Source: Steinernema hermaphroditum
Lineage: Eukaryota > Nematoda > Chromadorea > Rhabditida > Steinernematidae
Length of the DNA stretch: 64,000 nt
Assembly: GCA_030435675.1 (NCBI GenBank)
Contig: CM059621.1
Location: 15,128,001 to 15,192,000 of the forward strand
Direction of reading: 5' to 3'
In this document: in pieces, positions 1-64,000 of the stretch
Layout of the letters: the number at the start of each line of letters is the position of its first letter
How positions within the stretch are numbered: position 1 is the first letter of the stretch
The notes under the pieces: model-generated
What the model saw: the letters and a program-made list of their open reading frames with translations, nothing else
Databases searched by the model: none
What the model was told of the DNA's origin: nothing
Translations under genes and position numbers: made by a program

Positions 1-585
1 GGATCAAGCACATGGACACAAAGAACGAACGAAAGGAAAGCGTGAGGGCCGACGGATCGGACTGGAACTCGGAAATCGAAATCCAAAATCCGAAAAATTC
101 GGAAAAGCCGACCTGAAATCTGACAGCACTGATCATAATTGGATCATAAATTGAAGGCTCGATCACTCCCGAAAAATAACGAACTGGTTGAAGGGATTGA
201 AGAAAACAGTTGTCGTAATTGTTGAGAAAACCCTCAAGGCGCACAAAACGAAACGCAATCGGATGTCTTCTCGAACCTGACACGGTCTCAAGTGGAATAG
301 CTTGTTTCCTTTTTGCTTCATTTGCGTGGATTCCTTGGTTTTAGAGATTCTGCGCTTTTCTGATTCGTTCCGGCGGAGGCAACGATTCATTTTTGACATT
401 GTTGATTCGGCAAGGGTTCTTGCATTGATTTGCTGTTCTCTATTTCGGAAGGGCTGGCCGGGTCTACATGCTCACTCCTTCGTGCCACAATCTTGATCGC
501 GTTTAAATTCGTTCTTTGAAACGTTTTTTTCAGGCTGTAGAAGTCGCAACTTGAAGTGAGCTCGCTTGTCGTTCATCAGCCAATC
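1..585. other. 5' flank of the SEC13 gene, no gene seen
   Basis: AT-rich sequence with no convincing exon. It ends in the 5' leader of the SEC13 homologue; a TTTTTTTCAG acceptor-like tract at about 522-533 lies some 50 bp before the ATG and could be a spliced-leader or 5'UTR acceptor. Confidence 0.5.
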
Positions 586-1842
586 ATGGTGAGTCAGTGA
601 CGCCGATCTCTCTTCTTAGCGTTCCATTTTAGCTTCGAAACTTAAGCAACGTTGAAAGGTTGGCCATCGAAACGCGGCACAATGGCATTGTTGTAAGTTC
701 AGCCTACCTTTGCACACTTCTGATCGCATCTGCTTCAGAACGACGCGAAAGTCAACTTGTACGGAAACCGCCTGGCCACATGCTCCTCGGACGCAAGCGT
801 CAGAGTCTTCGACCTCGACGTGAATGGAAGGTGCACGAAAACCACGCATCTGCACGGACATACTGCTCCTGTGTGGCAAGTGTCGTGGGCTTGTTTCCCC
901 AGCTCAGAGAACCACTTAGCGTCCTGTGGTGATGACGGGTGAGTGACGCCCCTCGCAAAACCTTCTGATGCTTCCCTGTTTAGGAGACTTATAGTGTGGA
1001 GGGAAAAAGACGGCAAGATGCAGAAGTTCCACGAAACCAGCGTGAAGGACGCCAAATGCACTTCGGTGTGCTGGGCGCCTCGCGAGTGCGGACTCACCCT
1101 CGCCTCTGGACTCTCCGATGGAAACATACTTATCCTTGTGTTCGATGGCACGCGATGGGTCGAATCGTACATACGAGGAGCGCACCAGCGAGGAACGCAT
1201 CTCCCCGTGTCCTGGGCTCCAGTGCGTCTCTCTGTCCAGCCGCCTGGACACCCTCAGCCCCCTTTTGTGCATCTCGCTTCGGGCGGACGTGATGGCGTGG
1301 TCCGTATTTGGACGTAAGTGTCGATTGGCGATGCTTCAATGGCCTTCTTCCGTTTCAGGATGCTCCGTCCTAGCGAATGGAACGACGGCGTTCGTCTTTC
1401 TGGCCACGATGAAGAAGTTCTCGATGTTGCATGGGCACAAACTCTCGTTGGAGGACCCATGACAGTCGCCTCAATCGGCATGGTCAGTGCATTCTCTCTG
1501 GTGTTCAATGATAAAGCCCTTTCCAGGATGGAAAACTGATAATTTGGCGGTGCGCTGATGCCAACCAAGGGCCATGGTCATCGAGGATTCTGCACAGTTT
1601 CCAAGATATTCCTAACCACGTCACTTGGTCGCCAGCAGGGAATGTTCTGATCGCATCGATTGGCTGTAACAAGGTAGAAGGGGACGATTAGACACACGCT
1701 GAATACTCGCTTTCAGTTCGCTGGGTGGACCGTCGGCACTGATCCGGATGATTGGACTCAAGTTCTCCGGGAAGACGACGAAAGAACGGAAGAAGGCGCC
1801 ACCGGGAACGAAGAAAACGCCGCTGTCGAATCGTGCGCCTGA
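586..1842 (+). CDS. sec13: SEC13 homologue (COPII coat / nuclear pore / SEACIT beta-propeller)
   Basis: Seven exons: 586-588, 633-692, 739-938, 984-1313, 1359-1482, 1527-1673, 1717-1842. All phases join and give 329 aa, close to the usual ~320 aa. Introns are 43-46 bp with GT..AG ends. The N-terminal blade shows YGNRLATCSSDASVRVFDL, typical of SEC13; WD-type endings GDDGRLIVW, GGRDGVVRIWT and GMDGKLIIW follow. The C-terminus is a short acidic tail. Known role of the family: with SEC31 it forms the outer COPII cage on ER exit vesicles, and it is also a Y-complex nucleoporin (npp-20 in C. elegans). The start is chosen because the ATG at 586 is the only one that splices in frame into the conserved first strand; it is odd that the ATG is the whole first coding exon. 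The next gene converges with only 59 bp between the stop codons. Confidence 0.93.
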
Positions 1843-1901
1843 TGGATGTGTAAAATGGTTAATCGAGCTTTCGCTTATTTTTATTGTATTTCATGAAATA
1901 G

Positions 1902-2987
1902 TTACAATACGAGGTTTTCAGATGCAGTGTTTGTGTGGGCGTGGGGAACATTAAGCCAGCTTTGCCCGTCGAGCTCCCACTCTTCTTCGTCGTCGTCAGA
2001 TTCGATGTCATTCAGCATTTGCGTCAGAAGGGTGTCTTCTTCTGGGGTTTCTTCTTCTTCACCGTTGGACTCGATGTCTTCGAGCATCTGCGCCAGAAGG
2101 CTCTTCTCATCTTCTTCGTCGCCGTCGGATTCGACGTCTTCGAGCATCTTGGCAAGAAGGTCTTCGTCAGAAACGATCTTTTGCGAGGAGGCGGAAGCCG
2201 AACCATCGAGTGGCTGGACAGAGTCGTCTTCGCCGGATTCGATATCCTCGAGCATCTGCTGCTCCAGGGACTTCTCCTCCATGACCTTCTCCTTCTCGGG
2301 GCGAGGATTCTGTGGCGGCATTGGCGCCTCTCCGGTGTGGTAGGGCGTTTGGACTTCGTAGTTCCAGAAGGGTTGGGGAACCGTTGGCATCTGGTAGTAC
2401 TGTTGGGGGTACAGGAAGACGTTCGGGTAGCCGGAAGGGTAGACCATCAGAGGATGGTAGGCGGGCGCGGGGATGAAGCCACCGGTGCTGACCGCCTTCC
2501 GCACCTTCTTTGGTTTTCTGGGAGCCTCTTCAGAGGAACGTCTCTTCAGGGCTTTCTTCGCCTCCTCTTGTGCCTTCTTCGACGTGTGGAGGGCGGCGCC
2601 GTCGGAGCCTCTGGATCTCCAGGAGCCGTCCACAATAGAACCCAGTAGTTCAGGATTGTCCATCGTGGCGACGACCTGGCTGTGAAGGACTCCTCCCGGA
2701 AGACATCTCCGAGCTTCTTCCTCCAGGCTTTGGCGCTTCTGGACCTTCACGGTCCACTTCTGGGAGTTTCCCACCGCCGTCTTCTCGACGGTTCCGTAGA
2801 AGTAGTTGTTGAGACTCGTCCGGATGCTCTTGCGCACAGCATCTTGAGTTCTCTCGGCGGCGAAGCCAGGGAAAAGGCTCTCGATGAAGGGGTACATGAT
2901 GGCCACTTCGATCGGCTGGCTGCCGAAGTTCTTCCAGGCCAAGTAGGCAAGCAATTGAGAAGTCAATTTTGAGTTCTTGGTGATCAT
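1902..2987 (-). CDS. Forkhead-like (winged-helix) protein with acidic MLEDIES repeats
   Basis: Single open exon of 361 codons from an ATG. Residues ~8-82 resemble a divergent forkhead domain: a helix ending YPFIESLFPGF, then the recognition-helix-like SIRTSLNNYF and a final KWTVK strand, matching the family pattern of FPYF..SIRHSLS...YWTL. A basic nuclear-localisation-like cluster lies near residues 140-165, followed by a Pro/Tyr-rich linker. Between about residue 236 and 345 there are four copies of a unit with core MLEDIES (variants MLEDVES, MLNDIES) separated by Asp/Glu runs. It is probably a nuclear DNA-binding regulator (inference). An AATAAA on the minus strand at about 1879-1884 gives a very short 3'UTR that overlaps the end of the SEC13 transcript. 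It could instead be another winged-helix class, because the canonical Asn/His of the recognition helix is lost. Confidence 0.6.
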   Translation of the reverse strand: MITKNSKLTSQLLAYLAWKNFGSQPIEVAIMYPFIESLFPGFAAERTQDAVRKSIRTSLNNYFYGTVEKTAVGNSQKWTVKVQKRQSLEEEARRCLPGGVLHSQVVATMDNPELLGSIVDGSWRSRGSDGAALHTSKKAQEEAKKALKRRSSEEAPRKPKKVRKAVSTGGFIPAPAYHPLMVYPSGYPNVFLYPQQYYQMPTVPQPFWNYEVQTPYHTGEAPMPPQNPRPEKEKVMEEKSLEQQMLEDIESGEDDSVQPLDGSASASSQKIVSDEDLLAKMLEDVESDGDEEDEKSLLAQMLEDIESNGEEEETPEEDTLLTQMLNDIESDDDEEEWELDGQSWLNVPHAHTNTASENLVL

Positions 2988-3562
2988 TTTCGATTATTCA
3001 GAAGCACGTTTCGTTATGCATCGCTTAACGGGGGACCTCTTATATGTGGAAAGAAGTGGCATTACTTACATATACTGTATGCCTAAATGTCATAGGCATT
3101 ACTTTTATGCTGTGGACTACGGTAGCAGGGATCAGTTCTCTCAGACACACTCATGTTTAGGATCAGGGAAGCAGATTTGTTCGAGGTGCTTGGGTCTATA
3201 GGCTGTCCAGTCTGAAGGCATGTCCATTTGACAGTTTGTCTTCTGTTTGTCTAGGAATCCTTGTGTTGTATGCCTTCTTGCCTGATTTGAGACTCGTCGA
3301 ATCTCGTCGTTTCGCGTGTCCTCTCGAATCCTCGTTGTCTCGTGAACACCTATGTCTGACAGAGACTGGCGCTGCCTGAATTTGCAGAGTGATTACTGTG
3401 GAAATGACAGCAATCCCTGCGTTAAGTGATCCTGCAGCGATGGTTGTGCATGTGTCATCAAATTCTTCTTTCTCTACGCATGCCGGTTTTTGTGTGTGCT
3501 GTGTCTTTCATCCGTCTTCGCTCTTCTCGTGTTCATCCGGAGTTCAGTTTCTCTGTTTTCAG
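2988..3562. other. Divergent intergenic region between two gene starts
   Basis: Contains the upstream regions of the forkhead-like gene (-) and the next gene (+). No exon is visible. The pyrimidine-rich TTTTCAG at 3556-3562 directly abuts the ATG of the next gene, as at a spliced-leader acceptor or a 5'UTR intron. Confidence 0.45.
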
Positions 3563-4264
3563 ATGGAGGCCAAAATAGATCAAAACTCATCGGCGATGAT
3601 CGTCGGAGGATCTAGCACTCCGCCTAGTCCTGATCAGGTTAGTAGCTTAATCAGTTACTTCAACGCGCTGGTACCCTCGTCCCTTTCAGAGCGATGGTGC
3701 CGTGCACGCCGACACTTCCAACAGAGAGGAGCGCCAGGCGAGCATCTTGCGCGCCCTCTCAACGCTAGTCAGAAACGACCAAGTTGAGGTGCATTCTCGT
3801 TCCCATTCGCCACTGGTCAGAATCCTATGGCTATTCCATCCGACTTGTTCCTTCTTTTTAGGCCCGGGCCAGTGGCGACGGCTTTTCGCAGCCCGAGGAC
3901 AATCGATTCCGTGGCCAGGACGTAAATCTGCCCGACTTCATCGCGCTCGCCAGCGAGTCGACGCCTCCTGCGCTTCGGGAGCGCTCCGCATCAGCCGGCC
4001 CCAGTTCTGACAGCAGGCAGCAAGAAGAAGTTGAAATGACTGTGAGTGTTCGTTCTGAGCGGCGAAAGTCATTCAGTTCGATTGCAGCTCCCAGGTCCTC
4101 TAGCAGCGTTGATTGTCGGACCACGTGAACGTCGTGACCAGGCGGCGTCGCTCGGACACTTGGTCGCAGCCATCCTGCGCGACGCTTCTCCCGAAGATCG
4201 CCAAGCCCTCACGACAAGACTCTTTGAATACATGCTGGATAGCGAACGCAGCGCTCATCGTTAA
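3563..4264 (+). CDS. Unknown 176-aa Ser/Glu-rich protein
   Basis: Four exons, 3563-3637, 3690-3788, 3862-4041 and 4088-4264, all phase 0, introns 52, 73 and 46 bp. The translation is 176 aa. I do not recognise a family. The N-terminus is low-complexity (Ser/Pro), the middle is polar with a helix-like stretch SILRALSTLVRND, and the C-terminal exon is predicted helical (LGHLVAAILRD, then LTTRLFEYMLDSER). No signal peptide or membrane segment is seen; it may be a small cytoplasmic or nuclear adaptor (inference). The start is chosen because the ATG directly follows a TTTTCAG acceptor, suggesting trans-splicing. It ends 151 bp before the stop of the convergent RNase H gene. Confidence 0.7.
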
Positions 4265-4415
4265 AAGAACCACGGAAGTCATGTCAGCTGTTTACTTTGT
4301 GCGCCCTCTGTTTGTTACTAATCAGCCTGCTTTCCTGTGGGATCTGTTTCGTCCTGCTTCGCGCACTTCGCAGAATCACTTGAGTCACTTGAGGATTCGT
4401 TCTAAACATAACGGT

Positions 4416-5932
4416 TTAGTCAGTGAGCGTCGTTCCATTACGAACCGTTTGCGTTGAGGAGCTGTCGCTACTGATATTCTCCCCGTCCTGTGTTTCTTCA
4501 GTTTTAACAGGTGCACCATAGGTCGAGTCTACTGGATAGAAAGTCTCTCGGAGGGCGTTCACGCGATTCTCGAGTTCCGGGGAAAGCTGGAAGAAGTACA
4601 TGCTGTTCGGCCCTCTGAAAGTGGCTCACCTTGGGACTGCAAGCCCGCGGGTTGACGAAGGATCGGCGCGTGGGATCAGCCGAGAGGGCCCGTGGCCGGC
4701 TTCGACTCCGAGAGCGCGCACGGCTCCTGGAGGCATCGACAGATCTGGAACGCTGCTGCTCGCCGCCCCACGCGGCGCTATTGGCCATCCGGTCGACCTC
4801 CTCGTTTCCTGGCTCTCCGTTGTGCCCGTAGACGTGTTCGAACTCGACGCCGTTAGGGAAGAGACGCGCTGTTTTGTAGAGCTGCGCGTACTCGGCCCCG
4901 AAACGGTGGTACGGATTCGACTCCTTCTGCATGGCGTCCACCGTGGAGAGATAATCAGTGCGGATAACGACCTTCTGGCCTTGGTAGCCGTTCCAGGCGG
5001 CGATTCGACGGAGCGCCTCGCAGGCGGCTCGGATCTCTGCGTAGCCGCTATTGTGCTCGGTGACGTCGGAGAGGCGCTGCGCGAAGTTGAGCTCGTGGCC
5101 CGGGCCGAAGTAGCCGGCGATGCCCGTCGAATTGTTTTGCACCACAGAACCGTCAGTGTAGACCTGGAATCGAGGGAATGCTGGAGATGGACCTGGGAGA
5201 GAGACTCACCACCAAGTTCGGAGTTCCCGGAGCAGGGCCTTTGTCTTGAAGATTGTGCCTAACGCGGCGAAGCTGTTCTTCTTCGTGGGACGTTAACTTG
5301 GGAATCGGTCCACAAGAGGAAGAGCGATTCCGTTGGCGATTTTTAGATCGACTTCGGTTGCGCGAAACCGAGCGAGAGCGCAATCGGTCTTGGCGCTTCG
5401 CGTCACGCGATCGGGAGCGTTCCTGGCGACGTGGAGCTCCTCCTTGATCTCCTGAACTGCTCAGGACGCCTTGGGGCGGGCCATATGACGTTCCGTTTGC
5501 ACTCGCATCGACAGCTGAAAACACATCAGGTCATGGTTACATGATTGAGATTGTTCTAAACCTGCTAGCCGGTGTGCCGACCGAGAGCGTTCGTAGTTCC
5601 GCAAAACGTTTGGTTGATTCTGGAAAGGCGGACGAGGATCGTGAGATACGGACCGTCCCACCGGGCGACTGTGGTGTTGTCCTCCTAAAGCTCGAATTGA
5701 CCATCCTCGAACAAAGGAAAACAAACCATGCGAGGAGTTGCCATGTGCACTCGGATGTAGACCTGAAATAAGCAGTGAGTGAGGAAGAAGAAGGTGACTC
5801 ACCAGAGGCAGACTGATGAGAAGAAGAAGAGACTGAACGGCCGCTGGATCGTCCACGTGGCGGCATCCTGGTTCGGTTTTGGGATCTCGATCGGGATAGA
5901 GCTCTGAGCACCGAACGACCGGTTCCACGCAT
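4416..5932 (-). CDS. RNase H1-type ribonuclease with RS-rich flanks
   Basis: Four exons (minus): 5932-5803, 5514-5210, 5163-4630, 4586-4416; phases join to 379 aa. The catalytic domain starts exactly at exon 3. VYTDGS supplies D149, SGYAEIRAACEAL supplies E188, VIRTDY supplies D215, and GNEEVDRMAN supplies D269, with H259 in YGHNGEPG at the flexible-loop histidine position. The DEDD set is therefore complete and the enzyme should cleave the RNA strand of RNA:DNA hybrids. In place of the usual N-terminal hybrid-binding domain, residues 1-~130 are rich in Arg/Ser dipeptides, and a second RS block (SRARSRSRSRPR) follows the domain. The last ~57 residues (LSPELENRV onward) are polar and acidic. 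RS tracts suggest nuclear-speckle or splicing-factor contacts (inference). Introns are 288, 46 and 43 bp. C. elegans has several rnh-1 paralogues; I cannot say which one this matches. Confidence 0.88.
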
Positions 5933-7132
5933 AGATCAGTTCGGGAATGGGGAGGTCAGGTCGTTCGGGGCTTAACTGTCTCCGATCCATTCCTGTCTAG
6001 AAATTTAATGGGCAGACTGGAAGTGGAAGTCGAGGGTCTCGATCCGCCCACAGTGCTGAGTACCTCGACCTTATACCTCGAAATTTCGGTAACAAAAACA
6101 GATTTTTTGTGATCGACAAGCAGGGTCAGTTCCACAAGCTTTTCTCCTTTTTTACAGACACATGGTATGACACACGATCTTTTCTATACGATTTCTCCCT
6201 ACAGTATCAGTCAATTTCAAAAGTTTCTTTTCAAGACACAGGATCTCTTTTTTTGAGACCTGAAACCTTAGATGCGAAATAATGCTGCGGCCACGACGGC
6301 TGCGTCGTCTGGTTGCTGCGCTGCGGTCTCCGTTGCCACCTCCTACATCATCGGATGCGTTCTAATGGTGTAAGGCAATCGCTGGACTTCGATGCCGGGG
6401 TCCGGAAGTATATACTAGGGAAAATTCCGATCGTTCGCGGAGAACGTAGCACGACGAGAGAAAATCGGATGCCATTTTCCTCGCCATTGCACAGCCGGGT
6501 TTGGTTCGAAGTCAACCGAGCCGAGTCGAGGCGGGTGGTCCAAGCCGGAGCCGAAATCAACCCGAGTCGGTATCTCTGCTTGAACGTCACTTACTTCAAG
6601 TAGACAAGCTCTTGCAATCTCATCGGTTGTCTACAACCGGCCAACCAGAGGCTCCCCGTTCAAATGAGTCGTAGGGGTTTGCAAAATGAGACAGAAATGT
6701 GTACGTGTCCTCTTATGACTGGTCTACTTCTCCCTACAGTATCAGACTCCGTCCGATTCCGTTTTTGGCACATTCCAGTGTTGGGTATAAAATGGGACAG
6801 TGATGGAAGAAGCTGGAACGTGGCACGTAGTGTATCAAAGTGAGAGAATTTATTGGTCATAAAACTACAGATATGACTAACATGACAAATAACTTTGTTA
6901 ATAGTTCACTATTATGGCATCCATAGCGAAATTGTCACTTTCCGGGACCGGCGAAACTGCTGAACTTGTTCGCCTAAATTGCCGTCGTCGCTTTCTAGAA
7001 AAGGCCCATTACACACCTGCATCTTGGCGATCAGGGCGTCGCTCAAGTCGCATCCTTGACTCAAGCCGGCGTTGATCAGACATCGGCTTCGCTTTGACGC
7101 TTCGTTGTAGCGTCTGATGCCAGCTAATTATT
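5933..7132. other. Intergenic region with dispersed-repeat pieces
   Basis: No supported gene. The phrase TCTCCCTACAGTATCAG occurs at about 6195-6211 and again at about 6728-6744. GAGTCGGTATCTCTG at 6564-6578 recurs at 19202-19216 in similar surroundings (Ser/Glu-like GAGCCGAG runs), marking fragments of a dispersed repeat. The right part is the upstream region of the small gene at 7133. Confidence 0.4.
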
Positions 7133-7446
7133 ATGGACGCCGCAGAAAACCGACCTCTCGACGGGTGCAGGAAAGACTGGGGTCACTTCACCCAGTATTT
7201 TGGAGAACATCCTCAGTGAGTGTTGATTCCACACTACGGAATACGGTGTTGTTGATGCGATGAAGAGCGAAAGAAAGAGCAAGATTGGTCCTGCTTTCAT
7301 GATGTGAACTCACTGAAGGTATTAGCTAAAATGACAGACATGGAAAAGACCGTTTGTATTGGGTGGGGAGGATAGCTTCTGAGCCAAACAAAGGTGTCAC
7401 ATCCACTTCGTTTGGCTCCAGTGACTTCAATCTTTGCCACCAATGA
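7133..7446 (+). CDS. Small unknown two-exon gene (63 aa)
   Basis: Exon 1 7133-7215 and exon 2 7338-7446, with a GTGAGT donor, an ACAG acceptor and matching phase (CA|A), giving 63 aa from ATG to TGA. The protein reads as coherent polar/aromatic sequence (WGHFTQYFGEHPQ, then HGKDRLYWVGRIASE) with no signal peptide. I do not recognise it. The fit of donor, acceptor and open frame across a 122-bp intron is the main evidence; the ORF is small, so a chance match is possible. It could also be a relic of a larger gene. Confidence 0.42.
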
Positions 7447-9383
7447 GAGGCCAAAGACAAAGACCGCCTCCAACAATACTAAAAATGCTAATTCGACGAG
7501 CTCTCGCTCGTTAATCTCATTCGTGAGAGTATAAAGAGTTTTTGTTTTTGTAGGACGCGTGGGAATTCATTAGTGGACGAAGAGAAAAATCACGCGCATA
7601 AAAATGGACATCGCTGCGATGTAATAAGAGGAATCGCGTGCAGCTCAAAGTTAGTCGTGTGGGCCGGCATGTGACCACAGATCGTCGGCATGAGATGATC
7701 GAATGAGATATAGAGTGCGCACACATGAGGAAGTTAGAGATTAAATGCGTGCTTGAATGAAGTGTTTTGAACTTTGGCGACCTGGCGACGATTGCTCGTT
7801 TATACCTATTGGTTGTAATATATTAAAGACATGCTCGCACAGAAATTAGGCAAAACTCAACAGAACTTTAAAGGATGTTTTCGACGGTTTCCAAGTGTGC
7901 CGTGAAGAGCGTCCGCCGACCAGTTCGCCATCAATGACGCACTGAAGGCACATTTAGGAGTCAGTGGACCAGAGACTCAAAAAGAGTTCAAAGGAGCTCT
8001 GTTAGGGCTGAATTTTGAGAATGAAGAATAAAGAGTGGCCGATTGACACACAAATATTCGGATACTCGTCTATCCAGATGACTCCGGATCAAATCGCCGA
8101 ATGAGAAGTGGTGTGAGGTTTTACATGGAAAACGCAATGCCAACCGGGGTCGACATAGTGAATCCAAGAGCGCCACCACGTCATCTCTTGTGGGAGACGT
8201 CTCGTAGGTGTTTCTGCTCAAAAGTGTTATAAACTTCATCTGGCTGACTAAAAATAAAGGTTCAGATATGCGCATGTATGACACTAAACAAAAATCTTAC
8301 ACAAAATAGTCTTTATCTCATACTCTCTTATCTCGTACTGACAAAAATCTTTCAGTGTCAATGGTGTACTGAACTGATGACATCATTCGATTTGTGAAAC
8401 CGATGCATACGAATTGGATGATCTCTGATAACGGAGCATGCTTGTAATGAACCCAAACAACAGCTGTGGATCGCTCCAAAAATAATCAGAAAAGATGATG
8501 AAAAAGCGGGTTCACAAATGGAACCCAAAAAGCAGCTCTGAGAAATGTCTCTAGAGCAATGATATTACAAATCTTTCGTTTATGCTCCTTGATGAGTGTC
8601 TTGTGATGCTTCATCGAGTCTTATACTCATGGAATTGGATCATGGATATGATCAAAACGATGGTATTCGGGATAAAAAGGCATAAAAATCATTGTGTGAA
8701 CATAATATCCTCTAGAGCCAGATGTTATAAATGGTTCATTCCTACTATGCAAGACATCTTATGAGAGTTAAGCGTACGTCATGCAATTATTAACCGCACT
8801 TTTCTGAAAACATGTTCATAATGTACCAAAAGATTGCTGGGCATGGCTCCAAAAATAGACAAAAAATATCATAAAGCGGGTTTATAAAGGGAAATGGGCA
8901 AAGCTCTGAGAACAAAACAAAAGATTGTGAGAAGTGAGGCATTTTGATGAGATGTATATACCTTAGGTATATCCCCAATTTCAATGATCATCAAAAATAA
9001 GTGTGTGAAAGAGTACCTATAGTTCAACAAAATCCAAGGACTATACCACACCGCTGCTAGATTTGTATTCGTAGCATGAAAACCTCAGAGTCAGAGGCTC
9101 ATCTGTCCAGACGAATCGTGCTGATGGATGTCATTTTATGCCACCGTAAACGACCCTCAGTAAGAGCGAGTGGACGAAAAGGAAAGATCCCATGTTCTAA
9201 GACGATATAAGACGACACTAGCGCCAAAAACATCTAGCAAAGAGAAGTCTTGTGCCTGCGTCACCTGAAATTCATTTGTAACATGTGCCCCTTGATAGCT
9301 AAAAGCATTTCAAAGAATTTATACAAATAACAACGGTTCTTTATTTCCAAATCTCAAGAAATATAAGAAACATCGAGTCCAGT
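7447..9383. other. AT-rich spacer with a diverged direct repeat
   Basis: No convincing exon. Blocks at about 8446-8580 and 8816-8940 are diverged direct copies (shared GGCTCCAAAAATA-like core, AAAGCGGGTT, then AGCTCTGAGAA). Five CAAAAAT motifs fall in this small area (about 8289, 8342, 8476, 8850, 8992), the only cluster of that motif in the left part of the window. Confidence 0.5.
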
Positions 9384-9690
9384 TCAGTTGGCTTTCTCCA
9401 CGGAGTCGGAGAAGATAGGGCGCAGATAGGAGCAATACAGTACCTAAAGACGTTTGCATCCAGAACAGATACACAACTCACCTCACAGTTCTGTTTTTCG
9501 TTGCACTGACTTGCGTGCTGGAAACAGAGGGCAATGAGTTGACGACAAGCTGCACAGTCGCGTCTTTTCTGACATTCGCGTGAGTGACGAATGATGACCT
9601 TCATGCGATGGCAAGGTATCGACGAGCATTTTGTGTTTTGACATGTGGAAGAGTGATCGAGGATGCGCATGCAACGCTGAAAGGATGGCA
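9384..9690 (-). CDS. Orphan TAZ2-type zinc finger (CBP/p300 family fragment)
   Basis: Two exons (minus), 9690-9482 and 9443-9384, separated by a 38-bp GT-AG intron; stop at 9384. The translation matches the TAZ2 domain of CBP/p300: FQRCMRILDHSSTC, CSSIPCHRMK, IIRHSREC, CAACRQLIALC, FQHASQC. All three HCCC zinc sites are present: H-x3-C-x4-C-x4-C, H-x3-C-x5-C-x2-C and H-x3-C-x5-C-x4-C, the last C being encoded after the intron. In true CBP the TAZ2 domain sits after a HAT domain and a ZZ finger and is followed by hundreds of residues. Here the frame stops about 13 residues after the last zinc ligand, and I find no HAT or KIX exon upstream. The acceptor at 9691-9697 (TTTCAG) implies at least one earlier exon. 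It may be a short TAZ-only gene or a decayed duplicate (compare the small cbp-1 relatives of C. elegans). Confidence 0.72.
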
Positions 9691-10468
9691 CTGAAATACC
9701 ATTCGAGTGCTAATTTGAGGCTAGGGTTGAGGCTTTTTTTGGCTGTCGATTCGAGTTCTAGTCCTTTTTTTTGACTCGACTTCATGACTCGAATGCCAAC
9801 CGTACTTGAGCACTCATGAAACGAATCCACCATTACCAAATTATTAAAGTTGCCACTATTCATGAAGATTAGCGAAGATGGATTTATGAAGACGAAGGAA
9901 TCTTTGCTTTTGTTTGAAAAAGATCAAAAGATCACACGGTCTCTAGGTACAATTCTTTCGTCTACCTTTCCCCGCTTTTCTACTATACTACCTTCTACCC
10001 AATCAACAAGCCTTTCAATCGAGAAACAATCACTCCCCTGAACATACGAATTTTCCAACCACCGAACCTTTAGAATGGAATCGGAGGGGTGGTTGGAGGG
10101 TCTCGACACGATTCGCCTGTGTGGGCAGGGGCAGTGCAGACGAGCGAGCGAGCGAAACGATCGTGGATCTGTTCCACAGCAGCAACCTAAATTTTTCCAA
10201 AACTTCCACACCACAAAGATTAACCTGTCGCACAGCCCAGGCTAGTTGATTTATTTCGTCTTTTGGTGACTCGGTACCCTACATCTTGACAGGCAGGCGC
10301 CTCGCTCCTCGCTTTGTGTCGTCATGCGACCCTCAGAGTCTCGATGTTCGAGAACATGTTACAGTTGTGTTGTTGACCAGCACTCACAAGGGAACATCCC
10401 CAAGTGATAGTTGCAGATTGAAATGAAATGTGGTGTAACGGATTGAGGAGATCTTAGGAAGACGAGCG
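9691..10468. other. Upstream of the TAZ2 exon, no exon assigned
   Basis: Open frames on the minus strand here are short and lack family signatures. An exon carrying the start of the TAZ2 gene should lie in or beyond this stretch, but I cannot place it. Confidence 0.35.
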
Positions 10469-11443
10469 CACACAAAACGCGCTGCCCATATGCAGACTGG
10501 CTACCGTAAGCAAGCCCCCGAAATATGAAAAATAACGGCAGTCGCGACTAGTACGTTGAAATTTCTCTCCTGTGACGTGACTGCGTGGTCCAGCGGTAAT
10601 GGTCTGAGCCACCGGTCAACAGTGTCGGGTTCGACCACCCAGAAAATCTTCTATTTTTCGATTTGCTTTCTTTTCAACGAAACTGTACATTATTATGTTT
10701 CCTGGTGTTTACCATCACTGGTTCTTGCCTTGCTTCAAATATAGCTTAAAAAGCCCTTTGGAGAAATCGGAACTGGCAACTCAAATTTCAATTTGTGGTG
10801 ACGCTGTTTTTCATTCTTTCGCGTTCATATCTGTTTTGCTAATCATCTCAGGACGTGAAATGGAATGAACCAAAAAATGTTGGCTGGGATGAGTGTCGAA
10901 CCCGGATCCCCCAGAACGGCAACCAAGACACTATCCAGCTCGACCATACAAACAGTTTGTGCAGCGCCAACAGCGCTGGCTATATTCATTTCTACGCAAC
11001 TTTAGAAAGGTATTCATGCGGACAAGTGCGTGTATTGGTCGGAACAGAATAGGTTCTGCCGCTATGATATCTATAAGGATAAACCGAGAAGGGAGGACGC
11101 GAAAGAATGAAAAACAGCTTTACCATAAAGATGAAATTTGGGTTAGCAGTGCCGATTCCTGCAAAGGATTCCAAACTAAAGCGTTGATAAACACCAGGAT
11201 ATGTGGAAATATATAGATCTGGTGAAAAGAAAAAAGGTAGAAAAAAAACAAACCCGACGAAACAAAGGGGGTCGAACCCGACACTGTTGACTGGTGGCTC
11301 AGAGCACTACCCCTTGACCACGCACATACGTCGCAGAAGAGAAATTTCATTGTACTAGTCGCGAGTCGCGACTGCCGTTATTTTTCATATTTAGGGGGCC
11401 TGTTTATGGTAGCCAGTCTGCATATGGGCAGCGCGTTTTGTGT
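10469..11443. mobile_element. Nonautonomous element with ~190-bp terminal inverted repeats containing tRNA-like sequence
   Basis: The left arm (about 10469-10655) and the right arm (about 11255-11443) are inverted copies. Both outer ends read ACACAAAACGCGCTGCCCAT inwards, followed by GCAGACTGGCTACC and a tRNA-like block with an A-box-like TGGTCCAGCGG (left) and a B-box-like GGGTTCGACC. The ~600-bp interior has no transposase. No clear target-site duplication was seen. This looks like a MITE or foldback element that captured, or evolved from, a tRNA-type SINE. Confidence 0.7.
10885..10955 (-). repeat. tRNA-like SINE fragment
   Basis: On the minus strand this segment has an A-box-like GGTCGAGCTGGATAG and a B-box-like GGGTTCGACAC spaced as in a tRNA. 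It lies inside the long-TIR element but is not an inverted copy of the arms. There is no clean cloverleaf, so it is a tRNA-derived repeat rather than a functional tRNA. Confidence 0.45.
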
Positions 11444-12692
11444 ACACTTTCGAAAGTTTGACAGGTATTTTCGAATTAAAAGCACTGCTTTCGAAATGAG
11501 CTACGGTGGATGAAATGTTGCTTTCGAAGTTCTTCTCAGCAAACGTAAAGTTTTAGAAGAATCTATGACTGTGATCTAAATAAAGTTTAAGTCTTTGAAT
11601 TTGAAGCGATGATAATTAGGGCTTTTTGACTTTATTACAACTTGGAATTCTTTCTGCCCTCGGTTCGAAATGTTGCAATGAATTTCGTACGACGTTTTTG
11701 CTATACACAACTATACAATAAATCAGATCCGAGATTATATTTTATGAGACGGCCCAGTATGTGAAGCCATAACTTTTTGTGGCGTTGTTCGATTAGGCTG
11801 CAATTTTGCTCGTAGTTGAAGATGGGTATATTCTTAATCTTGTGCAAAACGTTCTTTTTGCGAAATATATTTGCTTCGAAACGTACCGTATACCACTTTC
11901 TCAACGTTGTGCAATAGTAATAAATCGTCACAAGGAGCCGAAGGAAATACGTGATTTTTTGTAATCTAGTGGTGTGTTGATGAACAAACCATTGCGACAG
12001 ATTTTTTTGGTAAATTTCACCGAGAAATCATTTTCACTGTTAATATCGGAGACCACGCGCACGCTGTGTGATATTTATGATTGTTGAACTCGAATATATG
12101 CATCAGAAAAATTTTAAATCGAAAAACGCCAAAGATTATCACAAATGATTACCCGAAAACGTTTGAGAAGATATAATAAATTAGTGAAGGTTTGTCTATT
12201 AGACAAGCATTGCAGACAAGTTGTAGACTTTTCTTTTCTCAAATCTCTGTGGAATCTGTCTGACTGTTCAGACAGCGAAGGGTCTGTCTGAGAGGAGGAA
12301 GGGAGAGATTTTTTGTGGCACTCTGTCGTGAAATGTGGAGAAAATAATAGTGAAATAGAAATTAGTAAAAAAAAATTTTCATAATTTCCCATCTGCATTA
12401 TTTTTGCTACATATTTTCAACCCAGCTTCTTTTATACTGCTCTTTCTATGTTCTTATTTCAATTTTCGGGCAGAATTTCGGCTCTGTTCGGTGACCGGAA
12501 TGCTCCATGGAACACACGTTCATTCCAGCGGAACATACCATACGCCACTTTCTCAATGTTGTGCAATAACGATATGTCAATGTTATGGAAGGAATACAAA
12601 TAATGTTATAATTCCGATTCCGATCGGTTTTGGCATTTTCCACTCACGCCTTATGTATTTAAGTCTAATAGGAATAACATAACACAACTCAC
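11444..12692. other. AT-rich spacer, no gene seen
   Basis: A low-complexity palindrome lies around 12255-12295 (TCTGTCTGACTGTTCAGACAG). Downstream exons of the Tudor-like fragment would be expected here on the minus strand, but none is recognisable. Confidence 0.4.
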
Positions 12693-12812
12693 CTGAGTTT
12701 TATCGACAATTTTGACCTCCTTCACCACCCTGCCTTGAGCCACTTCCTCCTCCGAACTCGGTTCGATTTGGCGCGGCGCCTTCATCTCTACAAAGCCACC
12801 GTAGTCGAGCAA
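12693..12812 (-). CDS. Isolated Tudor-like exon
   Basis: A clean internal exon on the minus strand: CTTTCAG acceptor at 12813-12819, GTGAGT donor at 12687-12692, 40 codons, phase 0 at both ends. It begins LLDYGGFVEMKAPRQI, which resembles the strand motif of Tudor domains (V/L-DYG-x-F/Y-V...L-RQI) found in germ-granule and methyl-arginine reader proteins. It continues with an acidic segment and KEVKIVDKTQ. No partner exons were found on either side within several kb, so it may be part of a gene with long introns or a detached pseudogene exon. It is a single exon, so confidence in function is limited. Confidence 0.45.
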
Positions 12813-12819
12813 CTGAAAG

Positions 12820-13509
12820 GCAACTAGCTCGGACAAGTCACGTTAGGAACGCGCGGGAAATATGTCGCAATGTTGTGACAGTGCACGACGAAAACCGATT
12901 GCGACACTCTCTCGCAACGACAAAGGACCCAAATGGTAAAAAGGGTCCTCCCGCCGAGAAGACGACCCTACTTATATAAGCGACTATTTCGAAATCGATG
13001 TTTGATCTTTCGCGTTCGAGAAACTCCCCCAGTTTTGTCGAAAGCAAACAGATCGAAGAACGACTCCGCCCAGCCAAAGCACAGTGGACAACAAGATGAT
13101 TGCTGGCGCCCTCAACACTCAGCCATGCATTGTAAACAGATATATTTCTGGTTCGCAGATGATCTTTGTCCCGGACGTAAGAACAGATCTAAAGCGGTCT
13201 ATTACTTCCGACGAACGACCGCTCCTCGCGAGGAATCGCCCCAAACTGTCTACTGTCTACATGAGTGAATTTGTAGACCTCATGTTTACGTGACCTGCGT
13301 TCTGTGGCCTTGGTCTGTTGATAAATAGTTCTCGTCACGTGACTACTCTTCTTGTGACCGCTCTCTGTCTTCTCTAACAAAAAGTAGCAAGAAAAAGATA
13401 AAGAAGTACGAAGTCCCCATCATTCTTCAGATCGGGGTCACAACACCTCTAATGCTCCAAATCAAAAAAATCATATTCAGTGCATCAACAATAACAACAT
13501 CAAACAACC
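12820..13509. other. Spacer between the Tudor-like exon and the METTL6 gene
   Basis: Moderately GC-rich. Two short + strand frames look protein-like: one starting ATG at about 12999 and ending TGA near 13099 (with ESKQIEERLRPAKAQW), and one starting ATG at about 13096 and reaching a GTAAGA donor near 13179. Neither has a family signature, so neither is called as a gene. Confidence 0.35.
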
Positions 13510-14870
13510 TCATTCTACCCGTTCGAATCTGCCTTGCAAGAAAATCCTCTGCACGCTCAGTCCCTTCTGGTGATTGACCGTCTGCCTGTGTAGATATTCA
13601 ACCTTCTGCGCCTTGAATCCATTGCTTTCAAATAGCTCTCGGATCTCATCTAACCACCCTGAGTTAAACCGAAAATAAGGAACGCTCTATCTTGCCTGTG
13701 GTAAAGTAGTACGCCCTGGTGCCATCCTGACGCACATAGAATCGATCTTCCAGCTTCGCGCCTCTGCCGAACCGCAGCATCGCGTGATCGTATATCGCGT
13801 AGTCCCTCGCGATCACTGAACCGCCGGGAGTGACGAACCTTCGAAGAGCGGCGATGGTTGACGCGTGTTTCTGAGGGTTAATGGCCGAGAGGACGAAGAT
13901 CAAGGAGACAAGATCGCATTCAGGGAATTTTGTCGCTTCAGCATCGTCGACGGCCGTCAGATCGATTACAGCGGAAGTGACTAAATCCACAATATGAGAA
14001 TCGTCACGAAGTGAACTAAATGCGCACCTTTTAGGTTCATCTCAGCCGCTCGATCGTCCATGAGCTTGACGGCATTCTTCGAGAAGTCGAATCCATGGAA
14101 TTGCCAGTTGGGGAAGTATTCGGTGAGCGGAAATAGCATGTTCCCAACGCCGCATCCCGCTTCCAGATATTTCAGTGCTTTCTAAAAATAAGAATAAATG
14201 ATGAAGCCGGTAAAATATTGGTCGTTTTTGCAGAACGCGTGACGGTAGAACTGCAAATTTGCAATTCACATCCTAGACGGTCTAAACAGCGTTATTTTGG
14301 CTATCCCTGGGTTTTGTTTCTTCACCAATGAGTGAAAACAAATCAAGAAGCAGCCGCTACATCTCCCTGGCGAGATAGATATTTCGAAAATGCGCCAAAC
14401 ACTGAAACACTGCCTGCACAGCATGTATTTTTCAGTCTATACATCAAATTTGTGTCTGCTCGGCTAAATCCATAGACAGCTAATTGTTCGACGAGAATCA
14501 TTTGTAGCAGTGAGCTGTCTAGAGACATAGTAGACAGCCAACAAGTGTTTAGAAAAAGCAAAACACAGCCCCGAGGTTAGCCTCCAATCTGGTCTGGACG
14601 AATCGCTCTCACCTGGAAATCAATGTCCGGACACAGCTCCTCCAGATCCGTCTTGCTCCAATGGCGATCCTTGAAGAAATTATCCTTGTTCCGCAAGTAG
14701 AATTTGTCCCAGTTCTTCTGTGCTTCGCGTTCTAACTTTGCGCGCTGGAATTCCGAAACAGGCACCTCGACATCGAGCTTCTGGCGCTCGTCGTCGGTCA
14801 GAAGGCGCGGCAGCGAAGCCGTCGACGCGTGTGATGATTCTGCGGCTTCGACGATCTCTTCCGAAGGCAT
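13510..14870 (-). CDS. METTL6: METTL6-type tRNA 3-methylcytidine methyltransferase
   Basis: Four exons (minus): 14870-14613, 14181-14028, 13980-13696, 13658-13510; 281 aa, as in human METTL6 (~284). The family N-terminal block is present (KNWDKFYLRNKDNFFKDRHW, residues 52-71). Next come SAM motif I (LEAGCGVGN, 92-100), an acidic ribose-binding position in FHGFDFS, motif IV-like LIFVLSAINP, and the signature RDYAIYDHAMLRF followed by FYVRQDGTRAYYFT. The C-terminus HRQTVN..KGLSV.RIFLQ also matches. Known role: SAM-dependent methylation of C32 in the anticodon loop of serine tRNAs. The start ATG directly follows a TTTTTTGTTTTCAG tract (possible spliced-leader site). The last intron (13659-13695) is only 37 bp and begins with GC instead of GT; splicing it restores the conserved FT-WLDEI frame, whereas reading through hits a stop within 13 codons. 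The other introns are 431 and 47 bp. Confidence 0.93.
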
Positions 14871-15667
14871 CTGAAAACAAAAAAGATCAGAAAATTAATC
14901 GATACAGAAGTCATTCTCGTGGAAATCGAGAATATTGCACAACAGTGTGCGCCACTATGGTCGACGTGGGTGGGCAAGAGCGGTGATGATTTAGCGAGAG
15001 CTTTGAAGACTTCCGCTTCTATTTCGCGGCTTCGGTGATGTGTCATCGGCGATACAATATAGTGAAATATGAATTTCGTCAGTCGATCGAGAGAGCGAGT
15101 CACCGAGAAAAGCGGTGGGAAGGGATTCGAGAAATCAGAGCTTATTTCTTCGAATGGCTTCATTTGTCTTCTTTTCCCAGTTTTTCTGTGCTTCGCGTTC
15201 CAACCCTACAAAGCCTGTAGATCGGTTTTAGGGCATAGCCAATAGGCTGTTTCCTCTATCGAGAAAACTACCTGAAGTCCAGGTCTTCGGGACCTGTTGA
15301 CCTGTGTCTATATGGAGATTCGCTAGACAGAAGTCTAGAGAGTCTGTTGTCTGCAAAGCCATTTTAGAGAGCATTCTGAGATCGGTCGGTTTTCGTTATT
15401 TTTCAGACCCGGATTCCCGCCACAATTATTATCACGGCATCCGACCTGTGGATTCCGGGTCTTCGCTGCTTATAGCGATCGATTCTTCTGCTGGACGCCC
15501 TCAGAGTGCGTCTGGTTGTCCATGCTGCTTTTAAACAGAAGCACTTTCACCCTGCCAACGGGATAGAAGACAGCCTGTAGTTCGACCAAATCGGGAACAC
15601 ATCTTCGTAAATCATTTATTTAAACATTAAATTTCAACACTAATAATTTCGACAAAATCGAAATGGG
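14871..15667. other. Upstream region of METTL6, no gene seen
   Basis: No supported exon. It includes the 3' flank of the next minus-strand exon: AATAAA on the minus strand at about 15613-15618, roughly 50 bp after that exon's stop codon. Confidence 0.45.
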
Positions 15668-15836
15668 TTACTGAGCGGCGACTTCTTCGAGGAACTCGAG
15701 GAGTGCTGCACGGACTGCGACATAGGCGATCATCATCGGTATGTCACGGTAGTCTACTGACAGGAGTACCTGACGGGTAGGACGGCGGACACTGCGTAGC
15801 AAAAGTGGCAAAAAGACGAGAAGATGATTAGCGTTT
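15668..15836 (-). CDS. Terminal exon of an unknown membrane-associated protein
   Basis: Minus-strand 3' exon: CCCTTCCTTTCAG acceptor just above 15836, 56 codons, stop at 15668-15670, and an AATAAA about 50 bp further on. The peptide is hydrophobic at first (HLLVFLPLLLRSV), then basic, then ends in a helix (VRAALLEFLEEVAAQ). The hydrophobic stretch may be a membrane segment. Upstream exons are not certain; candidates lie at 16.5-18.2 kb on the same strand, but a foldback element sits between. Function unknown. Confidence 0.4.
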
Positions 15837-16158
15837 CTGAAAGGAAGGGGTGGGGAGTGCACAGAGCTGACTGTGGCAATTTTACGTAAAACAACGTTGA
15901 AATACTGCCAGGACCTGTGGTGTAAACATCTTATGATGTACCAAATGATACATCCCTTACGAGAAGCCCCGAGAACGCCCGCAGCCGTTAGAAACGTGGA
16001 GCCACCTACGGAGCTTAGCGTTACTGAAAGTGCGCCCAGCGGCAATCAGTTGAATGCCTCGGTGTTTCAGGTCATGAAGAACATTGTTCAAATGTTCGGC
16101 CATGTCTGCCACAAAGTGTATCAGCTTTGCCAGAGGCGCTGTTATGCCGAAATCAATG

Positions 16159-16456
16159 TTGTTGAGACATGTGAGTCCTGGCACTTGAGTTCCGGACATT
16201 TGAGTCCCAGACAGTTGAGTCCTAGACATTTGAGTCCCGGACACAGAGCTCCGACGAAACGGTTGAGTTTGAGTTAACTTCGTGGGTATTTGCTTAGCAG
16301 TTTGATGCGTCATGATTCACGTTTGACGTTTCTGCCGTTTGCAAATGTTACCGTTTTGTCGGAGCTCTGTGTCCGGGACTCAAATGTCTGAGACTCAAAT
16401 GTCCGGGACTCAAATGTCCGGGACTCATGTGCCGGGACTCAAATGTCTCAACAACA
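16159..16456. repeat. Foldback element made of inverted arrays of a 15-bp unit
   Basis: The two arms (about 16159-16262 and about 16350-16456) are inverted copies. Each starts with GTTGTTGAGACAT and contains about five tandem units close to CATTTGAGTCCCGGA, then CACAGAGCTCCGAC. The centre is ~90 bp of unrelated sequence. The RNA or single strand would form a long hairpin. There is no ORF and no clear target-site duplication. Confidence 0.8.
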
Positions 16457-16459
16457 AAA

Positions 16460-16834
16460 TCGATAACTCCGACGTCGGAATCTTGCAGAAGAGCAGACCA
16501 CATTTTCTTGGATGGGAGATCTTATGATAATATTACTGATATATTTATCCTTAGTATCAGCGCTGTGAAATTTCCGTAGAAATTGTTTGAAACTGCTAGC
16601 TGTAGCATCAGCAATATCATAGCGAAAATCGAAGTGCAGTGCAAGTAAGCGTATGTAACTGTTGTGTTCACTTTGTAAATCGGCAGTGGTAGCGAGTAAA
16701 ATCTTTTCTTTGCTTAGATACGCATGCAGGTCAAACTCGGATGATTGCAATCTGACGTGGACGCTTCTTATTAGTTGTCCGATGACGACTTGCGGCAAAA
16801 GTGTCAGTCGCATGCGGACAACCGCTGTGACCAT
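16460..16834 (-). CDS. Possible exon interrupted by the foldback element
   Basis: Minus-strand open frame of ~120 codons that reads like protein (helical, charged: LLATTADLQSEHNSYIRLL, then FRKFHSADTKDKYISN) and stops just inside the foldback element. I see no family match and no clear acceptor. It may be an exon of the membrane-protein gene on this strand truncated by the insertion, or chance. Confidence 0.22.
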
Positions 16835-16856
16835 GCGCTCCAGACACCACCGCTGA

Positions 16857-17029
16857 GCGGGCGTGGGGGTTGTGAGGACGGTCCTGAGGGGTGGAGATGC
16901 AGTTTACGCTACGGTTGTCTTGTTGTGGAATGCTTGAGCGGGCTTGTAGTTATGAATACGGTCCTGACGCTACGGATTGTGTTGATGTGGACTGTTGCTT
17001 GCTGCCACGCGGGACTTGATTTAACCACC
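16857..17029. repeat. Short diverged tandem duplication
   Basis: The block TGAGCGGGC..TG..GTTGTGAGGACGGTCCTGA appears twice with changes (about 16854-16890 and 16932-16968), followed by similar TACGGTTGT / TACGGATTGT stretches. A minor local duplication. Confidence 0.35.
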
Positions 17030-17501
17030 TCAAACTTGGGAAATTAAACCTTTATTTTTCTCGAAACAACAGGTTAGGATCAACATTGCTGATCCTAGCG
17101 AGGGAAACGTTGGTTTGACGCTTTGACGGTGCGCGCAAGAAGTTGGTGTAGCCATAAGGAAGAAGAGAATCAGTTCAAAGATACGATTGAACATGACGAC
17201 GACAAGGATAAGGTTGAACAACGACGAAAGGGCGACTGAAATATCTGAAAAGAATCTATCGTTAGATGGACTGGCTACAAACAGTTGGATAGAAAATGGG
17301 TTTGCAGCATTAGCCGTAGGCCAACCTCCCGTCTTTAACACCGTTTGGTGTGTACCCTGTCTTAAAATTGAGTAAAACGTACCCAAATCGAAAAACACGA
17401 TTTGCCTTTCTAGAAAAGTGAGGATCAGTGGCGACGACATATCTCGATCGTGCCTTACAAAACTATTGGGAGTATTATGTAATGTGACGAAAGATGCTTA
17501 C

Positions 17502-18206
17502 CTTATACTTAGATTTTCTGAAGGAGGAATATGCATTCTTCAGGTCCATACCACCGACATCGTGGTATCCACGTTCGACCTCCTAGATGTAGTACTGTGA
17601 GAGGTAAAATAGTGACGCGATGCAAGCGTCGATGGTCTTCTCTTTACGACTGTTAAGTGATCGCACAGCGTTGTTAATGCTCTCAGCACAGTTGGACGGT
17701 GATGCCTCTACTTTGTGTTCTTATCATTTCAAATAACAAGACTGCGCTGACAAAGAGTGTGCCTGCTTCCACATAGAGGCGCAATGTCGTTTTTCGTTAG
17801 ATGCTCTGACGTGGAACGTGCTGCAAGATGACCCCAGTTATGATTAGTGCATGTGTAACTCACTTTAAATACTATGTCCACTGGTTGCCCTAACTTAGAG
17901 TATAGGACGTTCGGTGGGTATGGGTTGTTGTAGTCTTCTACGGTGTACTCCCCTGAAGGCGGTGCTTCAAATAAGTAATATCTCGTTTCGTATAGATATG
18001 TGGTGGTTGCCCTTCTAACCGTTGTAGCTATTAGGTGGGCATGCAACTGACATGTTCTCGGATTTTGGCATATCTACAAATGAAGGTATAGTTTTTTTTT
18101 CTATAATGCAGTTCTCACTTACGATGAAGTAGTTGAACATTGCAGTCAAAGCAATGATGCTCATTGTCCAAGTACAGGACAGCTTGACTGCGATCCATCT
18201 CTTAGG
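17502..18206 (-). CDS. Exons of a putative membrane-anchored protein with an extracellular domain
   Basis: Three minus-strand exons join in phase 0: 18206-18123, 18073-17864 and 17582-17502, with GTAAGT/GTGAGT donors and TAG acceptors. The first encodes a basic end then a hydrophobic span (TWTMSIIALTAMFNYFI), likely a membrane segment or signal anchor. The second (70 codons) is a polar, Tyr-rich domain with two early Cys (ICQNPRTC, then YNNPYPPNVLYSKLGQPVDI). The third is EVERGYHDVGG..FRKSKYK and ends in a GTAAGC donor. The 3' part is unclear: the best TM-rich frame downstream (17440-17030, with VALSSLFNLILVVVMFNRIF) does not join in phase, while the phase-0 frame stops after ~24 codons. The true start is not found. 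Function unknown. Confidence 0.42.
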
Positions 18207-19647
18207 CTAGGAGCTGAAGAATGTCTCATGTGACAAAGAGCTCCTCCATCGAAAATGAAGCCATCGTTTTGTAACGACCTTGCCATGACAGGATCTGTAT
18301 TGACGTATTGCGTTGAGCAGAATGCCTATAAGGGTCATCGCCGGAGAAGATGGATCGACAAGAGAGGGCAACATACTTGAAATTGAAGAAAAGTCACCGA
18401 AAATAATGAAGTGATTAGTGGGAAAGAGAAGAACACCTTTTAATTAATATTCGATAATGAATTTCGGCATCGCAAATTCATATTTTTAAAGCGTCGCCTA
18501 TGCATATAGACGGTAATGCTTCGCTGTTTCTCCTTTTTGTTTTGTTCATTCTAGAAACAATGATGCCAACTGATAAGCGAAGATCACGCCATGACCAATT
18601 TCGCTGAATGTTGCATATTGATACAGTCTGATAGATCTCGCATAAAGATGGATCTCGAGGGGTGTAGTAATAGTGCAAAGAATTAGCTGCCCACGCCGGA
18701 TAGGTTTCAGAAAGACTTTTGGGGTTATACCATTTTGATAGAGTTTATTAAAGCTCGAGGGGTAACAGTTTTCAACTTCATATTTTAGTTCCGGGTTTGA
18801 AGGGCAATAGAACTTTACTAAATAGGGAAATGATCCCCCGCGACCCGCAAATTAGCACGATATGATGAATGCAAAACAAGAAGGAAGAGAGCAGGTCGAC
18901 CGATTTCTGCATTGAAGAGTCGAAGAGGGGTCTGTTGGTTACACTCGTCGCACAAGGCGTGCCGAATGATCGCGTTTCACATTTCCGGCGAATTATCTGA
19001 TTTCCTTCTCCTGATCTCCAGATGGCTGTCTGGGTCACTTCTTATCTTCATAAACAGTCTGGGGTTGTCCGCCAGACATACAATGACAGGCATACATTGA
19101 CTGATTAACAATGAACAAGAAATGGTCTTGATGTCCCAGATGTCCTGATTGCTTTCTGAGTTTGGCTCGGAGCCAACCGAGCCGGCTCGGATTGTGACAT
19201 CGAGTCGGTATCTCTGTTTAGGAATGAAGAAAAAGAGCAGCAAGAATGATAATGCGCTATGATAAAAGACTGTTTGGAATCGATGATTGATGGAGAATTT
19301 GCAGGTTTTGCACGGCGCACACTTTGGAGAATTTTTACAAAATCAATTCTAAAATCAGCAACGAAATCATTAGTTAAACGATAGAATTCTTCAGAGGCAA
19401 TTTATTGTCGGCGATTTCATCAGATACTTCTCATCAACAGGCGACCTGAAGGAGCTGACAAAGTTGTATTGCCTACAAGAAAAGATGTTTATTCTTTTGC
19501 AGAAAAACAGTCACAATAGAAGAGATAATGCATGCGAGCGTGGCTTAGGTGGGCGGCCTGCAGACGATGCAAAAACGTTCGTTTTTAATGAGTTTGCTTC
19601 GACTGCTTTGATAAACCGATGGCTGGCCCCTCCGCTCACAATCAAGC
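18207..19647. other. Spacer with dispersed-repeat fragment
   Basis: A minus-strand frame at about 18315-18156 looks protein-like (AFCSTQYVNTDPVMARSLQ) but conflicts in frame with the exon at 18123-18206, so it is not called. A GAGTCGGTATCTCTG repeat core is at 19202-19216. No other gene is supported. Confidence 0.35.
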
Positions 19648-20615
19648 ATGAAGCCGACCGTTCTTCTTCTGTTCACCGTCGTGGCCTTCGCCCGCGGTAC
19701 TATTCCCAAATGGTGTGAGCAAGCGAAAGCGTCAGTCGTCAATAAGTACCGGAGCTGTCAAGACGAGCTGAAGATGCAGCGAAAAGAGTTTGCGGATGAC
19801 GTCATCGCCCCGAAGAACTACGGAGATGGATGCATTAACAGCATTCGCGGAGTCTTCCAGGACCTAGATGAATGCAAAAAATCGTTTTGCCGAGAACCCA
19901 TGAAGGTTAAGGTAAGGTCCATTGGAGTTTTGTGCGACCTTTGGAGCCATTTACTCCGAGAGACCTCAATTTAATTTCCACAACAAGATGCTCATGTTTT
20001 CTTGTTGCCTCTTATAGATCACCGTCCACATAGCAACCTGCTACGAGGGCACATCGCCGATGCCATTCACTGCACAGCTGGCCAAACTGAAGGACATGAA
20101 ACTGGAGTGGATCACGCAGGAAGTGTACGCTGAGAACGCTCTGAACTTGACAACCTATCTGGTATGCTCCTTAGCCTCTGATCCGTAGCATGACTCGACT
20201 TCAGGAGTTCGAAACACTCATTCCCAATCCGGAGGAATTCACTCACGTCGTTTTCAAGCAAAAGGCGAAAAATTCCGACTCCAACCACTTGTTTGTCTAT
20301 GCTGTGGACGTCGAGATAAAGGGAGCCAGGTGAGCGCTATACATCTACGAGAACGCGCAGAATTTGACCTTCAGAACTCATTTTACGATCGGCGGTGAAG
20401 TGGATAGTCGATGTTGCCAGGCTCCCTACAATAACCAGTGGATTGCTGCAGTTTATCGTAAGGACGCAGAGTGCGACGCCTATCTCAAAGAAACTGTCTT
20501 TGCATTCTACGGGCCTCATGGCGTAGAAGGACTTCTTAACGTTGAGGATTTGTCAAAGCTCAAACAGGGAATCTACGAGAAGACAGCGCTTCACCGTCTG
20601 TGCGACGGCTGTTGA
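19648..20615 (+). CDS. Secreted protein of unknown family (257 aa, Cys-containing)
   Basis: Four exons, 19648-19911, 20018-20161, 20205-20329 and 20375-20615, with phases joining to 257 aa ending TGA; introns 106, 43 and 45 bp. The N-terminus MKPTVLLLFTVVAFARG is a classic signal peptide. The mature chain has well-spaced cysteines (WCEQAK, YRSCQD, GDGCINS, DECKKSFC) and then a mixed alpha/beta region ending CDAYLKETVFAFYGP and LCDGC. There is no membrane anchor or family motif that I recognise; it is probably an extracellular or pseudocoelomic protein (inference). The start is the ATG directly before the signal sequence. AATAAA lies 26 bp after the stop. Confidence 0.78.
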
Positions 20616-20640
20616 AGGAATGCGAAAGATGGTTGGAATG

Positions 20641-20646
20641 AATAAA
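20641..20646 (+). terminator. Polyadenylation signal of the secreted-protein gene
   Basis: Canonical AATAAA 26 bp after the TGA, followed by a T/A-rich stretch. Confidence 0.7.
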
Positions 20647-20705
20647 CTGTGAAATACGCCACTTACTTGATCTACACAAAATCTATAAGTTTACGGTGAA
20701 CGAAC

Positions 20706-20840
20706 CCAGAGATGGGTAACGACTGAGCCATACATCCGTATCAGCCGTTCAACTGGTTCAGCCGATCCGTGAACCGGTTGACGGATCAGTTGAACGGCTA
20801 GGCAATCCAATCCGCCCATCTCTGGGCGGATCCTAGGCGA
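20706..20840. repeat. Small palindromic MITE-like element
   Basis: The ends are inverted (CCCAGAGATGGGT..CGCCCATCTCTGGG) and the interior contains nested inverted copies of AGCCGTTCAACTG / CAGTTGAACGGCT and GATCCGTGAACCGG / CCGGTTGACGGATC. The terminal CAGAGATGGG resembles hAT-type ends, but an 8-bp target duplication is not evident. Confidence 0.6.
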
Positions 20841-21030
20841 CAGAGCCGTATCCTAGCACTTCTAAAAGGCAAAATCATAAAAAGTGGTTGCTTGTCTTTC
20901 CACACTGATCAGTTAATTATTTCTGGCGATTTTACACTCCATCAATCCACCAGACTATCAGCAGACGGACTATGAGTCCCCATTTTGGCTGTTGAAACCA
21001 ATCGTTTCTTAGGCACGATCCCTCATTTCT

Positions 21031-21150
21031 GCCCCCAGCGATCGGTCGGGACGTCCACTCGACCTCTCTTTCGCCGAATGAGTTGAATGACCGGTCGTCC
21101 GTTGCCGTCGTTCGTGGCGCAATGATCGCCCCGGTGGCCAGAAGGCAGGC
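21031..21150 (+). repeat. 5' fragment of the 13-bp-TSD retroposon family
   Basis: It begins GCCCCCAGCGATCGGTCGGG and follows the 5' third of the full copies at 46.5 and 57.7 kb (ACGTCCACTCG, GAGTTGAATGACCGGTCGT, GGCGCAATGATCGCCCCGG), then diverges. A truncated or decayed copy. Confidence 0.7.
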
Positions 21151-21175
21151 CACAGCTCCTAGTCTTTATGACGAA

Positions 21176-22219
21176 TATCTCACCGACGTATATTCTCTCT
21201 GCACGTTCAACAACGTCGTCATCTGGCGAAAATTTTCATTATTGACTCCCAGAAGGATTGGAACACCAAAGAGCCGTAGAAGCTTTTGGTGTCGTCTACC
21301 TACGGAGTCAATGTCAGAAATTTTCTGTACGATGAGGTATTTTCAATTATTTCAAATACGCTTCAAAATGTTTCCGTTTGTTCTAGTTCTAGAAGACTTT
21401 CCGGATTGTGCCATCGATATCAAAAATACCGTTAAATTTTGTACACCCAGCCATAAGTCGATCTAGTTCAAGTAAATGACGCATGAGAATCGCCCTGTTC
21501 CAATCCGTCGTGGCTGGCGTGGAACGTAAGCCGAACTACATATCGCCAAGAAGACTACCTTCACCACCAGACCACCACCGACCCGACCACAGACCACTGG
21601 AAGCATTGCGGTCCATTATTAAAGCAAACATACTTTGTAGATCCAAAGATTGGACTTCGGGCACTACGATCTGATCTCGGTCCTGAAATCGAAAATGCGA
21701 CCAGAAAACCTGCCTATGACCGTTCATGGGCCGTCCACGAGCTACCCATGGCCATCCTGAGTGTAAATCCATGAGTGTAAATAGGAAAAAAAATGAAAAA
21801 AATGGAGATCGTGGTATCCATGAAGTTGGTCCCGCCTCGATCACTTTGTCCATGTTTTTCCGTTCATCCATGTTTTATACCTACTCATCCACGTCCATGT
21901 TATCAAAGTATTTAAAACTTTAAAGACTTTTATGACGAACACGGACTTAATTACACACACCAACAACGGACCTGAAGAGGACGATGACCTGATTAGACTC
22001 ATTTGGAAAGAATAAGATTATCAACTGGAGTACATATAGAATTATAATATAATCAAGACTACAACGGCTAATCACAGAGTTACATATAAATACACACGTT
22101 TCTAGAACACTCTAAGACGGCTAGCTTGCGGATAGAATAGATATGTAGGAATAGACTTATGTGAGGTACAAAGAATGAAAGAATATCTGGATTGGGAGGT
22201 GCTTTGGGACGAGAGGTGC
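21176..22219. other. 3' flank of the nuclear-receptor gene, no gene seen
   Basis: AT-rich spacer with no supported exon. One CAAAAAT motif lies at about 21420. Confidence 0.4.
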
Positions 22220-25200
22220 TTAGACGTAGTAGGGCGAAGAGTTCTTCATGTTGTAGCAGAGCTGGTCGTACCAGTACTTCTTGAGGTCCTCGCAGAATTC
22301 GAAAAGCTTTGCAATTTGGTAGTCGTTGACATGCTTGTCGCAGATCATCTGAACAAGAGCTCGATATAAATCGGAACGGAGACACTAGACGCACCTCGAT
22401 TTCGGGCAGAAGAAGCATGACTTCACCGAAGCGGACTTCCGGATTTGGGATTCCGATGGAGATGTAGTGTTCCATGAGGCGGTGGCAGGCCCACTCGCGG
22501 CGCTTTTTGGCCACTTGTAGAGTTTCCGGCTTCAGATGCGCTGCATCTGGAATCGACATTTAGTAAAGGAGATGGCAAATGTGGTGCGTACTGCTTGAGC
22601 TCCAGAACATAAGCATGTGGAGGGTGACTATCTCGGCGTCGGTCATTTCAAGACGAGCGAATGGGTAGAGAATAGTGCGCCAGAGACGGTCGATGGTGGG
22701 ACGGAAGATGCTGAAATGGACATTGTGTATGACGCTTGACTAGAACCGGAGCTGGACTAGATACTTTCACGTGGAACGTGGTGTAAGTTTACAAAAATTC
22801 GAGCAACATTCCGGATAGTCAGGGTAGGAAAAACGATTTGCGTACATATTTTTCTTTCACTTTCATTATGATAGCATAATCATATAAAGATACATAAAAT
22901 GACTTAAGGAAGTAGGATGAACCCGAAACACTCGTTTAACATGTACCGCTGCAAAAATATGAACGAAGCCGGTTTGTTAAAATAGTCATAAACTTTTGCA
23001 ACACCGGAGCGGCCATTATGACATTCTACAACTTATGGAAGCTAGCTAATCGAAAGAAACCAAAAACGAAGAAATGAAGATGTACTTACCCTCGAAATTG
23101 ATTACTGATTAAGAAATTGATTACTAAATTGATTAAGCCGTTGATACAGGAAGATAAATCGAATTAAATCAAATCAACATTGAAGAACATCCGTTCCATT
23201 TCTACATTTTTCCGACATATCCAATAAAAAAATCCACGTTCCCACATCAGGTCTTTCATGTATGTTTCCAGCGATTCCACTCGCTCCCTCAGAAATGAGT
23301 TTACTGAGCGGTCGTTCACGGCCTTTCGCATTGCCCGCAGTGATCGCTCCGGCTCCCAGAAAGCCACTACTCGATGACGGGATGTCTCCGTTCGGTGTGC
23401 TACGCCTCAGCCGGAACCTCGAATTCGTCCGCCCACACCGATCGGATCACTGTGTTCTACTTGCCCTCTTTGTGCCATAATAAGTGTTTTTTTTGCACAC
23501 CGTAATGCCGTTGATTCAACAATTAAAACTGGAAACTTGAAAGCTTGATTCCTAGAATCTCAAAATCTATGCCAATCAAACAAATCAAAAAAGATTATTA
23601 TGTAGGTGAACCGTTATCAAATTAACAAAAAATTTTTTCGGTTCATACATACATAAGTGTAGCATTCTGTTTAAAATCATGATCAACTGAAAGAAACTCC
23701 TCATCCTCAATTTTTTAACGATCCATCCATGAAGAATAACATACCCTTCTAACATGCCTAGAGCGCCGTTCACAGTTTTCAGGAATACTCTAATCGTGCA
23801 ACTAGAACCAGGATACCTGCACACCCTTCACCAGCCTCCTGTGGCCTGTCTAAGAATGGTATTGGGTTGGTAAGTTGAAAATGCACCATTTTTAAAAATG
23901 AATCCTTATTGTTGCAAAGGCACAGATTTCAGTGGGTGTATTCACCATTTAAGTGCTCAGCCTCTGTACACTTTCTGGCGAGAAGTCTGGCCATTTCACT
24001 GCAGAACAGGAGAGATTCCGGGTCGAAAAGTTCCATTTTGTCCGTTTTTGACCTCATTGCAAACTTTGGCTCAATTTATTCGTTGATGTTTCCGACAGTA
24101 CCGCACAAGTAGGTACCCGATAGAGCTGTGGGAGACCTACATGCATAACAAGTACCTGAGTCCCAGCTGAAGATGAGCAGCAGTTTTGTGTGCAATCAAA
24201 AATATCAAACATTCATGCTCCTGCTGGATCTGCTGAAATCCCAAAACCAGTTACTAGTTCTTGCCTTATCTTGAATAAGAGAACGAGGTTTTTCTAGATG
24301 TTAGTCGCAAACTATAGCTGAGAGATTGCTCTATCCTATAAATACGTTTCAGCCCCGTGCTTCTATAATATCGCATATAAGACAGTGCAGCATTACTTTT
24401 CAACCTGGTTCTGACCGCAGCACAATAGTTGACTTCTCTTCCTTATCCATACCCTCAAGTAGTTCTGGGGATCATATGGCTAGAACCCCCTTGAACTCAA
24501 GAGTCACGAAAAATAAAGGAAAAGATTTTTACTTAGAAATACAAATAAAAGCAGGGGTCAATGAGTTGCGATGGCGGATCAAGGGCTCGGAGAGTCGTGA
24601 GAAATCGGAGTTCCCGATTTCCACTTGTAGCCAAAGGCATCGGAGCATCAGCCACTATGGCATTGAAGCACCCTAGCTGGCCGTCCATGTTGTCTGTACA
24701 CCCCCAGCTGGAGTTTGTTAAATCAACAAAAAGTTTAACTACTTTCGGGTCAAGTGCTTTATGGGCAAATTTTTTATCTTCTTGGAATTTGTTCTCACTG
24801 TGACATTGCAAGAAGAGATCAGCGTGTGCGCTTGGAAGCTAAGCTCCTGCTGTATGCGCAGCTAAGACAGCATACCGCCTTTCAAATAAATAGTCCCTCG
24901 GAGAGGTTGTCGAAGGTTCTGTGTTTCGGATGCCCAGGTGGTGCTTCGCGGACCATGAATATAAAAGGATTCAAAGAAAGCGGAGGGCATGCAGGTGGGG
25001 CATCGGAGCGTACCGACTGGAAAGTCAACCAATCGCCCATACGAACGCACTATTCCATCTGATCCAAGGATCACACAGTGCGAAAATAGACGCGAATCAA
25101 AAATGGTGCATTTTCAACTTACCAACCCAATATAATGGCTAGCCTAATCTAGGCCAAATAATGCTTTTTTCTTTGAATCTACGACACTCTTTGAGCATGA

Positions 25201-28200
25201 ATCCTTTCTACAGATCAAATTTGTTTGCCTAAACCATATAAGTAAGTACCACCACAACCACCAACTCGTTGCTTCTTGACCTCAAAAATCGTTCTAATTC
25301 ATATTCTACAAACAAAAACTCACCCAAATTTAGCCTTGATGGTGCGCTCATCGTCGCCAACACACTCGAACCCCGTGGCCGAGGAAGGGACAAACGTGTT
25401 GTTGAGCATGACGAAGTTGCCCAACTCGATCATTACCTTATACTTGGAGGCATGGAAGAAGTGATCGAGACTGAGCTTCTTAACCGAGTATCTTTTGAGC
25501 AGGGCTTTCTAAACAAGACCCGTTCGGGGAGGCTCAAAAATCGACTAGAAATACCCGATCCGCTTCGTCAAGGAACTTGTAGGGGTACATCTTCTCGATC
25601 CAGTACAGTAACCCGCTCAGTTCTACCGTACTCAATTTTTCCACATCCGTCGGCATCATCTTTCGCATCTTTGGACCCCTCTCCGGTTCGTCGAGGAAGT
25701 CGTCGATGCTCGTCAGCGCCAACTGCATTAGCCTCTGGTGCTCACCGTAGCACTGCACAAGCCGATCGAACTCTTCGCCGTCGTCGTTGGTCAGGTCTTC
25801 GCGCCAGGACCGCTCCCGTTCTTTGACCGATTCTCCGCTGGCGGAGGTGCTCGGCAGACTGTGCTCGTAGATATCCTCGTTTTCCACGGAACTTGGCGCT
25901 TCCAGTTTCATTGAGGGCGAAGGGACTTCCACGGAAGAGGGCGAGTTGCTTGGAGCTACAGTAACCCGGTTAGAAAAGGCACTGCAGAACCACTCATACA
26001 TTCACGTGCACCTCCTTTTGTGCGCTTTGGTTTTCGGCGGTTCTTCTGAGAGCCGGTGGGATCGCGACGCGGTTGAACGGCTAAGAAGGTCGAGATGTTA
26101 AAGACGCCGATTGATCGGCAATTTACCAGCTATGGTCATTCCGGCTTTGAGGCATTTGTTGAATCGGCACGCTCTACAAGAGCACCGGACGTCTTCGGTC
26201 ACATCGCAGTCGTTCTTTTTTCGACAGATGTACACCTAAAGCGTTCACTTTGTTATAAAATCCGTTATTTTGAAATGTTTATGATAGGCTGTTCGAACGG
26301 CAAAAATTTTCAAAAGACGGTAAAAATTTCAAAAAAATTGCAAAAAGACGGCAAAAATTTCAAATCCTGGTATAGACTCTATGAAATCAAACTTCGATCT
26401 GTGCCTTGGCTACTCATATTATTAAAACCACTTTTGGTCGACATGACCAGATTGATACCGAACTAATTCGTATCGATAGAGAGGTTGAAAGAGATCCAAA
26501 TTTCTATCAAAAAAGCGACAACTTTCATCAAGGTTTTAATTTAATTTTACTTAGTATACTACCACTTATGGTCTTCGGAGGAAAATGAGTGGCAGTTGAA
26601 TAATAAGGACCCTATGAACTAAAATCTCTTCATCAGCAAGGCTATGGAATCTCAGATGTTAGGCCAAGATCAAAAAAATTCCAAATCCAGTGATTGACTT
26701 AGTGAAATCAAACACATCGATCTGTGCCAGAGTAACGGACATTGTTATTTTATAAGAGTGTTATCATCCATAAGCAGTTAAAACCACTTTTGGTTGACAT
26801 GACTAGAGTGCTATTGAAATAATTCGTATCGATAGAAAGGATCCAGATTTCCAGATTTTCCAGATCCAGAAAGAGATCCAAATTCGCAGGCAACGGAATC
26901 TAACCGAAATATGATGGTACTGTAGCAAGCACAAAAATAAATTAAGTGCACTTGATAAAGAAACATTACAAAATCAACAATAAAATAAAAACAAAAGAAG
27001 TGCTGATTGCAAAAATAATCAAGTTGACTTCTATTTGTTCAATTTTAGAATATTGTTACTTACTCATATTTTGAAAATCACTTTTGGTTGAGATGACCAG
27101 ACTGATACTGAACTATTTCGTATCGACAGAGAGGTTGAAAAAGATCCAAATTGTTATTAAAAAGGTAACAAGTTTAATTAAGATTCTACTTAAATTTTAC
27201 TCGGTGTACTGACACTTACTGTCCTCGAAGGAAAATGAGTTATACTTGTATAATAAGGACCCTATGAACAAAATCTTTCCATCCACAGGGCTATGGAATG
27301 TCAGATTTTAGGCCAAATTCAGCTATCTTTGTAAGCACCAATCTTGCAGCCCGTACGAGTACTTGGCTTTCAGTGCCTAGAGGGTGGTTCACGCAGCCGT
27401 CCAGGCAATGGAATCTAGCTGAAATACAACGAGAAATGTTGCATATATAGACGAACATAAACGTAGCAATTACTGAAATAAGACAAGTACACTTGAAAAC
27501 GAAATATTACAAAAAAAAAAAAATAAAAAAAGAGAGAAGCACAGAAGCATGGCGGTGTTTAAGCAAAAATAATCACACTTACTTCTCTTTGCTCAACTTT
27601 AGAATGCGGCGTATCTGTCCAGAAATATGAACGAGCAGACAAACGTCCTTGGTGTGAACAACTTGAACGAACAACTTCAACAAGACTGCTAGACGCACAG
27701 ATAGATGGTAGCCACAAATATAAAAACAAGCACATTTATTTTAAAAGTTATCATTTATATGAAGACCAACCGTAACCAGACCAATAGGAAAAAGACCCAG
27801 AAGGAGATGGCCGAATGAGATCACAAAAATCACTAAACGCAATGGCGCATAATTTCGCGCTCTTTAGGCGAAGTAGCCCTACAGACATACATAGTCCCAT
27901 AGAACTGGTCCCTTCTTTACTGTCGGTGTGTTTCATTGCGAGTCTGATTTGCAATCGGTCGGGCTCGGTTCAACTCGATTTAATCAGAAATTTGAAATGA
28001 TGGTCTAAACGATCACTCTGATTTTCAGTGAAGTTACGGTAGCGACGCGATTACCCGCCACACCAGCCCGAGTCCTTCTTTTGTCTGTTGTGTGAAGTGC
28101 GATAATTCGTCATCCAAAACTTTTCAAGAGGTCCGCCGATTCGGGAATACAAATCGTGTATTGTTCTGTGCTCTATCTCTCTAGTATCAAGCAGCTCTTT

Positions 28201-30606
28201 TTCATTTTGACTCCACTGCTCAGAAACTGAATTATATTCGGTTTCGAATTTATTCGGCTCGAAATGTTAGAAAATCAGGAAGCGTATCAGAAATTGAAGT
28301 TTCGGGTACCAAAAGAACAATGTACTTATGACCCAACACGAGCAAAGCATATGTGTCAACCGAGCTCTGTGCAGAACCTGTAATAAACACCAGTGATACA
28401 AACATGCACTTTAAAGAAAGAATGAGTAAGGTGCGATATTTGATGCCTGCTTAAGATGCTTCTCTCAACACTACTTTGCGAAAGACGAACATTTCGGAAT
28501 GCTCAAAAGTGCGGAATTTGAGTATAATGCTCAAAAATACGTAGACTAAAAAGTGGATAAGTTCAACGATAGAAATACATATGTATATGCTATGATTCGA
28601 CAATGTTTGACCCTGCGCCTCGTTCCTAAGAGCGCTACGCGTTTTGTGACCAAAGAGAGACAACATATCATATCAATATCACGGGGCACTCTATCGCAAC
28701 ACCCGATAAACACACAACATAAAATCGGGACGTAACTCATGTCAACGAAACATTCTTCAGTGTTCCCATCACAAATTGATTAACCACAAAGAATCAGCAA
28801 GCTAGGTCTAGAGTTAGTGCGTTTAATAAACACCGCCATGTAACAAATCAAAGCAGTGGTCAAAAATATGACTTTTAATGATAGTGGAAGTTGGTCAACA
28901 AGACGGAAATTTTGGGACAAGTCCTCTCACATTTTTTGAAATACGGACTCGGGAACATACATCAAAAGTGCTTTGATATCAAATGATTACAGGCACATGT
29001 CTTGAAGTTCTAAGTACTACATGCCTCAAAAATGCCTTTTTAAATTTGCACGGAATGAATTTGTTAAGAGTTTGTAAATCTCTTGAAAGATATTAACAAC
29101 AAACAACAAATAGGTTTCGACTTCGTGTGACATACAAAAATGTTGTTTTCAATCATAGTGGTCAAAAAGACGGAAATTTTGAGAGAAATCCTCTAACGTT
29201 CTTTGCATTACGTACCTGTACAGCATCACTATCTAAAGTGACCGATGTCACATCATCAAAGCATACGTCTTGAATTTTTAAGTACCTCTACCCATTATGA
29301 TATCAAAGTTGGCTGATTGTGCCAAAAGTAACGGCTTAAAGGCGAAAATTTGTACTGCTGTGAACCGACATGACATGCAAAAATTCTCGTTTACAAGAAA
29401 TGAAAAGCAAGACAAAAATGAAAAGTAAGCTGAAAAAACATATCAACAGCCAACAATATGGCTCGATTTCAAAAATCAAACAACCGAAGTCAACTACCGG
29501 CTGTCAAAATGTATGAAGGAACTGAACAAAAAAGTTAGTAAATCTGTGACTTTTCTCGTCGTTATTATTATTCCCGTGAATCAGGTGACTATCACACAAA
29601 ATGTAAATTATATTGTTCATGTGGGGAAAACAGATGATAGATATCCGAAATTCCATATTTTTTACACACTCGCACAAAACGGTCTCCCCAAAAATGATGA
29701 GTTGTATTACATAGGGTCGTCCCGAAAAGGGTTATCTAGACACAGGTGTAGAAAGCCATCTAGAACTTCAGATCCGTTGCAAGAAAAGACGATTTTCTTC
29801 AACATTGACACTTCCGTATCTATGTTCTATTAATATTAGGAACTGCGCTACGGATGCCCAAAAATTGATCTTTTGTATTGAGTCCGTTTCTCTTCTGTTG
29901 GATACCCAAACTATTACAGAGCGCCAAAAATTGATCCTGACACCCCTATTTATATTCCATGATGTAAATAATTGCGACTAACGTTGATGAATCCGGTGGT
30001 TCACGAAAAAGAGTGATGAAAAAAACATCCACAAGTTAGATTCTATGTATCAGGGTGGACATAAAAATATGTCCAATAAGATGGAGCGCTTTGCAAGCCG
30101 TCAAAACAGTCTAGCTAGCAAAAATTTAGGGCACATGATTCGTTGGGCAAAAATACTTCCTCTGGGATGTTTGGGCTGGAAAGGTTCATAAAAAAGAGTG
30201 ATGAACGAAATATCTAGATTTTCTATAGCAGGACTACATGCACAAATATGTCCAATGAGATGGAGGAGCTAGAAAACCTTCAAAAATAGAAATGGCCTTA
30301 AATTTTCTGTAACTTGGTATGTAATAAATAATGTACAAAAATTTGCTGGTTCATGAGAAAACGGATGAAAAGAAAATCCTGGATCGTGTAATTCGAGATT
30401 CAACGGCTCAAAAATTGATACCGTAGTAATGTTCCACAGTTGTTCGATGTTGCGAATAAGAGGTCAACACAATCACCAACCTGATTGAAAGTGACTGCTC
30501 GTCTGAAGAAGGCATTGCAGCTCCGGCACGAGATGGCGCCGTAGTGGAGACCGTCGGCTTCGGCGTGACATATCGCGCAGGGAATGCCCGCGTAGTCCTG
30601 CTTCAT
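22220..30606 (-). CDS. Nuclear hormone receptor (nematode supplementary NHR), complete
   Basis: Eight coding exons (minus): 30606-30481, 26235-26127, 26080-26006, 25955-25555, 25508-25324, 22710-22592, 22546-22395, 22348-22220; all phases join to 431 aa. The DNA-binding domain spans residues ~10-75: finger 1 CAICHAEADGLHYGAISC with P-box CRSCNAFF (C10, C13, C27, C30), then finger 2 YICRKKNDC..CRACRFNKCLKAGM (C46, C52, C62, C65). A basic hinge and a Ser/Pro/Glu-rich linker follow. The ligand-binding domain runs from about residue 180 (LDHFFHASKYKVMIELGNF, IFRPTIDRLWRTILYPFARL, a conserved MTDAEIVTLHMLMFWSS) to a C-terminal helix KYWYDQLCYNM near the stop. It is a ligand-type transcription factor acting in the nucleus; its ligand is unknown. 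Small introns are 45-50 bp, but introns 1 (4245 bp) and 5 (2613 bp) are huge and repeat-filled. The upstream frame stays open beyond the ATG to an acceptor near 30798 but has no earlier ATG. Confidence 0.9.
23262..23380 (+). repeat. Diverged fragment of the retroposon family in NHR intron 5
   Basis: It shares TCCAGCGATTCCACTCGCTC, GAGTTTACTGAGCGGTCGTT and GATCGCTCCGGCTCCCAGAA with the full copies. It lies inside the 2.6-kb intron, inserted sense to the + strand and so antisense to the gene. Confidence 0.6.
26404..27330 (+). repeat. Diverged direct repeats in NHR intron 1
   Basis: A ~260-bp unit (about 26412-26672) recurs at about 27060-27318, sharing CACTTTTGGTTGAGATGACC-like, TTTCGTATCGACAGAGAGG-like and AATAAGGACCCTATGAAC segments. 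A third partial copy is at about 26745-26900. Confidence 0.7.
28860..29300 (+). repeat. Second pair of direct repeats in NHR intron 1
   Basis: About 28861-28980 and 29140-29240 share CAAAAAT, AAGACGGAAATTTTG, AATCCTCTAAC-like and a following TACGGACT/TACGTACC block. Old and diverged. Confidence 0.5.
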
Positions 30607-31160
30607 TGTGCGCGTAATGGTGACAGATGCGTTGCGTCGGCGGTTCGGAGACCGGCCGATCGGAGGAGCGCACCGAGAGGGGGGAGTGCAGCGGGCGGCG
30701 CACAACACGCCGGCTGAGCAGAGCACACAGGCGGCGACGGAGAGGTCGCGGGCGAAACGTTTCGAGCGTTGTTCGTGTCCGCGGCGACGCCGCTGATCTC
30801 TGAAAACAAATCGGGCAACTTAGATGGACGCACATCGGGGATGCCCGATCAATCGATCGCGGAAATGAAACGCGGGAGATAACGGCGCGGAGAAGGTGAA
30901 AGTGGCCGGCGTGTGACGACAAGCTGACCTTCGGCGAGAGGACACAAAATGTTTCGTGGCGGGCGCGCGCCACCGCCGCGGAAAGTAGGTAAATGAACGA
31001 GGAAGTGACTGAGGGGTTCAATTGACCGCGACAAACAGGCTCAGTATTCGGATTCGGGTTGAGGGCAGGTTTGTACGCAGTGCTGGTGACCAACAAAAAA
31101 GCGCGACAGACAGCGAAAAAAGTGATCTCGTCGGGCACAAAATCGGGAAAATTTAAAGTT
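30607..31160 (-). promoter_or_regulatory. GC-rich 5' region of the nuclear-receptor gene
   Basis: A GC-rich island within an AT-rich area, directly upstream of the NHR start, with an acceptor-like TTGTTTTCAG (minus strand) near 30798-30808. It is probably the promoter, 5'UTR or spliced-leader acceptor zone. All long frames here lack family signatures and read as composition artefacts. Confidence 0.45.
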
Positions 31161-32160
31161 GTTTTAGTGGGTGACCGCGGAAGTTTTCGCATCATGGAAA
31201 ATCACCCATGTGAACCAATCTGTTTGAATAATTCATGCTTATCAAATGGAATGGCTTCAGAATCATGCCGATGAGTATGTACCGTTTACGGCTGCTGACC
31301 CTCAAAAATTGAACTGTAGAGTTTAATCCAGTTGTCAGCTAGTTTTGAATATAAATTCGCCTACGTTTACTGTAAAATAACACAGCTCTGCGATGTAGGG
31401 AAATGAAGAATTGCATACTGATTGATATAAAAGAAAAAGGAACGCACAAAACAATATATATAATTTATGCTTGTCAACTGGAGCGGTTTTTGACCCCCAA
31501 AAATTGAACTGCAGAGGTCAGTTTCCAGCTAGGTTTGGATGCTAATTCGTCTACGTTTACTGTAAAATAACACAACTTTCGATAACAAAAATTGAGTGCT
31601 ATGAAAGAAAAAAAGAATGCCCAAAACAATACATTTTGAATTTTATTCGGACAACAAGCTCAATAAACAAAAAATATATTGGTAGATGAGGTTTATTACG
31701 TAGTCATAAGAATGTCTTAAACGGCTACAAAAATATAGAGACGAATATGCATTGCTTGTGTCTAAAACGTCTCATTCAATCAGCAAACTTTTATTCTAAA
31801 CTTTCGCCCAAACTCTTGTCTCTCAGCACTTTTATCAAAATTCTATTCCATTCAAAATTTTTCTGAGGACTCTCACTCGTGTCACGACGGTGTACTGAGC
31901 GTGTGGTATGATGGCAGTTGTGAGTGTTCCGGCCTTCCAAAAGGAATTGGGACACCCGGATGCAGTAGTCGAAGGTCACTTAATTACCATGGACTTAACA
32001 AAAATTATACTGATCGCATGATTGGCTGATCTAATCCAATAGTTATCTCTTTTTAAGCTCTATTTACATGGAATAAACGCAAGCCTTGGAAAACTGTGAA
32101 TATGGTTACATGACCCTTCCCTGACTAATGCTAAAGGTACAAATACGTGGTCCCACCACT
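31160..32160. other. AT-rich spacer with direct repeats
   Basis: CAAAAATTGAACT occurs near 31301 and 31496, each followed by a similar block ending AATTCGTCTACGTTTACTGTAAAATAACACA-like sequence (about 31300-31395 and 31495-31575). No gene seen. Confidence 0.5.
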
Positions 32161-32169
32161 GCTGAAAAC

Positions 32170-32510
32170 AAGATGTCCGATGCTTTTTTTGCGGTTGCGT
32201 GAGATGTTATCCCAAAGGTCGCCGACGCTCTGAGGACTACAAAAGACGTATCTACCGGACCACAGACGCCCCGAAAAAGTGGAGTTCTGCCGCAAATTCT
32301 GGAGTTTTACCAATTCCCACACGTCCACGAAGGGCGCCGCCACAGTTTCTGGAGGTACGACGATTCCCACGCCTCTCTGATGCGCGCCGTCTCCAACCGG
32401 TTCGACATCAACACCGCGCCAGGGATGAAGCCTGCCGCAAAGAGACATCCTCTGTCTGTATATTTTCGGTGTCAAGCAAAGCGTAATGCCTTTGATCGGT
32501 GAAATAAAGT
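32170..32510 (+). repeat. Diverged relative of the element at 54.4 kb
   Basis: It shares CTGCTGAAAACAAGATG-like, AAGGTCGCCGACGCTCTGAGG, ATTCTGGAGTTTTACCAATTCCC-like and a 3' end GCGTAATGCCTTTGAT with 54363-54698. The 3' end also resembles that of the 13-bp-TSD retroposons (GCGTAAGCCGTTGATTC), suggesting a shared retroposon tail. Confidence 0.6.
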
Positions 32511-35080
32511 GGTGAAAGGCCACAAAATTTTAGACCCGGGTCGGCGTTGAATCCACCCCGAGCACTGATCCACACAGACAGCAAAGAAGGGACCGGTTCA
32601 CTGAAGCTTACCAGTGGGGTGCAATTATACAGAAGAATCAATAATGTAAAAATAACAGTGAACGTAAAGACCAGAAATCAGGTACATAACAACAGTGTTT
32701 CTCATAGAAAAGAAACAAGAAAAGAAACAATGCTTATTAGCCTTTGTTTGATGGATGACCTAAAGAAATGTTAGATTTGTGCACAAAAGCGTAAACAACT
32801 GATGGTGCTCTGTCTCAAAGTCTCTGTCGACACTTGAAGTTCGTCAAGTAATATGATCTATAGTAATTTTATTTGAGTAAAATCTAGCTAGAAATATTTA
32901 AAGAATGCCAGTTGTTTTGATTTGTTAGTTTGTCAAAAATGGAAACTACAGTGATGTGTATGTAAAGTGGATGGGATGGAAGATGAAACAGTAAAAAATT
33001 AAGAGATTGAAAAGTAAAAGGCAAAAATCTGGGAGTGGGAAAAGCTTTAGATTTATCAGTTTGTGTGCAGGTTGTAATGCGAAATGGATTGAACTCACCA
33101 GCGGTCAAAAATGAATTAACTTGAATCACTTACGCCATGCAAAACACCTTCGGGATGATGAAGGACAATATCACAGTTTCTGGTTTTGCCCTCTCATAGA
33201 GATGTAGAACACATTGATCGCGAGATCGAAGTGGCGAAGAAGCTGATTCAGGACAGTGGATTAAGCTGAATTTCACATTCGGCCTGTACTTTTGTGGTGC
33301 GGACATTCGGGCCGGCGCTGTACGGATGTGGAAACCAGAGAAGGAACGAGGAGAGGGTTATCCGACGAGACTCCTGTGCCTGGGACGCCTAGGAAAAACA
33401 CTTCATATCTGTCTACGAGGGAACGGTTCCCAGCTAATACCAAATCAACCACAACCACTGAACATGAACAACAACCAATAACGAAACTAGGAACGCCTGG
33501 CGGATTGCACTCGCTCGCGCGGCCGGGGCTACGGTACAGGGTCTCCGTGGGAGGAGCCCGGAGCATCTTCTCTACACTTTTCATCTCCAAAAATTCATCT
33601 GTTTTCCCCGCTTTTCTTCGAGACAAACCATAATTGTTCATATGAAGCATATAAATCACGCTGTTTGAAAAGGTCAATCTGACAGTAATAACGGAACAGG
33701 AGCTGCAAGGACCGCCGAACTTGGAAGCAAAAATAATACTGAAGGAGAAGAACAATCGTTTACAACGAATGTAACGCGTTTGGTACAGTACCTTGGTATT
33801 CGGCTACTGAAAGGAGCGACGGTGCCACGTCCAAAAATAAAAAGCAAAGAAAAAATGAAGCCATCTCATGGTCTCCAAAGCTTCATTTTGCCTGTGGAAT
33901 CTCTGAGTGAAAGGTGCAAATTCTTCTACGCTTTCGAGAACTTTGAATCGTGAGCCATAGTGCATTTTTAAGAATGTAATGATTAGCTGCCCATCACGGC
34001 GTTGAACATGAACCATCCCGTGGTCTAAGACGTGGTCCAACAATATGAACCAACAATAGGTCCAATATGAATCTGTAACGTATTTAAAATGTTTGTTCTC
34101 TGTTTGTAAGCGGGCGGTGTCAGGTTCGGACCCGTCGGTTCTCCGTTTATATATAGGGGATATGGCTTGACTGCTGAACGCTTCAAGCCTCGTTCATGGA
34201 AATTGCCAACAAGGAAAAACCAAAAATCCAGAAATGAAAGTCTCTACCACAAAGCACAAACTCCAAGTTCATCCACAAACACTTACTTTCTACACACTTA
34301 CACATCAAACAAAGCAGCATTTCTAGGTTGAAGAAAGGACCACAACACCAGCAGCCGACAGCAAAGAGAACCGTTTTAGCGGAATACCAAAGCAGTGGGA
34401 TCAGGGAGTGCAGTCACAAAAGTGCATCGACTACATCATGACAACGCACCTCTGACAGTGGTCATCCCAATCGATAGTTTTACCTCTCCGGGCTCCGCAA
34501 AACAAAAGTACAGAGTGCGGACGACGCGAAGTGCCGCCGATCGTGCCGACCCACTCACGCGCTCAAATAGGATTCATTATGTTACACAGCGAAAATATTA
34601 TGGTGAAGGTGCGAGCACGAGTAGTTGGGCACAGAGCACATGTCCCGAAGGAGGAGCCTGGAGAGTGCACCTGGAACTGCGAAATTGGAACCTACTTCCA
34701 CATCGCGGCTCACTGAACGAGCAGATCACATCACAGCCAAAAATAAACGGAAACTGTACTATAAGTGCTTCGTACGGTATGTTTTGGTACATAATATTAT
34801 TCGATTGTGTGAATTGCAAAGTGCCGCGATCAGGCAGAACGCTTCGAAACATACGGCTTACTGTAATGCTCCCAATTACAATCGATTTTATGGTCGGCTG
34901 GACAGTTCCTGACTAGAGAAATGGATAGTTTAAACGGATGTTTTGTACTTCGTACAAAAATTTGTGACTCTTCCCTAGACCGAGCTGGAAATTGGCACGC
35001 AGATAGGAATACGTTATGCCCATCGGCTTATAAACTTACTTGACCATGTAAACACCTTTCTAAATTTACTTTACTTTTTT
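32511..35080. other. Repeat-rich spacer, no supported gene
   Basis: Open frames at 33273-33755 (-) and 34395-34916 (+) are fairly long but lack splice context and family motifs. CAAAAAT motifs are frequent (ten between 32.9 and 35.0 kb). Confidence 0.4.
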
Positions 35081-35084
35081 TTGG

Positions 35085-35375
35085 TTGAACTGGGCAGTGT
35101 ATTGATGGCCATTTTTAGGGTCTGAGTTCGACTCCTGCTCAATGAATTTTTTAGTTTTTCTTCTTATTTCACGGTAAAAGCATATAACAAAGACAGTACA
35201 AAGACAGCATCTTTAACAGCAAAAATTTTCGTGGACTGTTTACATGGTCATGTGTGCGTACAATCTACTTTTTCGAACTCCAAAAAGCGATCAATCATAG
35301 CGTGGCGAGATCCAGAATTTGAACTGCGCACATCGCGGAAGGTTACCTTATCAAATCTACTGAAGGCTTCATGAA
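35085..35375. repeat. Two tRNA-like SINE relics in opposite orientation
   Basis: + strand near 35090-35150: GGTTGAACTGGGCAG (A-box-like) with GAGTTCGACTCC (B-box-like). - strand near 35290-35370: AGTAGATTTGATAAGG and GTTCAAATTC. They lack proper stems. They resemble the tRNA-like parts of the 10.5-kb element and a further one near 51840-51900. Confidence 0.4.
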
Positions 35376-36720
35376 ATTCTTCTTATTTTGAAGCATGCTG
35401 AGCTGCAGTACATCTCTACCCATGTCAAAGGTGAAAAGTTAGAACTTACACCAGAATCCGCTCAATCTTAACGTGCTCTTGTGTACTCCATCTTATTAAG
35501 AAAAATCGCACGAAAAAAAATCTTTTGAAGCCCGCAAAGGCATATTTTCAAATTCTACGATCTCAAAAATGCCGAAATAACCCGTGACCTCATCTTAACG
35601 TACTCGTCTTCGTACAAAGAAAAATTTTAAAATTAAAATTATTCAAAGCCATCTCTAGTCATGCCAGAGATAAAAAGCCAAAAACGGAATCAGAATGATC
35701 AGCTAAAATTCCTCCGTCCACTATCAGGTCCCACGCCCTCTTACTAAGAAGAATCGTACAGTACTCAACTGTGTTACAATATTCTATTGCTAAAATGCCA
35801 AAGTTATCAGTAAGCTCATCTTGGAAGAAGAGGATACGACGAGGAACTAACAACATTAGTGGCAGACAACAAAAGCACTTTCACTTCAATAGCCCACTTT
35901 CAAAACATCAAGTCAATTGACGGTAATTTCCCGAATGGACATGAGATTTCCCAGTAATGCATCATCGAAATAATAATAAACACGTATTAGTCGCATCGCA
36001 AACCTCAGTTATGGCCAGTGGAGATGGTTACAAGCTGCGTTTTCCGTTAACTACTAAAATGATGTGGAAGTCAAGATGTCAAAAGCGGTGGTGATTTGAT
36101 GAATGTGATGCACCACTGACACACCGATGACGTTGATCATCTCCTTCCAGCTTCGACTGGAGACGATATTCTAGTCAGCGGCCCCATTAGTTTGCGCGGG
36201 CATCAGAAAGGTGAAGAGTTGATTCCGGTGGAGATCACAGCGGCCAAAGTAATGTGGAAAAACGATAATTGTATTTGCAGGGCGGCGCGAATTTCGGAGT
36301 TGCCTTGGCTTCTCAGGGTGGCGCGGGGTTAAATATTGTACAAGTTAATCATTCAGTAAATGAAGGGTAACATGTCTTGATTGATAAAGAAGGGATTGAA
36401 GGATTGATGAATTTGATACGCCAAAGGCCTTCAAAAATTTTGTAATTTTCCTTTTCAGCGAACGGCTACAAACAATCATGAGATAAGAAAAAACGAGTAA
36501 CTTACGATGACTTGATGAAATTGATACACACTTACCTCAGTAGAAATGGAAATTAACCGAAAAATGAGGGTAGGTTTTTGGATGGCTACAAAGGCTTTCA
36601 AAAATTTCATATTTTTTCTTTTTAGAGAATGGCTAGAAACAACCATAAGGTTCAGGATGAGATAATCCGACAAAAAAATGGTGATTTAATGAATCTGATT
36701 TGGACTAGCCTGATGGATTT

Positions 36721-37002
36721 AGATGGAATTTTCAGCTTATTCCATCACTACCACGTTGTAGAGCGTATGCGAAAACCCCTTCGGGTCATCTTCTGCTAAT
36801 TATCTAACATTACGGATGAAAGACAGCCGGGTTTTCCAAGATCTTTTGAAAAACGACCTTTTTCCATTGTAAATTCCATGTTACGAGATGTCCACGCCCA
36901 GAATTCGCATTTACTCCATTTTTCGTCGGATAAAACCGAAGCAGGGGTTTTCGCATACGCTCTACAACGTGGTAGTGATGGAATAAGCTGAAAATTCCAT
37001 CT
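36721..37002. repeat. Perfect 60-bp inverted repeat
   Basis: Arms 36721-36780 and 36943-37002 are exact reverse complements over 60 bp, separated by 162 bp. The perfect identity contrasts with the diverged repeats around it. Confidence 0.9.
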
Positions 37003-37590
37003 TCCAGATCGTTCTGGGACCCGACCAAGAATGCAGGTCATGTTGGGGTTCTAAGTTTTGAATGGGGAGTGATGCCTATAAGCACTGAAATGGTATAATT
37101 TTTACTCTTATGTGATCTGCGACGCCGAAAACGGTGATGTGTATGATCTGGAGGCTGTTGGCGAGGAAGGTGTGGCCATCTGTCTATCATGTTTCCATTT
37201 GGACATGTGACCAGAATGGAGCTCTTAAATTTTGTCATTTCCGACCGCTGTAAGACGCGCACTTCGACCCATTGCAGCATAACAGCCTTGAAACACAGTT
37301 CCAGTAAATAACAGTGAAAACAGGGCTTGTTACCAATTAAATACGAATTAAATGCGAAGCAAATGTCTAGGGTGGCCTATACTTTTGTCCAGCTGAAAAT
37401 GGGTCTCAGATTTATTTTAACGTTTTTACATTTGTTTCTCTTCCAGGGATTTCGTCTATCCCCATGGAACCTATGTTTTTCGCGACGCTTTTTCACATGG
37501 GGTAGTCGGTATTTTCAAAAGTTGCCGCTAGCCCTCCAAACTGCCGAATAAGGGGGGTGACCTATACTTTTGTCCAGCAGTGTATATTAT
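36803..37590 (-). mobile_element. Decayed Tc1-like element (tentative)
   Basis: Between the 60-bp arms, a minus-strand frame reads HLVTWNLQWKKVVF, like the WKKVVFSDE region of Tc1-type transposases, with no catalytic continuation. GGTG-CCTATACTTTTGTCCAG-type ends occur at about 37371-37392 and 37556-37577 (same orientation), the second followed by CAGTGTATA, typical of Tc1-type termini. Confidence 0.35.
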
Positions 37591-38029
37591 TAAAGTTGTG
37601 GAAGTCAAGATGTCAAAAGCGATTTGACCTGATATAGAAGGAACAGACCAGCTTGGCTCAAAAATAGATGGCGATTTGATGGATTTGATGCACAACTGAC
37701 GTCAGTAGAAATGGAAATTAGCCGCAAAATGAGGGTAGGTTTTTGGATGCCTACAAAGATTATCAAAAATTTCATGATTTTCCTTTTCAGCGAAAGACTA
37801 GAAACATCCACGAGGTTCAGTATGAGATAATTCGACAAAATAATGGTGATTTGATGAATCTGATACACCATTGACCCTATGGTTACCGGAAAAAAAATAC
37901 GAGAAAAATAAAGACTGCCGCGGGTTTTCGTCTCTTTTAGAATGACCTGAAACAGGCTGCCTAAGTAACAATCAGTACTTCCAAAAATGTCATTATTTCA
38001 TGTCAGCAGAAACGGCCGTGGGACAAAAA

Positions 38030-39245
38030 TAGAAAGAAAGTAACTTACGGTTAACCACAGACATCAGTGTTTCGGAAAAACAACTCTGTCGATGGGTGGG
38101 TTACATCGCTAGAATGACTATCACATCACAAGCATCCACAACACACCCACAAGACTATGTTGAGTCAGTGCAGCCATGTTTTTGACGAGCCATCGAACAA
38201 TAGATATTGAACCTCTTCTAGTGGTAAGCTGATTTGGATTCGTCTGATGGATGGCTTTCAGAGTGATAAAACGACCATTCAATGTTATTCAAAAATTTAT
38301 TGATTTTCATTTTCAACGACTACTATGAGATGTTGGATGATAGCATCGGACAAAAATAGAAAGAAGATTAACCACGGTTGACGACAGGCCTCCGCTATAT
38401 CCAGTGGAGATGGTAATTAGCAGAGTTCTCCGACAACAAAATACCATTGCTTATTACAACTATATAATCCTTTTGCCAATTTGAAATCTCAGACATAAAA
38501 TGAAAGAAAGAATTCAATTCAAAAATGGAAATGGGAATCAAAACAATGGAAATTTTAGCCGAAAAATCGACCCTACTAATGGCATGTAGCATTCAAAACG
38601 ACCTGAAACAGCTTGACTAAGTAACGTTGGTTAAGATGCGTTCTTTTTTTCGATAAAACTCAAAAAGTTATTCAGTAAAAAAGGGTCCTACCATTATCAT
38701 CCAAAAATATACCGTGATGGTTCGATGAACTTGATGCGCTACTAACCTCAGCTATGGTCAGAAATGGTAATTTCACGAAAAATAAATCCCGTCGAGGGTT
38801 TGTTCGTCTCTTTTAGACTTTAGAACGACCCAAAACAGCTTGGTCAAGAAATATCGACCCTATTCAAACAGTTATTCTTCTTGTATCATCTCTTTTCATC
38901 TTTCATCTGACCTGAAACAGTTTATGTTGGCCTTATTCTTGGTTCTATTAAAAAAATTTTTGACTTTCATTTCCGGCGAATGTCTATAAACACCTACCAT
39001 GAGGTGGAGGCTGATAGAATCGACCAAAAATAGAAAGAAGAGTAACTTACGCTTAACCATAGACACCATTTCAGTCACGTTTCAGAAAAACAATTCTGTC
39101 GATGGGTGGGTTACATCGCTAGAATGACTATCACACCACAGGCATCCACAGCACACCGACAAGACCATGTTGAGTCACTAAAGCCATGTTTTTGACGAGC
39201 CATCGAACAATAGATATCGAACCTCTTCAAGTGGTAAGCTGATTT
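38030..39245 (+). repeat. ~200-bp direct repeat, copies ~1 kb apart
   Basis: About 38030-38240 and 39030-39245 are near-identical: CTGTCGATGGGTGGGTTACA, TCGCTAGAATGACTATCACA, GCCATGTTTTTGACGAGCCA, TCGAACAATAGATAT. They are much better conserved than the surrounding array, so a recent duplication of a ~1-kb segment. Confidence 0.8.
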
Positions 39246-40079
39246 GCACTAGTCTGACAGCTTCCACAGAGATAAAAGAATTTAGGGAAGTTAGGGACCT
39301 GCTCTCATATTTTAGTGTTCATCTACAGCCTCTGAGGGGAATCACCGGCCACAGTTATGGCCAATGAGGATTGTAATTAAGCGAAACGTAAACTCTGCCG
39401 AGAGTACTTTTTTTTCGCGTCTTTTAGAATGACCTGAAACATCCCTACGTTTGCGTTATTCAAAAATTTAATGATTATCATTTTAAACAACTTTTCGACC
39501 TTAGTTATTGTCAGTAGAAACGGCTATTAGCCGAATTGGCAAAAATAGACGGTGATTTGATGAATTGACCTCAGCTATGGCCAGTGGAAATGGTGATTAA
39601 GCGAAAAGTGAAGTTTGCCGAGGGTAGTTTTTTTTCGCCTCTTTACAATGTTTTAACAAATCCGAGTAGTTTCGCTTCAGCATCTGAATGTAGCTCGTCC
39701 CAAAAAGTTGATCAATCTGATAAATCACTTACGCCAACAGAAATTACATAACTACGAACGAAAATCGAACTCTGCAGAGGGTAGGTTTTTCGTCACATTT
39801 AGAATGAGAAACCTTACACTGAAGTCTCTGTTGATTTGAATTTCAGTACGAGACCTTTCGAGACTTTTCGAGACCTTCCGTCTAAAGTGCCCTTTTAAAA
39901 GAATTCCTGTATAAACAGACACTAAAGCGAATCGATCCCCGGTACACACTCCGTCCTAGTCTTGATCGTATGACCAAGATTAGGGACAGCCCTGTCTAAG
40001 ACGAAAGCATCCTATCCCCCACCCCAACCATCTTCATAATGTTTCAGAAAAAAAACAAGCCTCGTCTAGTTACCTGGCC

Positions 40080-40565
40080 GGACTGAATGTCTTACCGCAT
40101 CCACAACACATTCCACTGCCGAGGCACAGTGAGATCAGCTCCGTTAGCTTTGAAGGCGCGAACCTGAAACGCCGTAAACGGGGCGGGAGGCATTCCTCTT
40201 CCATTCCCAGCCCGCCCCACGGCGGCGGAACAGCCAGTAGGAGCGCCGTTCGGCGCCGCTCGAAGCAGCAGAGACCACAGAGAACAAAAAACTAGACGCA
40301 TAGCGAAAACAACAAAACACATACGGCGCCGGTGATCTGTGGTGCTCGGTGACCGCTCCGTCGGCGGCTCGGTTTCCGACGCCACCTCCCTGGGCAGTGA
40401 TGTTTGCAACAAGCGGTGAAAACATCTCGTTAAAAGGCGTTGTTAGGCGATCAGGTGTAGTGTACGTCAGTGGGCGCCTGGTCGTTCGTTTTTGGGAGGA
40501 GCTGAAGGGGCAGACATCTGCCGAGGTGACGTCGCCGTTTGATTGTTTCAAACGAACAAACTGAA
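40080..40565 (-). other. GC-rich island with a possible short exon
   Basis: An isolated GC-rich block. On the minus strand a CGTTTCAG acceptor near 40165-40172 and a GGTAAGAC donor near 40091-40098 bracket a ~66-bp frame ending SGMCCGCG. Upstream in one frame lies a signal-peptide-like MRLVFCSLWSLLLRAAP. Without further exons this may be a promoter or first-exon region, or decayed. Confidence 0.25.
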
Positions 40566-40654
40566 AAGAAGCGGAATTGCGTATGTTTCTCGGTTCTCTG
40601 AAACAGAAGTATACGGTAGTGATGTCAGCGTGGGACAATGGACGCTGGTCGATG

Positions 40655-41135
40655 GTTGCGAATAACCAGGAAAGGTTAGACCGATACCGTAAGACATTTC
40701 ATAGAAAAAGGCGAGAACTCAAAAATTTACATCCAATTCGTTCAAAAGGAATCAAAAGAAGCATTGCCCAAGGAAAAAGAACGTGATGTGATATAAAGAT
40801 ATAAAGCTCCTACTTCTAAGTGCTTACAGATATCCCAGAAATTGGTGCATTTATAAAATTGATCGAAAAATATCGCATTATGGCAACTTCGTTCTATATG
40901 TGATCACAATGTATCATTTATCCTCGAGAAATGATCGCTAAACTTTGCCATGAGAATTGAAGAATAGGTCAATGCAAAAGAAGAGCTCGTCATGCCTCGT
41001 TTCGGACGGTTCCAACGGAAGGTTAGCCCGATACCGTAGGTCAGTCCAGAGAAAAATAGAAGAGGCTCTGCCAAAAAATGCCAAAAATTCCATTAAAAAG
41101 AAATAAAAAAACTGATTGAAGCAAAGGAACGGCAC
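40655..41135 (+). repeat. Direct repeat pair
   Basis: GGTTAGACCGATACCGTAAG near 40675 and GGTTAGCCCGATACCGTAGG near 41022 head diverged ~110-bp copies, both continuing with AGAAAAA and GAAGCA..AAGGAA blocks. Confidence 0.6.
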
Positions 41136-41349
41136 AGTGACATGAAGTACATACTTTTATGTGCTATTAGATATCGATATATTAGATAGAGTTTGTAAAA
41201 TTAACAAAAAAATATGCTCACACTTGACATATGACATTATGGACTGCAAAAATTTATTCTATTCTGCCTTGTGAGAGTTTTTATTGCCGTATGCTCGAAT
41301 GATCGAGCACGGTCAATGAGATGGAATTTGAAACCCACCAGTTGGAGCG

Positions 41350-41700
41350 GTTAACGGCATAGGTTTCGCCATGGAGCCGGGGCGATCACCAACAGCGACG
41401 GCCGAGAACAACACAACGAATGTTTATAACAACAGATACGATAATACGGCGCATGAAGTAGCAAAATGAGGACTGAAGACGGCCCCAAACCACGCCTAAC
41501 CGCATGTAACCTCCAAAGATCTTTTCAGTACGGGTAATGTAAGGGATATGTTAGTTTTGGATTTGACCTGAAACGTAGAACCTCGCTAAGTGCACTCCTT
41601 CTAGGAGACAGGGCGATCATTGTGTCAGGAACAACCGCTTACTCAACTCATTCGACGAACCTCGGAGAGAACGAACGGTCGACCTATCCGATCACTACTG
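41350..41700 (-). repeat. Antisense fragments of the retroposon family
   Basis: Near 41370-41420 and 41600-41695, sequence matches the reverse complement of the family (GGAGCCGGGGCGATCA, GACGGCCGAGAACAAC; AACTCATTCGACG..CCTC.GAGAGAACGA..GGTCGACC). Rearranged and decayed. Confidence 0.5.
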
Positions 41701-42464
41701 ACACAAATGAAAGAATCCAAATTTCTTCGGAATGCGGACTGCAGCAACTGAGAACAAAAATTAAACGACTTCTGTGAACTCTCGCAACACGGATGGATGT
41801 GATGAACTTTGCATGCTTTGTAACAAGTACAAAAATACATACAGAGTGACACAGAAATACTGTCACAATACAAAACGTATATAACTTCGCGAACAATTCA
41901 ACAATCAAAATGTTATTGTAATCGCAAGAAAGCGTAGGAAATTTCGGTCCGGCTTGGCCGCCGCAACATCTTTGCCATGGAAAGGCCGTGCTCGAACATG
42001 CATATCACGATTTCACGGAGACGCAAAGAGACCAAATTTGCACGATGAAATCTGAAGTATCAGAAACATCAGAACACAGTAAGGAGTAACAAGAGACGGT
42101 GAACGCGAATAAAACGAGAAAATCGGCAGAAGTCATGCAAAAAAGTTTGAGAAAACAGCGATGGAAAAAATGTATTTCTGCATTAAAAAAATGACAGTGT
42201 TTCTGTACAACATAATACCAGCGGCAAAAATTATACTCTTTTGTTTTTGACTTCTTCATTACTGTTTCATCTCATTGTACAAAACATCTAGAGAAACAGT
42301 GTCGTTCTCAAACCGTAAGCAAAAATACTAATATGCCTGGAAAAATATTGATATCACATCAATTGCGGTCGGGAAAAAATTAGTTCGGCATATTCTTATA
42401 TTTGTAAAACATACCTCCTTTTCGATGAACCAGACCTTGGACGAAGCAGGATCAACGGTGATTT

Positions 42465-42515
42465 TAATCTTCCTAATCTTTAATCTTAATCTTAACTTTA
42501 ATCTTTTAAGCTTCA
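42465..42515 (+). repeat. TAATCT-type microsatellite
   Basis: Imperfect tandem TTTAATCTTAATCTTAA run. Confidence 0.7.
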
Positions 42516-44689
42516 TCACAATGACATGAAATCAAACTGAAGTAATGTATGCCATTTTGGCATGAGTCTTCTATTCTCCCACACAAAAATAAGAAAGTCT
42601 CCTTTGTACGACAAAAGGAATTAGCGTATATCGAGTGGAACAAAGCTCGGGCATTTTCTCTTTAAGATAGTCGACATGAACAATAAAAAAAAATATTCGT
42701 ATTTATCCCGGTTGATAATGCTCGTTCACGCTTCTCTGAACTTAAAAAGCAAATCTCAACAAAAACAAGAATTTCTACAACCCGCCAATTTGGCTGAAAT
42801 TTGGCAGACTGGTAGATCTTAGGAAGTGTAGTAACCGCACAAAATGTCTATCAGATATAGCTTATGCATCATTGGGTCACTTGGGCGTCACCGGTAAGAA
42901 ACGAATGTAACTTCGAAGAGAAAGGATATCCCTTATTTTTTAAACATGTCCAGGGTGCTTACTTCGCACAGCTACTACATTCTCTAAGATCTACTACCGC
43001 GCCAAATTTTATTAGCCAAATAACCGGGGGTTCTGCTGTAACCTTCCCTTGTGAGTTCAGAAATCGAGGAGAAAGCGAGATGTAAAAGACAACGACAGAG
43101 TTTCGGAGAAATCAGAACCATTGCAGAAAGCGCTCATCTCCTGAACAAACTGTGAAGACTACTTTTTGATATGTCCGTGTATTTCATCTTTATTTCATAA
43201 TCTATTGCACAATTCGAACATCATTGATATAAAGTCTTTTTTAAAAAGGACCCATGAAAAAAAGATTTCGTATTTTTGGCGAAATGCTCGTCTTTGGAAA
43301 TATAGAAAAACTTGTTAATGTCGAAATCGAAATGATTAGAAAAAAAAAAATCCCAATATTTGATGTTGACTACTAAGCCACAAAAATCGTTCGCTGTGCA
43401 TCCGGAATCCATTCTATGGAGGGTGGCCATAGAAATTTACCAATCTGTTTTGACCTAGTGCTGAACAGTGAGATCTTGAACAATATCTGCACATATGATA
43501 GCCCAGTAGCATAATGATAATATGAAATTCATTCAAATTCAATTCAATGAAAAGTCAATTGAAATAAGGTTACTGTTAAAACCGACCTTACAATGCTAAA
43601 AAAATCGAACCAACCTTTGAAACGCAAAAAATGGAATGTTTCGATTTGGTGTATAAACTTATCCTTGGGAAAACTGGCTAATAAAAAATGCTGATATGTA
43701 TAGGATCGGGTGCATGAGCCATATAACCGAGAAAAAAAAGAGCCATATCCAGGTAGGCTCTTAATTCTTTAAACGTTTGGTTGTTATATTCGTGTTCCAC
43801 ATAATGATCCTGAACATAAAACAACAACCAGCGCTAACCACAAAGCGATCGAAATTTCCAACAAAATCTCAACATCTGATACAAAGCCACTTAAAAATCG
43901 CCCGATAACATAATGATCATGAGAAATTTCGTGAACTGAAACAAAGTTATTCCCAAAACGGTCCTTACAATACTGAAAAATTGAACTGAACCTTAATATT
44001 CAAAAATGGAATATTCCGATTTGGTGTACAGACGACTTCAAAGCAGTTAATACGATTGATTGATTTTTCAGAAAATGATGCAACATTGCATATCCAATTC
44101 CATTTTGATCTTTAATCCGAGTGTTGTTACATATACAAACAGTCCCACGACAAACATCACTCACACAAAACTCCCAAATCTTGATCAGCGTTAGTGAACA
44201 TCGAAAACAACAACAACAAGAGCGCGAGGGTGGCGCGCATCGGAAACGCCGTCCACGGCAGCTAACGCCACCCTCCCTGCCAACACACACCGATAGAGCA
44301 CGCAATACACACTGCACACACTCCACGTGCGGTTAAAGAAAGGCGAGAAGAAGGAACGCGATCGATCGATCGCGAGCTGCCGCACTTCAGCTGTTTCATG
44401 GAGGGGCGGGAGCCTCCGGGGACGACACCAAAGTACGTTGCACTCCGAAGGTCACGTGTTCCTCGTCCGAAATGTGATCCTGCAACGGCTGACGGTCCTA
44501 TTCCGGGAAACGAGATTGTGCCCCTACGCGTGTGACTCATTGGCACATTCGATTAGTAGTAGGACGCGATAAATTATTAAACTTATATGCACTTGGGGTT
44601 GTGAGAATGACTCAACGGTTCGTCATATTATCCGGGGCCAGGTGGAAAGAAGCGGATTTGGGGCGACTATTTCAAAAAATCAAGTTCTA

Positions 44690-45560
44690 TGTGGTACTTA
44701 GACGGATTCATAGAAATCTTCATAGAATAATAAGAAAGGTATGGAAAAGCTCAAAAATCGAAATTCTGTCCTCTGAAATTTGTATCCGTGACCAGGTGGT
44801 CGGATAGAAAAAACGCCAAAAATGGATTAAAAAGAAATGAAAGTTATATGTAGTACTTGGGTAGATTCATAGGAGTTTGCATAGGATGCTAAAGAAAAGT
44901 CACTGAATACTTTGTCTTGGGTCATGGAAAAGCATGAAAAAAAAAACCAAAAATCCACTGTATATTGCCGAAATTTTTTCCTCTGAAATCTAAAATTTGA
45001 ACAAAAAAATCATTGTACTGATTAAGACTAGAGTTGGCATCGGGTCGAACCCGAAAATCCTCATTTTTTGCAGTACGGACCAATTTTGAAGTGCAATCGA
45101 GAAACTTCCAAGTGCGCTGGCTTCGCCCCAACGTCGCGGCCCAGAATAGTCAAAAAATTTGACCGAAGAACGAAAAAATCCATTCAAAAATTTTCGGGTT
45201 CAGATTTTCGGGTTCGGGTTCGGGTTTTTCGGGTTTCACCCCTAATTGGACCTTGTTTTGTTGTTCGGTCAAACTTTTTTGATTATGCTGGGCCGCGACG
45301 TTGGGGCGAAGCCAGCGCACTTGAAAGTTTCTCGTTTGGACTACAAAATTGGTCCGTATTGCAAAAAATGCGAATTTTCGGGTTCGACCCGATGCCAACT
45401 CTAATTAAGACAAGGTGGAAGAAAGCGGTTCAGTGAAAATTCACCCAAAAATGGCTCACGAAATGAAAGTTATATGCAGTACTTGGGCGGATTCATAGAA
45501 ATCTGCATAGGATAGTAAAGAGAGTTGAAAAATCACCCAAAAATCCATGTATTGCCGACA
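44690..45560 (+). repeat. Three direct repeats interrupted by a MITE
   Basis: GAAAGTTATATGTAGTACTT, GGGTAGATTCATAGGAG-type blocks occur near 44685-44740, 44838-44895 and 45464-45515. The hAT MITE at 45029-45403 sits between copies 2 and 3. Confidence 0.65.
45021..45411. mobile_element. hAT-type MITE with perfect 8-bp target duplication
   Basis: The element is 45029-45403 (375 bp). Its ends are TAGAGTTGGCATCGGGTCGA and the exact inverse, continuing as ~145-bp arms of about 90% identity. Both sides carry ATTAAGAC (45021-45028 and 45404-45411). An 8-bp duplication and a TAGAGTTGGCA end are hallmarks of the hAT superfamily. There is no transposase inside, so it is nonautonomous. Confidence 0.9.
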
Positions 45561-45603
45561 CTGTTTCTTCTGAAATTTGTAAAAAAAGTCTTCGTACTGC
45601 CTA

Positions 45604-46490
45604 TGCGTTTGTATCAAATGGACTATAACCTACAGGGTGGCCCAAAAGGGTATTGGACAGAAGTCTGAAATGTCATTTTTGATAGCATCCAGACGTGAGA
45701 TCGGTCGGAAAACGAAAGAAACCGACCGATTCCACTGGTCTGAATTTCTCAATGGATTTCTAGACCTCTACCTAGATGCCCTTTAGGGCAAACCGGAAAA
45801 CGATTCGGTATTTAACTTTTCCGATTCGGTATTTCACTTTAAAGTTTTTTGTTTGTTCTTCAAAGGCATTAAACCTCATACCAACTGGAAAGATGCAGAA
45901 AGTGACCAAAAATGGCGAACTTCAATAGACGACTTTGTCAAACTGAGCTGTCGGCGACCACATAAATAGATGAATGTCGTAAATTCGCAGTACTTTGTGA
46001 AACGACTGAAGGATTGTTAGTTACAATATTTAGGGAGCTAGATCAAGGATATATGCATTATATCGCATGAGTTCAATTAGTCACATATGTGCTTAGACAA
46101 CGAATAAAGCATCAAAACGTGATAATAGCTAGGACGAATCTCAAATATATGAAAAAGGTATCTCAAATATATGAAAAAGGTATTCTGTAAATTGAGACGT
46201 TTCCAAAAAGTTAAAGAGGGTAGCAGTTGGGGTGTTTAGACGTAGAAGATAGAGATCGTAGGTGCTCGATAAAGGTCGTCGCTCCTTCGGTTCAACCGTG
46301 TGTTCAAAGCAGTCCAATACCAAAAATTACCGTAAAAACAGAAAACTACCACATTTAAAAGTGACCAATAATGCAGTGTTGTAGTGATATAGTAGTGATA
46401 ATAGTGTACATTAGCCAAACCAACTTGTTTAAAGTAGATTTAAAAAAATGAAGTCGATATTTAAGGTGCCCGGTGATGGAAATATCGCGA
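45604..46490. other. AT-rich spacer
   Basis: No supported exon. Contains a short tandem duplication (see 46138-46184) and is the landing site of the retroposon at its right end. Confidence 0.4.
46138..46184 (+). repeat. Two tandem 23-bp units
   Basis: ATCTCAAATATATGAAAAAG followed by GT repeats immediately. Confidence 0.8.
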
Positions 46491-46493
46491 AGT

Positions 46494-47048
46494 GTTAAAC
46501 TTAGCGAATTAAAAGTTGCGGCCCCCAGCGATCGGTCGGGTCGTCCCCTCGCTCTCTTTCTCTCTCTGAGGCTGTCTGGGCCGAATTAGTTGAGTGAGCG
46601 GTCGTTCTCGGCCGTCGTTGTTGGCGCAATGATCTACCTGGCTCCCAGAAGGCCTGGAACACCAGGAAGCCGTAGTTCCACCGTCTTGCCAAAAAGCCCG
46701 TCACGACCGCCCGACTCTACCCGCGCCGCCAGAGAAGCCGAAGAAGCGTTGCAACTCCGAAGTCCGCGCCGCCAGCCGAACCGAAGATGACTCTCCGCTC
46801 CGCTGGCTCTGCTCCACCGCTGTTCCACTTCCGGAATCAGCTCTTCACGACTTCGATGCCTGCGCAAACTAATGGGAACGCTGCATTCTATTCGGATTCG
46901 TCTGCTCCACCGAAATCAGAAGAAAATCAGCGACCACGGTGTGACTATGTTCTTCTTTGTGCATATATGAGACGTCCTGCACGGCGTAAGCCGTTGATTC
47001 GGGAAGATAAATCGTAAAATCGTAAATCGTAAATCGTTAAACTTAGCG
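46494..47048 (+). mobile_element. Full retroposon copy 1 with 13-bp target duplication
   Basis: GTTAAACTTAGCG flanks the insertion on both sides (46494-46506 and 47036-47048). The shared element starts at 46521 (GCCCCCAGCGATCGGTCGGG), has a TC microsatellite near its 5' end and ends in a short tandem tail of AAATCGT units. Fourteen bases between the duplication and the shared start (46507-46520) do not match copy 2. A variable-length target duplication plus a simple 3' tandem tail indicate target-primed reverse transcription (non-LTR or SINE type). No reverse transcriptase, so it is nonautonomous. Confidence 0.88.
46787..47017 (+). CDS. Conserved 76-aa ORF inside the retroposon
   Basis: ATG to TAA frame of 76 codons (starts MTLRS, core LFHFRNQLFTTSMPAQTNGN, ends RRPARRKPLIREDKS). 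The same frame is intact in copy 2 at 58020-58250, apart from the end of the tail. A diverged relative on the minus strand at about 48195-48300 still aligns at protein level (RIQFFAPLTFAQTDGTATFYS-like). It may be a real small protein or just a by-product of recent copying. Confidence 0.3.
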   Translation: MTLRSAGSAPPLFHFRNQLFTTSMPAQTNGNAAFYSDSSAPPKSEENQRPRCDYVLLCAYMRRPARRKPLIREDKS

Positions 47049-48185
47049 GGCTTTGGAGATTACATGTTACATTACACGAAAATATCATCTAGTTGTGCTA
47101 AGATACGTACAAGTAATTTGTTGTCTAAAAATTAACCACAAACAATGTTTTAGAAATGGAAATGGTTTGGAATAGACAGTTGATATCACCGGTTGTCACT
47201 GTCTGACAGCAAGGAAGTCGTTCAGATGGGAGAATATTGTGCAATACATTTTTGCGAAAGTTATGCACACAGTGTACCGCCGACAAATTGTGCCATTAAA
47301 TGCGATATAGCCCAATATTGACCATAATTCACACGCATTTCTATTGACCGCAAAAATACACGCGATTCTCAATTTTCAAAAATTATGTCATCGAATTAGG
47401 TCATTATGTCATCAATAGACTCGATTCTCGATTGAAAAAAATGAAAAAGTAGTTCATAGTACTAACTTCAAGTACTAAAGGTAGTTAAAACTAAAAGTAG
47501 CTAAAAGAAAAAGTAGTTTATCATCTCGATTCACGTCTTAAGTATCGTTCATACTCACAGAATTTTATTTACTGGAACCTGCAAGGATGTGCTTTACCTC
47601 TTCAGATCCTATGAATAAGATGTACTTAACACAAGAACATAACTAGCTGGCGACAAAAATGCCAAGCATTCGCGTTGTGGTCAATGTCAACTAACGAAAA
47701 TTCTTGGCATGAAAGCTTTTTTTAAGCTGAAGATCCACATAATGATGGGTGGCGCTAACATCACATCTAGAACTTAGAATAAAGTTGAGTCATCGTTCTC
47801 GAAAAAGCGGAAGTAATTTCTTATACGAACCTAATGGGCACATGGACTAGCAAATTAGCTTGCAAAGAGAGAAAATGCAGCGGCGCTATTTTAGAGTTCA
47901 GCGCTGTCACAGGATCCGAAGAAACGACAACAAAAGCAAAGTCGAGATTGATGTACATATAAATGTGTAGTTCCAAAAATGTAGCTAACAAATCGTTTTT
48001 TAAATGAGGTCATCGTCCCCTATAGGGTCATGATGCCCAAACACCATAACAAAAATGGCTAAATTGAAGAGCATCCATAATTTTTATCAAAATTTCTTTG
48101 AGAATCCATCTACCCAAATCAACGACATTATGCCGTTCAGGGTGTCACATAAACGCCTATCACAAAGCAATTATCACACCGTATT
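47049..48185. other. AT-rich spacer
   Basis: No exon seen. It has five CAAAAAT motifs and short repeats of AAAAGTAG near 47440-47520. Confidence 0.4.
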
Positions 48186-48189
48186 CATT

Positions 48190-48410
48190 TCTTCTCATCT
48201 GAAGTCGGCGGTGTAAGAGTAGAAAGTAGCTGTCCCATCAGTTTGCGCGAAAGTCAAAGGAGCGAAGAACTGAATCCGGGGGAGGCACAGATGGTGGAGC
48301 ACAGCGGACAGAGTAGATCCCATCATCGAACCGACTGGAGGGTTGCACCTCGGTGGTGCATATTCAGCGGCTTCCGAGGGTGGCGCTGGCGATGAGCTGA
48401 ATCTGACGAA
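48190..48410 (-). repeat. Diverged antisense copy of the retroposon
   Basis: Reverse-complement similarity to the 3' half of the family (CCGGATTCAGTTCTTCGCTC, TGGGACAGCTACTTTCTAC-type matches). Older than the two full copies. Confidence 0.5.
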
Positions 48411-48484
48411 CACATTGCAGCACTTCTTAGGCTTCTCTTATAAAGCATACAGGATTCAACAAGCAATGTCGCCCGAAAATCAGA

Positions 48485-49375
48485 GAGGCGTCCCCACGTG
48501 AAAAGTGCGCTTGTAGGAAACGTCGCACATCGCATGTGACGAGAAATCAATCTTTGCAATCAGATAACGGCTCATATCTGTACGATGTGATATAAGTCTA
48601 CGACATGAACCGTTGATGGTGTAAATTGATTACAATACGAGTTGCCCCTGAGCTACCTACTAGAAAAAGGAATTACTTACAACTGACTCATTAGCATCTG
48701 TAGTGCTATGGAAGATCGATGAGCAAAAATCGCCAGCCAACCCGTTCCCTGCTACGCGAACCAAAGATCGGCTCAATGCCGATCCCAAGAATTTGACTTA
48801 GAAGAACCACACGTCTTCATACAAAAATCTACATATATGCCGACCTAATTAATATCCGATAATGTTAAAAAATCAAAAGGTGGACAAGAGGCGGCCTGAT
48901 ATGAAAAGTGCGCTTGTAGGAAACGTCGCACTTCGAATAAATTAATTTTTGCAGTCGTATTATAGCTCATACCTGTACGATGTGATGTAAGTCTATGACA
49001 TGAACAGTCAATGGTGTTAATTGCGAGTTGCCCTGAGCCTGTAATCCGTGATTTCCATTGCAAACGGTACGGCGAAATAGTAAAATTACACTAGCAGTGT
49101 CAGGGTCAAATTTCACCGATAGAATGTGTAAAGAACGAGTAATAAGGCTTACAATGGTGATCGGAATCCGCATTATTCAGATTGCACTTAGTCAAACTCT
49201 TAGAATCAGAACTATGGGAGGCCTGTTTTCGCAAAATAGGTCCAAAAACCACCCTACTTACAAGTGATTCATTAGCATCTAATGTGTCATGGATCGAGGT
49301 GCAAAAATCGCCAGCCAACCTGTCTCCCTGCTACGTCAACTAAGGATCGAATCAATCCCGATCCCTAAGAAGTAG
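48485..49375 (+). repeat. ~300-bp direct duplication in two blocks
   Basis: Block A: AAAAGTGCGCTTGTAGGAAA (48500 and 48902), with TGTACGATGTGAT..AAGTCTA..GACATGAAC after it. Block B: CATTAGCATCT..ATGG..GATCGA..GCAAAAATCGCCAGCCAACC (about 48690-48760 and 49270-49320) followed by CCCTGCTACG. Diverged but clear. Confidence 0.7.
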
Positions 49376-50390
49376 GTTCAATTGTCCATTGTATATCTCA
49401 ACCCAGTTCATCATACCGAGACTAGGGCAAAAATCACCAAATGCACGTCGCAAACATTGCCCTTCCTCACATGGCCTTCCAATTCCAATTCGATCCAGTT
49501 TTATGTCGCACTCGAGCCATCTATTATTGGCTCACATTTCCCACCTTTCCCAAGATGTCTTGAAACAAAACGAAAGGTTCGCTGTTTTTCCGCTGACACG
49601 AACCGAAGATCGTCGTCGTCACGCACCTCGGCGTAAAGGGAAGTAATTATGAAAACGGTAGAAGCAGTCATAACAAGACAAAAAGGATTATCGGAATGGA
49701 GCGCGGAAGAATTGTGTTGTGCGACGACAACAAGGAAGTTGGAGTGGTTGGTGATCGATGGATGTCACGTTTAAGGGAGCTGGCCTGCGCGCGCACTGTG
49801 TGTTTACATCTCTTTTGATGGTGTTGGTGTTTTGAACTTTCCTTTTATATCCTTTCCTATATGGCGGTGTGATAAGAAGGAAATGGGGGGTGAGACGAAA
49901 ATAGCGAAGTCGACTAATGGAATAAAGGACGAAATATGACATCAGATCATATGTTTCATGTTGTGATACGGCGTCATTTCCTGGATGATGAGACTGTTTG
50001 ACAGCGTTTTTTTAGACGGAAGCCGCGAATGAAATCCATGAAGTCACTGCTGTTCATATGTTATACTGCAACTGTTAGTTTTTCAATTTTCGTTGTGAAG
50101 GATCAAGAGAGTAGGATGTACATATGTACCAGTTTTTTGGATTATCAACTGCTGGTGGGCTTCGTAGAAACAATGGAATAGCACGTTCTAGCAAGAAAAG
50201 GTACAACTACATTTAGTGTTAAATACATTTTGCGGAAAAATGAAAAAAAATGAACGTAATTTTCAGCGAGAAATGCTAGTCGATGGAAAATTCACTTGGC
50301 GCGCGAAGGCGGCCGACCAGAACCAACAAAAATCTTGATTTCCATGCATAACACTACAACCATTTAGCAGTATATAGTGTAGCAATAAGA
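49376..50390. other. Spacer with no supported gene
   Basis: Somewhat GC-richer than its surroundings at 49.4-49.8 kb; frames overlap on both strands and lack motifs. Confidence 0.4.
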
Positions 50391-50394
50391 GATC

Positions 50395-50745
50395 TTGGTG
50401 AAGCATCTGATTCCCTGGACCGAAAAACACTTATAGGACCACGGACGGGTGTTCCAGCATGACTGGGCACACGCCCATGGATCCAAATCAACGATGAGCT
50501 TCTTGGAAGACCAAATCCCATGGTTTTGGGACAAGTCAGTTTGGCCCTCAAACTCGCCGGATTTAAACCCGATGGACTACGCAATTTGGTCCATTCTGGA
50601 GGAAAAAGCCTGCCGAAGAAGACACGCCACCTTGGACGACTTGAAGCGCGATCTCCTGGCCGCTTGGGAAGAAATCAGCGTGGAAACACCAGCGGCGATC
50701 GTCGAAAATTTCAAGAAGCGAGTGAAGGCCTTCTATCGACGCTAG
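50395..50745 (+). pseudogene. Truncated mariner/Tc1-type transposase (DD37D) remnant
   Basis: C-terminal part only. QHDWAHAHGSK supplies the second catalytic Asp; 37 residues later comes the Asp of WPSNSPDLNPMDYAIW. The spacing is that of DD37D nematode-type mariner relatives. The frame ends naturally (FKKRVKAFYRR stop), but a TAG lies in frame about 20 residues upstream and the N-terminal DNA-binding domain and first Asp are missing. The 3' end of the element (ACTTTCCGATAACCCTGTA) is at about 50871-50889; no matching 5' end was found. Confidence 0.8.
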
Positions 50746-50889
50746 AGGAGGCCATTTTGAATGAAATTCACGTTTTATGTGTAATTCAGCGTGCTGAATA
50801 ACGTAGTATTGTTCGTTTTTGGAATTAAAATGGTTTTGTTTGAGAAAAATTGTGTTTTTCATGTTGCAGAACTTTCCGATAACCCTGTA

Positions 50890-53800
50890 ATCATTCGAAT
50901 TTTGAATTACCTCCAAAAATTGTAAGTTTTGCCAGGATGATTCCATATAACTCCAGGTATTCACCTGAACAAACTGACTGAACTTTGACTGAATAACCAA
51001 AGCTCAATGCGAAACTCTTCGCCGAAAACAAAAATATCGATTTCAATGATATAGACTAAATATTAAGGTTTTTGTTAGAAGTCGCGAATAAAGTTATTGC
51101 TGTGCATATGTCGTACTGTAACTTTCATTATTTCAAGTTTCGCTGTCAAGTATCACGAGAGTAAGAGTCGCACTTTCTTGATCAAAAATACCGCAACTAA
51201 CTGCGCATTTTTATTGCCATAAAGACGTATATTTCACTCAAGATGTTCACGAAACCCGGTTTACCCGAAAAGTTGAAATTATTCTATGTTATTCAAATTA
51301 TTCTATCTGTTCTACATCTCTTACATCTCACTCAGCGTCCCCAGCGATTGGTCGGGTCGTCCAATACCTCTTTTTTTTGCTTCCACCGGTTTGAATATTT
51401 CTGTTCAAAAATGAATTAAAAGAATAGAATACTTGTCATATATGTGCCATATTTGCGTTTCGAAAATGGCACTTTATGATATTTCCCACCGTTTGGAACC
51501 GGTATTGAATGAGTACTTTTCGCTATAGTATCTGTAGGTACAAAATTGTAGTCTACCCACGAAATATTTGTGTACTCACGCACGTTTGGCTGAGGGATAT
51601 TTCCGAGAAGTGAGAAGGGTCCAGACTGTTTGTGCAAAGAGGATACATATATAAGTACGAACTTACAGTGTGTAGTTTTGCGTGGCGGGGAGTTGTTGGG
51701 ACATCTGAAAAACGAAAATTATGACTGCGTGTAGAACATAAAGAACGGAAACAATAGGTTGAAATGATCGCATTCAAAAATAGCTGAAACGGAAAATGAT
51801 AAACTTATGTGCTCTACCCCTTTGTTAGTCTGTTCTACTCTCTTGGCCTGGAAGACCTAGTGGCCGGGATTAGAAATTCGATACGAAAACGACGAACACT
51901 AAAATCTTCCCATTTACCTGGCAGTGCGCAGTTCAAAAATTGAAGGCTCTATAAAATATTATAATCGATGCTGTCGTATTTTCGTAAACTAGACAGCAAT
52001 TTGCACACATGGCAATGAAAACTAATCGGATTCCTGAAAGGAATAGATCAGAGGGACAGTGACTTAATGCAAGCGAATGGACCGGGCGAGGTGGGAACCA
52101 TTCGAGCAGTTAACGGCACGAATTTCAACGTTACAACGCGAATTCAGAAGCGCGGATTCAGCGCCTTCTTAAGCATTGAAATTCCTTGATGTTCATCTGG
52201 GAGCCGGGCCGATCATTGTGTTATAAATATTGCTCTTATAAGACGCTTTGGGAAAGTCAACCACCATCCAAAATAATGAAAAAATGGACGTCAAGAGGAT
52301 TACACTGAAAAAAATACTGATTTCCAACCAGAACACTGCAGCTGTTTGGCTGCAACCATTCGAATTCCAATTCGCCCAGGAGAAACGCCCTCCAAAAAGT
52401 TATTTTTACCACTAAAATAAAAATGGTGACAATGGTGAGCGTTCACTTTCGTGGGAGTAATATCAATAAATGCTAAAAAGCACTGTCACTTTTGGTGCAC
52501 TTCAGAAGTGCGTATATTTTCATGAAAATGCTCAAAATGAAAAATCCTCCTCATTTCATATGTCAACTACTAAGGGTGTTGGCTAGAAGTATTCTGAAAA
52601 GAGCGCCCGCCAACGTTAAGCATCAAACATCAGACTTCTTGTTACAGAAATTTAACAAGCAGAGATGTTCGAACCTAAACGAACCAAAACCGTTATCACA
52701 AAAATTCCTCAATTCACTGATCTCATGTCTTGTGTTGCATCCGGGATAGGGTCGAAGTCGAAGTTTTCAGTGGACAACAACAGTACATACATTGTTGTTT
52801 AATGTTATTTGATAGTTGTTGCGAGATAGAACAATTTTAAAGAAGGGAAAAGCACTTATTATTATCCAAGCCAATATTTCAGACCATCACTACAATGTAA
52901 ATAAGAAAACGTCACAAGAGACCCTAAGTTACTTCAAAATTCAAACTGTCGATCGTCTTTTAAGACCGACACAGTGTTAGGAATTTGTACAAAAATCGAA
53001 CAAGCAGAGATGTTCGGCTAACCGAACCGAAATCGGTAACCGAAAAGTTCTTTAATTCATCGATCGTCTTCTTATGCCAAAAATGCAGGCCACCCTCAAA
53101 ATAATTGGAGAACAATACATATTGCTGTTTAATCCACTATTGTGTCCAAAATTTTTGTATGCTGATGTTCGTTTCTTTGATATCGTAGCTCTCACGTGTT
53201 CCGCGATCAGCTAATCGACAAAAACAACTTCCGATCTTTGCTTTTGTACTCGCACGTGGTCGAGTAAATAATTAATTGTATGCCAACAACATCAAGATCA
53301 CATTAACACAATAACATATTATATGTAGCCGAGTGTTTTTCCACGGAAGCTCATTATCTCGGCGACAAAAACACGTCAAGGTGCTCGAGGAGTCGAGTGG
53401 CGTAGTAGCGAAAACACAGGCGTTAGCGCTACTAATACGGCGAAAACAGATCTTCACGGTAGCCGTATGGCAGAGATCACGCGACGCGACATTCGGCCGC
53501 AGACAATACGGCCGAAAACATAGGCGCTGATCTGTGGCGCTTACGAGAGCGTTCCTTTGTTCATCCCCGGATTAGAGGCTATAATTTCCAGTCTGTTTGG
53601 CGACTCTGACGACAAACAAGGAAGGCGAAAGCATAGGTGTTATGGAGATGGGGAACGAAAGCACGATCCGTAGTCGGGGAAAGGGGAAAGGAAATTGCCT
53701 GTATGGATGCTATGAAGATGACGACCCCAGCCCTGTTCTAAAGATACAATGCAAATATCGTAATGGAGCTGCGATAAATTATATCCCCGGAAGTTTTACA

Positions 53801-54350
53801 AGGTTCATCAAGTCGAAGCAAAAATTGAACTAGTTCGTTGTAAAACTCATCGGTTTCACGCCACGAATTTTAGTAACTCAAGTCCCATATTTTATCTAGA
53901 AATGACGAAAAGACAAAATTCAAGACAAAATGATGCCACAAATCAAACACAATCCTCAAAAATCATCTTTCTTTAACTGATAGTTAAAACACAGAATCTC
54001 CTGTGTTCGTTCAATGCACTCATTTTTCGATGGGAAAAACAGTGTTAAAAAACAAGGTTCCGTGACAATCTCTCGTATCTATCCACATTTTCGAGCTCAT
54101 CCAAGCCGGAACGCGTCTCTTCCTGATAGACTCATCTATTGATCAGTCGTCCTGTAACTTTTCGGATTTCGGACGGAAAAGAGACCGTGGACCGCATGAT
54201 TAGCCACTGCTTTCAAAAATAATAAGAATTTACACTGCGCTGAACACAATAGAACACGAAGCTCAGAAGTTACGGCGCGTATAGAAGACGATGAATGGAA
54301 CTTTAAGATAACGAACAAGGAACAAAAATAAAAATAGCCTTTACATATCT
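50890..54350. other. Repeat-rich spacer, no supported gene
   Basis: Fragments of the retroposon family at 51338-51362 (CCAGCGATTGGTCGGGTCGT) and 52196-52222 (antisense, GGGAGCCGGGCCGATCATTG). A tRNA-like relic near 51840-51900. A direct repeat AACAAGCAGAGATGTTCG at about 52655 and 52998. At 53340-53560 there is a GC-richer block with repeated CGGCGAAAACA / GGCCGAAAACA. Confidence 0.45.
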
Positions 54351-54352
54351 GA

Positions 54353-54708
54353 AAACTGCTTACAACTGCTTACACTGCTGACAACAAGATGCCCGACGCC
54401 AGGAATCTGATGCCCAATTCTGCGTGAGAAATCACCCCGAAGGTCGCCGACGCTCTGAGGAAACTGCGAAGACGCAACCAGGACCACGGATTCGTCTCTC
54501 CGAAGCAGAGGCGAGCTTAGAAGCCTCCCTGTGCCGCAAACGCCCCAGAAACAGAAGATCCGTCGCCACTTCCGGAGTTTCGCCGATTCCCAGATGCTTC
54601 GACATCTACGCCACGCCAGGCCGGCTGCTACGAGACATTCTCTGTTGTCTAGGCGAAATGCCTTTGAAATAAAAATGCAATAAACTCATGAAGTCGTGAA
54701 ACTGCTTA
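54353..54708 (+). mobile_element. Retroposed element with 10-bp target duplication (second family)
   Basis: AAACTGCTTA at 54353-54362 and 54699-54708 flanks a ~336-bp element that is homologous to 32170-32510 and ends in an A-rich tail (GAAATAAAAATGCAATAAACTC). It carries open frames on the + strand but none is shared intact with the 32-kb copy. Its 3' GGCGAAATGCCTTTG resembles the tail of the 13-bp-TSD family. The origin may be an old mRNA or a SINE. Confidence 0.5.
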
Positions 54709-57700
54709 ACGGCCTGAACGACTGATTAAGTAGGCTGTGTATAGGGTCTGCTCACTGGACATAAACAAAATGCTGAACGGTACAAAAATGTACATGATTG
54801 CGATATTTCAAAGACGTACTATGTAACTGTCCCATAGGTGCAGGCGACAATTTTGCATTCAAAAATTTCTTAGCGAATTCTTTTAGTTATAACGCACCTC
54901 CAAAGGGTGCGGGATCTTAAGATGGACATTTAAGTGGGGGCGTTTAGCGAAAAGTTGAACAAAACAAAAAACTACCACTCCACATGTGATATATTGAAAA
55001 AAGCAAATCTGAACAAAAATACGGTGTGAAAATGGCCACAATGAATAGTCGCCGGCAAGACCTTCACCACGTCCATCTTGAGGTGCCTCCCAGACCCACC
55101 GTGTCAAAAAGGCATTTAACGTCAAAAATCGAAAAAATCGCACCCTTAAAAAGTGTAACAAAAGTAACCGAAGGAGAGAAATTAAAGGATCAGTGATTAG
55201 GCAAGCGACGGAACACCGTGATGATGAGGGGGAAACCACAAAAAAGCGGTCGATAGCGTCGAGTGGAGCAGTGTGTTTCGCTCTCCGCCGCCGACGACAG
55301 CAGAACACACGCCCTAGAGTGCATGAAACATTCGACGAATCGATAATCTCTTCTTCCACTTTTCCTCTTCACTGTTTCCTATGACGTCAAGTGTGTGTGG
55401 TCGGCTAAGGAATTTCAACAACAGCAAAGATCTGTCCCTATGTTCTAGTAGAAAAACAACGGCGATGATCGATGCTTTAATATTTTAATGAGTTTTCGCT
55501 ACCTCAGCGCCGACTTCCGCCTTCAGGTGACAGAGATCAGATGAGGGAAAAGGCACCGGAAACGGCGGATTTGTAGGCGCACTTAGGAAAACACGGCGCA
55601 TGTGGAGCAGAGATCGGCTTGTTTGTGTGCAGCGAGGGAAATGTCTTTTTGACATTATGGGGGAGCGGCTAAAAGAGAAAAATAGAAAACTGTCTCAGGG
55701 AAATTTCGCATTTGGGATGCGCTATATATCTACGGTAACCTAGAGTCGTATCTCCAAAGAGTACGAAGTAACGCAAAATCCAACAAAGTGAAATAGGTCT
55801 TTCGAGAAGAGACACAAGTATATACACTTCAATATACAATCTGCATATAAAATCGATGTTTTCGTGCATGATTTAAAAAAAGTTTTTTTTTAGCTTTTTT
55901 TAAACTTATAAAACTAAGACTGTTCTCATCTTTAAAAGTGATTTAAAGTGATGCTGCGATCATTGTGTCTCAAAGGTTTTTCGAAACGCGACCAATTCTA
56001 GAACTCCACGAGTCCATGATCTCTTTCCGTTGATACCGCGTTTGGGGTTATTCACAAAAATTCTGGATTTCCTGAGTGAATACAACCGTAGCTCATTCCT
56101 TTCTTCCAAACTGATTTAAATTTTGTGAAAAAAGATCGTTCTCTTTTGCACGTTTTCAAAAATGCGATCGCTGATTCGGGAACTCCACAAGCAAAGATCT
56201 TGTTTATAAGATAGTACGACCTTTTTCCGTTGTGCCCTGATACAGCACCTGTCCATTCTACCATGTTCATTGTGTGTTTCTTCATGACAATTCACGACCA
56301 TCGACTATTATACAAAACCGTTCGCAAAATGGGCAATAACCAAGACAAGAGACAGCACAAGAAGCATGAACTGCTTGAAAAACAGTGTGATAAATATACG
56401 GAGCCAGTTGTTCCAACTTGTAGTGGGATAGGACATCACCCAGGCGCACGACAAGCCTAGGAGAGCTAGGCTTTTACGGTCTTTATGCGGATTCGCCATC
56501 TTGCTTTCGGTTCAGCAAACACGGCAATTTTTTTTTTGCGAGAGGTTTAGTGTGTGTTTCGGTACACTTGTTTGACCTTTTGAACTCAGTTTGAACTATC
56601 GACACCTCTGTGAATAGTGTTGGGATGATGATAAGGAGGAGTGAGAAGCGAAACGCATTGGATCCGCAAAGCACTAATGCGACCGCCGACCGCCAAAAAT
56701 TTTTTCGACCACACCAAAACTCATTTATCGACATTTTGATATATCTCAGAAGTTTCCTATCATCGAAAAAATGAGACCTATCTTCGTACTATTATACACA
56801 CCACACCATTTCACCCAGCAGAAATCAAATTCACATGAAAAAATTAACAAAAAATCAACCAAGTGAACTGCACAAAAATAACGCACTTAGTTGCTAACAT
56901 AATATATGGTTAAGCCAAACCAAAAGTTACTCTCTCCTTGGCCCTACCTTAAGAACATGTTGAGTCCAATAAAATGAAGAAAGAGCGAACAGGAAGTCAC
57001 CCAAAAATAATGAAGCTTTGGAATCTCAATTTCTATACCAAAAAAGCCAATTTGAGTGGCGGCGCCGGTGGAGTCAACTCATTTAACGAATCTCAGAAAG
57101 AACGAGTGGACGATTCGAGCGACGCTGGGGCACAAATGAAGACGTGTATGAAAGATCTTCTTGGCGAGACGGTGAAACTACGACTCTCTGGTGTTTCAGG
57201 CCTTCTGTTCCGACACAAATTTTACCATTTCGGCACAAATGAGCAAATAGATCACAATGTAGTGTTTGTACTTTTAGACACGCTCTCTTTCATTTGTATC
57301 GAATGACGATCCACCGATTCACCGATCCGCGATCTAGTTCACCGGCCAGTTCCGCCAAGAAGACCGTCACGGCCATTACCGACCTTTGCGCTTGGTCCTC
57401 ATTAAGGTGACGTATAACCAAGTGATTCGCACATTTTCTTCCAGTTGTGAAAGAACGACCTCTGAAATTAACAGAGATCGCATCTGACGAACACCAAAAA
57501 GAACGATTTGCACAAATACCAAAAGGTCACTTGTTTCTTAATCTCCAACAAAGATTTTAGCTTTCCTGTTCTCGGAAATAATGATTATTTTGAAACATAT
57601 TTTGGTATTGCTGAAATATCCAAAAACGTGGAACGATACTATCAAAAATTCATGTTATAGTGTCTCTTTACCTGAAATGTCGTTTAGGATGTTACCGTTC

Positions 57701-57720
57701 ACGGCTGTTGTTTTTGTTGA
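54709..57720. other. Spacer, no supported gene
   Basis: AT-rich with CAAAAAT motifs. 57070-57230 holds a rearranged antisense fragment of the retroposon family (CTTCTTGGCGAGACGGTGAA; AGAAAGAACGAGTGGACGA). A minus-strand frame at 55.0-55.35 kb has no signature. Confidence 0.4.
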
Positions 57721-57722
57721 GA

Positions 57723-58280
57723 CATTGTTGAGAACGGGTCTTTTATTTGTGCCCCCAGCGATCGGTCGGGTCGTCCACTCGCTCTCTCTCTCTCTCTCTG
57801 AGGCTGTCTGAGCCGGATGAGTTAAGTGAGCGGTCGTTCTCGGCCGTCGGTGTTGGCGCAATGATCGCCCCGGCTCCCAGAAGGCCTGGAACACCAGGGA
57901 GCCGTAGTTCCACCGTCTCGCCAAAAAAGCCAGTCACGACCGCCCGACTCTACACGCGCCGCCAGAGAATCCGAAAAAGCGTTGCAACTCCGAAGTCCAC
58001 GCCGCCAGCCGAACCGAAGATGACTCTCCGCTCCGTTGGCTCTACTCCACCGCTATTCCACTTCCGGAATCAGCTCTTCACGACTTCGATGCCCGCGCAA
58101 ACTAATGGGAACGCTGCATTCTATTCGGATTCGTCTGCTCCACCGAAATCAGAAGAAAATCAGCGACCACGGTGTGACTATGTTCTTCTTTGTGCATATA
58201 TGAGACGTCCTGCACGGCGTAAGCCGTTGATTCGGGAAGATAAATCGTGTAAAAATCGTGTAAAAATCATTGTTGAGAAC
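57723..58280 (+). mobile_element. Full retroposon copy 2 with 13-bp target duplication
   Basis: CATTGTTGAGAAC lies at 57723-57735 and 58268-58280. The shared body begins GCCCCCAGCG at 57751 and is about 95% identical to copy 1 through the 3' GCGTAAGCCGTTGATTCGGG; the tail is tandem GTAAAAATC units. Fifteen bases (57736-57750) between duplication and body are unique. A longer (TC)n tract than copy 1. Same orientation as copy 1, 11.2 kb away. Confidence 0.88.
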
Positions 58281-61010
58281 ATGATGTCCCAAAAATTGCA
58301 ATGAGTGGCGATAAAATAACACCAGATAGCAAAACACTGTACCTTCCCTAATTTGGTCGTCGTAACTAGCACCACAAATGGATGGATCTTAACCAACACT
58401 AACTAAAAACACGTTTGCAAAATTTTGTTAATGCATCAGCACCTGCTGACCTTTGTATCTTCATTCTGTGTTCGGTCAAAAATTAATAGAACTTTACATC
58501 TGCTCTGTTACAACACCCGATAGACAGCAAATGAGCGGTGCACCCCCCATGTGAGAAGTTTAAAATCACGTCATTCGCAGACAATTGAATGTTTTCCTTT
58601 AAAATAGACAGTTGCTGGAAAGAACTTCCATGGTGACCACTAAACGTGAGAAAGAGGGCGGGCAGGAAAACAGGTTGCCTACGCTTAATTGAAACGTAAA
58701 CTGTCGTTTTCGAAGAATTATGATATCACGTGCAAGCATGAAGATATATTGGCATACTGTGGTTCATTCAAAACACACACATGACCCTTGAATTGACATG
58801 GACACATGTATGAATGTGAAGACTTTTTTAATCAAAAGCCTTGTTGGGTACGGGTTATTTTCCTGCAAAAATGTATTCTACCTCATTTAACTATTACAGA
58901 CCAAACACCAAAAAATAATCCTTCGATGTTCCGCCCTTGCGTGACAAAGATCAGAGCGTCGTAAAGCAAAACGGAAAGAACGGATTCAGGGAATTTCTCA
59001 AACATCTGCATACTTGGATGCCAGTTTACGACAAAGATCACTTTTGCAATGTTTCACTCGATTCATTAAGAACATATGGGTCCCTGAAAATTAGTTTCAA
59101 GAAAGATATATCGAGCAAAACAGAAAAGTTTCTTTAATTAAATATTAAACGAAATTTAAAAGAAAACGCTAATAGTGATATCCGCAGTGAGCTTACAGTT
59201 ATTCAGGAGAGAAATTAACTCTGTGAAATTTCGAACCGAACCGCATCTGATAGCCGGCTAACAGTTCCGGCTATCAGATCTGTGAAATTTGGAATTGGCT
59301 CCGAGCCAAGTGAACAGGCTCGAATTTAGTTTGTTTCACTGTTAGAGGCGCTACTTCACCTACTTCGCATGCAAATCTTTCAGGCAAATCAAATTTTGAT
59401 TTCCAACATTCCCAACTATTTCATGTCTTGAATAGAATCATTCGTAGAATTGTTCGAGAGGAGATCAAAAATATAGCTCTGAATTTTAACATTGTGATGG
59501 TAAATGGGATAGTCATTGGTATTTCGACGAAGCTTTGCGTATACGGTCGGATTCGCCTAGTCTTCCAGCTGTCAGCGGTTTCCCGAGGATGAACTTTTCT
59601 TATATTATTATGTTATTCATTGAGAGAACGATGGGTAGTTCTAAAATAAATTCGTGAACGATCGGAAAACAAAATTTTTTCTCCCATTCTTCTAAGCTTT
59701 GGTCAATACACCGTACACAACATTCGTATCTTCCGATTTAGCATAATACATATGACATGGATACATGCGCCCAGCCTGCTTGTCTTATGAATAAAAGCAC
59801 CCATTTCTGAAAGAGAATCCTCGATATGTAGACACAAGGTGTATTATAATGTTAAAGGTCGAAAATTGGGCGTTATCATGTTTTAAGAGATAAAAAAAGT
59901 CTATGATGTGAAGTGTCAAAAACCTCAAATACTGGACAATCATCTCATTTGAAATGTGTTCACATGAATGGGAGTAGTTCAATCAAAAATTACTTCTCAA
60001 TAACGAAGTTTTCTCAAGGAACGAACCCGTTCAAAACACTCAGTGCAACCTTTTATTTCGGATGACTCACGTGATTTAAAAGTGTAACTCCTGTCAACTC
60101 TGGCTAATCAAATGTTGTTTTGCAAGCACATTTCCTTTGTGTGGGAGACTGGACTTCCGCCGACAGAACCAAAGATCTCGTTTTGGGAATGTGCAAAACG
60201 AATAAAGGGGAGCAGACGTGGTTTGGCAAATGTATGCGGAGGTTGGGTGTAGTTTCGTGAAACACCTGCATTTAAAAGTACACCTGAAGCCGACTTTTGC
60301 AAACACAGGTACAAGTGTAGGCAACGAATGTATTAGGTTGGTGCATGGATAATGTTTGTCCATCGCCTTCGCCTGAACGCAGATGGCTAACCACAAAAAA
60401 TGGCACATTCCACCACCACGACACCAAATCTCCAATGCACCCAAAGGGGGGGGGAAGGGTTCAGCCCCCTATTCAAGGTGGGCTTCAGATTTCTGGTGAT
60501 GATTCCATAACATGTATGACAGACACAACTCTGATGATATGTGGCGAATATGAGAGTGGGGCTCTGTGCGCTGTTTCTACATTAATGAGAATCACAAAAA
60601 TAAATTTAAAATCCGTCTAATTATGAAATTACTAAGAGTTATCCCCACCTTCTCCTTTGGCAGAGGCGTGTTGCAGATGCCGTATATGACCTCAAATTTT
60701 ACAAGGACCGAATTCTTCAAAATTGTGATGCGCATACAGAAGGAACGATTCTTCGACTGCAGAAAGGAATGTTGAAAACGAAAAATAGTAGTCCTACGTT
60801 CGTTCCATCAGATAGTCGTTCCATCTACGTACAAGGATTGAATTTTTGAAATTCTTGAAGACAGATATCGAATACTGGTGTCACGCATTTTTACGAGTTT
60901 TGCGGTCTACTAGACGAGACGTTGGAACTATCGGTTCTCCATGTGGTTATCGGTTCTCTATGTGGTTCTCCAATGTTCAAAAATTCAGAAGTAAAAGGCG
61001 AATAAGAACA
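58281..61010. other. AT-rich spacer with a hairpin
   Basis: A strong palindrome at about 59248-59281 (ATCTGATAGCCGG ... CCGGCTATCAGAT) followed by a GGCTCCGAGCC block. No supported exon. Confidence 0.5.
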
Positions 61011-61014
61011 TGTC

Positions 61015-62175
61015 TTGTTGAATGCAAAAATTGACTAGATGGACGTCAATAAATGGCAAGCCTTCGTGGGGATCACATTATAAGATCGGCGAGGGACAGC
61101 CTATCAAGTCTATAACGCGGACTTGTCTATGCGATAAAGGTGACGATGTAGTAGTTCAAAGCGACAATTAGGAGAAATCCCAAGGAAATGGACAACGGTA
61201 ATGGACCTACAGTCGGTCGAAAACGACTGTCGTTTTCCAAGAAACATAAGAAATCACGAGATGGGTCGATACCTATGTAAAATATAATGGGACATTGAAG
61301 AATGTCCTAATACTTGGTCATCTCTAATTCTGCAATGAAATTCTTTTATTACTCCTTGAATACGAGTTTTTAATGCAAATTATCGGATTGAGCTTGATCG
61401 ATTAGACATTTCAATGCTGACAAAGATGACCAAAAATTGACTCGGTGCACCTCAGTAAATGGTACGTAGCCGTCAACAATCATCAATATGGAAATCTACC
61501 GTTTCTCATCTGCTCAAGACGCGGTTTATTAAATATTAGCATCATGCCATACACCTCATATGCATGAGAAATGACAAATCTTATCCTAGTGAGTCATAGC
61601 CCTTCCACGTCTTTATGACATCGAGCAATCAGCGCAAAAATAAATCAGTCAAATGTAAAACTCGATAAACACTAGTTCGATGTTTCTTGGTAATAGAAAA
61701 AGAGATTCTCCGCGTGTTGACTATGTTGAGCCGATGTACTAAGTTGCACAGATTTGCCGCAAAAATGTCGGATCACTTCATTGAATGTTTGCTAGCACAC
61801 ATCAATATTTCACTCATCTATTCATTGATACCCTCATTGCTTGATACTGGAGACTTGGCTCAGATGCAAAAATTCACCTCAGCAAATGGTACACAACAAG
61901 CAACCAATATGGGAATAGAGCGCTTATGATCTGCTTTAGACGCGAACTAGTAAGATTGACGCTCGATGATCGTGTTCGAAAAGTCAATACTAAGGCCCAC
62001 AAAAATTCATATAACGGTATTCCACTAATCTCAAATGCATGAGAAACGACCAACAACATCTTCACGCAATGCACAAGCTGAAAAATAACAAACATCAAAC
62101 ACAAATCTGAATAAACACTAGTTCGATGGACAAACAAAGAATGTATCGTAACCGTAATAGAAAAAGAGATTCTCC
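61015..62175 (+). repeat. Three diverged direct repeats of ~450 bp
   Basis: GCAAAAATTGAC..GTCAATAAATGGCA near 61025, CCAAAAATTGACTCGG..CAGTAAATGGTA near 61431 and GCAAAAATTCACCTCAGCAA near 61866 head copies. The second and third also share AAACACTAGTTCGATG and TAATAGAAAAAGAGATTCTCCG (about 61668-61715 and 62113-62175). Confidence 0.75.
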
Positions 62176-62384
62176 GTATGTTGATGCGTTCAGTGTTTTG
62201 GAAGTAACTGCTTTTATGTCATATACTAGAGGGCACGTTGGGTCAATTTGATCGCTTTCAATGTGAAGAGGCGAATGATCATGATGAAAGATGCGTACTT
62301 GATGAGTACATCGTTGGTTATGTGAGCATGAAGCTTAGGCGCAAAAAAATATGGCGCAAAAATATCGAATATTGGTAGGACGCA

Positions 62385-62510
62385 TCTTTACGAGTTTCAT
62401 GGTCTTCTTGGCGAGACCGTGGAACTACGGCCTTATGGGAGCAGGGCCGATCATTGTGCCACCAACGAAGGCCGACAACGACCGCTCACTGAACTCAGTT
62501 GGGGAAGCTG
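62385..62510 (-). repeat. Antisense retroposon fragment
   Basis: TTCTTGGCGAGACCGTGGAA, GGGAGCAGGGCCGATCATTG and AACGACCGCTCACTGAACTC match the reverse complement of the family 5' half. Confidence 0.65.
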
Positions 62511-64000
62511 GTCTAGGCTGCACAGTTTTGTGAAGAAAATGTAGAATCACCTATTGATGGACCTTTCCCACTCAATTTCGGTCTTATTCGCTCCACTTTA
62601 TACTTGTGCTTCCATATCGGTTGATCTATTTCACCTCAAGATTCAATTAGCAATCAAAAATAACCATTATATAAACTGAAAACCGACGTTCAGCAACAAC
62701 AGCATTACTCTACCATCTGTCAACCTCAGCCCGGCTACCAAATGTACCAAGCGGCAGCGGTTAATCGGTGAAGCAGTTAGGGGCTTCCTTCCCGAGTGAG
62801 CTTGGAGTCGCTGCAAAAACATGCAGAAGATTCATTCAAAAATTTTGTTATGCACGGGCTAAAGCTATCCAGTTTATGGACGAGTGAACTAACCTCAAAA
62901 ATGGTACGAAAAAAAGACAAAAATTTTATACGGAATAAGAAATCTTTCGAGAAGGTACTGCGCCTTTCGTTGCTCCCACCACCCAAAAGAGTTTGATGAA
63001 TCTAGTACTTCCGCTTAAGGACTATGTTTAAATTTAAATTTTTATGACCACCAAAGCCCGCAGGGCTATGGTGTCTCCATGTGACTACTGTCGATAGATC
63101 ACTGGTGTTTTTATCTGCAGCTAAAATACGTGTAATTGATAAGTATTTTTAATTAATAATGTAATTAATGCCAAAAATCCGAAAAACCTTCAAGACTTAG
63201 CCCAATAAAATATATACGATACACACACATGGTGAACACACTGTGATTTCCCTTTCCCCGTTCACCATTGAGTCATTTGGAGTCGTCAAAGCAAAACAAC
63301 GTCCATGGACACACATTAAGTGCATGCGTTGTATAGTTTGTGTTTCACTTCGTTTGAATGCTTAGTCAGTTTATTGTTATTTTGTGCCACAAGGACTACA
63401 TCTCCTATTTTCGACAATTGTTTGTTGTTTAGAAAGTGCGCACTTCCTCCTTCATTGCCAGAGATCAGGTATGAAAACAGATCGCTGTTTTCTATAAACT
63501 ACCTCTGAAACGTCATAGATATGTTTGGAATAGTGTTCACACATGGTCTACTAAGGTCCACACTACTAAGGTCCACACACTAAGGTCCCCTACAGTACTA
63601 GAGTTAAAATGAGGCGACAACAAAAATTCGATTATTTGTTGTATTCTTCGAATTAATTACAATGGATGAACAGTTAGGCGTCTTTCATTTGTGCGTTCAG
63701 CGATCGATTAATTGAGATTTTCGTTACAAAATTCTTTGCAGTCTCTGTCCAGGCTATCTACGGTCCGACTTCAGAAAACAAAAATGAAAATAATACGGTA
63801 ATGAACACGACATCCTTGCGGACCTTTCATATTTGTCGGCTATCAAAATTTATATATGTGTACGCCACCTGAAGCATTTAACAGTTAACAGAACAGTTAA
63901 CCGACTCAACCGACTTAAGTTTAACATGAGGAAGAACCAAAAATGCTAGTCTCTTCTTGCCGTCTTTGCAATTCCATCTTCCTCGCCCAGAAACAGTTAA
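62511..64000. other. AT-rich spacer to the window end
   Basis: No supported gene. Eight CAAAAAT motifs and a short tandem repeat at 63543-63595. Confidence 0.4.
63543..63595 (+). repeat. Tandem ACTAAGGTCCACAC units
   Basis: Three to four imperfect units: TACTAAGGTCCACAC, TACTAAGGTCCACACA, CTAAGGTCCC. Confidence 0.75.

Follow-up and report, generated by a model that had tools for sequence, protein, structure and literature searches.

The heptamer ATTTTTG (CAAAAAT on the complementary strand) anchors a recurrent unit of ~26 nt, (A)ATTTTTG-N16-TCC with the TCC at +23 to +25, in the genome of Steinernema hermaphroditum, and an estimated several thousand such units are gathered into two or three Mb-scale superclusters. 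The heptamers occupy introns and upstream regions, mostly in the sense of the host gene, with exceptions. We tentatively favor the interpretation, with rather less than even confidence, that the units are small-RNA-producing sites in a motif-coded supercluster that would work much as the piRNA clusters of nematodes do, except that the host transcript determines the strand. Germline defense after the loss of Piwi is an open question for nematodes beyond the Caenorhabditis group, and a signal that marks sites in such numbers in a few Mb-scale blocks would provide a direct handle on it, in a species that is kept as a laboratory organism. Should the word bind a protein instead, it would amount to a label for chromosome domains carried by nascent RNA, and labels of that kind are rare.

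A strand-polarised heptamer domain

The DNA analyzed is a 64-kb stretch (the window), whose + strand carries 135 copies of CAAAAAT and nine of ATTTTTG (129 and seven in the interval 22790-63945). Pooled over both strands, these 144 heptamers compare with 27.97 ± 5.47, and a maximum of 43, in 100 dinucleotide-preserving shuffles. A sequence-only reading of the window had claimed a strand-polarised CAAAAAT with a rare reverse complement (fewer than ten copies) and had proposed this comparison with shuffled sequence; polarity, rarity and excess are all borne out, and its hand count of 115-120 copies from 28.5 kb onwards agrees with a computed 117. A small correction applies to the left end, which had been described as free of the heptamer, as five copies lie at 8289-8998. 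The run of exactly five was also seen correctly: at 26-64 kb the strand ratio is 123:7 for AT5G, 35:25 for AT4G and 9:2 for AT6G, and one-mismatch neighbors of the heptamer are near baseline (the top neighbor is at 38:10).

The bases flanking the window copies are variable, tandem arrays containing the heptamer in the window are few and small, and 65 of ~450 sites in the window and flanking loci fall, with 12 bp on either side, in local paralogous alignments (65-95% identity; those above 95% were left out). The copies are therefore not one repeat family, and the earlier reading was right on this point. No Rfam family reached its gathering score in the window.

To the right, the polar domain runs on more thinly as far as ~97 kb (window coordinates), interrupted by a gap near 68-76 kb and by a single 4-kb bin of reversed polarity at 88-92 kb. 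Over the whole genome the two strands are balanced, with 20,128 versus 20,165 heptamers, and the polar domain of the window is thus one of many. A search for long stretches of one polarity and for points where the polarity switches had been suggested, and both do exist. The one-strand domain that had been noted stands, but it is not a chromosome-long polarity, since the genome is balanced and direction mostly follows transcription.

The heptamers are spaced about 300 nt apart on average. A kinship with periodic A/T clusters had been suggested. Such clusters (PATCs) in C. elegans germline genes are short A/T-rich words in the introns and flanks of some genes, whereas here a single exact heptamer with strong polarity is found and its spacing lacks the 10-bp periodicity: among 123 heptamer sites there was no peak near 10-10.6 bp, and the highest peak was at 15.4 bp. 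The suggested kinship is thus not upheld.

Features of the polar domain. Positions are in window coordinates unless prefixed C1.
Feature	Window position	C1 position	Strand	Basis or content
Polar domain	22792..63944		-	129 ATTTTTG on - (CAAAAAT on +), 7 opposite
Nuclear hormone receptor (NHR) gene, recognised part (zf-C4 DNA-binding domain and ligand-binding domain)	22221..30600		-	family matches, home-made gene finder
NHR intron, possibly with an extra exon inside	22712..25324		-	5 sense, 0 antisense; predicted bounds
Intron splitting the zf-C4 domain	26239..30465		-	AUUUUUG 21 sense, 0 antisense
Exon pair bounding the zf-C4 intron		C1:15154134-15154238, C1:15158466-15158582	both -	family matches
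Sequence 5' of the last NHR exon recognised	30601..63944		-	gene-finder exons only, unconfirmed; polarity and density unchanged
Full unit example, ATTTTTG-N4-T-N11-TCC	28513..28538	C1:15156513-15156538	-	pattern match
Full unit example	30262..30287	C1:15158262-15158287	-	pattern match
Full unit example	33813..33838	C1:15161813-15161838	-	pattern match
Full unit example	37745..37770	C1:15165745-15165770	-	pattern match

The unit and its conservation

The second signal of the unit lies at a fixed distance and is absent from four control words. C stands at +24 in 40-43% of heptamer sites and, with the domain set (358 or 355 sites, having at least four same-strand neighbors within 2.5 kb and at least four of these per opposite-strand one) taken out, in 37% of the remaining 147 sites. 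The stretch from -2 to this favored C spans 27 nt. No two same-strand heptamers lie less than 21 nt apart, a short-range exclusion that is footprint-like. In the domain set, the sequence is AT-rich upstream of the unit, higher in G+C at +17 to +25 and AT-rich beyond, a pattern that faintly recalls the profile of piRNA loci presented in PMC6436959. No complementary or covarying pairs that would form a stem stand out after the heptamer at 410 sites. As a probe for a link with 5' splice sites, GGTAAGT-N20-50-ATTTTTG was counted genome-wide and occurs 63 times, versus 35 for the pattern read backward, the sole control.

In the paralogous alignments, the heptamer is intact at 85% of the 65 sites, which are partly non-independent, versus 43% expected, and its flanks drift. 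Control words were intact at 64.7% of 34 sites (ATTTTGN), 53.7% of 95 (five-A words), 47.1% of 17 (ATTTTTC) and 28.6% of 7 (GTTTTTA). One locus (L020; 67% G+C, no heptamer) was excluded from these counts, from the flank counts and from gene training. Signals for a promoter or for processing, with bodies that are free to vary, would be expected to show such a conserved heptamer in drifting flanks.

These results bear on the suggestion that the polarity is a neutral by-product of a strand-biased process of mutation or insertion. The sense strand is richer in T than in A even after the heptamers are masked, as this idea would have it, but the idea is contradicted by the exactness of the word with its near-baseline one-base neighbors, by conservation at twice expectation and by the second signal at a fixed distance, and we consider it barely credible.

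Host genes and the strand rule

The two thirds of the window in which the heptamer abounds had been labeled gene-poor, which is partly wrong, as 22.2-30.6 kb holds a nuclear-receptor gene with long introns. Sense to antisense heptamers number 27:0 in this gene and 17:2 in IFT46, and the recognised exons of both contain no sense copy. Our main sense claims are limited to genes confirmed by Pfam or family matches, with exon bounds predicted by a home-made gene finder. The sequence upstream of the last recognised exon of the receptor gene may comprise long 5' introns, an outron or intergenic DNA, and is presumably transcribed.

Motif matches lay on the same strand as the closest family exon in 15 of 15 cases within 25 kb (nine exons) and in 18 of 20 at 40 kb, among the best family matches listed and with exons near motif matches being mostly on the - strand. 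The rule has exceptions. At locus L014, ATTTTTG is 13:2 on the + strand beside predicted - strand genes, one of which has one sense and 10 antisense copies, and a predicted Srh gene has six of each. Apart from the confirmed genes, predicted genes have too few heptamer sites or, as in these two cases, disagree. Elsewhere, 20 inter-exon intervals totaling 29.7 kb, presumed to be introns as they lie between exons matching successive parts of one domain family, contained 12 sense and seven antisense copies (5:4 in those of at least 1.2 kb, 7:3 in the shorter ones). The heptamer as a general property of introns is thus unsupported.

An explanation without small RNAs, which is conceivable though on balance unlikely, is that AUUUUUG is a site for an RNA-binding protein or an Sm-type ring that coats the transcripts of particular chromosomal domains, as a "paint" or packaging signal. 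The strong sense bias, the recognised exons devoid of sense copies, and the mean spacing combined with short-range exclusion would all suit such a mark, as would the word itself: the exact A-U5-G heptamer on the sense RNA is identical to the U2-type Sm site of spliceosomal snRNAs, given as 5'-AUUUUUG-3' in PMC12359035. Unlike at snRNA Sm sites, however, no stem follows here, the copies are confined to chromosome domains and a second signal lies at +24, and a coating protein leaves this fixed C unexplained. General packaging would not stay within superclusters, nor does the 12:7 ratio in introns elsewhere fit it.

Superclusters

Genome maps place superclusters at C1 13.2-16.6 Mb and C4 about 12.1-13.4 Mb, and probably a third at C3 0.9-2.0 Mb. 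Among the first 100 of 283 matches to a unit-like pattern, 81 lie in C1 13.22-16.52 Mb versus 19 in C1 0-13.2 Mb. For two sub-patterns, C1 13.22-16.61 Mb holds 34/87 and 26/96 matches, the focus on C4 8/87 and 13/96, and that on C3 5/87 and 8/96; the sub-pattern maps have no comparable focus on C2 or C5. The mapping patterns were derived from C1 15.0-15.5 Mb, so matches there partly reflect the derivation itself; this does not apply to C4, C3 and the remainder of C1. Two new stretches of 10 kb each, picked with the help of the maps, were dense and polar as predicted, with a polarity of 33:1 and C at +24 in 17/33 sites on C4, and 23:2 and 10/23 on C1. Loci L043 and L044 were picked for their pattern matches but lie outside the sequence used to derive the patterns; gene predictions in L043 were too weak to give a strand, and in L044 one fair prediction (score 49) agrees in strand.

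Confinement to some chromosomes would also be consistent with an array of DNA-binding sites, in which a factor with a long footprint, such as a C2H2 zinc-finger protein, recognizes double-stranded ATTTTTG-N16-TCC and marks chromosome domains, as a pairing center or a silencing or anti-silencing domain. The bipartite ~26-bp motif and the exclusion of overlapping sites fit this. Yet there is no obvious reason for sites in DNA to track the gene strand over tens of kb. A meiotic pairing center array is a cluster of motifs bound by a zinc-finger protein near one end of each chromosome, whereas the foci here are on C1, C4 and C3 only; other motifs could serve C2 and C5. We regard this explanation as doubtful.

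Proposed small RNAs from host transcripts

The small-RNA interpretation brings together the exact motif, the +24 signal, exclusion, conservation, superclusters and the sense bias in identifiable genes. Units in introns and upstream regions, mostly along host transcription, would act in or through nascent RNA and give rise to small RNAs. From the numbers only, an RNA-dependent RNA polymerase might start opposite the C at +24 (or at +25) and copy up to the upstream edge of AUUUUUG, and the product would be an antisense RNA of 26-27 nt with a 5' G. Against this interpretation, a C at +24 in just 40-43% of sites is weak for a start nucleotide, and the sense rule has the exceptions of L014 and Srh. 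In addition, known nematode piRNA loci are not polarised by the host gene, as in P. pacificus (PMC6436959). Finally, the genome has 91 Piwi-domain matches; three Argonaute exons compared, from eight retrieved stretches, were all nearer to AGO than to PIWI structures, a point against the interpretation as far as these three go.

A published table gives Piwi as "No" for nematode clade IV (PMC4323106). More speculatively, and in our view improbable as a complete scheme, a lineage reported as Piwi-less may have evolved small-RNA superclusters of its own, in which AUUUUUG in the host pre-mRNA would define the ~26-nt unit with no independent promoter and host transcription would set its strand. We consider it highly unlikely that, as with the Ruby motif, each heptamer promotes its own short transcript as an autonomous piRNA-like gene. 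The copy number, the scale of the clusters and the AT-rich upstream sequence speak for such genes, but the polarity goes with the host gene, a purine initiator at a fixed distance was not found, and that table reports the clade to be without Piwi. Moreover, the region upstream of U2 (one gene) lacks ATTTTTG and contains CTGTTCA, reminiscent of the Ruby motif. Judged by this one gene, the heptamer is not the usual snRNA or piRNA promoter element, which also counts against the favored small-RNA interpretation, and it was rejected as a known snRNA promoter element.

A search of titles and the starts of abstracts on CAAAAAT in nematodes and intronic AUUUUUG, and of titles on Steinernema genomes and small RNAs, a scope outside which the S. 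hermaphroditum genome paper falls, yielded no such clusters. The closest known systems each share part of the pattern. The Ruby-motif piRNA superclusters of Caenorhabditis (chromosome IV in C. elegans) likewise consist of many short-motif loci in Mb-scale, AT-rich clusters that are both intronic and intergenic, and Mb-scale superclusters were found here in the maps and the fresh stretches. The loci there are transcribed into 21-nt 5'-U RNAs and the motif is CTGTTTCA, whereas the enriched word here is ATTTTTG with its fixed TCC rather than an upstream CTGTTTCA-type motif; exact CTGTTTCA occurs twice, counting both strands, in 40 kb (L010, L011, L014 and L019). A further difference is that strand here mostly follows the host genes, and that Piwi is reported to be absent from the clade. 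The piRNA loci of the Pristionchus type, which lie within introns of active genes, are similarly intronic, motif-bearing and numerous. Those of P. pacificus are dispersed and divide about evenly between sense and antisense (PMC6436959), whereas the units here are mostly sense and superclustered.

Strongyloides ratti belongs to the same nematode clade, and its 21-22U loci are gathered on the X in two clusters, one of 1 Mb and one of 2.7 Mb (PMC9203780), resembling the present units in Mb-scale clustering. For those loci no upstream motif was found, whereas the units here are known from the motif alone. The 27GA small RNAs of Strongyloides are RdRP products, 27-nt polyphosphate RNAs with a 5' G or A that are antisense to their template, and in an indirect fit the stretch from -2 to the favored C of our unit has the same length.

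Strand polarity of ATTTTTG

The sequence-only reading had described the heptamer CAAAAAT as heavily biased to the + strand over most of the window, and direct counting bears this out, with 135 copies against 9 of its complement ATTTTTG (129 and 7 within window 22790-63945, the interval then delimited). With both strands summed, the 144 copies observed compare with 28 ± 5.5 in dinucleotide-preserving shuffles of the window. Between 26 and 64 kb ATTTTTG is found 123 times on the - strand vs 7 times on the + strand; one-position changes at all seven positions stay near baseline (maximum 38:10), and variants with four or six T give 35:25 and 9:2. The sequence flanking the heptamer varies between copies, and tandem arrays in the window are small and few.

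This bias belongs to a more extensive structure, of which the window, at C1:15128001-15192000, shows the edge. In the searched genome (90.6 Mb, 60 contigs) of the tylenchine nematode S. hermaphroditum, ATTTTTG is balanced between strands (20,128 and 20,165), as is a control, the heptamer read backwards (8,816 and 8,722). Locally, polar domains of either direction occur in flanking 10-kb stretches (34 vs 3 in L018, 20 vs 0 in L011); other stretches are mixed or empty. Local pairs at gaps of 300-330 bases are on the same strand in 30 cases and on opposite strands in 2.

The unit around the heptamer

Among 410 local sites, base 24 after the first A (+24) is C in 40% vs 20%, and the dinucleotides TC and CC are in strong excess at 23-25; the C signal at +24 was not seen with four control words. 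The logo of 358 domain sites (at least four same-strand neighbours within 2.5 kb, and at least four per opposite-strand one) has A at -1, a pyrimidine, not G, at +11 and T-C-C at +23 to +25, that is, a unit of about 26 nt. A-runs between +7 and +24 are depleted, no paired positions stand out downstream of the heptamer, and no two same-strand copies lie less than 21 nt apart, where we estimate that about 14 such pairs would be expected if the density of wider spacings continued. Of 65 sites in paralogous alignments of 65-95% identity, 84.6% keep the heptamer intact, vs 42.6% expected from flank identity; there, other seven-letter words with five T are intact in 37.6% of 213 sites and the best other control, ATTTTGN, in 64.7% of 34. 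The exact word, the fixed second signal, the exclusion of close pairs and the conservation together point to a functional unit. In the paralogues, bases -8, -7, +8 and +10 look less conserved than farther flanks, over few sites and possibly as an alignment effect.

Superclusters

Genome-wide, ATTTTTG-N17-C accounts for 9,886 of 40,293 sites (24.5%); for its control, read backwards, the figures are 3,612 of 17,538 (20.6%). If true units have C in about 41%, we estimate that they make up about one fifth of ATTTTTG sites, some 7,000-8,000. The longer pattern ATTTTTG-N4-T-N11-TCC has 283 matches vs 54 in the control; taken by position, the first 100 divide into 19 from C1 0-13.2 Mb and 81 from C1 13.22-16.52 Mb. 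For two disjoint sub-patterns, with T next (87 matches vs 15 control) or A next (96 vs 11), all matches were listed, and many fall in blocks on contigs C1, C4 and C3 (see table); the final 1.6 Mb of C1 holds none of the 87 T-next matches and one A-next match. Of 38 pairs of adjacent unit matches at most 5 kb apart, 36 have both members on one strand. Two fresh stretches picked from the unit map gave heptamer ratios of 33:1 (C4) and 23:2 (C1), and 17 of 33 and 10 of 23 copies, respectively, had C at +24. A selected, oriented unit arranged in superclusters is well supported. The block size is on the scale of nematode small-RNA superclusters, such as the 1- and 2.7-Mb clusters described for S. 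ratti 21-22U loci (PMC9203780) and the two 3-Mb piRNA regions described for C. elegans chromosome IV (PMC6436959).

Features and unit blocks with their coordinates
Feature	Location	Strand	Remarks
zf-C4 domain, two halves	window 30466-30582 and 26134-26238	-	family match
IFT46 gene	L018	+	Pfam E 4.6e-69
C1 block	C1:13.22-16.61 Mb (T next)		34 T-next, 26 A-next matches
C4 block	C4:12.29-13.42 Mb (T next), 12.07-13.33 Mb (A next)		8 T-next, 13 A-next matches
C3 block (probable)	C3:0.87-1.98 Mb (T next), 1.00-1.66 Mb (A next)		5 T-next, 8 A-next matches
Argonaute loci	C1:12.99-16.99 Mb		nine among the matches listed
Argonaute pair	C1 12994868 and 13006620	opposite	equal scores
U2 snRNA genes	C7:8605-187264		19, near-identical scores; tandem array of about 9.9 kb
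G+C-rich stretch (L020)	C1:14892001-14902000	both	67% G+C; open frames up to 1,546 aa
Inverted duplication	C1:15238830-15243330 and L009		4.5 kb, 96% identical; right of window
Paralogous long frames	window 1905-2993; about 14 kb leftward	-; +	363 and 402 aa

Relation to host genes

The introns of the nuclear-receptor gene, whose predicted protein joins a ligand-binding domain to zf-C4, carry 27 sense and 0 antisense AUUUUUG, with 21 of the sense copies lying in the zf-C4 intron of 4,227 bases; its recognised exons carry none in sense. Two IFT46 introns of about 2.6-2.7 kb have sense:antisense ratios of 8:1 and 9:1. Both domains become sparser towards the gene 3' end and extend upstream beyond the recognised 5' exons. 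Predicted ABC-transporter and MFS genes give 6:1 and 18:3. Among the matches listed in the C1 supercluster, units agree in strand with the nearest family exon in 15 of 15 cases within 25 kb (nine exons) and in 18 of 20 within 40 kb (ten exons), many of these exons coming from one receptor array. Exceptions to the sense rule are a predicted Srh gene (6:6), the flanking stretch L019, which is mixed, and the flanking stretch L014, where ATTTTTG is 13:2 on the + strand adjoining genes predicted on the - strand; one of these genes takes in 10 antisense copies and 1 sense copy. Because twenty intervals elsewhere, each flanked by consecutive parts of a Cys-loop-receptor or nuclear-receptor domain, gave 12:7, polarity looks like a property of chromosomal places, not of introns in general.

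Possible function

The tendency of units to lie on the strand of nearby genes implicates RNA or transcription. We favour candidate small-RNA units that would depend on a host transcript over autonomous promoters at each heptamer, given the supercluster scale, the reported absence of Piwi from clade IV (PMC4323106) with three S. hermaphroditum Argonaute exons nearer AGO, the roughly equal sense and antisense P. pacificus piRNA loci described in PMC6436959, and the one U2 gene examined, which has a CTGTTCA element upstream instead of ATTTTTG. An RdRP product beginning with G would fit such host-dependent units, numerically only: the stretch from -2 to +24 spans 27 nt, and C is the favoured base at +24. 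The main rival is that AUUUUUG serves as an RNA-binding mark, the same word being described as the U2-type Sm site (PMC12359035); a DNA-binding array comes next.

Several other loci were noted (see table). The Argonaute loci lie in or beside the C1 supercluster. L020 resembles bacterial DNA and would be either an inserted segment or contamination of the assembly. The protein of the window frame at 1905-2993 is 78% identical to S. hermaphroditum QR680_018605, which is probably the other copy of the pair.
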